A stretch of 47,514 nucleotides of DNA from Phycisphaerae bacterium (GTDB taxonomy: Bacteria; Planctomycetota; Phycisphaerae; Sedimentisphaerales; Anaerobacaceae), in assembly GCA_030619925.1 (NCBI GenBank), contig JAUXAL010000023.1, forward strand, positions 1-47,514. The letters run 5' to 3'. The notes beneath the pieces are model-generated. The model was not told the origin of the DNA. It worked only from the letters and a program-made list of their open reading frames with translations, and ran no database searches. Position 1 is the first letter of the stretch. The number at the start of each line of letters is the position of its first letter. Positions 1 to 47,514 of the stretch are shown one piece after another. The position numbers and the translations under genes were made by a program.

Positions 1-2
1 TG

Positions 3-428
3 CAGATGGAAAGCACCTTCACTGCGGTCCTTTGGGATTTTGTACACTTCTGGGACATCTGTGAGGGGACGAATTATCCTAAACTCGCCTGGCAAGTGCC
101 ATTCTTGGGGGATTTTGGCTGTCCGGATGGTGTGGATTGGGCCGACCTTAGCGTATTGTGCGGAGAGTGGCTTTTTGAGCTAATACCAGCCGATGCTTGG
201 CCGGATGGTGGTGATGGAATTGTGAACTTCCTGGACTGGGCTATTTTTGCGGATGGCTGGCAGATTACTCATGACATATTCGATTTAGCAGAATTTGCAG
301 ACCAATGGCTGAAGACGGGAAGCAATTATTTAATTGCTGACATTGCCCCCGATGGTGGTGATGGCATAGTTAATATGCTCGACTTCGCCGCCCTCGCCAA
401 CAACTGGCTGGCAGGCGTTAGCAATTGA
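3..428 (+). CDS. Secreted dockerin-type protein, C-terminal part (5' end outside window)
   Basis: The reading frame is open to the left edge, so the true start lies outside the window. The first ~30 residues (ESTFTAV.WDF...YPKLAWQ) resemble the tail of a GLUG-type repeat domain. After this come three short acidic, calcium-binding-like segments: PDGVDWADLSVL, PDGGDGIVNFLDWAIFADGW and PDGGDGIVNMLDFAALANNW. These D-x-x-D-G/D repeats are dockerin-like and typical of the C-termini of secreted Phycisphaerae proteins, where they may anchor or present the protein at the cell surface. There is no transmembrane helix after them and the stop is TGA at 426-428. The catalytic or binding part of the protein cannot be seen, so its function is unknown. 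Confidence 0.75.
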   Translation, partial: QMESTFTAVLWDFVHFWDICEGTNYPKLAWQVPFLGDFGCPDGVDWADLSVLCGEWLFELIPADAWPDGGDGIVNFLDWAIFADGWQITHDIFDLAEFADQWLKTGSNYLIADIAPDGGDGIVNMLDFAALANNWLAGVSN

Positions 429-454
429 CTATTTACTATTAACCAGTGGGGGTG

Positions 455-491
455 AGATTGCTTCGTCCGCCTTCAGCGGCCTCGCAATGAC
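455..491. repeat. GATTGCTTCG...CTCGCAATGAC palindromic repeat
   Basis: GAGATTGCTTCGTC, a GC-rich core (CCGCCTTCAGCGG) and CCTCGCAATGAC form an imperfect inverted repeat between two convergent genes. Elements of this shape are common extragenic repeats in bacterial genomes. It may also act as a bidirectional terminator, though no T-tract is obvious. Confidence 0.5.
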
Positions 492-532
492 GACCTGCGC
501 TTCACGAGATACGCATAGCGGGCTTGTCGCCT

Positions 533-1813
533 TTAACTTTCCCGGTCCGGCCTCGTTTTTCTTATCGGCTTTTGCTGGACAAATCGGCTGATATTGCGAA
601 TCGCCTGGCGGAGGCGCTGCTCGTTTTCGACAAGGGCTATGCGCATATAATCCTCGCCGTTTTCGCCAAAGGCCCTGCCCGGAGCGATTGCGACCTCCGC
701 ATACTCCATCAGGTCCATTGCATAGTCAATGCTGCCCTTGCCTTTTGAATGTTCCTGCGGCACTTTTGCCCATACGAACATTGAGGCGCGCGGCTTTTCC
801 ACCTCCCAGCCGAGCCTTCCAAGACCCTCGCAAACCACATCACGTCGCGACTGGTACCTCTGGTTTTGAGCGATAATATCGGCGTCACAGCTTCGCAATG
901 CAATAATGCCGGCTATCTGTATCGCCTGGAACATGCCGTAATCGTAATAGCCCTTTATCGTAGCAAGATAATCTATCATATCTTTGTTACCTGCCACAAA
1001 GCCCATGCGAAAACCCGCCATATTATAGGGCTTGCTCATCGTAATAAACTCGACGCCGATGTCCTTCGCTCCTTTGACCGAAAGGAAACTCGGCGCTTTA
1101 TAGCCGTCAAAACAGGTCTCGCCATAAGCAAAGTCGTGAATGACCGCTATGCCGAACCTCTTTGCTAATTCGACCACCGGCTCGAAGAATCCTTCATCGA
1201 CGGTCATCGCGGTCGGATTGTGCGGGTAATTGAGAATCAGCAATTTGGGCTTTGGATACATATTTTCAATTACCATCGCGACGTTATTTATAAATTTTTC
1301 GTCGTTGCCCAAAGGAACAGATACAACATTTGCACCGGCCAATGCCACTGCGTAATTATGTATCGGAAAAGCAGGGTTGGGAACAACCGCAGTATCGCCC
1401 GGCCCCATCATCGCCAGGCACAAATGGCTAAAACCTTCCTTTGAGCCGATACAGGCCAGCACCTCCGTCTCCGGGTCGAGCTGCACATTCCATTTGCGCT
1501 CATATTTTTTCGCTATTTCCTTGCGCAAATTCTTAATACCTTTCGATGCACTATATCGGTGGTTGCGCGGGTCCTGGGCCGCTTCGCACAGCTTGTCAAC
1601 TACAATTTGCGGAGCCGGGTCGGACGGATTACCCATCCCCAAATCGATGATGTCTATGCCCGCCTGGCGTTTGGACATTTTCAGCGCATTCAATCGTCCA
1701 AACAGATAGGGCGGCAAACGCTTTATTCTCTGTGCCGGCTCAATCCGCCTGTCAGACGCCCGCCGAAGGCGGGCATGATCCGACCCGGCGTTGCCGGGCT
1801 TTAATTCAGTCAT
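533..1813 (-). CDS. AlaC-like PLP-dependent aminotransferase (class I/II)
   Basis: Full-length fold-type I aminotransferase of 426 residues, closest in pattern to the AlaC/YfdZ (glutamate-pyruvate) and LL-diaminopimelate aminotransferase group. Seen: IIDLGMGNPSDPAP near residue 56, ILNYPHNPTA (the NPT cofactor-binding motif), HDFAYGE, MSKPYNMAGFRMGF with the likely Schiff-base lysine, and a C-terminal MRIALVEN carrying the substrate-carboxylate arginine. It probably moves an amino group between alanine or another amino acid and 2-oxoglutarate in the cytoplasm. The first ~28 residues are unusual: residues 5-21 are encoded by two adjacent GC-rich palindromes (1758-1800), and the conserved domain begins only at IKRLPPYLF. 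No strong ribosome binding site precedes the chosen ATG. Substrate is not certain. Confidence 0.88.
   Translation of the reverse strand: MTELKPGNAGSDHARLRRASDRRIEPAQRIKRLPPYLFGRLNALKMSKRQAGIDIIDLGMGNPSDPAPQIVVDKLCEAAQDPRNHRYSASKGIKNLRKEIAKKYERKWNVQLDPETEVLACIGSKEGFSHLCLAMMGPGDTAVVPNPAFPIHNYAVALAGANVVSVPLGNDEKFINNVAMVIENMYPKPKLLILNYPHNPTAMTVDEGFFEPVVELAKRFGIAVIHDFAYGETCFDGYKAPSFLSVKGAKDIGVEFITMSKPYNMAGFRMGFVAGNKDMIDYLATIKGYYDYGMFQAIQIAGIIALRSCDADIIAQNQRYQSRRDVVCEGLGRLGWEVEKPRASMFVWAKVPQEHSKGKGSIDYAMDLMEYAEVAIAPGRAFGENGEDYMRIALVENEQRLRQAIRNISRFVQQKPIRKTRPDRES
1758..1800. repeat. Two adjacent GC-rich palindromes inside the aminotransferase N-terminus
   Basis: CCCGCCGAAGGCGGG followed by CATGATCC, then CCCGGCGTTGCCGGG followed by CTTTAATT. 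The two units have the same 25-base layout (stem-loop plus tail). They are read in frame as part of the aminotransferase, and the first belongs to the family at 29137, 29239, 30309 and 30733. Confidence 0.7.
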
Positions 1814-2002
1814 AATCTTATCCCGAATATTATATATACAATCGGACAGTCTATACCGAACGGATAAATTTTCAAAGCGATTTTATCCGCCTTGGGCGAC
1901 GATTCTCGCCCCACAACTCCCGGCAGTGGTGCTCTCGACATTTGGATTATTTGGCCTGCCTTTCCGGACTGCGAATGTGGGTTTACATTCATTCTTTCTA
2001 AA

Positions 2003-2148
2003 ATTGGCTTTGATTGGCTTTGTTTTTCCTTACTCTCCGCTGCCATCTATCTTCATAATCCTTTATTACAAGTGAGTTTGCATTTATTTAGGCCTTAAGC
2101 GAATTGGCTTTGATTGGCTTTGTTTGGGTTTGAATTGGGTTTGTTTTT
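2003..2148. repeat. ATTGGCTTTG short tandem arrays
   Basis: ATTGGCTTTGATTGGCTTTG occurs at 2003 and again at 2103, the second time continuing into TTTGGGTTTGAATTGGGTTTG. On the minus strand this reads CAAAGCCAATCAAAGCCAAT. The period is about 10 bases. A further short copy (AAATTGGGTTTG) lies near 2222. Confidence 0.6.
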
Positions 2149-2377
2149 TTGGACTCCACATGCGCAAAATTTTCCATAAGCCTTTTTTTTACAGGACTTT
2201 AAGTTAATTCGGACGTCTTGGAAATTGGGTTTGTTTTGCATAAAAAGTAGTCAAAACTTCGTAGGTTTTTCCGCTGATTTCTGCCTAATGGGCCAATAAA
2301 GTCGTGTTTGACGGCTTTTTGTGAGATGATGACCATCAGGAGGACCCCCGGATTGATGATTGACTATTTGCTATTTT

Positions 2378-2415
2378 CTATGAACAATGAACCATGAACT
2401 ATGAACTATGAACCA
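2378..2415. repeat. TGAACTA octamer array
   Basis: Five consecutive degenerate copies of ATGAACNA (AATGAACC, ATGAACTA, ATGAACTA, ATGAACC). It is one of several 7-9 bp quasi-tandem arrays in this window. Confidence 0.6.
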
Positions 2416-2544
2416 TCCATAGTTAATTGTATATTATACCATAAAACAGATTAGAAATCAAGTGAAATCTGCATTCTCAATTCCATTCAAAATTCTCACA
2501 CTTTTCGCTCCATAATTGGACATTCGCTATTCGATATTCACGGA

Positions 2545-2605
2545 GTTCGATGCTGGATTCTGGATGCTCGATGCTTGATACTCGATTCTGGATACTCGAT
2601 GATTG
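2545..2605. repeat. TCGAT-type degenerate tandem array
   Basis: Alternating GATGCTGGATTCTGGATGCTCGATGC-like units with a period of about 8-9 bases. The same unit type recurs at 24588-24612, inside a signal-peptide coding region, and at 33737-33803. Confidence 0.6.
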
Positions 2606-2609
2606 ATTT

Positions 2610-2824
2610 CGATATTTTGTTTTCATTGTTCGATAACAATCAATCGCGGGGAAAATGCTTATACGTAAAGCGCGTACGCCAGTATTTTTCTACCGAAAAG
2701 TAAGGCCTGGGTACTTATACGCGCTTTACGTATGTGACATTATAAAAAACTCCAAGTTTAAGTACTAAAAATTCATGAGCAGCCGAACTGACTTGCGACT
2801 TCCAACGTCAGATTTCAGACATCG
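2610..2824. repeat. Long direct repeat, copy 1 (interrupted palindrome)
   Basis: Begins CGATATTTTGT and ends CAGACATCG. It contains left arm ATACGTAAAGCGCGTA (2661-2676) and right arm TACGCGCTTTACGTAT (2718-2733), separated by a 41-base loop. The loop is bounded by direct TACGC repeats (2675-2679 and 2718-2722). No open reading frame explains it. Copy 2 is at 2861-3034. Confidence 0.85.
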
Positions 2825-2860
2825 GACAACCGACATCAGACTTTTGTATATCGAAGGATT

Positions 2861-3034
2861 CGATATTTTGTATTTATTGTTCGATAACAATCAATCGCGG
2901 GAAAAATGCTTATACGTAAAGCGCGTACGCGCTTTACGTATGTGACATTTTAAAAAAAACTCCAAGTTTAAGTACTAAAAACTCATGAACGGCCGAGCTG
3001 ACTTCCGACTTCCAACGTCAGATTTCAGACATCG
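2861..3034. repeat. Long direct repeat, copy 2 (perfect 30-bp palindrome)
   Basis: Near-identical to copy 1 along its length (CGATATTTTGT..., TCCAAGTTTAAGTACTAAAA, CCAACGTCAGATTTCAGACA), but the central loop is absent. The two arms therefore meet as an exact 30-base palindrome at 2912-2941, with half-site ATACGTAAAGCGCGT. It could form a cruciform or bind a symmetric protein. Its function is unknown. Confidence 0.85.
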
Positions 3035-3265
3035 AACATCTGACAGCTCGCAATTGACCTAATCTTTACTTAACGCCGAGTCTCCGCGTGTGGTATACTA
3101 CATATCAGCGATATTGGGAAAAGCCGTTGATTGCCCTTTTATACAAAAATGGGGACGGAGGATAAAAAAATGAAGGAGGTAGGGAATTCACGAATCCTGC
3201 GGACAATCCCTTTACTGATTGCGGTTTGCTTTGCTCAGCTTTGAACGTGTTTTCAGTTTGTTTAC

Positions 3266-5110
3266 TTATAGTTTGGCAGAAACAGTTTCTGGATTCGCCC
3301 CAACATCCATCTCCAGCGAATTTGCCAGGCAGTAATCTCTAATAGCAGCCAGCATAACTTTCCCATACTGCTTGCATTTTTTCTCCCCTACACCTTTAAT
3401 TTCGAGAAAGTTTTCAGCAGTCGAAGGTCTTCGCCTGGCCATATCCCGCAGCGCCGCATCACCAAAGACTATGTAGGCCGGAACTCCCTTTTTACTTGCA
3501 ATAGTTGCACGTAATTTTCGCAAGGCTTCAAACAAGTTTTCATCAACACCAGCCCACGAATCTATAATGACTCTGGACACTTTAGCCGCTTTCTGTGCCG
3601 GCTTTAGTAACCGAGGTGTCTCGTTTCCTTTCAAAACTTGCCATCCCTTTTCGGTTACATTCAGGACGTTGTACTCCCCGACTTTCTCAATATAGTCTTG
3701 TCCTTCGAGCTGTTCTATCCAGTCGTGCACAGTGTGTTTTTCATAGCTGCTCAGCAAACCGTATGTGCTTAGCGCATCATGCTCGTTTTCCAGTATGCGT
3801 TTCTCACGCGAGCCAGTTAGTACCGAAGCTGTATAGCCGCCGCCGAATCGCTGCTCAAGGCGAAGAACGCATGACAGGATTTTCTGGGCGGTTTGTAAGG
3901 CATCGTCTATGCAGTCCAGCTCGCCGAGGCACATATCGCAGGCGGAACAGTTATTCTTGTCAAGCTCCTGGCTAAAGTACCGAAGAATCGCCTTGTGTCT
4001 ACATACGCCGCCGGTACAATAGTTATACATTCGGTTGAGCTTGAACATAGCGATTTTATGAGCTTCCGGCTCCATATCCCTCATCAGGCTTTTCCATATT
4101 CCGTAATCACCGCCCGAATAGAACAGGCAGCATTCGGCTTCAAGGCTGTCACGACCTGCCCGTCCGGTTTCCTGTTGGTAGTGCTCAAGCGACTTGGGCA
4201 TGCCGGTGTGAATAAGATAACGCACATTGGACTTGTCTATCCCCATCCCGAATGCAATGGTTGCCACAATCGTCTCGACCTTTTCAGTAATAAATGAGTC
4301 CTGGTTTTTCTTCCGCTCTTCGTCTGTCATGCCCGCGTGGTACGGCGCTACATTGTAGCTTTTGGCGGCCAATCGAGCACACATAGCATCGACATCTTTG
4401 CGGCGAATGCAGTAGATGATGCCGGATTCATCCTTGTGCCGGTCCAGCACAGCACAGACTTGTTTCATTATGTTCACGCGGCGCCGCACTTTATAGACAA
4501 GATTCGGCCTGTCAAACAAACCTATCAGCATCTTAGGATTTTTCAGATGCAGTTGCTCGCAAATATCGTTACGAACCTGCTCAGTGGCCGTTGCTGTATA
4601 GGCACCAATCGCAACATCACCGAAGACTTCCTTTAACAGTCCTAATTGACGGTACTCAGGACGAAAGTTATGTCCCCACATACTTACACAATGCGCTTCA
4701 TCAATGGCAATAAAAGATACCCCTGTTTCTCTGAGCAATTCAACAAAGCTGTCCGAGACAATTCGTTCAGGGGACAGGTAAAGAAGTTTAAGCTTACTAT
4801 TGTGAACCGCAGAAAAAACAGCCCGCTGCTCGTGGGGCAAAAGAGAGCTGTCAATACGCGCCGCCGGAACTCCACATTCTTTCAAGGCGTCAACCTGGTC
4901 CTTCATCAAGGAAATCAACGGCGAGACAACCACGGTAAGCCCCTGCATAGTCACTGCCGGCGCCTGATAACAAAGCGATTTTCCTCCTCCCGTCGGCAGA
5001 ACCACTACCGAATCACGCCCACGACTGACACATTCCATAGCTTGTTTCTGCAGCGGCAGAAAATCATTGTACCCCCAATACTTAACCAACACTTCTTGAA
5101 TATGCTCCAT
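3266..5110 (-). CDS. recQ: ATP-dependent DNA helicase RecQ
   Basis: RecQ-family 3'-5' DNA helicase acting in recombination and replication-fork repair. Domains in order: helicase core with Walker A TGGGKS (K near residue 44) and DEAH box (near 137-140, in IDEAHCVSMWGHNFRPEY, the aromatic-rich RecQ loop), HAGM and GRAGRD motifs of the second RecA lobe, a zinc-binding region with cysteines in GGVCRHK, NNCSACDMC and neighbours, a winged-helix segment, and a C-terminal HRDC domain (PAYIVFGDAALRDMA...FLEIKGVGEKK). At about 614 residues the length is normal for bacterial RecQ. A GTG three bases upstream could also start it, and no strong ribosome binding site separates the two. It appears to be transcribed alone. 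Confidence 0.95.
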   Translation of the reverse strand: MEHIQEVLVKYWGYNDFLPLQKQAMECVSRGRDSVVVLPTGGGKSLCYQAPAVTMQGLTVVVSPLISLMKDQVDALKECGVPAARIDSSLLPHEQRAVFSAVHNSKLKLLYLSPERIVSDSFVELLRETGVSFIAIDEAHCVSMWGHNFRPEYRQLGLLKEVFGDVAIGAYTATATEQVRNDICEQLHLKNPKMLIGLFDRPNLVYKVRRRVNIMKQVCAVLDRHKDESGIIYCIRRKDVDAMCARLAAKSYNVAPYHAGMTDEERKKNQDSFITEKVETIVATIAFGMGIDKSNVRYLIHTGMPKSLEHYQQETGRAGRDSLEAECCLFYSGGDYGIWKSLMRDMEPEAHKIAMFKLNRMYNYCTGGVCRHKAILRYFSQELDKNNCSACDMCLGELDCIDDALQTAQKILSCVLRLEQRFGGGYTASVLTGSREKRILENEHDALSTYGLLSSYEKHTVHDWIEQLEGQDYIEKVGEYNVLNVTEKGWQVLKGNETPRLLKPAQKAAKVSRVIIDSWAGVDENLFEALRKLRATIASKKGVPAYIVFGDAALRDMARRRPSTAENFLEIKGVGEKKCKQYGKVMLAAIRDYCLANSLEMDVGANPETVSAKL

Positions 5111-5290
5111 CACGACTATATATTACAAATTCAGCCCGCACGAATCCAGATATTCATTCTTTCCACTATCTTGAAATATACCTAAATAGCATCGAAGCCT
5201 GGAATATTATTTGTAATCCAACAGGCCCTGTGTAACCGCTCAATCCCGTAGAATAGGGCTTGCTCCACCATCAATTTCTACGGCTAATCT

Positions 5291-5644
5291 CTATGGTTTC
5301 GGAGGCAATTCCAACGGCGGAAACGTCACGTTTTTGGCCTTTTTTATCCAGGCAGGGTCTCCATATACCCCCGCCTTGCTGTAATCGAACGGCTTAAACC
5401 CGGCAAGCTTTAAGCCAAACCTCGCAAGTATCGTTGGAGCAACATCTGCGCGTTCGCCGCGACGCGCAACCTTGGGGTCGTTGGTACCTAAAAAGACATA
5501 GGGGGCGTCCTTATGGCTCGGCTGACCCTTGACGGTGTTGTCATTGTGGAGGGCTAGCCCGCCGCACGTCTGGCGGGCCAGCTTGGCGAACTGCCGTTCG
5601 GCCTTAGCGGGTTTCTTCCCGGTCACGGCCATCGAACAAGTCAT
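5291..5644 (-). pseudogene. C-terminal remnant of an alkaline-phosphatase-superfamily protein
   Basis: Open frame of 117 codons overlapping the 3' end of the upstream fusion gene by 41 bases. Its PYVFLGTNDPKVARRGERAD and VAPTILARFGLKLAGFKP match closely PHVFLATNDKKVNRNGRRQD and VAPTVLEAFGLPLSKLEP in the neighbouring phosphatase domain. Everything N-terminal to this, including the nucleophile and the ADHG metal-binding motif, is missing. I infer a tandem paralogue that has lost its first ~250 residues. A GC-rich palindrome (5557-5578) sits exactly at the junction with the conserved part and may have accompanied the rearrangement. A short functional protein cannot be excluded but has no intact active site. 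Confidence 0.6.
5557..5578. repeat. GCCCGCC...GGCGGGC palindrome in the phosphatase remnant
   Basis: GCCCGCC, loop GCACGTCT, GGCGGGC. It is read as QTCGGLA in the remnant frame, a stretch with no counterpart in the intact paralogue. Confidence 0.55.
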
Positions 5645-7208
5645 TTAGAACGGGGGCCGGCTTCTTTTTCGTTCTCTTCTTAAGCGGCGAGGTCCACAAA
5701 TATATCTTGTGTCTGTCGTAGTCCTCAGTGGAAGTGAGCTTAACGACCTTGTCCGGCTTGACTCCTTTCATTCGGAAGTCGTGGGAGACAATCCGCGAGC
5801 CAGGCTTGAGCTTGTCCAACTGCGGGATTAACTTTACGTTCAGCTCCGGAAGCAGGTAGAGAGTAATTACGTTCGCCTCGCTGAGGTCGAGGGTGAAGAT
5901 GTCCTTCTGCTCAATTCTAACCATGTGTCCAACATTGCTCTTTTCCACGTTTTCCAGCGACTCTTTCACGCGCTCCGGGTCTATGTCATAACCTATCGCT
6001 TTGCAGCCGTACCTCTTGGCCGCCGTTACTACGATCCGGCCGTCTCCGCAGCCCAGGTCGTAGACCAAATCGTCCTTTTTGACTTTCACTAACTCCAGCA
6101 TTCTGTCCACCACGTCCTGGGGCGTAGGGACAAAGATGACATCTGGTTCGCGGGATTCCTTAACTTCGTTCTTCACCTGCCGGCGGTTTTTCGAGGGGCC
6201 AATCTTCGCCGGCGGGCGATAGTCCGGTTTGGTCAGCGAGATGCCGTCCAGCGACGGTTCGAGCTTGCTCAGAGGCAGGCCGAACGCCTCCAGGACCGTC
6301 GGGGCCACATCCTGACGCCGGCCGTTGCGGTTGACCTTCTTGTCGTTAGTGGCCAGAAAAACGTGGGGCGCGAAGCTGTGCCCCTTTTCGCCCTCGTTGA
6401 ACCCGTGATCAGCAGTGATGTAGTACAGTGTCTTCTCGGCCAGCCCCAACTGTTTGACCTTCTCCATGATTTTGCCGGTCCAGAGGTCGTTCGAGATTAG
6501 GGCGTCGTTATACTCCTTCGAGTTCTCGCCATGCTTATGGCCTTTGGAATCCACTTCTGCGAAATGTACAAAGAAGAAGAACGGCCGGTCCTTGTACTTC
6601 TCGAGCAGTTCGATGGCGCGGCTGCCGACTTTTTTGTCCAGCGACAGACCGTTTTCGTACACGTCCATATTGGCCTTGGTGATATAAAAAGGCTGGCCCG
6701 GGACTACGCGATATTTCACACCGTCTTCAACGACAATTGTGCCCCGGGGCTGGTTCTTCGTCGTTCCTGCCTTGCGGACTTTGGTCTTTTTAGGCGCAGC
6801 GGCACCGACGTTGCCATGCTTGCCAATCACGGCAACCGTGACAAATCTGCGACGGCCAAAATGCCTCTCCAGCCGGTCGAAGACCGACAGGCCCTTCGGA
6901 ATCGGCTGATATCGCTTGTTGCTATAGACTCCGGTTACCTCAGGGTAATAGCCGGTGAGTATCTGGGACCATCCAGCCTTGGTGTCGGTGGTACCTTCGA
7001 TGTCAATCTCGACGTAAGAGCCCCGGTCAATCAGCTTTTGCAAATTGGGCAGTTCGCTGCGCATGAGACATTCGTTGACATGGTTTCGCTGCGCCCCGTC
7101 CCATCCAAACAGTATGATGTTTTGCGGCCTGTCCACAGCGGCGACTGTTGGCGGGGCAACGGCCACCAAACACAGAATTGCCAACACAAAAACAATTCTC
7201 TTTAACAT
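5604..7208 (-). CDS. Exported alkaline-phosphatase-superfamily / SAM-methyltransferase fusion
   Basis: 534 residues with a Sec signal peptide (residues 1-24, hydrophobic FVLAILCLVAVAP). Residues 28-345 form an alkaline-phosphatase/phosphodiesterase-type domain: first metal site FGWDG (D37), nucleophile region GTTDTKAGW (threonines 73-76), HFAEVDSKGHKHG, ITADHGF and GHSFAPH. Residues ~375-500 form a class I methyltransferase-like domain with VYDLGCGDGRIVVTAA (SAM motif I) and GYDIDPERV (motif II acidic residue). SAM is cytoplasmic, so an exported methyltransferase domain is odd; either the signal is a membrane anchor, or the domain has another role. AAAGGG precedes the ATG at a good distance. 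Substrate unknown. Confidence 0.8.
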   Translation of the reverse strand: MLKRIVFVLAILCLVAVAPPTVAAVDRPQNIILFGWDGAQRNHVNECLMRSELPNLQKLIDRGSYVEIDIEGTTDTKAGWSQILTGYYPEVTGVYSNKRYQPIPKGLSVFDRLERHFGRRRFVTVAVIGKHGNVGAAAPKKTKVRKAGTTKNQPRGTIVVEDGVKYRVVPGQPFYITKANMDVYENGLSLDKKVGSRAIELLEKYKDRPFFFFVHFAEVDSKGHKHGENSKEYNDALISNDLWTGKIMEKVKQLGLAEKTLYYITADHGFNEGEKGHSFAPHVFLATNDKKVNRNGRRQDVAPTVLEAFGLPLSKLEPSLDGISLTKPDYRPPAKIGPSKNRRQVKNEVKESREPDVIFVPTPQDVVDRMLELVKVKKDDLVYDLGCGDGRIVVTAAKRYGCKAIGYDIDPERVKESLENVEKSNVGHMVRIEQKDIFTLDLSEANVITLYLLPELNVKLIPQLDKLKPGSRIVSHDFRMKGVKPDKVVKLTSTEDYDRHKIYLWTSPLKKRTKKKPAPVLNDLFDGRDREETR

Positions 7209-7559
7209 TTTTTCCCTTTCATTTCTGTTATAACACGTTTCTCAAAACACATAACTCTATACATAGTAATGAGTCAGGCCGATTACTTATTGCCTGCCGC
7301 TCCACCGCAGTTATTATATAAATACGCGCTGCATACCGCCAGCGAAAAATACCTTTTGGCCAGATTTTTGAGAGATGATTCCGGCTGCAAGCTCTGTACC
7401 GTTTTGCGTATTGCGTGACGTGGGGGCGGGGCTTGCGTTTGACAGAAACGGATGTTTCAGTTATCTTTTAAGCCGCCATTGGAAAATAGCATTGGTAGCT
7501 GTCTATCGTAATGAGTTTTGCGTTGGTGTGTTCATAAGTGCGAAGAAAGGAGAATTGCC
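7209..7559. promoter_or_regulatory. Divergent intergenic region (351 bp)
   Basis: Separates two divergently transcribed genes, so it should contain both promoters. I cannot pick a convincing -35/-10 pair. A ribosome binding site (AAAGGAGAA, about 7546-7554) lies just before the ATG at 7560 and argues against the longer frame starting at 7518. Confidence 0.45.
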
Positions 7560-8819
7560 ATGCCGGCAAACGTGGCACATATGCTCATCGCCCACAAGGC
7601 GCTTCAAACGCTGAAAAGAAAAGGAATTGAAGAATTCGCGGAATTCGCTGAAATGCTCGATGATACTTCCAAGAGCAAAAACTACAAGGCGTACGTAAAT
7701 CTCGGCAGCCTGGGGCCGGACCTGTTCTACTATGCCGATATTGGGCGGTCGGTCACGGACTTTCTTATCGATAGATTCATGCAGGCTAAGGCAATGACAC
7801 CGTGGTCGTATCATCTGCACTCTTATAAGCCGAATGAATTTCCCTTGAAGCTGATTGAGATTGTTTTCAGCGATGTGGTCAGAAAGAAGGGAAAGATAGA
7901 ACCTTATGATGATGATATTAGAAAACTTGCCTACATTGCCGGACACCTGACACACATAGCCGCCGACCAGGTCATCCACCCTATAGTGAATCGTATTGCC
8001 GGCCCTTACTATCGCACGGGGGAAAACCGCATAAAACACCGCGAGTGCGAGGTTTTTCAGGACTACTTTCTCTACGAGGAGGTCTATCGTCTGGAGGAAA
8101 AAAGCGGCCCCGAATACGAGTTTTCAAAACAGGCCTTTCACGACTGGATTGACTGTGTCAGGAGTGTGCCAAATATCAAGGAGCAGTTTTGGTATCTTTT
8201 GCGGAAAGGATTATTCTTAAAGCGGAACTTCTGGAGCTTGATGCGTTACATCATAGGTTACATTAGGGTCGCCACCTTTAAGAATACTGAGGAGTGGTTT
8301 CGTTACTTTCTGCAGCGTGGTTTCGTGGAAACCTACGGGTCGTTCCCACTGGAGGACGAAATCAAAGACTCCGTCGATTATCTGCGACTGACGCTATGGA
8401 TATGCCAGAGAACCGGACCCTATAAGAAGGCGGCAGAAGAGTATCATAATAATAAGGACAGCTCCGGAATGTATCAGCAGTACATAAAAGATGTGAATTA
8501 TGTCAAATACTATCGACTGGCGGTGGAATTGGCGGTGATTTATCTTATTGCGTTGTACGAGGTCTATTTTGTGCTTAAACAGGGAAAAGATTTCACGGAC
8601 CGGCACAAAAAACGTTTTCTGAGCATCGTCAGCGATGCTGACCTATCCTGCCCGCTGAAACGGGAAATATCTGATAAGGCACTTGCCGCACTGAGAAACG
8701 AGAAAAGTATGGGGGCCGCTATCAAGATACATTCCTCTGAGCTCTTGAAGAAAACAGAGTTTCTCACCACGAATCGCATCTTTACAAGCAGTAGTGACAG
8801 AGATATTGTAAAAGCATAG
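7560..8819 (+). CDS. Zinc-dependent phospholipase C-like protein
   Basis: 419 residues with the conserved pattern of the zinc-dependent phospholipase C family (Pfam PF00882): HMLIAHKAL (H7, H12) at the N-terminus, NLGSLGPDLFYY, and YIAGHLTHIAADQVIHPIVN with several metal-ligand-type histidines and an aspartate, followed by HRECEVFQD. Family members bind zinc and some cleave phospholipids; most environmental members are uncharacterised. There is no signal peptide, unlike secreted clostridial enzymes. The C-terminal ~200 residues are helical-looking and family-specific. The start is chosen at the ATG directly behind AAGGAGAA. Function by family only. Confidence 0.8.
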   Translation: MPANVAHMLIAHKALQTLKRKGIEEFAEFAEMLDDTSKSKNYKAYVNLGSLGPDLFYYADIGRSVTDFLIDRFMQAKAMTPWSYHLHSYKPNEFPLKLIEIVFSDVVRKKGKIEPYDDDIRKLAYIAGHLTHIAADQVIHPIVNRIAGPYYRTGENRIKHRECEVFQDYFLYEEVYRLEEKSGPEYEFSKQAFHDWIDCVRSVPNIKEQFWYLLRKGLFLKRNFWSLMRYIIGYIRVATFKNTEEWFRYFLQRGFVETYGSFPLEDEIKDSVDYLRLTLWICQRTGPYKKAAEEYHNNKDSSGMYQQYIKDVNYVKYYRLAVELAVIYLIALYEVYFVLKQGKDFTDRHKKRFLSIVSDADLSCPLKREISDKALAALRNEKSMGAAIKIHSSELLKKTEFLTTNRIFTSSSDRDIVKA

Positions 8820-8878
8820 CAGGAACATTGATACAATAGGCACTGGAAAGACGCAAGGTTGTAAGATATAATTCAGCG

Positions 8879-9616
8879 ATGGATTTATCTATTGTTATAC
8901 CGGCATTTGAGGAGAGTAAAAAGATCGCCCGGGATGTTGAAGCGGCGGCGGCGTTTTTGGGGGGTAATCATTTTACAGGCCAAATCATAGTCGTTGATGA
9001 CGGCAGCAAAGACAACACTGCCGAAGCTGCGAGAAGTGTTGAAATTCCCCCGGATATAAAACTGAAGGTCATTCGCTACCAGCGGCATCGCGGCAAAGGC
9101 TACGCTGTCCGCAGAGGCATGAAGGACACGGGCGGCCAATACGTGATGTTTGCCGACAGCGGCTGCTGTGTACCATACGAAGACACTCTGCGCGGGCTGG
9201 AGTTGTTGAAAAGCGGGGCGTGTGATATAGCGCACGGCTCGAGAAAAATGCGAGGATGCCATATTGAAAAGGCCCAGAGTTTGTATCGGCGAATCTGCTC
9301 GAGGGCTTTCCACTGGTTCGTGATTCACGATATGAAAATCCCCGCTGAATTCACCGATACACAGTGTGGATTTAAGATATACAAAGGCGATGTCGCACGG
9401 CAGTTGTACGGCCAGTGCATTACCGATGGATTTGCATTCGATATAGAAATCATAATGCGGGCCCAAAAGTGCGGTTACCGGATAAAAGAATTTCCCATCG
9501 ATTGGACGTGCGACCGTGACAGCCGCTTATCGCCGACTCGCAGCTCATGGCGTGTTCTGTTTGAACTTATGACTATCAGGCGGGTTATGGCAAAAAATAA
9601 AAGCCTTCGCCCCTGA
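8879..9616 (+). CDS. Family 2 glycosyltransferase, ALG5-like, with altered DXD motif
   Basis: 245 residues, GT-A fold: LSIVIPAFEE at the N-terminus, VVDDGSKDNT (residues 38-47), RHRGKGYAVRRGM (typical of dolichyl/polyprenyl-phosphate sugar synthases), FTDTQCGFKIYKG and DGFAFDIEIIMRA. These motifs place it with enzymes that transfer a sugar from a nucleotide sugar to a polyprenyl phosphate. The metal-binding DXD position reads FADSGCCVP, so the second aspartate is replaced by glycine (D93-S-G95); activity or metal use may differ. No transmembrane segments. It lies 59 bases after the phospholipase-like gene and may be co-transcribed. Confidence 0.85.
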   Translation: MDLSIVIPAFEESKKIARDVEAAAAFLGGNHFTGQIIVVDDGSKDNTAEAARSVEIPPDIKLKVIRYQRHRGKGYAVRRGMKDTGGQYVMFADSGCCVPYEDTLRGLELLKSGACDIAHGSRKMRGCHIEKAQSLYRRICSRAFHWFVIHDMKIPAEFTDTQCGFKIYKGDVARQLYGQCITDGFAFDIEIIMRAQKCGYRIKEFPIDWTCDRDSRLSPTRSSWRVLFELMTIRRVMAKNKSLRP

Positions 9617-9783
9617 CACCGGCACATAACAGCCGGGGGGAGTGCATCCGGGCAATTCGCTGCCGGCCGGGCGTCGTGAGTCTATTATGAAGATTCAGCG
9701 TCGGCCAAATGTTACTTTTGCTGTTCCTTGTGCCTTATATATGCGGGGGGCACAGATGGTGTATCCATCGGAGGAAACTGAAA

Positions 9784-11433
9784 GTGAAAACAAATAGGTT
9801 CTTTTGCTTGATTTTGGCTTTAATGCTCCTTGCCGTCGGGTGCAGGAAGAAACCAACTGCAGGCACAACACCACTGCACGAGGCTGCTTGGGCTGGCGAC
9901 ACCCTGCGGGTCCGGTGGCTTATCTTAATCGGTGCCGATGTCAATGCAAAGGACGCTTATGGCTGGACGCCGCTGTACGGGCCAACCTTCAGAGGCTACC
10001 AAGAACTGGCTGAACTGCTTGTGGCCAAAGGCACTGACGTCAATGCAAGAGGCGGTTGGCGCAATGGCACGCTATTGCACGAGGCGGTTCGCCTGAGAAA
10101 TAAGGATATGCTTCTACTGCTAATAGCCCTCGGCGCTGATGTCAACGCAAAGAACGAGAACGGTCAAACGCCAGCAGTTCTTGCCGCGAAAGCAGGCCGT
10201 AAAGAGATCACCGAGCTTCTTATTGCAAAAGGTACTGAAGTTACTATTCACTTGGCTTCATACCTCGGAGATTTGGAACAAGTCACAAGCCTTATTGACA
10301 GCGGCGCCGATGTTAACGTACAAGATGGTATTGGATGTACGCCCCTGCACGCTGCAGCTCAAAGAGGCCACAGAGATATTGTGGAACTTCTTATCGCCTG
10401 TGGCGCCGAAGTTAACGCAAAAGATAAAGCCGGCGAGACAGCACTCCACAAAGCGGCCCGTCGGGGCCATAAGGACGTTGCCGAACTTCTTATAGCCAAT
10501 GGTGCTAATATTAATATAAAGGACAAACACGGAGACACGCCGCTACGTAATGCTTTTCTGCGTAACCACAATGATGTAGTTGTATTCCTGATTGCAAAAG
10601 GAGCAGATGTCAATACAAAGAACTCATACGACAATACGCCACTGCATTATGCTGCCGAAGATGGCGACAAGGATGTGGTTGAACTTCTAATTGCCAAAGG
10701 TGCTGAGGTCAACGCGAAGGAAGGTTTGAGTGGTGAAACGCCGTTGCACGGGGCCGTTAGAGGCGGACACAAGGACGTAGTGGAACTTCTTATCGATAAC
10801 GGCGCTGACGTCAATGCAAAGAACAGGTATGGTGTTGCTCCGCTGCGTTCTGCAGTTTACCGCCACAACGATGTAACGGAACTACTTATCGCAAAAGGTG
10901 CCAATGTTATTGACGACCCGATATTACTACACATTGTAGCGTCTCATGGACACAGAGATTTAACGGAACTGTTGATTCTCAAGGGCGCTGACGTCAACGC
11001 AAAGGATGCGCGCAGCTGGACTCCTCTGCACACTGCAGTTGCGGTGGGTAATAGTAATATGGCGGAAGTGCTTATTGGCAAAGGTGCCGACATCAATGCA
11101 CGGACCAAGTCCGGCTGGACACCGCTGCACTACGCGGCTCGAGAGGGCTATATGAATGTGGCAGAACTGCTTTTGGCCAACGGTACCGACGTCAATGCAA
11201 AGACGCCGTCCGGCTGGGCGCCGCTGCACTACGCGGCCCGCCGCGGACACACCAATGTTGTTAAACTGCTTCTGGCAAAAGACGCCAATGCCGACGCCAA
11301 GGACAAAGATGGCCTGACGGCGCTGGACTATGCACGTGCAGCAAACCACGCGGACGTTGTCGAGTTACTGAGTGGCGCCAATGTCAACACAGAGAACCGA
11401 CAGGACGACAACTCCTCTAATATTCGCCCGTGA
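9784..11433 (+). CDS. Ankyrin-repeat lipoprotein
   Basis: 549 residues from a GTG start. GGAGG (9770-9774) sits nine bases before this GTG, which is why it is preferred over the ATG at 9709. Residues 1-20 form a lipoprotein signal (FFCLILALMLLAVGC, lipid-anchored Cys20). The rest is almost entirely about sixteen ankyrin repeats of ~33 residues with the usual TPLHxAA, A/VELLIAKGADVNAK pattern; repeats 5 and 11-12 are shortened or degenerate. It is expected at the outer or inner membrane facing the periplasm and to act as a protein-binding scaffold. The partner is unknown. The final ~12 residues are polar. Confidence 0.88.
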   Translation: MKTNRFFCLILALMLLAVGCRKKPTAGTTPLHEAAWAGDTLRVRWLILIGADVNAKDAYGWTPLYGPTFRGYQELAELLVAKGTDVNARGGWRNGTLLHEAVRLRNKDMLLLLIALGADVNAKNENGQTPAVLAAKAGRKEITELLIAKGTEVTIHLASYLGDLEQVTSLIDSGADVNVQDGIGCTPLHAAAQRGHRDIVELLIACGAEVNAKDKAGETALHKAARRGHKDVAELLIANGANINIKDKHGDTPLRNAFLRNHNDVVVFLIAKGADVNTKNSYDNTPLHYAAEDGDKDVVELLIAKGAEVNAKEGLSGETPLHGAVRGGHKDVVELLIDNGADVNAKNRYGVAPLRSAVYRHNDVTELLIAKGANVIDDPILLHIVASHGHRDLTELLILKGADVNAKDARSWTPLHTAVAVGNSNMAEVLIGKGADINARTKSGWTPLHYAAREGYMNVAELLLANGTDVNAKTPSGWAPLHYAARRGHTNVVKLLLAKDANADAKDKDGLTALDYARAANHADVVELLSGANVNTENRQDDNSSNIRP

Positions 11434-11488
11434 AGCAATCGGTAATTGGTTATTCACCATTCACCATTTACCATTCACCAGATTGGTA
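11434..11488. repeat. TTCACCA heptamer array between convergent genes
   Basis: CGGTAATTGGTTATTCACC followed by ATTCACCATTTACCATTCACC: a 7-base quasi-tandem array whose left part (GGTAATTGG) is roughly the reverse complement of the right. It fills the gap between convergent genes and could fold into a weak hairpin. Confidence 0.55.
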
Positions 11489-12454
11489 TTATTTCCAGGG
11501 GCCGAAGCGTAAAATTTTATCTTTCTGCGGGTCTTTGCCCCCATCTTCCAATATGATCATGGCCAGTACGTCCGGGTGGCGCAAACAATATTTCTCGACT
11601 TCATCCGGGGTCATAACCATAAAGGCGGTGGAAAGGGCGTCGGCGGTTGCGGCGTCAGGGGCACAGGCCCAGGCGGCGCGTTTGCCCTTGACCGGCCAGC
11701 CCGTGCGGGGGTCAATAATATGCCGGCCCTTCTGCAGACCTGAGCCGCTCACGGCCCGATGCTGCAAATAAGGGCGGGCCAAAATCTGTTTGCGATTGCC
11801 GGGGTCACTTAACGTGACAGGCCAGCCCCTTGTTCCGGCTGGAGCGTCGAGGGCCAACACGGAACTGTAGCCGCCGGAAATCAGAGCGGTTTCAACACTC
11901 CACTCGTGCAGCAATTCAGCCATCCGGTCAACGGCGTAGCCCTTGCCGATGCCTCCGAGATCAATTTGCACCGGAGCAGCTAACAGCTCAACAGTATGCT
12001 CAACTTCGTCCAACTTTAGAAGGCCCGTGCCGGTGCGTTGGCGAGCGAGATTCAGCTCCTCCTGCGAGGGCGTGCGCGGGCTTGCGTCTTCGTTACGCCA
12101 GCAGTCCAGCAGAGAGCCGATAGTAATATCGAAAGCTCCGTTGGTCTCGGCATAAATCCGGGCGCTGAGCTGGAGGCATTCGAACGCGACCAAACCAATC
12201 AGCAAAGGCTGATTGGCAGGCAGGTTGTTTATACGAGAGATGTCGCTGTTTTCGATGAATCGGCTGAGGTCGGCTTCGAGCCGGTCAACCTCAGCGAAAG
12301 CGGCGGCAGCGGCCTGCCGGGCATAGCGGTCGTCCTCGTGCACGACGATGACCTCAAAGGTGGTCGCCATCGCCTCATGGGAAAAACGCTTCATCCCGGC
12401 AATTGAATGACAATCGCTCTGAACATAGCGGGTTTCCGGCTGGGGCTCCGTCAT
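11489..12454 (-). CDS. apbE: FAD:protein FMN transferase (ApbE family)
   Basis: ApbE-family enzyme of 321 residues that moves FMN from FAD onto a threonine of target flavoproteins. Seen: MATTFEV at the start of the domain, the FAD/metal region QIDLGGIGKGYAVDRMAE, SGGYSSVLAL, HIIDPRTGWPV and a late D-A-A-TADALSTAFMVM segment. There is no lipobox or signal peptide, although many ApbE proteins are periplasmic lipoproteins; a start at Met21 would remove the polar extension but not add a signal. Its ATG overlaps the stop of the upstream Agl23-like gene by four bases (ATGA), so the two are translationally coupled. The flavinylated partner is not in this window in obvious form. Confidence 0.9.
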   Translation of the reverse strand: MTEPQPETRYVQSDCHSIAGMKRFSHEAMATTFEVIVVHEDDRYARQAAAAAFAEVDRLEADLSRFIENSDISRINNLPANQPLLIGLVAFECLQLSARIYAETNGAFDITIGSLLDCWRNEDASPRTPSQEELNLARQRTGTGLLKLDEVEHTVELLAAPVQIDLGGIGKGYAVDRMAELLHEWSVETALISGGYSSVLALDAPAGTRGWPVTLSDPGNRKQILARPYLQHRAVSGSGLQKGRHIIDPRTGWPVKGKRAAWACAPDAATADALSTAFMVMTPDEVEKYCLRHPDVLAMIILEDGGKDPQKDKILRFGPWK

Positions 12455-14067
12455 TTTTCACCTGCTGTCTGCGATTGAACCGACTGTGTTTGTTGTTGCT
12501 GGTAAAGGTCCCACAGGTCCTTTCTCACCAGGCCGAGCAATTTGACTTTCGGACGCAGCCACACATAATACGGCTCATCAAACAAAAACAAGTACATCTG
12601 ACGCTCTTGGAGAGGAGTCAAGGCATAGAGCTTATTGGTCAGCGCCTCCTGGACCTTATCCGAAGCGATGATGAGTGGCGCAGAAGGTACGTCATCAGCT
12701 ACCTTGTTCCACCATTGGACCTTTGAAAAAGAGCGCAAATACCAGGGAAGAGGCCAATAGTCATCTTCGGGACAAATGACCTGAATCTGCATCTGCTTAC
12801 CATCTTCGTGGACCCGGGCTATATCTTCGACGCGCTGGGCTATCGTAAAGACCTCTGGAGTCGGATGAGCGTAAACGTATGGATTGCGACTGTCTGCGCA
12901 GAACTTGTAACTACTCAGATACCCCTGCCAGGCCAAATGAACAGAAGCATTGAACAAAAGGAAAATAACAATCAAGCGGGGCCAAACGTTTGGCACCAGC
13001 TTTACTAACACTACCGCACCGACACCGGCCAGCAGAATCATGCCGTGCAGAAATCCTAACATACACCACGGAGTTTTGTATGGGACTGCCGAATACACTA
13101 CGGTCAGGACGAGCGTGTAAAAGGCAATGAACCGAAGCAAATGAACATTGGCAGAAGACAGGCCTTTTTTTGTCATCACAGCTATGAAACCAACCACGGC
13201 CAAGAGGACAATGAGGGCTTCGGTCCAAATCGGGCCGTCGCCGTATCTGGAATACATGAGCATTTTGAGGTAGTAATACCAGGGATGAATATGCAGCGTA
13301 TTATTGCCGGCACGGTCGAAATAAGCTCCATAAGCTCGAAAGGAATCGAAAATTCCTCCGGGGTTGGCGAGAAATGACGAATAGAACAGGGCAGAGACAA
13401 TTATAGCGGCTGCAAGGCCTGCAATAAGATGTGAACGTTTTATTGCCTTGGCGGCACTTGCGAGAGAACCTTTCGGGCGCCACATCAAGAGCATGAGCAG
13501 CAGGGCCAAAAACATCGAGCCAAAAGTGATGATGCACGTTTCCTTGGTTGCGTGCATAAGGGCCAGGAATATCCCCGTCAATATAGCCCATAGGAGGTTT
13601 TTGTTCTGAGTGTAGCGATAGGCACAAGTAATTGCACCAAAAGTGAAACAGACCAGGAGCATTTCCTGAATGTAATAACGGCTGTAGAAAACCATAGCCG
13701 GCGAGATAGCGGTCAATATAGCGGCATAAATCGCAGCGCTCGGCGTCAGGCCGTCAGCCGCCGGCAGAAGCAGCAGCACCAACAGTACACCAAAAAAAAC
13801 GGGCACGATGCGCAGGATGAGCTCGGTTACCTGCGTCAGTTTCGTGGCCGAAGCCAGCCGGGCGGGGATTAAAGTCAGGTAGTTGAGCGTCGGGCCGTGG
13901 TATTCATCGGGGTCATAGGTATAGGCACCTTCCTCAAGCAGCTGGCCGAACTTAATGGCGTGAACGGCCTCGTCGCCGTGCATAGGGCGCTGCCCAAGCC
14001 GCGGCAGGCGCAATATAAGCGCAACAATTATCGCGGCCAAAATGAGGACACAACATTTTTTGGCCAT
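12451..14067 (-). CDS. Agl23-like polytopic membrane protein (GT39/PMT superfamily)
   Basis: 538 residues with an N-terminal helix followed by RPMHGDEAVHA (D32, E33), the acidic motif of GT-C glycosyltransferases, then YDPDEYHGPTLNY, which is diagnostic of the family annotated as flippase-associated protein Agl23 (TIGR03663). About ten to twelve further transmembrane segments follow, then a soluble C-terminal domain (from ~residue 400). By family it should use a polyprenyl-linked sugar or assist its flipping at the cytoplasmic membrane. It starts one base after the lipoprotein stop and overlaps apbE by four bases: a three-gene operon. Confidence 0.82.
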   Translation of the reverse strand: MAKKCCVLILAAIIVALILRLPRLGQRPMHGDEAVHAIKFGQLLEEGAYTYDPDEYHGPTLNYLTLIPARLASATKLTQVTELILRIVPVFFGVLLVLLLLPAADGLTPSAAIYAAILTAISPAMVFYSRYYIQEMLLVCFTFGAITCAYRYTQNKNLLWAILTGIFLALMHATKETCIITFGSMFLALLLMLLMWRPKGSLASAAKAIKRSHLIAGLAAAIIVSALFYSSFLANPGGIFDSFRAYGAYFDRAGNNTLHIHPWYYYLKMLMYSRYGDGPIWTEALIVLLAVVGFIAVMTKKGLSSANVHLLRFIAFYTLVLTVVYSAVPYKTPWCMLGFLHGMILLAGVGAVVLVKLVPNVWPRLIVIFLLFNASVHLAWQGYLSSYKFCADSRNPYVYAHPTPEVFTIAQRVEDIARVHEDGKQMQIQVICPEDDYWPLPWYLRSFSKVQWWNKVADDVPSAPLIIASDKVQEALTNKLYALTPLQERQMYLFLFDEPYYVWLRPKVKLLGLVRKDLWDLYQQQQTQSVQSQTAGEK

Positions 14068-14068
14068 C

Positions 14069-14839
14069 TTATTCTACCGGCTTGCCGTACACTTCCACCT
14101 CAATATAGTGGTTTAAATCGTTGCCGGTATTGCCGTTGCTATGGAGGCGGACATAGCGGGCCCGAACGCCCTTGGCGTCGATAAGTTTGCCCTCGTTGGT
14201 TTCGGTATAGTGCATGTCTTTGCCGAGGCCAAACCCGGCAGAGTTATCAATGTCATTGTTGAACAGGGTCGTGACATTCGTAATAAAATCAGGGTCATCG
14301 GCCACCTGCACCACCACATCAAAATAAACCCGGGCCTGCTTATGGTAATGCCACGTTACAATGGCGTAAATCTCATGCATAGCTTCGAGGTCGATAGTAA
14401 CGTGCTGCAGAAACGGGCCTAACTCAACATAGCTGCCGTCGGCAGCTTCCTTATCACCGTCGGTTATCATTTCAATCTCGCCGATGATAGGTTCTTCATC
14501 GCTGCTGGAGACCAGTTTTTCGAAGGCGACATTTTTTGTTCCAGCCGGGGCCAGGAACGGCGGACGCAGCTTGCCCAGCGGCTTTTCGAGGTTAGGCACC
14601 CGGGTATCCTGCGGCGTGCCGACGAACATCGGCTTGGGCAGCTCGATTTCTATCCGCACCAATTCGGCAGGGGGAGCACTTTCAGTTGTAGTCGTACCAC
14701 TTGCACCAGACGGCGTACAGGGACTCTCGGGAGGCGCCTCCGGCGTGGATTTCTTGCAGGCCGGAACAAGGCACAAAGAGAACACAAACAGCACCAGGAC
14801 GCAAATCTTCACAATCGAACTAAAACCTTTCTTCATCAT
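14069..14839 (-). CDS. Lipoprotein with discoidin-like domain
   Basis: 256 residues with a lipoprotein signal (VLVLFVFSLCLVPAC, Cys near residue 28), a Pro/Ser/Thr-rich linker to about residue 60, and a C-terminal beta-rich domain of F5/8 type C (discoidin) shape: ITDGDKEAADGSYVELGP, VTIDLEAMHEIYAIVTWHYH and GVRARYVRLHSNG.TGNDLNHYIEVEVYG. Such domains bind carbohydrates or other surfaces. It is the first gene of the operon with the Agl23-like protein and apbE. Function is inferred from fold only. Confidence 0.7.
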   Translation of the reverse strand: MMKKGFSSIVKICVLVLFVFSLCLVPACKKSTPEAPPESPCTPSGASGTTTTESAPPAELVRIEIELPKPMFVGTPQDTRVPNLEKPLGKLRPPFLAPAGTKNVAFEKLVSSSDEEPIIGEIEMITDGDKEAADGSYVELGPFLQHVTIDLEAMHEIYAIVTWHYHKQARVYFDVVVQVADDPDFITNVTTLFNNDIDNSAGFGLGKDMHYTETNEGKLIDAKGVRARYVRLHSNGNTGNDLNHYIEVEVYGKPVE

Positions 14840-15321
14840 TTCTTTTTGACCTCAAAAATTCCAAAATTCCACGTAACCGACGAAACTGTTAATTTCAGCA
14901 GACTATCACATACCAGGCTCAACACAAATTGATATGCTATCCTATTTGCAAGAGATTGTCAAGCGGCGCGAAAGTTATTTTTTTTCTTCACTCGGCACTG
15001 AGGTTCCGCGGCCAGATAAGAAAAGCCGAAAAAGCCCAAGACTTTGCTGTTGAAATGGCCATCCCCAAGCTTGGACTCCGCTTTGCTGGAGTCCTGCGCT
15101 TGAGGCTGCCAGCGTTTAGTTTTGAGTTTTTAGTTTTGCACTTTTGGGTGGCAGCCTCAAAGCCGCTCGTCTCGGCGCTCGTCGGGGCGGAGCCCGCCGC
15201 AGCCCGGAAGGCCACGCCGTAGCCAAGGAAGGCTTTGGGGATGGTTTTTCCCTGGCTAAACACATACGCCCCCGAATCCCTGCTCTAATTACGGACTCAG
15301 TGAGATAAAGCAAATTAGCTA
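14840..15321. other. Gene-free region with nested inverted repeats
   Basis: No credible gene. From 15058 to 15245 it contains a nested palindrome: GCCATCCCCAAGC ... CTTGAGGCTGCCA on the left, and TGGCAGCCTCAA (15149) ... GGCTTTGGGGATGG (15230) on the right, in inverted order. The inner left hairpin is GGACTCC-GCTTTGCT-GGAGTCC. The rest is unremarkable AT-rich spacer. Confidence 0.6.
15058..15111. repeat. GCCATCCCCAAGC/CTTGAGGCTGCCA element, copy 1
   Basis: Flanks GCCATCCCCAAGC and CTTGAGGCTGCCA enclose a GGACTCC...GGAGTCC hairpin. Copy 2 (27628-27676) has the same two flanks but a different hairpin core. Confidence 0.7.
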
Positions 15322-16728
15322 TCAATCGCTTTTTTCTTCGCCCTGGGCCTCTTGAGGTTTCTCCTCAGCGGGGGCCGCTTCAGCCGGAGCCGCAACCATC
15401 GCAACGACCGGCGGTTCGAGACCGGCCTTGGCGAGGATAACGTACAGCACAAAGCCAATCACAAAAGCGATAACCGGCGCCGGCGTGATGAAGCTAAACT
15501 TCTCCCCGCCGACCATTGGCAGTATTGCCACGACAAATCCCACGGCCCAGGCGATGTAGCCCGCCCAGTTAATTCCTTTGCGGGGTCCGGCCCATTTGCG
15601 ACCGCTCAGCAGATAGTCGGCGGCCATTGAGCCGCATATCGGGCCGAAGGAAGCGCCGATAATCGAGAAGACCCCAATTAGGTTGAGGGCCTTGCCAGTG
15701 ATGGCCAGGATAACGGCCATGATGGCTCCTATCGAGACCAGGACGGCTTTATTTGCCTTGGGAAACATCGTCCCGATGCTGTTTCCGGCGATAAATGAGC
15801 AGAAACACGCCGGGGCGAAGCTCGCTACAGCAAATAGGACGAACATAATCTTGGACAGGAAGTGTGTTTTGATAACGGCGTCGAAGGTGAAACTCTCCAA
15901 GCCCGGATTGGCGCCGTGGGCGCCTGCGATGGCGATGAGTGGCAGGCCGCCGGCAACCAGGATTGCCAGGGCGATACCCACAAGACCACCATATTGGACA
16001 TCTTTTTCATTGCGATTGCCCATCCCAAAGTCTACGCCCGCTGCACCGGCTGTTGCGAAGAAGCCGACAACGATTGCAATTATCGTCAGAAAGCCAACAA
16101 GAGGCTTGGCGCCCTCGGCGACTTGGAAGTCACCTGCACTGCCGACATTCGCCAGGAAGACGATGAGAATCATTACAAGTGGAACGATCGGCAGATAAGT
16201 GGATACCTTTCCGACATATTGAATCCCCTTAAGGGCGACAAACACCGCCAGCACTGCCCAGATGATCGCCACGATTGAGAAACCGGCGCTACCATGGAAC
16301 ACACCTTCCGCATCCAGGGCCGATGGCTTACCGACCGCCTGAAGGATGAAGTTCGTTGATACAGCGATGTTCACGGCCAGCCAGCCGAACTGCAGCAGGC
16401 CCATCAGCAGGCCGGGCATCAAAAAGCCGCCCTGTGTGCCGTAGGTTGAGGAACCCACCACGTAGAGGGGGTATCCGGTCTTGACACCGAACAACCCGGG
16501 TACCAGATAAAAGAGGAAGTGACAGATAAGGGCTGCAATTACAAGCCCCAGCAGGCTCAAGCCCAGCCCCGCCTGAGAGAGGGTACCGTTGGCAATCTCC
16601 ATATAGAAGACCACCCAGAGGAAGATGCCCGCGTACGCCGGTGCCGTGCTCTTGTACCAGGGCGCCCGGTTCGAAGCCGGATTCGGCTTGGCCATGCTCA
16701 GATAATTCGGCAGTATTCCATTACTCAT
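15322..16728 (-). CDS. NCS1/CodB-like permease
   Basis: 468-residue integral membrane protein with about twelve hydrophobic helices and the layout of the nucleobase:cation symporter-1 family (cytosine permease CodB-like): WYKSTAPAYAGIFLW at the N-terminus, GFFATAGAAGVDFGMGNRNEKDV in the middle, and GPRKGINWAGYIAWAVGF, which matches the CodB-type R-G-I-N-W segment. The C-terminal tail is rich in Ala, Glu and Pro. It should import a small nitrogenous or other solute across the inner membrane; the neighbouring sugar genes give no firm hint of substrate. AGGAG lies seven to eight bases before the ATG. It is the last gene of the long minus-strand run. Confidence 0.82.
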   Translation of the reverse strand: MSNGILPNYLSMAKPNPASNRAPWYKSTAPAYAGIFLWVVFYMEIANGTLSQAGLGLSLLGLVIAALICHFLFYLVPGLFGVKTGYPLYVVGSSTYGTQGGFLMPGLLMGLLQFGWLAVNIAVSTNFILQAVGKPSALDAEGVFHGSAGFSIVAIIWAVLAVFVALKGIQYVGKVSTYLPIVPLVMILIVFLANVGSAGDFQVAEGAKPLVGFLTIIAIVVGFFATAGAAGVDFGMGNRNEKDVQYGGLVGIALAILVAGGLPLIAIAGAHGANPGLESFTFDAVIKTHFLSKIMFVLFAVASFAPACFCSFIAGNSIGTMFPKANKAVLVSIGAIMAVILAITGKALNLIGVFSIIGASFGPICGSMAADYLLSGRKWAGPRKGINWAGYIAWAVGFVVAILPMVGGEKFSFITPAPVIAFVIGFVLYVILAKAGLEPPVVAMVAAPAEAAPAEEKPQEAQGEEKSD

Positions 16729-16832
16729 AATCTGTTCTCCTAACTAAAAACCCTAATTAAATTCCACCCGGCACCCTGCCAGGTATCTACCCAGTATAAC
16801 ATTCCCACTCAAAATGTGAAACAACTCAAAAA

Positions 16833-17939
16833 TTAGTCTGTTTGCGGGATTTGGATTCTTTTGCCATCGTTCATCGCCGACTCGTGGGCACATATCCCTG
16901 CCATTGTCCAATTCGCGGCGGTTTTTGCATCAACTGCGGATTCTCTGTTTTCGACAATCGCACGAATAAACTCATGAGTCAGATGTGGATGAGAGCCGCC
17001 GTGTCCGCTGCCTTGGATAAAAGAAGTGTGCTCGTGCTCTTCATCATAGACGCCGTGCCCCGTGAATGGAGCTATCTCTTTCGGCAGCAGGCGGCCGTAA
17101 TCGGGGACCTCTATTCTCTTGGCATCTTCATAGCCGGAATAAATCACCGGTCCCTCATCGGCAATCTGCTCCCATTCAAATGAAAGCTTTGTGCCGTATA
17201 CGTCGAAACTTTCTCTATACTGTCGAATCGTATTAAAGAGCGACCTGGTCACCTCACAGGCAAGGTCTGAATCGGCGAGTTTTATAATAGCGGTTTCAAT
17301 TGCAAAAGGTGAATTGTAGAGTTTGATATAATCTTTTTGAATTCGGCCCGAGCCGTGACAGACAACAGACTCGGCCCTTCTTTTCGCAAGGCAGAGCAAC
17401 GGACTGACGGCATGGGTTGCGTAGTGCATAGGGGGGAAACCATACCAGTAGTCCGGCCAACCCGGCAATCCCATATTCTGCTGATGTGAACCCCTTAAGA
17501 ACTGAATCTCGCCCAGCTTGCCTGATTCAACAAGCTCCTTTGCGTAGAGAAACTCCCGGCTATATACGGCCGTCTCCATCATCATATATACCTTGCCGGA
17601 CTTTTTCCTTGCCTTTGCAATTTCAAGACAATCCTTTGTGGTAGTAGCCATCGGGACAGTGCAGGCGGTATGTTTGCCTGCGTTCAAAGAGGCAACTGTC
17701 ATCCAGGCATGGTCGGCTATGGGCGAAACGACATGGATAGCATCCAGCTCGTCGATAGTTAAGAGGTCCTCAAATTTGGTAAACCGCCTTTTTATCCCAA
17801 ACTGGTCGCCTATTTCGTTGAGGTGGTCTTCGGTTCTCTGGCAAATAGCGTAACACTCGGCATCGGCGTGTCTTTGATAAATAGGGATGAACTCAGCCCC
17901 GAACCCGAGCCCTACCACAGCTACTCTTACCTTCTCCAT
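16833..17939 (-). CDS. Cytoplasmic Gfo/Idh/MocA oxidoreductase
   Basis: 368 residues with no signal peptide. VRVAVVGLGFGAEF gives the Rossmann GxGxxG, followed by the alpha/beta C-terminal domain of the Gfo/Idh/MocA family (VESGKLGEIQFLRG, HPHLTHEFIRAIV). The start is placed at Met19 of the longest frame, because AAAGGAG stands about nine bases before it. The motif that normally reads EKP (catalytic lysine) reads TVPM here, so it may have lost classic dehydrogenase chemistry or use other residues. It is the only member in the window without a Tat signal, so it probably acts on a sugar after uptake. Substrate unknown. Confidence 0.85.
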   Translation of the reverse strand: MEKVRVAVVGLGFGAEFIPIYQRHADAECYAICQRTEDHLNEIGDQFGIKRRFTKFEDLLTIDELDAIHVVSPIADHAWMTVASLNAGKHTACTVPMATTTKDCLEIAKARKKSGKVYMMMETAVYSREFLYAKELVESGKLGEIQFLRGSHQQNMGLPGWPDYWYGFPPMHYATHAVSPLLCLAKRRAESVVCHGSGRIQKDYIKLYNSPFAIETAIIKLADSDLACEVTRSLFNTIRQYRESFDVYGTKLSFEWEQIADEGPVIYSGYEDAKRIEVPDYGRLLPKEIAPFTGHGVYDEEHEHTSFIQGSGHGGSHPHLTHEFIRAIVENRESAVDAKTAANWTMAGICAHESAMNDGKRIQIPQTD

Positions 17940-18036
17940 CGGCTTTTTCTCCTTTCCGGCCTGCGTGGGTTCCAGTCCTGCGCTAAAGCACAAAACGGGC
18001 TACTCAACAAACACGCAGAAGTAGCTCACCTGGCCA

Positions 18037-18684
18037 TTATTCCTGCATTTTAGTTCGGATCACCAGGTAAGTATGCACAATCACAACCAATGCGAACACC
18101 AAAGCGGTGTAACGATGCGTACTTAAAAGTAATTCCTGCCAATGCGTTCCGAAAAGCGGAAACATACTCAAAATGATCGATAAGATTAAAGGTAAAGCCA
18201 AAAAGATAATCAGCCAAAATGTTATTTTTTGCCCGAGGCCGGAGCTTTCACACTGTGCTTGTTCGCCGGCGCTTTTGACCAAAGTAACCCGCTGGACAGT
18301 GCGCTGAAACCATGGCCAATCGCTATAAGCGAAGCGGCAGCGGCGCGCCCACATTACTGCTAAGATCGCTAAGCAAATTGCGAAAATCGGTGCGAAAGTG
18401 GCATGCACCATCACCAAATAGCCCGAGATGTGTTCACCTAAAATAATCGTAGGATAAAAGCCCGTAACCGCCAATATTACAAAGCAAAGCATCGCCAGCA
18501 GATATACGACTTTCCTCAAAACGCCCACAGGGCTTAGCTTCTGTTCGATGAAAAGCAGCGTGAACAGATGCACCAGCTTTCTCAGGGGATGCCGCCAGCA
18601 TTCTTTGCAGGGAGAAATTACACAATTCAAAACCATGCACCCAAAGGTAACCGCAAATGCTACTATCGAAATCGTTTGAAACAT
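18037..18684 (-). CDS. Cytochrome b-like membrane subunit
   Basis: 215 residues, about four or five transmembrane helices. Histidines that could hold haem b lie in HPLRKLVHLFT, VMVHATFAP and STHRYTALVFALVVIVHTYL, an arrangement like cytochrome b561/formate-dehydrogenase gamma type subunits. It begins 28 bases after the stop of the multihaem cytochrome c gene, so the two very likely form a membrane electron-transfer complex linking the quinone pool to the periplasm. Direction of electron flow cannot be told from sequence. Confidence 0.7.
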   Translation of the reverse strand: MFQTISIVAFAVTFGCMVLNCVISPCKECWRHPLRKLVHLFTLLFIEQKLSPVGVLRKVVYLLAMLCFVILAVTGFYPTIILGEHISGYLVMVHATFAPIFAICLAILAVMWARRCRFAYSDWPWFQRTVQRVTLVKSAGEQAQCESSGLGQKITFWLIIFLALPLILSIILSMFPLFGTHWQELLLSTHRYTALVFALVVIVHTYLVIRTKMQE

Positions 18685-18712
18685 ATTATCTATACACTCT
18701 CAACAGAAAGAA

Positions 18713-20638
18713 CTAATCCCGCTCTGTCAAAGCTTTCGCAACGCAGGCCAACAGCTTTAGCGCATATAACAATAAAACCCCGGCCAACACTGCACACGAG
18801 CCAAGACAAATAAACTTCATAAAGGGACGGAACACAAATGAAAAAGCGAACGCCCAGGCGTAGGATGGGCTGATGCCCTGAAATTCAATCATTTTTTTAG
18901 CTTCCCGGGCCGCAACAATAGGAGAGTCAACGGTAACATCACCGAAGAAGAAAGGCGCATCTGTAGCATGGCAGTCCGTGCAGTATCGAACGCCCAGCGA
19001 CTGGGCTGCCGGCCTGACGTTATGGCCAATGGGCCACAAATAGGGCTTAGCCGACTGGTGTTCTTCTTCACAAAGTTTAGCCGAATCATCAAGGCTATAG
19101 AGTTTGCCGCCGCTGATGTAAACGGGTTCGCCTTTGATTGATTTCTGTGATGACAGTAAAGTCAAAACTTCAGTAATATGTTCGGCAGTTAAGGCCGGCC
19201 AATTGCCAGAAAGTGGAAGCTTTTCCTTAGCAATGACTTTACCGGCGGTTTGCCTGACAATCTCAAGGGCGATTGGCGTAACGTCCTGGCCTTTCAGACT
19301 GCCCCAGAAGGCGGGCCAGAGCAGTTTATGAGGCGTAATTTTACCGTTGGGTTGTTTGGCAAAGACGGGAGAGATAATGTGCGGAAGCACGTCATGAGAT
19401 TTATTGACATTAAGCGTGCCCAGCCGATGGGCCCGCGAAGTTTTAGTCAGATGAGTCTTTTGGCTGGGCCAGGGACCCGAGTGGCAGGCAGTACAGGTAA
19501 GCTTCTCAAAGTGCACCGGAGGAATACCCGGATGTTCCGGCACAGGTGCACCGAGGCGTCCGGCCACCGGTGACGATGAATATTTGTCGCCGAGATGACA
19601 ACCCTCGCACGATGAGGTGGCCACTAACGGATTTCTTAAGACCGTATCTTCACTTTCATAACCACGGATAATCTTATGGTCGATGCCGTTACGGTGGCAA
19701 TCAACACAGGTCAACCCCGCCTTCAGGTGCACATCCTCATCTGACGACCACTTTTCTGCATGTTTCTTATCCAGATACAGATTGGAATGGCAAAAGTAGC
19801 ACCGATGGGCAGGTACTTCTCTTAGAATATCAAAGAAGACCTGGTTTTCACGGTCAAATGCATCTTCGCGATAAGAAATAGTCGGTGGAATTTTATCTCG
19901 AACCGGCTCGGGCATAAAAGGGTCGTAGGTTTCGGGCATATCGGTGGCCGAACCGCTGACGGAAGCAAATTCACAGGCGCCGGCCGCAGCCCAGCGAAAG
20001 TTCTCTCGGGCTATCTGGACAGCGTATCCTCCCATTCCACCCTGGTTTTGGCCAGGGTGAGCATTATGGCAGCTAAGACAATTGATTTCCAGCTTGCCGG
20101 AGATGAACTGGCGCATAATCTCGTCGGGGTCTTCGGTTTCAAGCTCTCCGGCGCCGCCGCCAGGGGTATGTCGGCCGAAGAGCTTGGTAAATGCCCGAGG
20201 TGTCAGGCCGAGTTGCTCAGGCTTGAAAGTCCCCGGCCAACGACGATATGAAAGGGGAATCTGGGTGCCGGTCCGAGCATCTGCAAGTATCCATGGTTGC
20301 CCCGGCCGGCCCGGAGCAACATTCGGGTCGGTGGCGTTAAAGTGCCAGCCTTTGCCGATTATACCATAGCTATGACATTCGCCGCAGGTCCAGCGAGTCG
20401 AAAAAGGTAGAAGAAGCTCGTCGTCGGGGGTAATTTTTTCACCTTTTTCACCGTTGTCATTTTCATAAAACAGAGGGATAAGATGTGTCGGATGTGCCCT
20501 GCTGCCGTCACTTTCGTCGCCCAGTTTTTTCTGGTCGGCATTAGCCCCCACTGCTTCGTTTGCGAAGCAAACGGTGGCGGCAGAGAAGCACAAGAGCAGC
20601 AAACACAAAAAGCCTGTTAATATCAATCCTTTTTTCAA
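18713..20638 (-). CDS. Membrane-anchored multihaem cytochrome c (seven CxxCH)
   Basis: 641 residues with a Sec signal (ILTGFLCLLLLCFSAATVCFA) and a C-terminal membrane helix (CAVLAGVLLLYALKLLACVA). Seven haem-binding CxxCH motifs are visible: CGECH, CLSCH, CYFCH, CVDCH, CEGCH, CTACH and CTDCH. It should be a periplasmic electron carrier or oxidoreductase held at the membrane, partnered with the cytochrome b-like protein directly downstream. The first codon is TTG with AAAGGG upstream. Just after the signal, CFANEAV is encoded by a GTTTGC/GCAAAC palindrome. I do not recognise a specific substrate-binding signature. Confidence 0.85.
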   Translation of the reverse strand: MKKGLILTGFLCLLLLCFSAATVCFANEAVGANADQKKLGDESDGSRAHPTHLIPLFYENDNGEKGEKITPDDELLLPFSTRWTCGECHSYGIIGKGWHFNATDPNVAPGRPGQPWILADARTGTQIPLSYRRWPGTFKPEQLGLTPRAFTKLFGRHTPGGGAGELETEDPDEIMRQFISGKLEINCLSCHNAHPGQNQGGMGGYAVQIARENFRWAAAGACEFASVSGSATDMPETYDPFMPEPVRDKIPPTISYREDAFDRENQVFFDILREVPAHRCYFCHSNLYLDKKHAEKWSSDEDVHLKAGLTCVDCHRNGIDHKIIRGYESEDTVLRNPLVATSSCEGCHLGDKYSSSPVAGRLGAPVPEHPGIPPVHFEKLTCTACHSGPWPSQKTHLTKTSRAHRLGTLNVNKSHDVLPHIISPVFAKQPNGKITPHKLLWPAFWGSLKGQDVTPIALEIVRQTAGKVIAKEKLPLSGNWPALTAEHITEVLTLLSSQKSIKGEPVYISGGKLYSLDDSAKLCEEEHQSAKPYLWPIGHNVRPAAQSLGVRYCTDCHATDAPFFFGDVTVDSPIVAAREAKKMIEFQGISPSYAWAFAFSFVFRPFMKFICLGSCAVLAGVLLLYALKLLACVAKALTERD

Positions 20639-20895
20639 TGTATGGTCAATCCCTTTCTCAATTCAAAGTGACTAAAGTGAGCTAAAGTGCCTAAAGTTGC
20701 CCAGTTGTAGAAGCTTGTTTGTCGGTGTCGAAGCTGGTATCGGACTGGAAGCTCGACGTTGGATGCTCGAGGAAAAGCGAGTTTCAAGCTTCTATGACAA
20801 GCATCGATACGAGCATCAACAACCTTAAACGAAAACTGCACTTTAGGCACTCCAAACTTTAGGCACTTTCTAATTTCCTTTTTGAACAAGATTTT
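20639..20895. repeat. Intergenic inverted repeats
   Basis: ACTAAAGTGAGCTAAAGTGCCTAAAG at the left is answered by ACTTTAGGCACTCC and ACTTTAGGCACTTT at the right, and inside these AGAAGCTTG (20710) pairs with CAAGCTTCT (20787). The whole gap can fold into a long imperfect hairpin built of short repeats. An open frame across it is accidental. Confidence 0.6.
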
Positions 20896-22278
20896 TTATA
20901 CTTCAAAGTCTCCCTGCTTGAACTCTAACTTCCTGCCGGTTGCCACTGCTTCGTTGACTCTCAATACGGTGACAGCGGTTTCGTATCCGATTTGGGCGGG
21001 GCAATTGAGCTTGGCCTTGCCGCGAACTGCATCGAAGAAGTTCTCAAGGTGCGGCTGATGGTACGGCTTATTATCCATTGTAACAGGTACGTCATAACTG
21101 GGCGGCTTGGGTGACTCACGCACATCCAGTACGGCGTCGGTAGCAGGTTTCTCTTCTTCCTTCTCTATAGGTATCTTCAAGTAGCCCATTTTGACCCATT
21201 TTTCCCAATTCTCTGCCGGAACCCAAGGTTCGCGATAGACAGTGCCTCGCCCCGCAGCTTCCGAGACTACCAGCGTCCCTTGGTCGCCCATAAAGGTCTC
21301 AAAATATCCGTTGCTGCTGTTGGTGGTTATTGTCTGATAAAATGCCCTGACTATTCCCTGCTTGGTTTCATACTCATAAATGGCCATAACATTGTCATAC
21401 CAGTCGTGGCCCTTCCAGTAGTCAATGCCACCACTGGCTATGACCGATTTGGGATTGGCGTCGAGGAACCAGCTATAGATATCAATCTGGTGCGAGCCAA
21501 GGTCAACAATGGGGCCGCCTCCTAATCCCTTGTACCACCGCCAGTTTCTAAACTGCGACATCGATTTGAAACCGTACTTTTGCAGTGTAGGCTGGTCAAT
21601 TACGGCATTTTTCGGGAAACCTAAATCCTCGCACGCCGCCTTGCTGCGGTTCCACTGGCCGTTGATGGTAGTAATCCGGCCCAATAGCTTTGCCCCGTTG
21701 ATGAGCTTCTCGTAACAGTGAATGTAGCGGGGGTTGCTGCGACGCTGATGGCCAATCTGCAGGAGCTTGCCGGTTTCCTTTGCGGCCTTGAGCATCTTTT
21801 TAGCGCCTTCGAGTGTGTTGGACATCTCCTTTTCGCAATAGACGTCCAACCCGGCTTTGAGACAGGCAACAGCGTGCTCGGCGTGCCAAAAATCAGGCGT
21901 GGCAATTATGACGGCGTCAAGGTCTTTTTCCTTATCGAGCATTTCCTGGTAGTCCACATAAGTATTATGCTCGTGGCGATAGGCTTTGAGTGTGCGTGAG
22001 ACGCGTCTTTGATTGTAAGCCGTCCAGATGTCGCAGAGCGCTTTAAACCGAATGCCGGGTATCTTGAGGCAGGCATTCATCAACTCATACCCCTGAGCTC
22101 CGGCGCCGAGCAAGGCTATGTTAATATCATCTGGTTTTCTGCCGCTCGTCTGCCCAAGAACCGTCGGTGAGGTTCCCGCAAAGCGGGGTCCCGAAAACGC
22201 CAAGCCTGCTCCAACCGCTGCGGTAGAACGCAGGAAATTACGTCTGTCTATCTTTTCTTTAGTTCTTTGATTATTCAT
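20896..22278 (-). CDS. Tat-exported Gfo/Idh/MocA oxidoreductase (CEKEMS variant)
   Basis: 460 residues. Twin-arginine signal DRRNFLRS (R12-R13) and hydrophobic AAVGAGLAF, then INIALLGAGAQG (dinucleotide motif, residues 58-63), CDIWTAYNQRR, IIATPDFWHAEHA, and YCEKEMSNT, where the proline of EKP is replaced by glutamate while the lysine is kept. IVDLGSHQIDIYSWFL carries the conserved His/Asp motif. It is expected to fold in the cytoplasm with bound NAD(P) and then be exported to oxidise or reduce sugars. A GGTTCCCGC...GCGGGGTCCC palindrome encodes SGPRFAGTS (29-37), between signal and mature domain. Sugar unknown. Confidence 0.88.
   Translation of the reverse strand: MNNQRTKEKIDRRNFLRSTAAVGAGLAFSGPRFAGTSPTVLGQTSGRKPDDINIALLGAGAQGYELMNACLKIPGIRFKALCDIWTAYNQRRVSRTLKAYRHEHNTYVDYQEMLDKEKDLDAVIIATPDFWHAEHAVACLKAGLDVYCEKEMSNTLEGAKKMLKAAKETGKLLQIGHQRRSNPRYIHCYEKLINGAKLLGRITTINGQWNRSKAACEDLGFPKNAVIDQPTLQKYGFKSMSQFRNWRWYKGLGGGPIVDLGSHQIDIYSWFLDANPKSVIASGGIDYWKGHDWYDNVMAIYEYETKQGIVRAFYQTITTNSSNGYFETFMGDQGTLVVSEAAGRGTVYREPWVPAENWEKWVKMGYLKIPIEKEEEKPATDAVLDVRESPKPPSYDVPVTMDNKPYHQPHLENFFDAVRGKAKLNCPAQIGYETAVTVLRVNEAVATGRKLEFKQGDFEV
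22171..22193. repeat. GGGACCCCGC palindrome (family B) in coding sequence
   Basis: On the plus strand GGTTCCCGC-AAA-GCGGGGTCCC. The same element, in either orientation, occurs at 33671, 37842, 38050 and 44281. Confidence 0.75.
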
Positions 22279-22299
22279 TGTGCTTCTATTAACTCCATA

Positions 22300-22437
22300 A
22301 ATTTAACAAACTAATTATCAACTCTACTGCCGCGTAGCATAACAGCGCGGCATATTACCGTCAAGCACAAATTTTAGCGGATAGCGTAGAGCGTACAGCG
22401 GTCAGGATTCTAAACGCTACCCGCTATACGCTAACGG
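22300..22437. repeat. TAGCGTA/GCGGATAGCG repeat hairpin
   Basis: AGCGGATAGCGTAGAGCGTA and, inverted, ACGCTACCCGCTATACGCTA flank a short spacer at 22378-22437, directly beyond the stop of the gene at 22278 and that of 22438. It could act as a terminator-like hairpin. Confidence 0.45.
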
Positions 22438-24666
22438 TTACTCGACCAAAGGTTTTCTTATGATATTGCGATACGCCACGGGGCCGTGGTTGCCCTGGAA
22501 CATCAGCGGGCCGGTTGGTGCTTCCTTGCCGGTGAGACTACCGCCGGTCAGCCCTTCCATTACGAGATTCTCGTGGAGCACCTCGCCGTTGAGCTCGACC
22601 TTGATGAATTCGGCGTTGCGAATCTTTCTGCCGCTTGCGTCGAACTTGGGAGCAATGAACTCAATGACGTACTTTTGCCACTCGCCGGGTCTCTTGCAGG
22701 CATTGATGCGAGGCGGACTGGCGCCGTAAATCGCACCCATGTCACCACCGCCCATCTTTACCCTTTCCCAGCTGTCCAGCACCTGTATTTCGTATGCACC
22801 CATAAGATAGATACCGGAATTGGAACCTTTAGGTACCATCACTTCCAGCTCGACGCGGCAGTCGCCGAACTTCGCCTTGGAATATATATCGATACTGTCG
22901 CGGTTTCGGGCGGCGAGATTTATCATTTCACCTTCGCCGTCTTTTGCCACCAGCAGTTTCGGGTTCTCAGACGACATTTTGGCGGTGCCAACGGCCCATT
23001 TGCTCTTTCCCCTGCTGCCCTTGACCGCCCAGTCATCGAGGTCTTTGCCGTTGAACAGCACGACGGCATCGCCGTATTCGGATTTTAGCTCTCTGATGCG
23101 GATGTCCTTGAACTCAACGAGCATCGGCGGGCCCGCGTGAAGCTGCAGCGCCAGGAGCCCTTGCCGCGCGGCGCCCTTGCGGTCCTCGGGGTCGTCAGGG
23201 TCGGTCACGCGGTCGTTGTCCACCAGCTGCATCGTGGGATAGCCGTTGAGATAATGCAGCAGGTGGTTACCCTGAGCGATGATTCTGTACTCGTTCCAGT
23301 CCTTTTCCTTGTAGTAGCCGGCCCTTATAAGCTCGTCTTTATCGGCGACCCTGCCAACGATGTGCTTTTCGCCTTGCTCGTCGATGACCATCATGTCGCC
23401 AACATAGACCAGCCGTCCCCGGCCTCTCTCGTGGTAGAGGAATCCGACCATACTCGGGTCGTTCACAACCTCGGCCTGATAGCCGGAGATACGCCACTTG
23501 TCGAACTCCTTACTGCGATACTGCACACCGGAGTTACCGTTGCGAATGCGGAACTTCAGCCGCAGCTCGAAGTCTCGCGGCTGGCCGCCACGCCAGATGA
23601 GGAACGTGTTGCCGCGGGCAGGTTTCTTAACGGTGGTTTGGCCCCGAATGGCACCATCCTTGACCGACCACAGGCGCGGGTCGCCGTCCCAGCCGGTCAG
23701 GTCTTCGCCGTTAAATATCCACCGCCAATCGGTCTGGCCTAATTCGGCTGCTGTCCGCTCGAAGTACGAAACCGATTCAGCGATTTCGGGCATGGAGTTC
23801 AGCCAATTGTGTTCATACTCGATGGAGAAGACGCCCTTGAAGTTCTGACGGTCAAGCTCGGCCAGCACGGCTTTGATATCGCCCAGGCCTGTGCCCCATA
23901 TGACATCGTGTGCCTTACGATTGCCGAACTCGTTGAGGTCCTTGATGTGCAGACTGATAATACGACCTTCGAGCTTCTTGAGTGCCTCAACCGGGTTTAT
24001 ACCAGAGCGCATCCAGTGGCCGGTATCGGCACAAGCGCCGATTCGCCTGCTGCGTCCACGGCAGACCTTGAGCACGGTATCAGGGTCCCAATAAGGCGAC
24101 GGCTCGGGATGATTGTGGATGGCCACGTTAATCTTGTATTCTTCGCACAATCTTTCTATAAGGTCAAACGCATCGGCCGGCGGCTCCGAGACAATCGTCT
24201 CAATCCCCATCTCGCGGGCAAAATTAAAGACCTTTCGACATTCCGCCTCGTTGTTTGGCAGTTTCACCACGCCGTAGTTCGTAAGCTTGACGCCCGCTTC
24301 TCGAAGCTTTTGCAACATTTGCTTCTTTGCCTGTGAGGACATGTTGTGATCGGTCTTGATATCAGGTTGTTCCCTGCTGAAACGATGACCCGGATAGACC
24401 TCGATGTAACGCAGGCCGAGCGCCCTGGTCTTGTCCACCGCCTCGCAAAACGTAAAGCGATTGAAACTGTACGCCTGCATGCCCAGCCTCCAGTTTTCCT
24501 TGCCATCAGCCGCATCCCCGCCCAGCGCTGGGCGGGGCAAAATACACAAAACAGAGAACAGAAAACAGAGGACAGAGAATCGAGAATCGAGCATCGAGCA
24601 TCGAGTATCGAGACATCTGACCTCTGACTTCTGACTTCTGACTTCTGATTTTACCTCTTTGTTCAT
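22438..24666 (-). CDS. Exported TIM-barrel isomerase/epimerase fused to two DUF1080 domains
   Basis: 742 residues. Residues ~56-310 are a sugar-phosphate-isomerase/AP-endonuclease-2 type TIM barrel (LGMQAYSFNRF, YIEVYPGHRF, VAIHNHPEPS, GACADTGHW, ISLHIKDLNEFG, VFSIEYEHNW: metal-ligand-type Glu/His/Asp). Two DUF1080 (3-keto-disaccharide-hydrolase-like, LamG fold) domains follow: ~316-510 (IFNGEDLTGWDG, GNSGVQYRSKEF) and ~535-742 (LFNGKDLDDWAVKG, GSNSGIYLMGAYEIQVLD, GPLMFQGNHGPVAYRNI). The ATG has AGGAG nine bases upstream, so the start is secure. Residues 5-50, including the hydrophobic FSVLCFLFSVLCILP signal core, are encoded by degenerate tandem repeats and a palindrome. Probably a periplasmic enzyme combining isomerisation and 3-keto-glycoside cleavage. 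Confidence 0.85.
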   Translation of the reverse strand: MNKEVKSEVRSQKSEVRCLDTRCSMLDSRFSVLCFLFSVLCILPRPALGGDAADGKENWRLGMQAYSFNRFTFCEAVDKTRALGLRYIEVYPGHRFSREQPDIKTDHNMSSQAKKQMLQKLREAGVKLTNYGVVKLPNNEAECRKVFNFAREMGIETIVSEPPADAFDLIERLCEEYKINVAIHNHPEPSPYWDPDTVLKVCRGRSRRIGACADTGHWMRSGINPVEALKKLEGRIISLHIKDLNEFGNRKAHDVIWGTGLGDIKAVLAELDRQNFKGVFSIEYEHNWLNSMPEIAESVSYFERTAAELGQTDWRWIFNGEDLTGWDGDPRLWSVKDGAIRGQTTVKKPARGNTFLIWRGGQPRDFELRLKFRIRNGNSGVQYRSKEFDKWRISGYQAEVVNDPSMVGFLYHERGRGRLVYVGDMMVIDEQGEKHIVGRVADKDELIRAGYYKEKDWNEYRIIAQGNHLLHYLNGYPTMQLVDNDRVTDPDDPEDRKGAARQGLLALQLHAGPPMLVEFKDIRIRELKSEYGDAVVLFNGKDLDDWAVKGSRGKSKWAVGTAKMSSENPKLLVAKDGEGEMINLAARNRDSIDIYSKAKFGDCRVELEVMVPKGSNSGIYLMGAYEIQVLDSWERVKMGGGDMGAIYGASPPRINACKRPGEWQKYVIEFIAPKFDASGRKIRNAEFIKVELNGEVLHENLVMEGLTGGSLTGKEAPTGPLMFQGNHGPVAYRNIIRKPLVE
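24516..24537. repeat. Perfect 22-bp GC palindrome at the signal-peptide end
   Basis: Exact palindrome with half-site CCCCGCCCAGC, read in frame as P-R-P-A-L-G-G-D of the TIM-barrel/DUF1080 protein, right where signal cleavage is expected. Confidence 0.75.
24543..24655. repeat. Degenerate tandem array encoding a signal peptide
   Basis: Three sub-arrays in a row: ACAGAGAACAGAAAACAGAG (period 7-8), AATCGAGCATCGAGCATCGA (period 8) and CTGACTTCTGACTTCTGACT (period 7). The same sub-arrays occur in noncoding DNA at 27683-27755, 2545-2605 and 33737-33803. Here they lie wholly inside an open reading frame with a good ribosome binding site. Confidence 0.8.
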
Positions 24667-24746
24667 TTCCTTTTCTCCTGTTAATTGGTAATTGGTGATT
24701 GGTAACTGGTAACTATTTAACCATTTAACCAGTTACCATTTACTCA
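24667..24746. repeat. Inverted TAATTGG/CCATTTA heptamer array
   Basis: TTAATTGGTAATTGGTGATT GGTAACTGG on the left and AACCATTTAACCAGTTACC on the right: two 7-base arrays in inverted orientation between two minus-strand genes. A related array fills 26105-26175. Confidence 0.65.
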
Positions 24747-26093
24747 TTACAGGGACCATCCCTGACGATAATCGCGTCGCAGATATTCATTTGCCTCGGG
24801 CATATTGGTAAATTTTAAGTTCGGGCCGTCCCAGTACAACTTCGTGCGGGTCAGTTTCTCCTTTAGTTCCGGGCGCAGAGCAACGTTACCCAGCAGCACT
24901 ACTTCAGCCAGCAGGCCGGCATGGTCGACGAAATTAGAACCTGCCTGCCGGCCGCCCTTGCAGGCTTCTATCCACTCTATGAAGTGCCCGGGCGACCTGG
25001 GGAGCATTTGGGGCGGCCTGCCGTATTCTTTTCGCTTCGATTCCGGTATCAGGGTGTATTCGAGCATTTTTCCTTTATCGCCGATAAATAGTAAGCCGTT
25101 TGTGCCGAATTGCTGGCCATCTTCGAGTTCATCCGGCCGGCGAGGCCTCAATCCGCCGTCGTACCACGTTAGTTTAACTGCTGGAAAGCCCTCACGTTCG
25201 GGGAACTGATAACGAACGATGGAGGCCACAGGATATGTCTCGTTGTTCACCCGCGTCAAGGCCGCTTCGACGCTGGTCGGGTGGCCCAGGTTCAGGGCCC
25301 GGAAGACCGGATCGATACGATGACAACCGATATCTCCTAACGCCCCCGTTCCGAAATCCCACCAGCCGCGCCACTTAAACGGCACATAACAAGGATGATA
25401 TGGGCGCTGCGGTGCCGGACCAAGCCACAGGTCCCAGTCGAGCGTATCGGGCACCGGCGGCGTATCCGTGGGCCGCTCCACCCCCTGCGGCCAATATACT
25501 GAGTTGAGCCCCCTTAGAGGCCTGTCTGTCCAAACGTGAACCTCGCGCACCGGACCAATAGCGCCGTCCCAGATATACTCACACATCAAGCGGGTTTCCT
25601 CAGATGCCTGTCCCTGGTTTCCCATTTGGGTGGCGACCTTGTGCTCGCGGGCCGCGTTGGCGACCATACGCGCCTCATAGACCGAGTGCGTCAGGGGCTT
25701 TTCACAATAGACATGCTTGCCCCTCTTAATAGCCGCCATTGATGCGACGGCGTGGATATGGTCCGGTGCGGCCACTGTCACCGCGTCGATGTTTTTTTCC
25801 TCTTTGTCCAGCATCTTGCGAAAATCGTGGTATTTCCTGGCCTCGGGGTAGCGCCTGAACGTGCCCGCTGCGTGTCTCCAGTCAACATCGCATAAAGCAA
25901 CGATGTTTTGACTTTCCAGCTCGCTCAGGACACGTGACCCTCGGCCCCCGATTCCGATACCGGCTATATTGAGCTTCTCACTCGGCGGGATATGACGGGG
26001 TCCTCCCAGAACGTGCCTTGGGACAATCGTGAACGCCGCCACCGCCGCAGCAGCGCCCATAAAATCACGCCTGGAAATCTTTCTCTTTCTCAT
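24747..26093 (-). CDS. Tat-exported Gfo/Idh/MocA oxidoreductase (triad 1)
   Basis: 448 residues. Signal SRRDFMGAAAAVAAF (R8-R9), NIAGIGIGGRGS (residues 43-53) for NAD(P), CDVDW, VAAPDHIHAVAS, YCEKPLTH with the catalytic-type EKP lysine, and GDIGCHRIDPVF with the His/Asp motif. The C-terminus reads YRQGWSL, shared in form with the next two paralogues. AAGGAG lies seven bases before the ATG. Very similar in domain order and wording to the genes at 26179 and 27753, from which it differs mainly in loop lengths. Probably periplasmic oxidation of a glycoside. Exact substrate unknown. Confidence 0.9.
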   Translation of the reverse strand: MRKRKISRRDFMGAAAAVAAFTIVPRHVLGGPRHIPPSEKLNIAGIGIGGRGSRVLSELESQNIVALCDVDWRHAAGTFRRYPEARKYHDFRKMLDKEEKNIDAVTVAAPDHIHAVASMAAIKRGKHVYCEKPLTHSVYEARMVANAAREHKVATQMGNQGQASEETRLMCEYIWDGAIGPVREVHVWTDRPLRGLNSVYWPQGVERPTDTPPVPDTLDWDLWLGPAPQRPYHPCYVPFKWRGWWDFGTGALGDIGCHRIDPVFRALNLGHPTSVEAALTRVNNETYPVASIVRYQFPEREGFPAVKLTWYDGGLRPRRPDELEDGQQFGTNGLLFIGDKGKMLEYTLIPESKRKEYGRPPQMLPRSPGHFIEWIEACKGGRQAGSNFVDHAGLLAEVVLLGNVALRPELKEKLTRTKLYWDGPNLKFTNMPEANEYLRRDYRQGWSL

Positions 26094-26104
26094 AACTCAA
26101 CTCC

Positions 26105-26175
26105 TTTTCTGATAATTGGCAACCTGTAATTGGTTATTGGTAATTTACATTTACCATTCACCAATTACTATTTAA
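26105..26175. repeat. ATTGGTAA/TTACCA array between paralogues
   Basis: GATAATTGGCAACCTGTAAT TGGTTATTGGTAATTTACA, then TTTACCATTCACCAATTACT: inverted 7-8 base quasi-repeats of the same kind as at 24667 and 11434. Confidence 0.55.
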
Positions 26176-26178
26176 CCA

Positions 26179-27576
26179 TCACAGGGTCCATCCCGCGCGA
26201 TAAAACTTGGTGATGTAGTTGTCCGCCTCCGGCGCATTGGTTGCCCTCATTTTTTCTGCGTCCCACTCAATTCTCTTACCGAGGCGTACGGCCAGGTTAC
26301 CTACCAGCAGAGCTTCGGTGAATGGTCCGGAGTACCAGAAGCCGGCCTTGGCATCTTGGGGCTTATTGTCCTTGCAGGCCTGGACCCATTCGGCATGGTG
26401 TCCGATTGACCTGGGCAGGGTTTGGGGCGGCTTTCCGTAATCCTTCATCTTAGATTCGGGGATTAATCTCGGTACACCAGCGTGGCTGGGACCAAGAAGC
26501 TTGCCCTTGTCGCCGACGAACAGAATACCATTGGTGCCAAGCCGGCGCTCTTGTTCAAGCTCCGGCGGACGCTCAGGTAACTGGCCGCCGTCATACCATA
26601 CGAGCTTCACCGGCGGGCGCTCGCCCTTGGCCGGGAAGTAATATGTAATGATGGACCACCTGGGGAAGGTTTCGTTATTGACCGGGCTCATCTCGGCCTC
26701 GGCGGCAATCGGCGCACCGAGGTCCAAGCAGAAAAAGGCAGGGTCGGCGTTGTGCACGGCCATATCCCCAAGCGCCCCACAACCAAAATCAAACCATCCG
26801 CGCCAGTTGAACGGACAATACGCCACAAGGTCGCCTTTCTTGCCTGGAAACTTTGCATACGGTCGCCAGGGCGCCGGGCCGAGCCACAGGTCCCAGTCCA
26901 ACGTTTCAGGCACCGGCCATGAGCCCTCGGGCCGGTCAATACCCTGAGGCCACCATGCCCTGCCAGGCGTGCCGGCCCTATCTGTCCAAACATGCACCTC
27001 CCGGACCGTACCGATTGCCCCATCGTGGATGAACTCGTAGGTCAGCCGAAGTCCCTCACCGGCGTGGCCCTGGTTGCCCATCTGCGTAACGACTCCGGTT
27101 TTGCGGGCCACCCTTGTCATTTCGCGGGCCTCGTAAATCGTGTGAGCCATCGGCTTCTCGCAATAGATGTGCTTGCGCATCTTCATCGCCATTATCGCAG
27201 CCGGGGCGTGTATGTGGTCCGGCGCGCCGATAACCACCGCGTCGATGTTCTTCTTTTCTTTTCTCAGCATCTGGCGAAAATCACGGTAGACCCTGGCACT
27301 GGGGAACGCTTTGAAGGTGCCCGCCGCCTTGCTCTGGTCCACATCACACAGCGCTACAATATTTTCACTGCTGACCGCCTTTAGGTCACTAGCCCCACGA
27401 CCACCGACACCGATACCGGCAATGTTGAGCTTTTCGCTCGGCGGGACATGACCGGGGCCTCCCAGCACATCCCGGGGCACAATCGTAAAGGCTGCAACCG
27501 CTGCCGCAGCACCCATAAACTGACGCCGTGAAATCTCTTTGTTCTGTTGTTTGTTCGTTCGTTCTTGCTTTTTCAT
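26179..27576 (-). CDS. Tat-exported Gfo/Idh/MocA oxidoreductase (triad 1)
   Basis: 465 residues. Signal SRRQFMGAAAAVAAF (R17-R18) and a VPRDVLGG end, NIAGIGVGGRGAS for the dinucleotide, VIGAPDHIHAPA, YCEKPMAHT (EKP intact) and GDMAVHNADPAF. The C-terminus reads YRAGWTL. The region ETLDWDLWLGPAPWRPYAK is almost word for word that of its neighbours at 24747 and 27753. AGGAAAGG precedes the ATG. It shares the twin-arginine route and must be exported already folded with its cofactor. A member of a tandem set of three; likely differing sugar or linkage preference is inference. Confidence 0.9.
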   Translation of the reverse strand: MKKQERTNKQQNKEISRRQFMGAAAAVAAFTIVPRDVLGGPGHVPPSEKLNIAGIGVGGRGASDLKAVSSENIVALCDVDQSKAAGTFKAFPSARVYRDFRQMLRKEKKNIDAVVIGAPDHIHAPAAIMAMKMRKHIYCEKPMAHTIYEAREMTRVARKTGVVTQMGNQGHAGEGLRLTYEFIHDGAIGTVREVHVWTDRAGTPGRAWWPQGIDRPEGSWPVPETLDWDLWLGPAPWRPYAKFPGKKGDLVAYCPFNWRGWFDFGCGALGDMAVHNADPAFFCLDLGAPIAAEAEMSPVNNETFPRWSIITYYFPAKGERPPVKLVWYDGGQLPERPPELEQERRLGTNGILFVGDKGKLLGPSHAGVPRLIPESKMKDYGKPPQTLPRSIGHHAEWVQACKDNKPQDAKAGFWYSGPFTEALLVGNLAVRLGKRIEWDAEKMRATNAPEADNYITKFYRAGWTL

Positions 27577-27598
27577 ATACCTTTCCTCTTATTTAGTG

Positions 27599-27624
27599 GT
27601 ACGGGCTGTTCGCAAACAGCCCGT
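27599..27624. repeat. TACGGGCTGTT palindrome
   Basis: TACGGGCTGTT-CGCA-AACAGCCCGTA: perfect 11-bp stem with a 4-base loop, 22 bases upstream of the oxidoreductase start at 27576, on the side of its promoter. Confidence 0.65.
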
Positions 27625-27627
27625 ACA

Positions 27628-27676
27628 GCCATCCCCAAGCTCGTCCCAATTCTTTGGGACTCGCTTGAGGCTGCCA
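27628..27676. repeat. GCCATCCCCAAGC/CTTGAGGCTGCCA element, copy 2
   Basis: Same flanks as 15058-15111, but the hairpin inside is GTCCCAA-TTC-TTTGGGAC instead of GGACTCC...GGAGTCC. Confidence 0.7.
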
Positions 27677-27682
27677 CCCATC

Positions 27683-27755
27683 AGAAGTCAGATGTCAGAA
27701 ATCAGAAGTCAGATTGTCTGTTCTCTGTCTTCTGTTCTCTGTTTTCTGTCTTCTA
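27683..27755. repeat. CAGAAGTCAGA/CTGTTCTCTGT degenerate array (noncoding)
   Basis: AGAAGTCAGATGTCAGAAAT followed by TGTTCTCTGTCTTCTGTTCT: the noncoding counterpart of the array that encodes the signal peptide at 24543-24655. Confidence 0.65.
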
Positions 27756-29192
27756 CAAGGACCATCCGTCGCGATAAGGTTCATTGACGTATTTGTTCGC
27801 CTCATCATCGTTAGTAACCTTCATGTTTTTACCATCCCACAGCAGCTTTTTGCCTAAACGGCGAATGGCCAGGTTACCCATCACAACGGCTTCGGTCATT
27901 GGACCGGAGTAATCAAAGTTTGAACAGGCCGACTCGCCGCTACTACTCTGCGAAGCACGAGCCTTGCAGGCCCTGACCCAATCTTGTTCGTGACCATCCT
28001 GGCCGCCCTCTATCCTGGGCAGAGTTTTCGGCGGACGCTCGTATTCCTGCATCAGCTTCTCCGGTATCAGCCGGGGACTGTCACCGTACTCGCCGCACCT
28101 CAATACGCCCTTGTCGCCAATAAACAGGACGTTGCTCTTGGCCTGCTCTAACCTTCGGCCCGGTTCCAAGGCATCCGGCCGCGGTGGCTTCAAACCACCA
28201 TCATACCAGTGTAGTTTAACCGGGGGCATGCCTTTACGGGCAGGAAACTCGTAACGAACGATAGAAGCTGTTGGGAACGATTCGGTACTTAGCCCTCGTT
28301 TGCCCCAACCTCCAGGTACCGGACGTACGTGCATTGCAGCGCAGGCTTCGACACTGCTGGGATAGCGCAGTTTCAGCGCCCAGAAGACAGGGTCAAGCAC
28401 ATGGCAGGCCATATCACCTAACGCTCCGCATCCGAAATCCCACCAGCCTCGCCACAGTTTCGGCAAATAAACGGGATGATACGGGCGCCATGGTGCCGGG
28501 CCGAGCCACAAATCCCAGTCCAGCGACTCCGGCACGGGTGGCCTGTCCGTTGGCCGGTCAGCGTCCTGCGGCCAAATCGGCCTGTTGGTCCAGGCGTGGA
28601 CCTCACGCACATCACCGATGGCCCCATCCCAGAGCCATTCGCAAATCAAGCGGACTCCTTCACCGGAGTGGCCCTGGTTGCCCATCTGAGTGGCGACTTT
28701 GTACTTGCGGGCCGCCTCGGTCAGCACACGGGCTTCATAGACCGTACGCGTCAGCGGTTTTTGCACATATACGTGTTTGCCCCGCCTCATTGCCGCCATC
28801 GTGATTACAGCGTGCGTATGGTCCGGCGTAGCGACAATCACCGCATCGATGTTTTTCTGCTTATCCAACATCTTGCGGAAATCGCTGTATACCCTGGCCT
28901 TCGGATATTCTTCGCATACTCCGCCGGCATAAGCGGCATCCACGTCGCACAGCGCGACGATGTTTTCAGTTTTGCATGCTCCTACGTTGCTTTTACCCAT
29001 ACCGCCAACGCCGATGCCGGCTATATTGAGCTTTTCGCTCGGGGGCCTATACCTGCGTCCTCCGAGCACTTGCCGGGGCACAATCGTAAATGCCATTGCT
29101 GCCGCCGCGGCGCCGCCCATAAAATCACGCCGAGACACCCGACGAAGGCGGGTCTGATCCTGCTGTTTGTTAGTTTGTTTCCGGTCTTTCAT
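27753..29192 (-). CDS. Tat-exported Gfo/Idh/MocA oxidoreductase (triad 1, QKP variant)
   Basis: 479 residues from the ATG at 29192, which has AAGGA eight bases upstream; the longer frame to 29222 lacks one. Signal SRRDFMGGAAAAAMAF (R21-R22), NIAGIGVGGMGKS, VATPDHTHAVIT, then YVQKPLTRT: the glutamate of EKP is glutamine while the lysine is kept. GDMACHVLDPVF carries the His/Asp motif; the C-terminus reads YRDGWSL. Residues 12-18 (DQTRLRR), between the start and the twin arginines, are encoded by a CCCGACGAAGGCGGG palindrome. Same family and neighbourhood as 24747 and 26179. Substrate unknown. Confidence 0.88.
   Translation of the reverse strand: MKDRKQTNKQQDQTRLRRVSRRDFMGGAAAAAMAFTIVPRQVLGGRRYRPPSEKLNIAGIGVGGMGKSNVGACKTENIVALCDVDAAYAGGVCEEYPKARVYSDFRKMLDKQKNIDAVIVATPDHTHAVITMAAMRRGKHVYVQKPLTRTVYEARVLTEAARKYKVATQMGNQGHSGEGVRLICEWLWDGAIGDVREVHAWTNRPIWPQDADRPTDRPPVPESLDWDLWLGPAPWRPYHPVYLPKLWRGWWDFGCGALGDMACHVLDPVFWALKLRYPSSVEACAAMHVRPVPGGWGKRGLSTESFPTASIVRYEFPARKGMPPVKLHWYDGGLKPPRPDALEPGRRLEQAKSNVLFIGDKGVLRCGEYGDSPRLIPEKLMQEYERPPKTLPRIEGGQDGHEQDWVRACKARASQSSSGESACSNFDYSGPMTEAVVMGNLAIRRLGKKLLWDGKNMKVTNDDEANKYVNEPYRDGWSL
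29137..29160. repeat. Family A palindrome before the twin-arginine motif
   Basis: CCCGACGAAGGCGGG followed by TCTGATCC, read in frame on the minus strand as DQTRLRR. Confidence 0.7.
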
Positions 29193-29238
29193 ATTCGTAT
29201 TCCTTAAATAAACAATCGCCATTTAAACTGTCTAAAAC

Positions 29239-29260
29239 CCCGCCGAAGGCGGGCTTAATC
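29239..29260. repeat. Family A palindrome, intergenic copy
   Basis: CCCGCCGAAGGCGGG followed by CTTAATC, between the stop of the DUF1080 lipoprotein gene and the start of the next oxidoreductase. Confidence 0.7.
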
Positions 29261-29262
29261 GG

Positions 29263-30423
29263 TTACAATTCAACCAGCCAAATGTTACGGTATTGCACGG
29301 CATTGCCGTGGTCCTGCAGATATATGCCGCCCCGCTGGGTTACATCACCGCCCGTGGCTGCCTTAGTCACCTTCGAGACTTTTACATTATCATGTATTTT
29401 CACGCCGTTGTGGATTACTGTCATGCGGGCGTCTCTGATTAGCTTGCCGGTACTGTCGAAACGTGGAGCCTGGAACGTAATGTCATAGGTTTGCCATTGC
29501 ATCGGCGGGGCACACATGTTTACCAGGGGCGGCGCGACCTTGTAGATTCCGCCGCATTCGTTGTCCATGCCTTCAAGGCCGTAGCTGTCGAGCACCTGCA
29601 CTTCATATCGCCCCTGGAGGTACACGCCGCTGTTGCCGCGTTTCTGGCCGCGCGCATCGGGCATAAACGGCGTGCGAAATTCCAGATGCAGCTTCACATC
29701 GGCGAACTCCTTTTTAGTTATAATCGAACCGGTGCGCGGCTCGACTTCCATCGCACCTGCCTTCAGCAGTTTCCACTGGACCGACTCATCACCTGATTTC
29801 TTACTTATACGCTTCCACGCATCAAAGTCTTTGCCGTCGAAGAGCACAACTGCACCTGCGGGCGGCTTGGCCCCCAATGTAGGTGACAGCCGAATCTCTC
29901 TTTCCACTGCAAAGCTGCCGGTCGTGTCTTCGTCCTCGAAAGTCCCGGTGAACTTCCTACCTTCAATCGCCCCCTGGACCTGGAGCTCGGCATCTTCGTA
30001 TCTGGCCAGCCCTGCAAAGAGTACCACTGGGCCTTCACGGCGGCCCTGGAGCACCGCCACAGGCTCCTCGCGTGTATCAAACCGGCCATAGAAATTGGCC
30101 CTGTATGTGCCTTTACCCAAAGCTATTACCTGCGCTACCAGCGGCCCCGAATCACTTTCGTCATCCAGTTTCCAGCTTCCCTGCCAGTCGCCCATGGCAG
30201 GGTCGGCGGCCTCGATGGCACGCCTGGCCTCAAGAGCCGGACCGCTGACCAACAGATCCGCGCAGGAGGATAGGAACAGAGACAGAAACAGCAGTGATAT
30301 CAAAGCAACAGTCCCGCCGAAGGCAGGCTTGATCCAGTCCAGCCCGACGAAGTCGGGTTTGATCCAGTCCAGGGCTTCGCCCTGGCCGTCGTTAATTAAA
30401 GAACTATACTTTCCGTTTTTCAT
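29263..30423 (-). CDS. DUF1080 (3-keto-disaccharide hydrolase-like) lipoprotein
   Basis: 386 residues from the ATG at 30423, which has GGAGG five bases upstream. Lipoprotein signal TVALISLLFLSLFLSSC ends at Cys54, unusually far in, because 25 residues (13-37) containing LDWIKPDFVG and LDWIKPAFGG are encoded by tandem palindromic repeats. Residues ~75-180 form a small beta-rich domain (WQGSWKLDDES, GTYRANFYGRFD). Residues ~190-386 are the DUF1080 domain: VVLFDGKDFDAWKRI, GNSGVYLQGRYEVQVLDSYG, MQWQTYDITFQAP, GGIYLQDHGNAVQYRNIW. It probably cleaves or hydrates oxidised glycosides at the membrane. It sits directly behind the HEAT gene. Confidence 0.85.
   Translation of the reverse strand: MKNGKYSSLINDGQGEALDWIKPDFVGLDWIKPAFGGTVALISLLFLSLFLSSCADLLVSGPALEARRAIEAADPAMGDWQGSWKLDDESDSGPLVAQVIALGKGTYRANFYGRFDTREEPVAVLQGRREGPVVLFAGLARYEDAELQVQGAIEGRKFTGTFEDEDTTGSFAVEREIRLSPTLGAKPPAGAVVLFDGKDFDAWKRISKKSGDESVQWKLLKAGAMEVEPRTGSIITKKEFADVKLHLEFRTPFMPDARGQKRGNSGVYLQGRYEVQVLDSYGLEGMDNECGGIYKVAPPLVNMCAPPMQWQTYDITFQAPRFDSTGKLIRDARMTVIHNGVKIHDNVKVSKVTKAATGGDVTQRGGIYLQDHGNAVQYRNIWLVEL
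30309..30390. repeat. Tandem ~30-bp palindromic repeat inside the lipoprotein signal
   Basis: Three units with the spacer GATCCAGTCCAG: CCCGCCGAAGGCAGG, CCCGACGAAGTCGGG and GGGCTTCGCCC. Units 2 and 3 are 30 bases apart, i.e. ten codons, so copy-number change keeps the frame. Confidence 0.8.
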
Positions 30424-30441
30424 TGTTACCTCCGGAATCAT

Positions 30442-30595
30442 AACTTTTTCTCCTGTATAATGCCTGATTTTGTCGGTTAATTAAACCAGGGACGCCTCCT
30501 CTATGGGAAACGGTAACGATTTTGAAACCATTACACGAACTTCAGAGACTTTAGCCACGAATTTTCAATTCATTTCAATTAGTGCTGATTCGCGG
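30442..30595. other. 154-bp intergenic spacer
   Basis: Contains TTAATTAAACCAG, GGAAACGGTAACG...ACCATTACACG and ATTTTCAATTCATTTCAATT; no clear promoter or hairpin terminator recognised. Confidence 0.4.
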
Positions 30596-32062
30596 TTAAC
30601 TTTCTTTTTCGTTTACCTTCACCTGTATCTTTAATCGGTCAATCTGATTCATTACTTCCTGCGCCTGTTTACGCAGCGAATCATTCTTCGAAGTTTGGAT
30701 GATTCTATTGAGCACTGCCTTGGTCTGTTGAGCCCACCGAAGGCGGGTTTGATCCATTCCTGGACTTTCGTAAATGCCCTCGGCAATTTTAACGACTGCA
30801 AATTCCGCTTCCCTGAATAAAGTCTCGTCCTGGAGGTAATCTGCGGCCATCAGCAGTGCGTCAAGAGATTTAGTGTTGGCCAGCCCTGAAAGCACCCTTT
30901 TCTTTTCTCCCGCGTCCGGTGCCAGGCTCATTGCTGTGCTGTACATTCCAATCGTCTCTTTAACCGGTCGGATACCATCAAACCCGAGAAGTCGGACAGC
31001 CCCCCGCAGGGCCAGAATCCGGTGTAGTTTGTTGTCGGAACTCTCGGCTACCTTCAGCAGGTCAGGTGCCGGCTCGGGAGTAGGCCAGTCCGCCAGGGCA
31101 CGAATAGCAGCGCCCTGGATTTCGGCGTTGCTGCTATTCAGCGCTTCGCGAAGGCAGGGCAAAGCGCCGCTATCACCTATTTTGCCAAGCACGCTCAGCA
31201 GAGACGACCGTCTTTCGATATCTTTAACTGAAGGCAACACAGCCAGCACCGCCTCAGCCTGCCGGTTCTTGTCTTCGATTTTATGGGCAACAGCGGCCAC
31301 TGTCCTCTCGGCTTGGTTGCGGTCGGATGAGCTTTGTACGTTTATCAGAAGATCGACCAACGCCGGCAGATGCTGCGGGCCGGCAATGACTTTTAAGACC
31401 TTGAACGATTCGGCTCGGACCCGGCCAACGGCCGGTCTGCTCATACCCAGCGTTGCTGGGCGGTCCGAATCCTTCGCGGTTTTCAATAAAGTGCTCACGC
31501 CTGCGGAGATATTGCGCCGGCCTACACTGCTAATCAGTTCGACTTTTGCCTTCGGGTCAGCCTTTGGAATGCCCGCCAAAATGGCTCCATCAACCGTTGG
31601 GCCGCGCAGACGATACAAGCTCTCGCGGGCGGTCTTCTGTTCATCACCACTGGTAGCTGCCGCCGTCTGTGCCAATAAGCCAACGGTCGAGGCGTTACCG
31701 AGCTGGCCTAATGCCCTCAAGGCTGCAATCCGAACAGACTCGTCTGCGGCCTTCGCAGCGGTGATAACCGCCGGCAAAGCGGCCGCGTCACCGCGGTCGC
31801 CCAGGGCCGAGAGTAACTGCACCTGACTGGTAACTGAAAGATTCGGCAGCTCTTTGGCCAAAACCTTTGTTACTTCTGTCCCGGGCATTTCTTTTACCAT
31901 TGCTATGGCCACGGCCTGCATTTCCTGATCATCGCTCCTGAGGACGTCGAGGACTATCCCGATGGCCTCATCCTGCGGCTGCTCGGAAGCAGCAAAGCAA
32001 ACAGCATAAGAGCACAACAGCAAAACAGTTAGAGAGTTACAAATGTTGCACTTGGTTCTCAT
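30596..32062 (-). CDS. Secreted HEAT-repeat protein
   Basis: 488 residues with a Sec signal (NSLTVLLLCSYAVCFA). Almost the entire mature part is HEAT-like helical repeats (for example VLRSDDQEMQAVAIAMVKEM, LPAVITAAKAADESVRIAAL, ALPCLREALNSSNAEIQGAA), an all-helical scaffold for binding other proteins in the periplasm. Two GC palindromes are read in frame: about residues 201-206 (ATLGMSR, in a loop) and 436-443 (DQTRLRW). It begins nine bases after the ThuA-HEAT stop, so the two are surely co-transcribed. No enzymatic motif seen. Confidence 0.82.
   Translation of the reverse strand: MRTKCNICNSLTVLLLCSYAVCFAASEQPQDEAIGIVLDVLRSDDQEMQAVAIAMVKEMPGTEVTKVLAKELPNLSVTSQVQLLSALGDRGDAAALPAVITAAKAADESVRIAALRALGQLGNASTVGLLAQTAAATSGDEQKTARESLYRLRGPTVDGAILAGIPKADPKAKVELISSVGRRNISAGVSTLLKTAKDSDRPATLGMSRPAVGRVRAESFKVLKVIAGPQHLPALVDLLINVQSSSDRNQAERTVAAVAHKIEDKNRQAEAVLAVLPSVKDIERRSSLLSVLGKIGDSGALPCLREALNSSNAEIQGAAIRALADWPTPEPAPDLLKVAESSDNKLHRILALRGAVRLLGFDGIRPVKETIGMYSTAMSLAPDAGEKKRVLSGLANTKSLDALLMAADYLQDETLFREAEFAVVKIAEGIYESPGMDQTRLRWAQQTKAVLNRIIQTSKNDSLRKQAQEVMNQIDRLKIQVKVNEKES
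30733..30756. repeat. Family A palindrome in the HEAT gene
   Basis: CCCACCGAAGGCGGG followed by TTTGATCC, read on the minus strand as DQTRLRW, the same peptide frame as the copy at 29137. Confidence 0.7.
31446..31460. repeat. CCCAGCGTTGCTGGG palindrome in the HEAT gene
   Basis: CCCAGC-GTT-GCTGGG, read in frame within RPATLGMSRPAV, between two HEAT helices. Confidence 0.5.
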
Positions 32063-32071
32063 TTTTTACCG

Positions 32072-33721
32072 TTACCTTTTCGTCGCGCTGATTACGCCCC
32101 GCAGTGCAGCGGTACGAATCGGCTTAGGCATGTCCTCTTTCTGAAGTTCCCTGTAGATGGCTAAAGCCTGAGTTTTGTTGCCCTGGGCAGCGAGCTGGTC
32201 GGCGCACCTCAAATAAGCATCCAGAACCGACATTCGCAATTTGCCGCTCGTCTCGTCCTTTGCTTTTGCCAGCGCTTTAGTGGCCCCGGAACCGGCGATT
32301 CGGCCAAGAGCGGCAGCAGCGGCGGCAGCTATCGTCTGGTCGCGATTGCCAACAAGTCTGCTAAGAGCACGAACCGCTCTTTTGTCACGACGCTGACCCA
32401 ACGAGTTGATTATACCGACTTTCGCCTTACCCCTTGCTTTTGGTAAGGCCTTGCGCAATGCCTCATTGACAGCTGTACCGGGTATGCGCTCCAGGGCATA
32501 TCTGGCCATATCAGAGGTTTCGGCGTCGGTCAGCATCTTACCTAAGGCCGGCACGGACCGCCTGGTGCCAATAATGCTCAATTGCCTGCAGACAAACTGC
32601 TTGCCGGCCCGCATTGCATGTGAGTCGAGCACCTCCAGCAGGCCTTCCTCAATTCGCCTCAGCTCCGCAGGTGAACCATGTGCCTGGCGCACACGGTCGC
32701 TTATCTCGGTGAGCGCCAGACGGCTTTGGCCCCAATCGTACGTCTTAACCTTTTCCAGTAATTCTTCCATCTCTGACCCCTTTCCTGAACTAATCATAGG
32801 CTTCGGTTTCATATCAACTTTATAGTCACCAAATGCAAACTGAATACCGTCGAGATAGTGCCGCAGGACCGCCGGGTTCCAGAAGATGTGGTCGTTGTGT
32901 CCCAGTGAGCAGTAGAATATGCGTCCTCTACCCCAGCTCTTGACCCAACTGATACCGGTATCGGTATCCGTTGGTTTGAACTCCTTAACGTTACGGGTGG
33001 CTTCATCGCTCACATCGAGACTCATCAGAACAAGCTGCTTGTCCCGCGAATACAGTGGCGGGTCTGTTCGATAAATCTCATCATTTATCTTGAATCCTTT
33101 ACCCTTGAAGGCTTTGGTCAGCGGATGGTCGGGCTCATCAATCTTAATCGCCCAGGTCCCGTTGGCGCGCCAGGGATGACCGGTAAACTTACCGCCCATC
33201 ATTTCCATCGCTTCCGGCCAGTCGTTAAAATTGTCCGTAGCTGCGTGAATACCCACTATGCCCTTTCCGCGTTTGACAAAGTTCATCAGACTTTTGCACA
33301 GCTGGCCGGTACGTTCGGGATTGAACTTAAGGCCGGTGGTATTATTAAAGCAGACCGCGTCAAATTGCTTTAGGTTCTCCGGCTTGAATATGGACATGTC
33401 GTTGGTGATTACGGTCTCGAACGCCCCGGTCTTTTTCCCCAAGATTTCGAGGGCTTTATTGCCCACGGGGATAGATTTGTGGAAGAAGCCTTCACACAGC
33501 CAGAAAACCAGGAGTTTGCGCGGCCTGGCGGGCCTGACGGTGGGCCTTCTCGGCACCGCCTTTTCTATTTCTCGCACTTCTTCCGGCGTTACTTCCCGCA
33601 GCTTCGCCGGCGAGACCGCGGCGACGGGGCTTATCAACAGTGACAGGCACAAGGCGACAAGCAGTGCGATGGGTTCCCGCAAAGCGGGGTCCCTGCTAAT
33701 TTGTTTTGACCTTCGAATCAT
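32072..33721 (-). CDS. ThuA-domain protein with C-terminal HEAT repeats
   Basis: 549 residues from the ATG at 33721, behind AAGGAG with a five-base spacer; the upstream ATG at 33736 lacks one. A signal peptide (ALLVALCLSLLISPVAA) is followed by a ThuA (trehalose-utilisation type, class I glutamine-amidotransferase-like fold) domain at ~45-290: RKLLVFWLCEGFFHKSIP, FDAVCFNNTTG, KGIVGIHAATDNFNDWPE, GGKFTGHPW. HEAT repeats fill ~325-549. ThuA proteins accompany sugar oxidoreductases and have been linked to 3-keto-sugar metabolism. A family B palindrome encodes SRDPALREP (about 9-17), just before the hydrophobic core. Head of a two-gene unit with the HEAT protein. Confidence 0.85.
   Translation of the reverse strand: MIRRSKQISRDPALREPIALLVALCLSLLISPVAAVSPAKLREVTPEEVREIEKAVPRRPTVRPARPRKLLVFWLCEGFFHKSIPVGNKALEILGKKTGAFETVITNDMSIFKPENLKQFDAVCFNNTTGLKFNPERTGQLCKSLMNFVKRGKGIVGIHAATDNFNDWPEAMEMMGGKFTGHPWRANGTWAIKIDEPDHPLTKAFKGKGFKINDEIYRTDPPLYSRDKQLVLMSLDVSDEATRNVKEFKPTDTDTGISWVKSWGRGRIFYCSLGHNDHIFWNPAVLRHYLDGIQFAFGDYKVDMKPKPMISSGKGSEMEELLEKVKTYDWGQSRLALTEISDRVRQAHGSPAELRRIEEGLLEVLDSHAMRAGKQFVCRQLSIIGTRRSVPALGKMLTDAETSDMARYALERIPGTAVNEALRKALPKARGKAKVGIINSLGQRRDKRAVRALSRLVGNRDQTIAAAAAAALGRIAGSGATKALAKAKDETSGKLRMSVLDAYLRCADQLAAQGNKTQALAIYRELQKEDMPKPIRTAALRGVISATKR
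33671..33693. repeat. Family B palindrome before the ThuA signal core
   Basis: GGGTTCCCGC-AAA-GCGGGGTCCC, read in frame as DPALREP. Confidence 0.75.
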
Positions 33722-33736
33722 TTTGGCTCCTTTCAT

Positions 33737-33803
33737 TCTCGATTCTCGATTCTTGATTCTCGATTCTCGTCGAGTATCTAGTATCCAGTATCGAGTATCG
33801 AGT
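33737..33803. repeat. CGATTCT / GAGTATC degenerate array
   Basis: CTCGATTCTCGATTCTTGAT and CTCGATTCTCG, then GAGTATCTAGTATCCAGTAT and CGAGTATCGAG: 8-base quasi-tandem units directly upstream of the ThuA gene, of the same type as at 2545 and 24588. Confidence 0.65.
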
Positions 33804-35192
33804 CTACAGGTACCACGGGCTGCGCATCACCGGGGTTAACAGACGGTCGGCCTCATAACTATTAGTGACTCGCTCCGTTCGGGGGTTCCATCTGAGCGTT
33901 TGTTCGGTCAGCATGGCGATGTTGGTCAAATGGCAGATAGTTGCCGTTCGATGACCAACCTCAGCAGATGCCATCGGCTCGCCTCGTGACTTGACAGCGT
34001 CTAAGAAATTGCGATGATGCCCCGGGCTTCGGCCCAGATGTATTTCATTCGGGCCGATTACTTCCTTGAGCAGGGACTGCGGCCCAGCTTCCAGGCGTCC
34101 GCCGTGGATGTGGATGAATATCCAACCGTCGCTGCCCTCGAACTTCAGGCCCCGCGCCCCCTCACTTTTGCCGATCATCCGCACGCCGTTGATATACTTG
34201 AATTCAAACTCGTATTCCATAAACGTGTCATACAAGCCTTTCGGAAGCCGCTTGCCTTTTGCAGCTATTTCATAAGGGCCGGTATCATCGGTGTTATTGC
34301 CCAACTGGCCCAGGTCGATGATATGGGCACCGCGGTCGGTCATTTCCCCACCGCCATAGCTCAGTATGAACCGCCACCAGAAATGGCAGCGTCTCTGGGT
34401 ATAGGGCTCATAAGGCGTGTGGCCAAGCCACATATCGTAGTCAAATCCCTCCGGTATCGGCATCTCGGGATGCGGGTAGGCATGTTTTATGACGTCGAGG
34501 TGCTGCGGCTCGTCGCAGGGCATGTTGATACGGATGGTATGCAGCTCGCCGATTCGGCCGTTACGCACCAGCTCACACGCAAAACGCACGCTGTCCCTCG
34601 ACCGCTCTTGACTGCCGGTCTGCAGAACACGCCCGTAGCGCTTCACCGCATCACGTATCGCTTTGCTCTCGGCAACTGTATTGGCCAGCGGCTTTTCGCA
34701 GTAAATATCCATACCCGCCTTCGCCGCCGCCACCGATATCAGCGCGTGCCAGTGGTCAGGCGTACAAACCGACACCGCATCAATCTCATCACGGGCCAAC
34801 AGCTGCCGAAAATCACGATAGCTATCAATACCCTTGTATGTTCCTGATGGTCTCTTCTCGGCGTAAGCCCTTTTGGCCCGCTCAATTGCTGGCTTTAGGC
34901 CCGCTGAGGTACTGTCTGGAAATTGATAAAGCATATCATAGTCTCTACTTCCTTCATTGACATCGCAGAGCGCAACAATCTGAACATCCGCCTTATTAAG
35001 AAATGCCAGCATATTCTTTGTTCCCTGACCGCCTACCCCGATGCAGCCCATTACAATCCGGCTGCTCGGCGCAACGGAACCTGCCCTGCCCAGCGCCGAA
35101 GATGGAATTAAATATGGAAAACCCACAGCGGATATGGACGCGCCGGTTGCCGTTTTTAAGAACTGACGTCTTGATATTATCTTCTTTGTCAT
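33804..35192 (-). CDS. Tat-exported Gfo/Idh/MocA oxidoreductase (triad 2)
   Basis: 462 residues. Signal SRRQFLKTATGASISAV (R8-R9), RIVMGCIGVGGQGTKN for NAD(P), CDVNEGS, a ~30-residue insertion (around residues 85-120), VCTPDHWHALISVA, YCEKPLANT and MTDRGAHIIDLGQ. C-terminus MRSPWYL, the hallmark of the second triad. AAGGAG precedes the ATG at a good distance. HWHAL plus EKP and the H-I-I-D motif indicate an intact dehydrogenase-type active site. Acts in the periplasm on an unknown sugar. It follows the gene at 35215 by only 22 bases. Confidence 0.9.
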   Translation of the reverse strand: MTKKIISRRQFLKTATGASISAVGFPYLIPSSALGRAGSVAPSSRIVMGCIGVGGQGTKNMLAFLNKADVQIVALCDVNEGSRDYDMLYQFPDSTSAGLKPAIERAKRAYAEKRPSGTYKGIDSYRDFRQLLARDEIDAVSVCTPDHWHALISVAAAKAGMDIYCEKPLANTVAESKAIRDAVKRYGRVLQTGSQERSRDSVRFACELVRNGRIGELHTIRINMPCDEPQHLDVIKHAYPHPEMPIPEGFDYDMWLGHTPYEPYTQRRCHFWWRFILSYGGGEMTDRGAHIIDLGQLGNNTDDTGPYEIAAKGKRLPKGLYDTFMEYEFEFKYINGVRMIGKSEGARGLKFEGSDGWIFIHIHGGRLEAGPQSLLKEVIGPNEIHLGRSPGHHRNFLDAVKSRGEPMASAEVGHRTATICHLTNIAMLTEQTLRWNPRTERVTNSYEADRLLTPVMRSPWYL

Positions 35193-35214
35193 TTGCCTTT
35201 CTCCTTTTCATCCG

Positions 35215-36519
35215 CTATAAATGCCATGGGCTGCGCATCGGCCGCGACAGCATTCTGTTGGCCTGCTCATCATTAAGGAAGATTTCCTTTTTCGGGTCCC
35301 ATTTGAGCTTGCGTTCCGTGAGCATTGCAATTTCACCGAGCAGTGCAACGCTAATGGACCGGTGGCCAACCTCTATGGGCGCAATGGTCTCTCTACGGCT
35401 CTTGACGCAGTCTATGAAGTTTTGCCTGTGGTCGTTGCTCTTGTACAGCCTGATTTCATTGGGGCCGATGACCTCATTGAGAACGCTCTCGGGGTCGGCC
35501 TCGAGTTTGCCGCGTTTGACATATATCCACCCGTCCCGGCCGTACCACTTCGTCCCTCGGGGGATCTGCTCGTCATTGGCGACGGTCATTACAATGCCAT
35601 TGGCATACTTGCAGGTGAACTTGTATTCTATAGGGGTGTTATAGACGCCGTCTCTTGGATAGACGCCTCTGCCCTTTATCTCGACCGGGCCGGTACGCTC
35701 CAGGTCCAGTGCCCAGTGGGCGATGTCAATATGATGGCCCGCCCAGTCGGTAAGCTGTCCGCCGGAGTAGTCCATAATCCACCGCCAGTCCGAGTGGGGC
35801 CCATTGCGGCCGAACCCTATGTAAGGCCGCCAGGGAGCGGGACCCAGCCAGAAGTCCCAGTCCAAGCCCTCGGGAACGGGCTGCACCGGTATCGTGCGTC
35901 CGCTCTTGCCGGTCGGCAGGCCGACCTCGACCTTGTGCACTTTGCCGATCCGCCCGTTGCGGACCAACTCACAGGCGCGGTGGAAGTTCGAGCTTGACCG
36001 CTGCTGGCTCCCGGTCTGCCAGACCGTGCCGTAACGATGCACTGCGTCAGCCATGGCCCGGCCTTCGCGGATGGTACGAGCCAGCGGTTTTTCGGCATAC
36101 ATATCCTTGCCCGCCCGGGCCGCCATAATAGCGGGGACCGAATGCCAGTGGTCAGGCAGCGCTAACGAGAGCGCATCAATGTCTTGACGCTCAATCACTT
36201 CACGGAAATCAAGATAGGCTTTGCAGTGGTTATTCTGATATTTGTCGTCCACGATTTTCCTGGCCTTGTCACGCTTATTCTTATCAACATCACAAACAGC
36301 AACGACGCGGACCTCCTTGTTGCTTAGGAAGGCCTCCATATTATTAGTGCCTTTGCCGCCCATCCCGATGCAGGCCATCACGATACGGTTGCTTGGAGCA
36401 ACGCAAATCGCTTTACCCAACGCTGAGGACGACACAACATACGGAAACACTATTGCGCTTGTGGTAAGGCTGGCAGCACTTTTTAAAAACTGGCGCCGGT
36501 TAACTTCTCTTGCCTTCAT
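35215..36519 (-). CDS. Tat-exported Gfo/Idh/MocA oxidoreductase (triad 2)
   Basis: 434 residues from the ATG at 36519 (a TTG two codons earlier is the alternative; neither has a clear ribosome binding site). Signal NRRQFLKSAASLTTSAIVF (R8-R9), RIVMACIGMGGKGTNN, CDVDKNKRD, LALPDHWHSVPA, YAEKPLART (EKP intact) and LTDWAGHHIDIAHWAL with the His/Asp motif. C-terminus MRSPWHL. Close paralogue of the genes on either side; the middle segment EGLDWDFWLGPAPWRPY also resembles triad 1. Periplasmic sugar oxidoreductase; substrate unknown. Confidence 0.9.
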   Translation of the reverse strand: MKAREVNRRQFLKSAASLTTSAIVFPYVVSSSALGKAICVAPSNRIVMACIGMGGKGTNNMEAFLSNKEVRVVAVCDVDKNKRDKARKIVDDKYQNNHCKAYLDFREVIERQDIDALSLALPDHWHSVPAIMAARAGKDMYAEKPLARTIREGRAMADAVHRYGTVWQTGSQQRSSSNFHRACELVRNGRIGKVHKVEVGLPTGKSGRTIPVQPVPEGLDWDFWLGPAPWRPYIGFGRNGPHSDWRWIMDYSGGQLTDWAGHHIDIAHWALDLERTGPVEIKGRGVYPRDGVYNTPIEYKFTCKYANGIVMTVANDEQIPRGTKWYGRDGWIYVKRGKLEADPESVLNEVIGPNEIRLYKSNDHRQNFIDCVKSRRETIAPIEVGHRSISVALLGEIAMLTERKLKWDPKKEIFLNDEQANRMLSRPMRSPWHL

Positions 36520-36574
36520 AATCAAAACTTTTACGTCTCACGGCTAATAGTCAATAGTAAATAATAAATAGTTA

Positions 36575-36597
36575 ACCCGCCATACGCGTGGCGGGTA
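36575..36597. repeat. CCCGCC...GGCGGG palindrome with heptamer array
   Basis: ACCCGCCATACGCGTGGCGG GT at the end of an AATAGTCAATAGTAAATAAT array (36546-36574) between two paralogous oxidoreductase genes. Confidence 0.6.
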
Positions 36598-36601
36598 AAT
36601 T

Positions 36602-37939
36602 TCACAGGTGCCACGGGCTGCGCATCGGCCGTGACCGCATGCGGTTGGCCTCATCATCATCTACGAACGTCTCGGCAGCCGGATCCCATTTTACCTTGCG
36701 ATTCAGCCGGGCTGCGATGTCAGCTATCATACCGAGATAGGAGGCCTTGTGGCCGGCCTCGACCGGAGCTACCGGGTCGCTGCGGGTCCGCACACAGTTA
36801 AGGAAATCAGCGCGGTGCTCCCCGGACTCGTAGAGGTGTATTTCGTCCGGCTTGATTTTCACCTTCAGCAACGAGGCAGGCTCAGCGGAAATCCCCGCCC
36901 GGTTGACATGGACCCAGCCGGCGTTGCCTTCGAATTGGCAGCCCTGTTTATTCGGGTTGTCGCTATCTGTAAAAGTCATGCGCAGACCGCCGGCGTAGTT
37001 GAACTCAGCCTGCCAATCGTTAATATTGTCAGTCAGGCCGTCGTTGCGATAGCTCGCCTTGCACTCGAGCTCGAACGGTTCGCCGGTGACCGCCGGGCAA
37101 CCCCAATTGGCAATGTCGAGATGATGAACGCCCCAGTTGACGATAAAGCCGGCGCAGTAATCCCAAATCAGGTACCAGTCCGGCCAGGCGTGCCGGCCGG
37201 CGTTATAAGGTTTCATCGGAGCCGGACCAATATACATATTGTAATCGAGCCCTGCGGGAATCGGTTCGGCGGTGGGAGGTTTGTGATATGTCCGCTTGTA
37301 CTTAGGTCCGGGCGCGGCGACCTCGACCGTGTGTATGTCGCCAAGATACCCGTTCCTCGCAAGCTCACATGCGAACCGGAATTTGCGATCTGACCGCTGC
37401 TGCGTACCGGTCTGGAACACCCGGCCATACCTTCGTACCGCGTCGCGGATGGCCTGGCCCTCGCGCACCGCCACACCCAACGGTTTTTCGCAATAAATAT
37501 CTTTGCCCGCGCGTGCGGCCGCGACGGCAATCAACGCGTGCCAATGGTCCTGGGGGGCAATCATCACCGCGTCGATATCCGTGCGGGCGAGCATGTCGCG
37601 GAAGTCATTATAGCCGGCACATCCCTTGTCGCCGTAGTGCCGGTCAACAATGTCCTTAGCTTCTTGGCGCCGACTTTCAACAACATCGCAAACGGCAACA
37701 ACCTGCACTTCAGATTCGCCCATGAAACCCCGCATGTTACCTGTGCCCTGGCCACCCATACCGATGCAGCCCATCACAATCCGATTACTCGCCGCGACAT
37801 TGCCGGCTGCGCCCAGCGCCGATGACGGAACAATGTACGGAGGGACCCCGCTTCGCGGGAACCCAAAGCCTATTGCCCCAACAGCGGTGCCGGCTACCTT
37901 TAGGAACTGACGGCGGCTAATATTATTTTTGCCAGCCAT
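36602..37939 (-). CDS. Tat-exported Gfo/Idh/MocA oxidoreductase (triad 2)
   Basis: 445 residues. Signal SRRQFLKVAGTAVGAIGF (R9-R10), RIVMGCIGMGGQGTGN, CDVVESRRQ, MIAPQDHWHALIAVA, YCEKPLGVA and IVNWGVHHLDIANWG. C-terminus MRSPWHL. A family B palindrome encodes FPRSGVPP (27-34), lying between the signal helix and the PSSALGAAG linker; its two siblings read FPYLIPSS and FPYVVSSS there, so the insertion can be placed to within a few residues. Upstream GAGGA suits the ATG. Substrate unknown; tandem arrangement argues for duplication followed by divergence. Confidence 0.9.
   Translation of the reverse strand: MAGKNNISRRQFLKVAGTAVGAIGFGFPRSGVPPYIVPSSALGAAGNVAASNRIVMGCIGMGGQGTGNMRGFMGESEVQVVAVCDVVESRRQEAKDIVDRHYGDKGCAGYNDFRDMLARTDIDAVMIAPQDHWHALIAVAAARAGKDIYCEKPLGVAVREGQAIRDAVRRYGRVFQTGTQQRSDRKFRFACELARNGYLGDIHTVEVAAPGPKYKRTYHKPPTAEPIPAGLDYNMYIGPAPMKPYNAGRHAWPDWYLIWDYCAGFIVNWGVHHLDIANWGCPAVTGEPFELECKASYRNDGLTDNINDWQAEFNYAGGLRMTFTDSDNPNKQGCQFEGNAGWVHVNRAGISAEPASLLKVKIKPDEIHLYESGEHRADFLNCVRTRSDPVAPVEAGHKASYLGMIADIAARLNRKVKWDPAAETFVDDDEANRMRSRPMRSPWHL
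37842..37864. repeat. Family B palindrome in a Tat oxidoreductase
   Basis: GGGACCCCGC-TTC-GCGGGAACCC, in frame. The two flanking paralogues lack it, which marks it as an insertion. Confidence 0.8.
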
Positions 37940-38013
37940 AAGCAGCTTTCCTCAAAGCTCAAGGCTCGCCTGCCGGCGGCCAAGGTTCGCAAACATAAAC
38001 TCTAATACTGCGT

Positions 38014-38072
38014 CTTGAGTCCGCCGTAAGGCGTCCTGTGGACTTGAGAGGGACCCCGCTTTGCGGGAACCC
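38014..38072. repeat. Adjacent family C and family B palindromes, intergenic
   Basis: CTTGAGTCCGCCGTAAGGCG TCCTGTGGACTTGAG (38014-38048; family C) directly followed by GGGACCCCGC-TTT-GCGGGAACCC (38050-38072; family B), just beyond the stop of the TIM-barrel gene. Family C has an in-frame copy at 40364-40393. Confidence 0.7.
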
Positions 38073-38078
38073 AGAGGC

Positions 38079-39080
38079 CTATTCCCTCTCAAATGCCGCG
38101 TCGAAGGCGACCTGTGACGGCTTGAAATTTGCCTTCTTGATGTACTCGCAAGCCTCCTTGGCGCCGTGCTCGCGGTCCATTCGCGTGTCTTCCCACTCAA
38201 CCGACAGCGGTCCCTGGTAGCCGATATCGTTGAGGGCGACGATGATTTCCTCGAAGTTGATATCGCCGTGGCCGATGGAGCGGAAGTCCCAGTAGCGGCG
38301 AGGGTCGGCGAAATCAGTGTGACCACCGAAAACACCCACCGTACCGTCGCCATGACCCCACCAGACGTCCTTCATGTGGGTATGGAAAATGCGATCAGAA
38401 AAGGTCCGGATAAACTTGACGTAATCGACCCCCTGGTAACCGAGATGGCTGGGGTCGTAGTTGAAGCCAAAAGACCCGTGGCCTCTGAGGGCTTTAATGG
38501 CACGCTGAGCCGAGGCAATGTCAAAGGCGATCTCCGTCGGGTGAACTTCCAGAGCGAACTTCACACCTTCGGCCTTGAAGGCGTTGAGGATGCGTCGCCA
38601 GCGCCTTGCGAAGTCCTTGTAACCTGCCTCTATCGCCTCCGGTGAGGCCGGCGGAAACGAGTAAAGCAAGTGCCATATCGAACTGCCCGTAAATCCATTG
38701 ACGACCTTTACGCCGAGTTTCTTCGCGGCCTTGGCGGCATCGATTACCTTGTCGGCCGCACGCTTGCGAACGCCCTCCGGGTCGCCGTCGCCCCAGACAT
38801 CGGCAGGCAGGATTGCCTTATGACGCTCGTCGATATTGTCGCAGACAGCCTGCCCAACCAGGTGCGTCGAGATCGCGTACACTTTAAGGCCGTGCTCTTT
38901 CAGAAGGTCACGCTTGGCCTTGCAGTAGCTGCGGTCGCTCAGGGCCTTGTCCACGTCGAAGTGGTCGCCCCAGCAGGCCAGCTCCAGCCCGTCGTATCCC
39001 CAGCTTGCCGCCTTTTGAGCCAATTTTTTCAGTGGCAAATCCGCCCACTGTCCAGTAAAAAGTGTTACAGGTCTACCCAT
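38079..39080 (-). CDS. Sugar phosphate isomerase/epimerase-like TIM barrel
   Basis: 333 residues, no signal peptide, so cytoplasmic. Pattern of the AP-endonuclease-2/xylose-isomerase-like TIM barrel: [63 protein letters not shown] (metal-ligand-type Glu and His), [12 protein letters not shown] (Asp, His), IFHTHMKDV (His) and [13 protein letters not shown] (Glu). These are the usual metal-site residues. Likely isomerises or epimerises a keto-sugar delivered by the exported oxidoreductases. AAGGAG stands eight bases before the ATG. Confidence 0.85.
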
Positions 39081-39283
39081 TTGTCATTCTCCTTAGCAAA
39101 ATATTCAGAAGTTTTCCGTAAAATGCGTCACTCGGTAAGAAACAACCACACGAGCATTATAGCCCGCAGGAACCGATACGCAATTCAAATTCCCTGCGAA
39201 AACATTATCACCTCTGTTTTGAATCCATCAACCGATTCACGATTTTCAACGTCGGTCGGAAATGGTTTCACCGTCCAACCATT
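39081..39283. other. 203-bp intergenic spacer
   Basis: No repeat or gene recognised. It should hold the promoter or leader for the TIM-barrel gene if that is not read through from 40594. Confidence 0.4.
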
Positions 39284-40594
39284 TTACTGCTTGAGCACTT
39301 CGACCTTTGGACCCTGGGCAAATGCCGAGTATCTATTTGCCAGCTTCCGCCGCCGGCGCATTTTACCCGCCCAACCCACGGCGGGTTTACCTTCACCTAT
39401 CCAAATGCGATAACGCAGCGTCAGAGTTTCGCCGGCGCCTATTTTCTGCTTGAAGAATGCGCCGAACCGTCCATAGTCGCGATAGGCCGAATAGAAAGTA
39501 GACTTCGGATTGCCGGGATGATTCATATGCTGAACACAGTAACGCCGGCCGTTCAATCCGTATGACATCGCCGCCCAAGGCAAATCCTTATCCTTGTGAG
39601 CATCGATGCCGTCTTTATGAAACAGGTAAGCTGCCTTGACCTCTTCATCGCCGGCGGCAACGTCATTATGCGCTCGATACTGAAAGCCGCCGTGCTCCGG
39701 ATCGCCATTGAGAAAAACCTCGCCTCTGACAGCTTTCAATTCGGTTTGAAAATCCAGCAGCAGGATAGTAGGGTCGCTCTGGCGAAATACAGTCGTTTGG
39801 CGCCGCTCGACTATAATTGGCTTGCTGTCTTTGTCACTCCAGTGAATCAACGCCCTCGATCTTGCCAGGACCGGACCAGTGGTCCGCTCCAAAAATTTCC
39901 CATGCCGCTGGACCACGCCACCTCCCATGCCCCAGAAACCATACGTATTGCCGGCAAATTCCAGTTTAGTCCAGCCGATGAATATGCCGCGATGGTGCGG
40001 ATAGCGTATCTTGTCTTTCGGATACGGACCGATGCCGTCCGGACCATTGGTCAGCAGGTTCTTCCCTTCAGAATCAAAGACGTGGAGAAAGGGTTTGCAG
40101 GTCTCAAAGATTCGCTGTGGATTTGAAGTATCGCAGGCATACATATAGCATGTAATCTTGCGGCCGCTGAAAAGCAAATCCAGATATTCTCCATTTTTGC
40201 CCTTCCACGAAAAAACCTCCTCGCTGGTTTTTCGCCCGTGCTTGATAGTGGCAATCCAGGTGCTCGCCCTGTTTGCCTTTACCCGAGGCAGTATCCACCA
40301 CAATTCTGTTTCTCCTCGGCTTGTCACCACGAGCTGGCCCGGCACCGCCTTTGCCTTCGTCGCGTCCCGCCGGAAGGCGTCCTGCGGACTGAGCTCGATG
40401 CTGATTTGCTCAACAGGCAGATTAGCCAACCCTTCGGGCAAGTCCTCGATAACCGCGTGAACCGGCACATCGAAAGAATCAGCCTTCGGTGCGGAAAGCT
40501 TAAGACGAATCTGCTCAGCCCCACCGGTCACACTCAAACCACAAATTACAGCAATAACAAATATGGCAGTGACAAGCTTCGTTTCGCCTTTCAC
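39284..40594 (-). CDS. Secreted DUF6807 (PmoA-like) protein
   Basis: 436 residues from a GTG start with a Sec signal (TAIFVIAVICGLSVTGGAE). The mature protein has the DUF6807/PmoA-like pattern: ITCYMYACDTSNPQ, GPDGIGPYPKDKIRYPHHRG, IFIGWTKLEF, WGMGGGVVQRHGKF, HGGFQYRAHNDVA and MNHPGNPKSTFYS. The family is common in planctomycete and Bacteroidetes sugar loci and adopts a galactose-mutarotase-like fold; its reaction is not settled. Two palindromes are read in frame: family C (LSPQDAFRRDAT, around residue 70) and a CCCGCC...GGCGGG element near residues 402-410 (KPAVGWAGK). Same family as the N-terminal half of the gene at 40645. Confidence 0.78.
   Translation of the reverse strand: MKGETKLVTAIFVIAVICGLSVTGGAEQIRLKLSAPKADSFDVPVHAVIEDLPEGLANLPVEQISIELSPQDAFRRDATKAKAVPGQLVVTSRGETELWWILPRVKANRASTWIATIKHGRKTSEEVFSWKGKNGEYLDLLFSGRKITCYMYACDTSNPQRIFETCKPFLHVFDSEGKNLLTNGPDGIGPYPKDKIRYPHHRGIFIGWTKLEFAGNTYGFWGMGGGVVQRHGKFLERTTGPVLARSRALIHWSDKDSKPIIVERRQTTVFRQSDPTILLLDFQTELKAVRGEVFLNGDPEHGGFQYRAHNDVAAGDEEVKAAYLFHKDGIDAHKDKDLPWAAMSYGLNGRRYCVQHMNHPGNPKSTFYSAYRDYGRFGAFFKQKIGAGETLTLRYRIWIGEGKPAVGWAGKMRRRRKLANRYSAFAQGPKVEVLKQ
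39365..39391. repeat. CCCGCC...GGCGGG palindrome in the DUF6807 gene
   Basis: ACCCGCC-CAACCCAC-GGCGGGT, in frame near the C-terminus. Confidence 0.55.
40364..40393. repeat. Family C element in the DUF6807 gene
   Basis: GTCCCGCCGGAAGGCGTCCT GCGGACTGAG, close to the noncoding copy at 38019-38048; read in frame as LSPQDAFRRD. Confidence 0.65.
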
Positions 40595-40644
40595 CGAATT
40601 GCCCTACCTTTCTCTATGCGATACTCAGGACGCATCCATTAGCC

Positions 40645-42498
40645 TTATAGAGGAACTACCCAGATATTGCGAAAGCAGACTTCGTTGCCGTGGTTCTGCA
40701 GTAGAATAGGTCCGGGTTCGGGGCCTTCGGGGCGCCCCGCACCGGTTTTGTTCTGCAGTTCGACATCGTCGTGTATCAAAATGCCGTTGTGCCATATGGT
40801 GATGCGGGCGTTTTCTTTCTTTTTGGCATCTTGGCCGCTTCGGTCAAAACGAGCTGCACGGAAAATAATATCGTAACTCTGCCATCTGCCCGGCATTCTG
40901 CAGGCGTTTTTGTCCGGCGCCTTGAACTTATAAATTGACCCGCCTCCGTTGTACTCAGGCTCTCGGCCATAGGAATCGAGGATTTGGACCTCGTAGCGGC
41001 GCTGTATATAAATCCCGCTGTTTCCCCGACCCTGTCCCTTGACGTTCGGCGGCATTTGCGGCGTCTTGAATTCAACGTGCAACTTGAAATCCCGAAAGTT
41101 GCGCTTCGTCACAATGTTGCCCTTTTTGGGCACTATCTTCATCGCACCGTCGATAATCTTCCACTCAATGGGCTTATCAGTTCCGTATGTCCAGTGCGAA
41201 AAGTCCGTGCCGTCAAACAGCACAACGGCATTATCTTTAGCTATCCTTCGCAGGGCGACTTTCGGCGGCTCGGCATAATCGCGCCAGATGCGCTGCGTAT
41301 CCGCGACATCGATTTTGCCTTCGTGCACATACAGGCGATAACGAAAGACGTGGTCCTCGCCCGGCTTCATTACCCAGTCGCCCAACTGTGAAGGGGCCCA
41401 ATTGAAAAACGGTATCGACGGGTGGATTCGCATCGTTTCCGGGTGGCGGAAATTCTTCGGATGGCTTAGAAATGTCACGCCCGCCCAGTCATTACCACAT
41501 GGACCAGCCATATCACACCACCGGGCACGCGTGGCGTGGCCATCTTTGCGGGTTTTGCCCTCACTGGTCAGGAAACTAACATTCTCGCCCTCCCATTCGG
41601 CTGCGCCTCTAAACCCAAATCCGCCGTAGCGATACTCAGTCTGGTGCAGTGGACTATCGGCGACACACCGCTGTGTGGAGACAAAGTCCAATAGCCAGTA
41701 GCCCTTATCGGGGCCACCGATGTTATATATGCGAACGTCCCACGTTTCCTCGAGCACAACTTTTTCGCCCTCGTCAGTCTTCAGTACAACGTGCTCATGC
41801 TCAGCCTGAAAACCACCGTAAACCGGGCCGCTTGTCGCCGAAACAAATCTCTTGAAACGAACCGTCCCCTGTCCCGCCTTCAGATTCCAGAAATCGACCT
41901 CTTTGCCCTCAAATTTAGTCTTCGTCCAGGGCATCCAGATTCCCAGATGATGGTAGTGGTCCGATGGGTGAATATTCGTCAGGACCGACCCCGTCGGCGA
42001 CCACAACGGATGAATAAATCCGCTGCGGTTATATAGTTCGCTTTGCCCCTTAGGTGGCGGCATGATAGCATGATTGTATCTTAGAACCTTGAGGCCGCCT
42101 TTGCGTATCCGCAAAACCTTATCGTTCTTTGTTACATTAACGCCGGTCACCGGTGCCGCCGAGGCCCTGACAAGCTCATAAACGCGTTTGCCACCAGCCG
42201 GTGTGGTTCCGGAAAGTATCCACCAAAGTCGCGGTGGGCTTCCGGGCTCAAGCTGCATGGGAACCACAATACGGCCCGAACCGGTTATCTCCTGTAGCTG
42301 CATTTCAGCATCCGGCAAGCCCAGCGGTACCGCGTCCAGCGAAAGTGATACGGGGGTATCGATTCGGGTATGCCGGCCCGCTTCTACGGTGATTTTTGCC
42401 AGCGGCCCGGCGTAAGTAATCGATTGGGGCGCCAAGACACAGGAGAATAAAACGACGACAATAATCGGGCTTATCAGTACTGATATACGGCTTCGCAT
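40645..42498 (-). CDS. Secreted DUF6807-DUF1080 fusion
   Basis: 617 residues with a Sec signal (ISPIIVVVLFSCVLAPQSITYA). Residues ~30-415 form the DUF6807/PmoA-like domain (LRIRKGGLKVLRYNHAIMPP, NRSGFIHPLWSPTGSVLTNI, HPSDHYHHLGIWMPWTK). Residues ~425-617 are DUF1080: VVLFDGTDFSHWTYG, GNSGIYIQRRYEVQILDSYG, RMPGRWQSYDIIF, GPILLQNHGNEVCFRNIW. The fusion ties two families that otherwise only co-occur. AAGGAGG five to six bases before the ATG is the strongest ribosome binding site in the region, and it is the first gene of the minus-strand run. Probably periplasmic processing of oxidised glycosides. Confidence 0.85.
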   Translation of the reverse strand: MRSRISVLISPIIVVVLFSCVLAPQSITYAGPLAKITVEAGRHTRIDTPVSLSLDAVPLGLPDAEMQLQEITGSGRIVVPMQLEPGSPPRLWWILSGTTPAGGKRVYELVRASAAPVTGVNVTKNDKVLRIRKGGLKVLRYNHAIMPPPKGQSELYNRSGFIHPLWSPTGSVLTNIHPSDHYHHLGIWMPWTKTKFEGKEVDFWNLKAGQGTVRFKRFVSATSGPVYGGFQAEHEHVVLKTDEGEKVVLEETWDVRIYNIGGPDKGYWLLDFVSTQRCVADSPLHQTEYRYGGFGFRGAAEWEGENVSFLTSEGKTRKDGHATRARWCDMAGPCGNDWAGVTFLSHPKNFRHPETMRIHPSIPFFNWAPSQLGDWVMKPGEDHVFRYRLYVHEGKIDVADTQRIWRDYAEPPKVALRRIAKDNAVVLFDGTDFSHWTYGTDKPIEWKIIDGAMKIVPKKGNIVTKRNFRDFKLHVEFKTPQMPPNVKGQGRGNSGIYIQRRYEVQILDSYGREPEYNGGGSIYKFKAPDKNACRMPGRWQSYDIIFRAARFDRSGQDAKKKENARITIWHNGILIHDDVELQNKTGAGRPEGPEPGPILLQNHGNEVCFRNIWVVPL

Positions 42499-42749
42499 TG
42501 TTGCCCTCCTTTCGGCTCAGGATTTTTAGGTTACCAATTTCTTAAAATAAAGACATTGATTCTAATAGTTATACGCAGCTTAATCAAGGATTATCTCGCA
42601 AATTTTCATATAGCTCCGTATTCGTTCACAACTTTTAGCCTTGATTTACGAGTAAAAGCAAAGTATTCTTGGTTTTGTTGATTTTGTTCGTATTTGTCTG
42701 TTGGCTTTTCATTTTGGTTTCTCAAAAGGCGAAATAGAAAGGATTAAGA
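42499..42749. promoter_or_regulatory. Divergent intergenic region (251 bp)
   Basis: Lies between the first gene of the long minus-strand run and the plus-strand flavodoxin gene, so both promoters should be here. It is AT-rich with a TTGGTTTTGTTGATTTTGTT stretch. I cannot assign a -35/-10 pair with confidence. Confidence 0.45.
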
Positions 42750-43226
42750 ATGGCAAAGGCAATAGTTGTATATTATTCAAGGAGCGGCAATACAAAAAAG
42801 ATGGCAGAGATAATAGCCAAGGCAATGAACGAGTCCGATTTGCCGACCGAATGCAAATCCGTTGATAAAGTAAAGCCGGAGGACCTGCTGGGCTTTGATG
42901 CGATAGTTGTCGGCTCGCCGACCTACTATGGCCATATGGCCAGCCCGCTAAAACAGCTGTTCGATGAGCTTGTAAGCAGCCATGGCCAGCTCGACGGCAA
43001 AGTAGGAGCGGCATTTACCAGCGCGGCAAACATCGGCGGAGGTAATGAAACCACGATTATGGGCATAATAGAAGCGATGCTCATCAGCGGTATGGTGGTC
43101 CAGGGCGACCCAGAGGGCGACCACTATGGGCCGGTTTCCATCGGAAAGCCCGACCAGCGAGTCGAGCAACAGTGCGCACGCCGGGGCCAGAGAATCGCAG
43201 AACTGACCCGAAAACTAACGGTCTAA
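42750..43226 (+). CDS. Flavodoxin-like NAD(P)H-dependent oxidoreductase (WrbA-like)
   Basis: 158 residues of flavodoxin fold: KAIVVYYSRSGNTKKMAE holds the FMN-phosphate loop (SRSGNT), then AIVVGSPTYYGHMASPLKQLFDE, AAFTSAANIGGGNETTI and a final helix. This matches WrbA-type quinone reductases or small flavodoxins; it is shorter than full-length WrbA (~200). It should carry FMN and pass electrons in the cytoplasm. AGGA lies seven bases before the ATG. Partner unknown. Confidence 0.88.
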   Translation: MAKAIVVYYSRSGNTKKMAEIIAKAMNESDLPTECKSVDKVKPEDLLGFDAIVVGSPTYYGHMASPLKQLFDELVSSHGQLDGKVGAAFTSAANIGGGNETTIMGIIEAMLISGMVVQGDPEGDHYGPVSIGKPDQRVEQQCARRGQRIAELTRKLTV

Positions 43227-43348
43227 CAGGCCAAATTCTCCGCGGAGTTTATCCTTGAGCACAGCGAAGGGCTCAGAATAACGGCAAAAGCCGGTCAGAT
43301 TGAGAAAAAATAAATATTGTTTTTTTTTTGCAAAAAAGACATTTTTCT

Positions 43349-43377
43349 TTGACAAAACAACCCTGCACCATTAAGTT
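43349..43377 (+). promoter_or_regulatory. Possible sigma70-type promoter for the histone-like gene
   Basis: TTGACA (43349-43354), 17-base spacer, TAAGTT (43372-43377). A perfect -35 and a weak -10, preceded by a T/A-rich stretch (43317-43347). It sits 58 bases before the ATG at 43435. Confidence 0.4.
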
Positions 43378-43434
43378 TTTAGCGTTTTTAATCCATTTTT
43401 GGCAGTTTAAACCCACAAAGTGGAGGAATACTTA

Positions 43435-43608
43435 ATGCAAGAGTACGAAGATCTTAAAGTTATGGTCGCTGAAACTGAAGCTGACATCAGCAAAGCGGAA
43501 GGTGGAAATAAGGCAGCAGGAACGCGAGTTCGCAAACAAATGCAGAAAGTCAAGCAGGCTGCTCAGCTTGTTCGCAACCGCATTCTGGAAATCAGATCGG
43601 CCCAATAA
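43435..43608 (+). CDS. Small Hc1-like histone H1 homologue without basic tail
   Basis: 57 residues. The pattern KVMVAETEADISKAEGGNKA followed by AGTRVRKQMQKVKQAAQLVR matches the N-terminal helical part of chlamydial Hc1 and its planctomycete relatives. The lysine-rich DNA-binding tail found in classic Hc1 is absent; the protein ends ILEIRSAQ. It probably dimerises and may still bind DNA through its R/K-rich helix. GGAGG lies eight bases before the ATG, which is preferred over the in-frame GTG at 43420 that overlaps that site. Confidence 0.8.
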   Translation: MQEYEDLKVMVAETEADISKAEGGNKAAGTRVRKQMQKVKQAAQLVRNRILEIRSAQ

Positions 43609-43761
43609 ACCATCACAGGTATTCGTAAACGCTTGTTTAGTTGCATCTCGCGCGTAACAGCTCGAGTGTGACGCGCCATGCGTATTGAAGTATTGTGTAC
43701 TAAGAGTTCTGACACAATATACAATACGAGAGCGCGGACTGTTTCCTCATCGAGGTCAATA

Positions 43762-44250
43762 ATGCCGCCTCCATTTTTGTTTGATTTATCGCAAATAGAC
43801 CTTAAAGCAAAGCCTCTCTTCGGCAAAGAAGCTATCGGCAAAGTAAATCCCCAACGATTTGAGATGCAGCAGCTCGACGGTATCCTCTGGTATGATAAGG
43901 AGAAATTTCTAATCCTGGGCTATAAGGATGTAGCAGAGGACGAATTCTGGGCTCGTGGACACATTCCGGGCCGGCCGTTAATGCCCGCGGTAATAATGAT
44001 CGAGGCGGCAGCTCAGATGTCGAGCTTTTTTACAAAGCAGATTTACGAAGTGAAGGGATTTATCGGCTTTGCCGGCGTAGATTCAGCGAAGTTCCGCTCT
44101 ATCGTCGAGCCGGGACAAAGATTATATCTGCTTGGCCATATTGTCAAATTCAAGCGCCGCAAACGCACTACCCATGTCCAAACCAGTGTGCAAGGAGTCG
44201 TTGACGGTGCTATGGTATTCGAAGCGGTCCTATCCGGTATGCAAGTTTAA
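43762..44250 (+). CDS. FabZ-like 3-hydroxyacyl-ACP dehydratase
   Basis: 162 residues, hot-dog fold. FWARGHIPGRPLMPAVIMIE contains the conserved H67 and E81 of FabZ active sites; AAQMSSFF and KFRSIVEPGQRLYL follow as in the family. It removes water from 3-hydroxyacyl-ACP in fatty acid synthesis. The start is placed at MPPPFLF because the domain begins there and GAGG lies a few bases upstream; the longer frame from 43678 encodes a low-complexity extension. Reading FabZ rather than FabA rests on the H/E arrangement; it could also be a specialised FabZ paralogue. Confidence 0.85.
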   Translation: MPPPFLFDLSQIDLKAKPLFGKEAIGKVNPQRFEMQQLDGILWYDKEKFLILGYKDVAEDEFWARGHIPGRPLMPAVIMIEAAAQMSSFFTKQIYEVKGFIGFAGVDSAKFRSIVEPGQRLYLLGHIVKFKRRKRTTHVQTSVQGVVDGAMVFEAVLSGMQV

Positions 44251-44280
44251 GCGATTAGACAGTCGGACGGTTCAGGATTT

Positions 44281-44303
44281 GGGACCCCGCAAGGTGGGAA
44301 CCC
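44281..44303. repeat. Family B palindrome, intergenic copy
   Basis: GGGACCCCGC-AAG-GTGGGAACCC, slightly degenerate, between the FabZ-like gene and the integrase remnant. Confidence 0.65.
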
Positions 44304-44314
44304 TCAGCGTTTGA

Positions 44315-44551
44315 CAAATAGCCCCAAGGGGATTCGAACCCCTTAACGAAAATCAGCAAACCACTGATAATAAAACACTTACGGAAAATCAAAATCCTGT
44401 CTTGTCCACTGGCTTGGACAAAATCCTGCAAAAATACCCCGAATTGGCACAGCTGGTAGAGGTATGGCCGAAACTGCCGGAGCATATAAAAGCGGCAATT
44501 AAGACTTTAGTGGAAGCTCATAAAGGAAAAGAATGGAGAAAAGAAGGGTAG
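44315..44551 (+). pseudogene. C-terminal tail of a tyrosine-type integrase (remnant)
   Basis: A 78-codon frame open between TGA (44312-44314) and TAG (44549-44551), with no start codon of its own. It reads PRGFEPLN at the tRNA-like sequence and then LSTGLDKILQKYPELAQLVE and VWPKLPEHIKAAIKTLVEA. GFEP is what a tRNA T-arm gives when translated, and the ELAxLVExWPxLPExIKAxI pattern resembles the C-terminal tails of integrases in planctomycetes and related bacteria. The catalytic domain is gone, so this is a leftover of an integrated element that used a tRNA gene. Identification is by pattern memory, not by search. Confidence 0.5.
44319..44346 (-). other. tRNA 3'-end fragment (probable att remnant)
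   Basis: On the minus strand: AGGGG-TTCGAAT-CCCCT forms a complete T-stem and loop, followed by TGGGGCTA as the 3' acceptor strand. No matching 5' acceptor strand, anticodon arm or D-arm is found upstream, and CCA is absent. Such 3' fragments are typical attachment-site duplications left by integrative elements. Confidence 0.6.
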
Positions 44552-44753
44552 AGAAAATGTTCAAAAATACTGCAGAATCCTTAATGATTTCGGCAAACAG
44601 GAAATAAGCTTAAATACTTTGGGAATGAGCTATGAGAAATAAAAACATTTAATGATTTACTGTCTTGGGTCGATCTTTGTGCTATACGCAGTAGGTGAAT
44701 TATTCAGTTAAACGCAAATGATTCGGAAAAGTGTCTACCAGAAGGATATTGTA

Positions 44754-45527
44754 ATGGCAATGAGTAGAAACCGTGAGCGAACGAATAGCCGAGCTGTGAT
44801 TTACAGTCGGCTCTCCCCTCGTATCAGACCGGATGGGAGCGAGAGTTGCGAGAAGCAGATAGAGATATGTCAGAGATACTGCGATTTTCGTAAGCTTGAA
44901 GTGATTGGTGTCTTTTACGACAAGAATGAGTCAGGAGCGAAAGCTGCTAATCGGCCGGGTTTGCAGTTAGCACTGCACAAGACCATTAAAAATCAAGCCA
45001 TACTTGTTGTTCACTCTCTGAGCAGACTGGCATGGAATACCAAAGAAACCATCAAAATAATCGAACGGCTGGAACATGCTAAGGCCGACCTGTGTAGCTT
45101 TTCCGAGAAAATAGACACGACAAAAGACTACAGCCGGTATTTTTACAAGACGGTAGCACTTTTCGTAAAATTGGAGCGTGAACTCGTATCAGAGAGAACT
45201 TCGGACGCGATGCTTAGGCACCAACGAGCGGGTAAACGTATGAGCTTTCTGCCACCATACGGCATGATGAAGGATTCTGAGGGTCCGACGAAGCTGATAA
45301 TTAACGTTGATGAGCAGAGAGCTATTAAGCGTATGATTGAGCTGCGCAAGGCTGGTCTCTCTTTTCGAGCCATTGCCAGGCAATTGACAGAAGAGGGCAT
45401 TAAGCCGAGAAAAGTGCGGAGGATATTTAAAGGCAGGTATGTTTTAGTTTATGGCAAATGGCGAAATGATCTTATTGCAAGGATTATCCGCCGCAAAGAA
45501 GACCCTGTTGGCAGAAAGCCAGTCTGA
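44754..45527 (+). CDS. Serine recombinase (resolvase/invertase family)
   Basis: 257 residues from the ATG behind AAGGA (44742-44746). Resolvase N-terminal domain: AVIYSRLSPRIRPDGSESCE with the catalytic serine in the R-x-S position, RPGLQLAL, LVVHSLSRLAWNTKET (the S-R-L motif) and an E-R-E-L-V-S-E-R-T helix. The C-terminal ~80 residues contain RKAGLSFRAIARQLTEEGI, a helix-turn-helix. The protein is of a length seen in small phage/plasmid-type recombinases, not in large serine integrases. It should cut and rejoin DNA at short specific sites. It sits beside an integrase remnant, consistent with a mobile-element scar. Confidence 0.88.
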   Translation: MAMSRNRERTNSRAVIYSRLSPRIRPDGSESCEKQIEICQRYCDFRKLEVIGVFYDKNESGAKAANRPGLQLALHKTIKNQAILVVHSLSRLAWNTKETIKIIERLEHAKADLCSFSEKIDTTKDYSRYFYKTVALFVKLERELVSERTSDAMLRHQRAGKRMSFLPPYGMMKDSEGPTKLIINVDEQRAIKRMIELRKAGLSFRAIARQLTEEGIKPRKVRRIFKGRYVLVYGKWRNDLIARIIRRKEDPVGRKPV

Positions 45528-46860
45528 TGTATTGCTACTACACGCTGTTGATTTGGACGGCATTCATAGTCAAAAGCCCATATACACAGATATGCAAAAT
45601 CGTTCGGTGTCGAAGTAGTCATATGGCCTAGCGTCTTTTACTGCTTGCAGACTGGTCAGGGGTAAATGTTGGACACGGATTACAGCATCTAAAAAGGATA
45701 AATGTAATCCTAAAACCAGTGCACAAAAAAGGCTTGAAAAAGTATCTCAAGCGACAGAGAGATAGGTCCCTATAAAAATATAGGTCTTACGATTCTATAT
45801 ATAGCAAAAGTGAAACCAGCTTGATCCTGACAAATTCTCATATGACCGATGAAGCAGTGTATGTCCTTTACTTCAGCCATAAACCGCTTACGTTAAATTG
45901 GCACAAGCAAGCACCGCATCCTTCCCATTTGCCAATTGATACAGATGGCTTTCGTAAGCGTGTAAAGGGACTATTACTACGAGGAACATCTGGTGAAAGC
46001 CATGCGGCAGGGACGGAAATTAAGGCCAATCTTTCTTTGAGGGGATGGACACCCCCCAAGGACAGATCGTCGATTCTACGAGCGTAAAACACCTCTGGGG
46101 GCTGTTCTGTGAGATTCTGTAGCGCATGTGCTTACTGACCGGAGTTTCTGTCCCAGACAGTCCCTTCCCATTGGTGAACCTGTGTCTAAGGAAGTTTCAG
46201 CACAAGCCATGGAGGCTGCCACGCTTCTTTTAGAACTGGCTCGAGAGGTTTTAAGGAAAGCAACAGGACGTCCGAAGCCTCGCAGAACTGTGTTTACAAC
46301 TCTACAACTCTACCAAAGGCCACCTGCACAGACCGCACGCGAACTTTAGAAGGAATTCCTGCGTTTCTACTGGGTCAGCGGATTGAGGTAATGTACTGAA
46401 CACAACGAAAGCTGTTAAATACCAGAAAATACAACGGTAAAAGCGTAAATCAAAAGTGTAGCAAGCAAAATTTCTCGTGCTCCAACTCAACTTAGAAATG
46501 GTACTCGCCGAAGGATTTCTGTATATATCAAGACATGTGAAGACCTCCTGCAAAAATTGCGGGCGAGCTTCAGAATGATTTCCGTGCTTATATTACGTTT
46601 ATGAAACTTTGGAAAGGAACCGAACACAACTGGCTCCGTTGAAAAACGGAAAATACAATTGCAAAAGTGTAAATCGATAGTGTAGTCCTGTGCCAAGCCG
46701 CCAGCTGAGAGGTTTTAATGTCCCCTGTAGGTGTTGGCTTTCCTTCAATCTGGGACCACGTAAACATGGATTTAATCTACAATCTGCTTCTTCTCCCTAT
46801 CATCACCGTCCCCAAGCCGAGTGACAGACTCTGCATCTGTTGAAAATTTCGGGACGAAGT
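45528..46860. other. 1.3 kb without recognisable genes, containing a degenerate direct repeat
   Basis: Only short open frames, none with family resemblance. About 46330-46455 and 46550-46685 are degenerate copies of one another: the first has CGAACTTTAGAAGGAATTCC, GAACACAAC and GAAAATACAACGGTAAAAGC; the second CGAGCTTCAGAATGATTTCC, GAACACAAC and GAAAATACAATTGCAAAAGT. Translated on the minus strand they give similar peptides (YTFDLRFYRCIF and YTIDLHFCNCIF), which suggests decayed coding sequence, perhaps of a mobile element. Confidence 0.5.
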
Positions 46861-47379
46861 TTAGATTTGATGTTCTTTTGAATACCTCCAAAGAGCCTTT
46901 TCTACTGTTCTTATAGGCAAATCCAGCTTTGTCGAAATCTCATTCACCCTATCACAATACCTCCGCCAGAAAACATAGTTGTAACTTGATGGGCTTTTCC
47001 AACCCAACGACCATATAACTCTGAAATCCATTATCGGGATTTTGTTGGGAAAGGCAAAATGTAAAATCGCAGAAGCCACTGGCCAAGAAACTCCTTTTAG
47101 TGTTAACAACGATTTCATTCTTGCCTTGTGGCTCTTTGTGGAAAAGCAAAATCGAGTGATTTCTTTCACTGTCAAATTATCATTTTCTTCGTTTCTATAA
47201 TGTTTTGAAGGCCTCTTTGATTTCCAAAGCCCAATTCGCACAAACTGGTCTCGTGTTAAATATCTTTGGTTTCGCAGTAGTTCTTTCATTTCTCTTTCAA
47301 CGGTTTCACCAGCTTTTGAGTATTGCTCATCATATTTCTTTGCATATTCAAGAATAGTCTTTTTGTCCAATTTCATCAT
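46861..47379 (-). CDS. HhH-GPD-like protein of unknown function
   Basis: 172 residues, AT-rich compared with the rest of the window. The central LLTLKGVSWPVASAILHFAF followed by PNKIPIMDFRVIWSLG resembles the helix-hairpin-helix plus aspartate region of DNA glycosylase-like proteins (L-x-G-V-x-x-x-x-A-S-A-I-L ... P-I-M-D-F-R). Flanks are helical and basic. Such proteins are often found in accessory or defence-associated islands, where their role is unknown. The start is one of two adjacent ATGs. Base composition and the neighbouring recombinase point to horizontal transfer. Confidence 0.6.
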   Translation of the reverse strand: MMKLDKKTILEYAKKYDEQYSKAGETVEREMKELLRNQRYLTRDQFVRIGLWKSKRPSKHYRNEENDNLTVKEITRFCFSTKSHKARMKSLLTLKGVSWPVASAILHFAFPNKIPIMDFRVIWSLGWKSPSSYNYVFWRRYCDRVNEISTKLDLPIRTVEKALWRYSKEHQI

Positions 47380-47514
47380 ATATATTAATTACTCTCCCAC
47401 AAATTTTCCTTTTCTCTATTTTATTGGCCAGCCGCCGTGGGCGTCGATTGTTTCGTCCGGTTCCTCCATTAACTGGATGGATTCATCCATCCTTTTTTTA
47501 GACTTTCACGTCTG

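Follow-up and report, generated by a model that had tools for sequence, protein, structure and literature searches.

We find that the genome of a Phycisphaerae bacterium contains several families of very small palindromes, which, with a probability of roughly 0.86, we interpret as non-autonomous mobile elements that are presumably moved in trans and stand in genes as readable in-frame insertions. Mobile palindromes within working genes are best known from Rickettsia. The analysis centered on a stretch of 47,514 nucleotides (hereafter the window), for which an earlier reading of the sequence alone (the original prediction) had listed GC palindromes inserted in frame into genes; hairpins are present at every coordinate that it gave, with positions agreeing to 1-2 nt, and the observed palindrome insertions are real. 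The recurring families it described are also seen across the 4.02-Mb genome to which the window belongs (assembly completeness 92.8%). A pattern search allowing at most three mismatches recovered 136 copies of family A, 107 of B and 38 of C, whereas the same patterns read backward gave 0 matches for each of A, B and C; hence the recurrence of these families exceeds chance. The forms that had been regarded as looser variants instead constitute two further families, D and E, which have 4-bp target duplications.

The window holds 16 copies if the tandem at 30309 is counted as two, namely six of A, five of B, two each of C and E, and one of D (Table 1). According to a codon-usage gene caller 11 of these lie within nine genes, one of which carries both a C and a D copy, and five are noncoding. 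Insertions in at least ten reading frames had been predicted; insertion into genes is borne out, albeit in nine genes by this caller, and a tenth is reached only by including the ORF 37952-38353, which the caller drops. Pfam gave no match for the ORF at 5291 (117 aa), a doubtful gene. The peptides read from family A are found as described, i.e. DQTRLRR (once exactly and once as DQTRLRW, differing at the final residue), SDHARLRRAS and WIKPxF, and its use in more than one frame extends to five strand-and-frame combinations with different peptides. The two best PDB homologues of the 533-1813 product align only from residues 25 and 24 onward. No Rfam match was obtained within the window.

Table 1. 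Palindrome copies in the window and their contexts
Family and form	Position (strand)	Context	Reading or remark
A double hairpin	1758..1798 (+)	near 5' end of aminotransferase gene 533-1813(-)	SDHARLRRAS
E palindrome	5557..5578 (+)	ORF 5291-5632(-), doubtful gene	flanks CTAG/CCAG (3/4)
B	22170..22192 (-)	codon 29, near 5' end of Gfo/Idh/MocA gene 20896-22278(-)	SGPRFAGT; putative signal region by eye
A, first hairpin and tail	29137..29159 (+)	near 5' end of Gfo/Idh/MocA gene 27753-29222(-)	DQTRLRR
A	29239..29260 (+)	noncoding, between two genes	lacks a visible second hairpin
A, tandem unit 1	30309..30342 (+)	near 5' end of gene 29263-30441(-)	WIKPAF
A type 2 double hairpin, tandem unit 2	30343..30385 (+)	gene 29263-30441(-)	WIKPDF
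A	30733..30754 (+)	near 3' end of HEAT-repeat gene 30596-32062(-)	DQTRLRW
B	33671..33693 (-)	near 5' end of ThuA/HEAT gene 32072-33736(-)	RDPALREP
E palindrome	36575..36596 (+)	noncoding	flanks TTAA/TAAA
B	37842..37864 (+)	codon 26, near 5' end of Gfo/Idh/MocA gene 36602-37939(-)	GFPRSGVP; putative Tat-type signal region by eye
C	38014..38043 (+)	noncoding	
B	38050..38072 (+)	noncoding per codon-usage gene caller	
D palindrome	39365..39386 (+)	codon 404/437 of gene 39284-40594(-)	TTTA/TTTA duplication
C	40364..40389 (+)	codon 69 of DUF6807 gene 39284-40594(-)	flanks scored out of phase (phase test)
B	44281..44303 (+)	noncoding	

Beyond the window, the same gene caller was applied to a 676-kb sample of the genome picked for containing family A. 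Predicted genes cover 85% of this sample, and 76 of the 103 A copies fall within genes; noncoding copies number 26/103 for A, 14/39 for B and 12/20 for C, the last being the least certain of the families. These per-family counts vary slightly with mismatch limits and end rules, B having 39, 36 or 34 copies. The element-bearing genes include those for GlnRS, MurD, carbamoyl-phosphate synthase (CarB), the pyruvate-dehydrogenase-type E2, PEPCK and DnaA. The suggested preference for signal peptides is a local feature of the window, where eight of the 11 coding copies lie in the first 40 codons: 64 of 75 coding A copies in the sample lie at least 30 codons from either gene end, some of them within catalytic domains. 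Viral contigs yielded 0 exact matches to family A.

In addition to the single hairpins described earlier, family A displays a double hairpin, in which CCCGCC-GAA-GGCGGG is followed by a linker with TGATC and a second GC hairpin. This layout fits 74 of the 103 copies (63 of type 1 and 11 of type 2), while 29 match neither type, and tandem hairpin arrays also occur. An alignment of 61 of the 63 type-1 copies, of which 60 are distinct and from which two second readings that overlap others were omitted, revealed compensated pair changes in 7 of the 12 arm pairs (58 cells). Outside the A hairpins the alignment columns are low in information and show no GTAG, and the CGTC of C and E is internal rather than an end tag. 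The D and E palindromes measure 20 bp in all. Every one of the six frames is open in 48/49 B, 14/14 D and 20/21 E cores, versus 0.23-0.27 of random stretches. For A, the complete double hairpin is more restricted than its core, with five or six open frames in 56, four in 54 and three in 6 of 116 copies (five or more are open in 0.30 of random 41-mers). With six open frames for the cores of B and D/E, and four or five for A, in-frame read-through is possible.

Evidence for transposition comes in part from the flanks: 4-bp direct repeats border 23 of the 30 palindromes with 8-nt loops (D/E) and none of the 73 with 3-nt loops (A). The B flanks show a 1-nt match in 31/36 cases, and a search for a target duplication of A revealed no distinct period beyond a slight increase at 39. 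Searches with Y1, DDE_5 and E-like ends recovered no enzyme tied to any palindrome family. A DDE_5 insertion sequence (DDE_5 is typical of IS701-like elements, whose 4-bp target is YTAR) was located, split across two contig ends, and with its ends unlike D/E was rejected as a source; a literature search for the YTAR target returned no match. About 0.84 Mb (one fifth of the genome) was scanned for a parent transposon, sought as a pair of E-like ends with equal 4-mers and a spacing of 200-6000 nt, and none was found.

One alternative is that these palindromes are repetitive extragenic palindromes (REPs) moved by RAYT-type tyrosine transposases, the intragenic copies being in-frame survivors. They do resemble REP/BIME elements, as presented in PMC3733652, in being short GC stem-loops (here of 20-40 bp) with multiple families per genome and some intragenic copies; that account documents intragenic REPs, which are most numerous in Opitutus terrae and Rickettsia conorii, as well as REPs in Planctomycetes, and four Y1 transposase genes are present in our genome. 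However, the REPs described there bear GTAG or CGTC tags and are mostly intergenic, whereas A has no conserved GTAG or other end tag at its edges and lies predominantly in genes, even if C is more often intergenic. Furthermore, in contrast to GTAG REPs, 0/4 of the Y1 genes have a copy of A, B or C closer than about 1.5 kb in this incomplete assembly, where their loci are partly cut by contig ends, and three of the four adjoin other hairpins. Together with the 4-bp duplications left by D/E, this renders a REP origin unlikely.

The compared orthologues lack the segments. In E2, relatives have 13 aa fewer at the A site in 30/30 ORFs and 8 fewer at the B site in 29/30, one row having a net difference of 6 rather than 8; locus L148 occurs twice in these 30 rows, which thus represent 29 loci, including some more distant paralogues. 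The 8 aa of PEPCK are absent from 23/24 relatives (the remaining row shows 7), and the 20 aa of MurD, whose 60 nt resolve as 24 + 36 and not 24 + 39, from 23/24, with row L214 ending at the site (net 0). A GlnRS segment of about 26 aa is missing in 37/40 other genomes; genome G013 has a 13-aa version there. PDB homologues show gaps at the same sites of about 25 residues in GlnRS, 20 in MurD, 13 and 6 in E2, 8 in PEPCK, 7 in acetate kinase (which has another 12-residue gap nearby), 3 + 9 in SecA and 3 + 6 in CarB, the gaps of SecA (12) and CarB (9) being smaller than 13. No second full-length match to GlnRS, E2, MurD or PEPCK was detected in this genome. An empty B site in a noncoding repeat differs by exactly 24 nt. 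Families B or E are also carried by the relatives G016, G023, G035, G009 and G003. Some insertions at orthologous positions are shared between genera, and presence and absence between genera run both ways, as in the 78-nt insertion of G064 at a site empty in G000. The net added length is 24 nt for B and D/E; for A it is 39 nt in two measured genes and 78 nt, as a tandem, in two more, all within genes, which by themselves impose a multiple of three. A candidate empty A site in noncoding repeats lay within an unalignable minisatellite and was set aside.

Spread of the copies from hairpin to hairpin, through gene conversion or template switching instead of transposition, would account for the compensated arm changes and the tandem arrays, and the A site may itself resemble an arm (in E2, CCCGCC lies on both sides). 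Yet the exact 24-nt noncoding insertion and the 4-bp duplications are transposition footprints for at least B and D/E, and we judge this route improbable as an explanation for the families.

Preservation of the reading frame was assessed by a phase test that makes no use of gene calls and scores copies with both flanks coding. The flanks share a common phase in 52/52 cases for A, 11/12 for B, 9/9 for E and 3/4 for C, one B and one C copy being out of phase; adjacent genes, as a control, gave 42/40/43. A stop is read inside the A element in only 1/55 strand-and-phase cases with coding flanks. Where the TGA is intact on the gene strand, A copies use two frames (6 and 18 copies) and never the third, in which it would be read. 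These data also speak to the idea that the segments are missing from the mature product through ribosome skipping or RNA removal. Bypassing elements are known from some mitochondria, the hairpins here are strong, and the D/E target duplications provide identical triplets on either side; but were the segments removed, their length would be free to vary and in-frame stops would do no harm, contrary to the phase and stop counts of A, which makes it very improbable. Finally, although hairpins of at least 6 pairs are abundant and of many kinds in the sample (1343 versus 829 in block-shuffled sequence), ordinary divergence of GC-rich protein loops that form hairpins by chance is already contradicted by the same sequences in unrelated genes and noncoding DNA, the empty reversed control and the precise absence from orthologues.

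The proposal that the palindromes are copied or mobile and keep the frame is thus supported by the phase test, the segment-free orthologues, the empty B site, the D/E duplications and the two-way presence and absence between genera, and noncoding copies exist elsewhere in the genome. As we envisage it, the families would insert with little regard to gene boundaries, presumably mobilized by enzymes acting in trans. An insertion with a length that is a multiple of three and an open core could be read through, such that the protein gains a segment of 8, 13 or 26 residues, and segments at tolerant sites may persist, sometimes across genera. The segments are probably translated and their host proteins likely still functional.

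The likeness to Rickettsia palindromic elements that had been drawn holds for behavior and not for membership. Coding and noncoding dispersal, in-frame presence in unrelated functional genes and several families per genome are shared (PMC10969869, PMC3733652). In contrast, the Rickettsia elements, as outlined in PMC10969869, are about 150 bp and each has a conserved peptide, whereas ours add 24 or 39 bp net (78 nt for the A tandem), A yields differing peptides from its five combinations, D/E leave 4-bp duplications and the host is a planctomycete. MITEs, given as 70-300 bp in PMC3733652 and with in-frame fusions on record in PMC10969869, are similarly non-autonomous with inverted repeats and a target duplication (the latter in D/E only), but D/E are far shorter and are without a parent insertion sequence in the portion of the genome searched. 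Some PATEs of Haloquadratum are, according to PMC3119063, fused ends of IS605-type transposons; family A is comparable in having near-terminal palindromes without MITE-type inverted terminal repeats, but no IS605-type element bearing A hairpins was found, and the host here is a bacterium. Among the matches listed in the literature search (titles and abstract openings), these families are unreported in Phycisphaerae, the nearest being PMC3733652.

We tentatively consider, at somewhat below even odds, a further possibility, that of codon-neutral selfish DNA. In palindrome families unrelated to one another, the insertion mechanism itself would fix a 3n length and the arms of B and D/E would be stop-free in all frames, so that a ~85%-coding genome would offer them hardly any closed sites and its proteome would steadily gain 8- and 13-residue segments. 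The 3n basis lies in D/E (20 + 4 = 24) and B (24), both also seen outside genes; A (39) is measured inside genes only and is left out of the chance expectation, which for both B and D/E being multiples of three is one in nine.

For annotation, caution is warranted in that repeated DQTRLRR, KPAFGG, RDPALREP and GFPRSGVP in these genomes probably derive from the elements and do not mark shared domains. More generally, the ordinary enzyme genes of this planctomycete show what is seldom seen, selfish DNA that is apparently becoming protein. The elements are small enough for nucleotide-level measurement and reside in housekeeping enzymes whose homologues have solved structures, providing a direct test bed for how proteins gain segments, where these are tolerated, and whether selfish DNA evolves harmlessness to the reading frame.

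All the hairpins listed in the original prediction were found in the window, and A, B and C recur throughout the genome (4.02 Mb in 141 contigs, one of which the window spans in full; 92.8% complete), with 136 copies of A, 107 of B and 38 of C in a pattern search allowing up to 3 mismatches; the same patterns read backwards gave 0 matches each in this genome at that threshold. The looser CCCGCC...GGCGGG forms are indeed palindromes, but rather than loose variants they constitute two further families with an 8-nt loop, namely D (CCCGCC-CAACCCAC-GGCGGG) and E (CCCGCC-RNACGYNT-GGCGGG). Family A is a double hairpin, in which CCCGCC GAA GGCGGG is followed by a TGATC-bearing linker and a second GC hairpin of variable sequence; two types account for 63 + 11 of the 103 copies examined. 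Among 60 distinct aligned copies of type 1, 99.0% of cells are paired, and both-side changes are seen at 7 of 12 pairs, in 58 cells (shuffle mean 13.2, with 0 of 500 shuffles as high). Pairing is alike in coding (98.1%, 44 copies) and noncoding (98.7%, 19) copies of A.

We called genes with our own codon-hexamer caller in 40 stretches picked for containing A, plus the window (676,395 bases, 85% coding). In this sample 76 of 103 A copies lie in genes, 26 are intergenic and 1 is partial, with 25 of 39 B and 8 of 20 C copies in genes; the corresponding figures for D and E are 8/13 and 14/21. In stretches of three related genomes (G023, G016 and G003) picked for B, predicted genes hold 18 of the 27 B copies. 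Since the caller requires open frames, a caller-free test was also run, with 20 further stretches of the window's genome added, in which the best coding phase was determined over 40 codons on each side. Where both flanks code on one strand, their phases agree in 52 of 52 cases for A (116 copies examined), 11 of 12 for B (49), 9 of 9 for E (21) and 3 of 4 for C (27); none of the 14 D copies had testable flanks. Adjacent same-strand genes, used as a control, split 42/40/43 among the phases. Both the in-frame coding copies and the noncoding copies of the original prediction are borne out.

A stop occurs inside the element in only 1 of 55 strand-and-phase cases with coding flanks at A. Copies of A with an intact TGA on the strand of the gene use two frames in predicted genes (6 and 18 copies), with none in the third, where TGATC yields a stop, and copies on the opposite strand are distributed 20, 6 and 16, a pattern partly built in wherever genes were called by open frames. 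Insertion almost at random, with broken genes subsequently lost, would leave such a pattern. In 48/49 B, 14/14 D and 20/21 E copies the core is free of stops in all six frames, compared with 23-27% of equally long random stretches, though inclusion of the duplicated flank lowers this to 9/14 for D and 12/21 for E. Of the 116 copies of the whole A double hairpin, 56 have five or six open frames and 54 have four; five or more are open in 30% of random 41-mers.

Comparison with relatives identified empty sites in four genes. In E2 all 30 aligned ORFs (29 loci) lack the 13 residues at A, and 29 lack the 8 at B, the remaining one lacking 6; in PEPCK 8 residues are absent in 23 of 24 relatives' rows and 7 in the other. 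MurD, which holds one E and one A, has 20 residues absent in 23 of 24 rows, the last of which stops at the site. In 37 of 40 other genomes GlnRS matches in pieces, often directly adjoining in the DNA, that end at residue 118-121 and restart at 145-148; of the other three, one has no match, one a weak match only, and in G013 the match continues through the site, where its version adds 13 residues. The net differences in these genes are 24, 39, 60 and 78 nt, and since the 60 nt of MurD are 24 + 36, A is not always 39 nt. None of the four genes has a second full-length match in the assembly (92.8% complete), so the segment-bearing protein is presumably the one in use. A Pfam scan of 50 of the 80 element-bearing genes matched 42, examples of which are tabulated with other features of the window and genome.

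Element-bearing genes, related repeats and other features
Feature	Location	Observation	Basis
DnaA	residue 419	segment between ATPase and DNA-binding domain	Pfam
SecA-like ATPase	residue 486	segment within P-loop domain match	Pfam
Carbamoyl-phosphate synthase large chain		element-bearing	Pfam
Acetate kinase and PEPCK		element-bearing	Pfam
GlnRS		gap of ~25 residues at segment	alignment to solved homologue
MurD		gap of 20 residues at segment	alignment to solved homologue
E2		gaps of 13 residues at A, 6 at B	alignment to solved homologue
PEPCK		gap of 8 residues at segment	alignment to solved homologue
Acetate kinase		gap of 7 residues at segment; another 12-residue gap nearby	alignment to solved homologue
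Carbamoyl-phosphate synthase		gaps of 3 + 6 residues at segment	alignment to solved homologue
SecA		gaps of 3 + 9 residues at segment	alignment to solved homologue
CBS-GGDEF-HD gene	L089:12990-15317	five A-type readings at two sites, back-to-back hairpins among them
155-bp repeat, B-bearing	L041:1451-1605
155-bp repeat, empty	L099:6945-7075	...CCCTGCG|AAAGCAG...
Y1 transposase genes' own hairpins	L032, L033, L034	GGTGGGGC..GCCCCACC, CCCCCTGCA..TGCAGGGGG, CCCCCAACGT..AGTTGGGGG
Two 96-nt direct repeats	window 2740-3045	91% alike; flank long palindrome ATACGTAAAGCGCGTACGCGCTTTACGTAT (2912-2941), also in L033, a stretch with a Y1 transposase gene
Short dispersed minisatellite, type GATTCTCGATTCTGGATACTCGA	window 2549-2599, 20748-20770, 33741-33763	several A copies elsewhere embedded in this type (L090, L107, L112)
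Paralogous gene runs	window 24747-29222, 33804-37939	long direct repeats, 60-75% alike; two checked members are Gfo/Idh/MocA oxidoreductases
Single ORF	window 5607-7208	phosphodiesterase/sulfatase-like half + methyltransferase-like half
Gene of tandem units	window 9709-11433	unit spacing ~99 nt; one repeat family comprises 12 copies; units we take, by eye, to be ankyrin-like

The inserted length could be measured outside genes for B, using a 155-bp noncoding repeat found with and without it: the difference is exactly 24 nt. This repeat occurs several times at contig ends, with B in every copy seen save one, the loci having been picked for B. In 31 of 36 copies, including 9 of the 11 noncoding ones, B is preceded and followed by the same base, which fixes the period at 24. 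Perfect 4-bp direct repeats flank 23 of 30 palindromes with an 8-nt loop versus 0 of 73 with a 3-nt loop, and are also present at noncoding copies (D 5/5, E 5/7). The repeated 4-mers differ among copies (CTTG/CAAG, TTTA, CTGG/CCAG, TTAA), in the manner of target duplications, which makes the length added by D and E 20 + 4 = 24. Hence selection within genes is not the sole source of the size, at least for B, D and E; the net size of A was measured inside genes alone, where a multiple of three is forced. That two families free of coding constraint should both have multiples of three has a chance of about 1 in 9, and is suggestive only.

The hairpins also recur in related genomes, where the original prediction had proposed searching. 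Exact matches to A were found in 12 stretches among 84,980 species genomes (the genome's own records possibly being excluded). By their titles six of the stretches are planctomycetal, and each of these has the second hairpin, two with one mismatch; in the other six it is not evident by eye. Across 120 genomes (up to 2 mismatches) A has 104 copies in the window's genome, 7 in G035, the next, and zero in 92. B has a broader distribution in the bacterial family to which the window's genome belongs (G016 49, G023 33, G035 23, G009 15, G003 14, G053 12) and was absent from all 39 genomes searched outside that family; the reversed control gave single matches in three genomes. E turns up in G016, in G030 and in a small number of further genomes, a weaker count, as its reversed control matched several genomes, with 24 strand matches in the window's genome. 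Single insertions at the same site are common to different genera: in JADFJC010000024.1 of G035 the element is 42/42 identical, with flanks at 77% (left) and 38% (right) when compared ungapped by position, both matching in translation; in G067 the element is 93% identical and the flanks 79% and 84%; G013 provides a further case. Conversely, a gene of G064, presumably AraD-like, holds a 78-nt tandem at a site that is empty in the window's genome.

Neither A, B nor C is found near any of the four Y1 transposase genes, three of which adjoin other hairpins; that of the GGTGGGGC..GCCCCACC type has 0 of 4 copies in genes in the sample. A DDE_5 insertion sequence was rejected as mobiliser, its ends being unrelated to the elements, and no mobilising enzyme was identified among these candidates. 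The likeness to Rickettsia palindromic elements holds for the way of working but not for the definition, those elements being ~150 bp, with nearly half of the R. conorii elements, from three of ten families, within ORFs, according to the review PMC10969869, versus the 24-78 nt here. REPs are, according to PMC3733652, mostly intergenic, those inside genes being most numerous in O. terrae and R. conorii. The same paper describes CGTC repeats as having no known transposase. As tested, the present families fit neither definition.

The elements are best read as minimal, non-autonomous sequences that would be moved in trans, and we infer their movement, translation and the retained function of the host proteins. 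D and E may be mobilised by an enzyme making 4-bp staggered cuts, and A and B by other enzymes or by the same enzyme with other outcomes. Their survival within genes would be due to their length and stop-poor arms, with the encoded segments probably located where the protein tolerates them.
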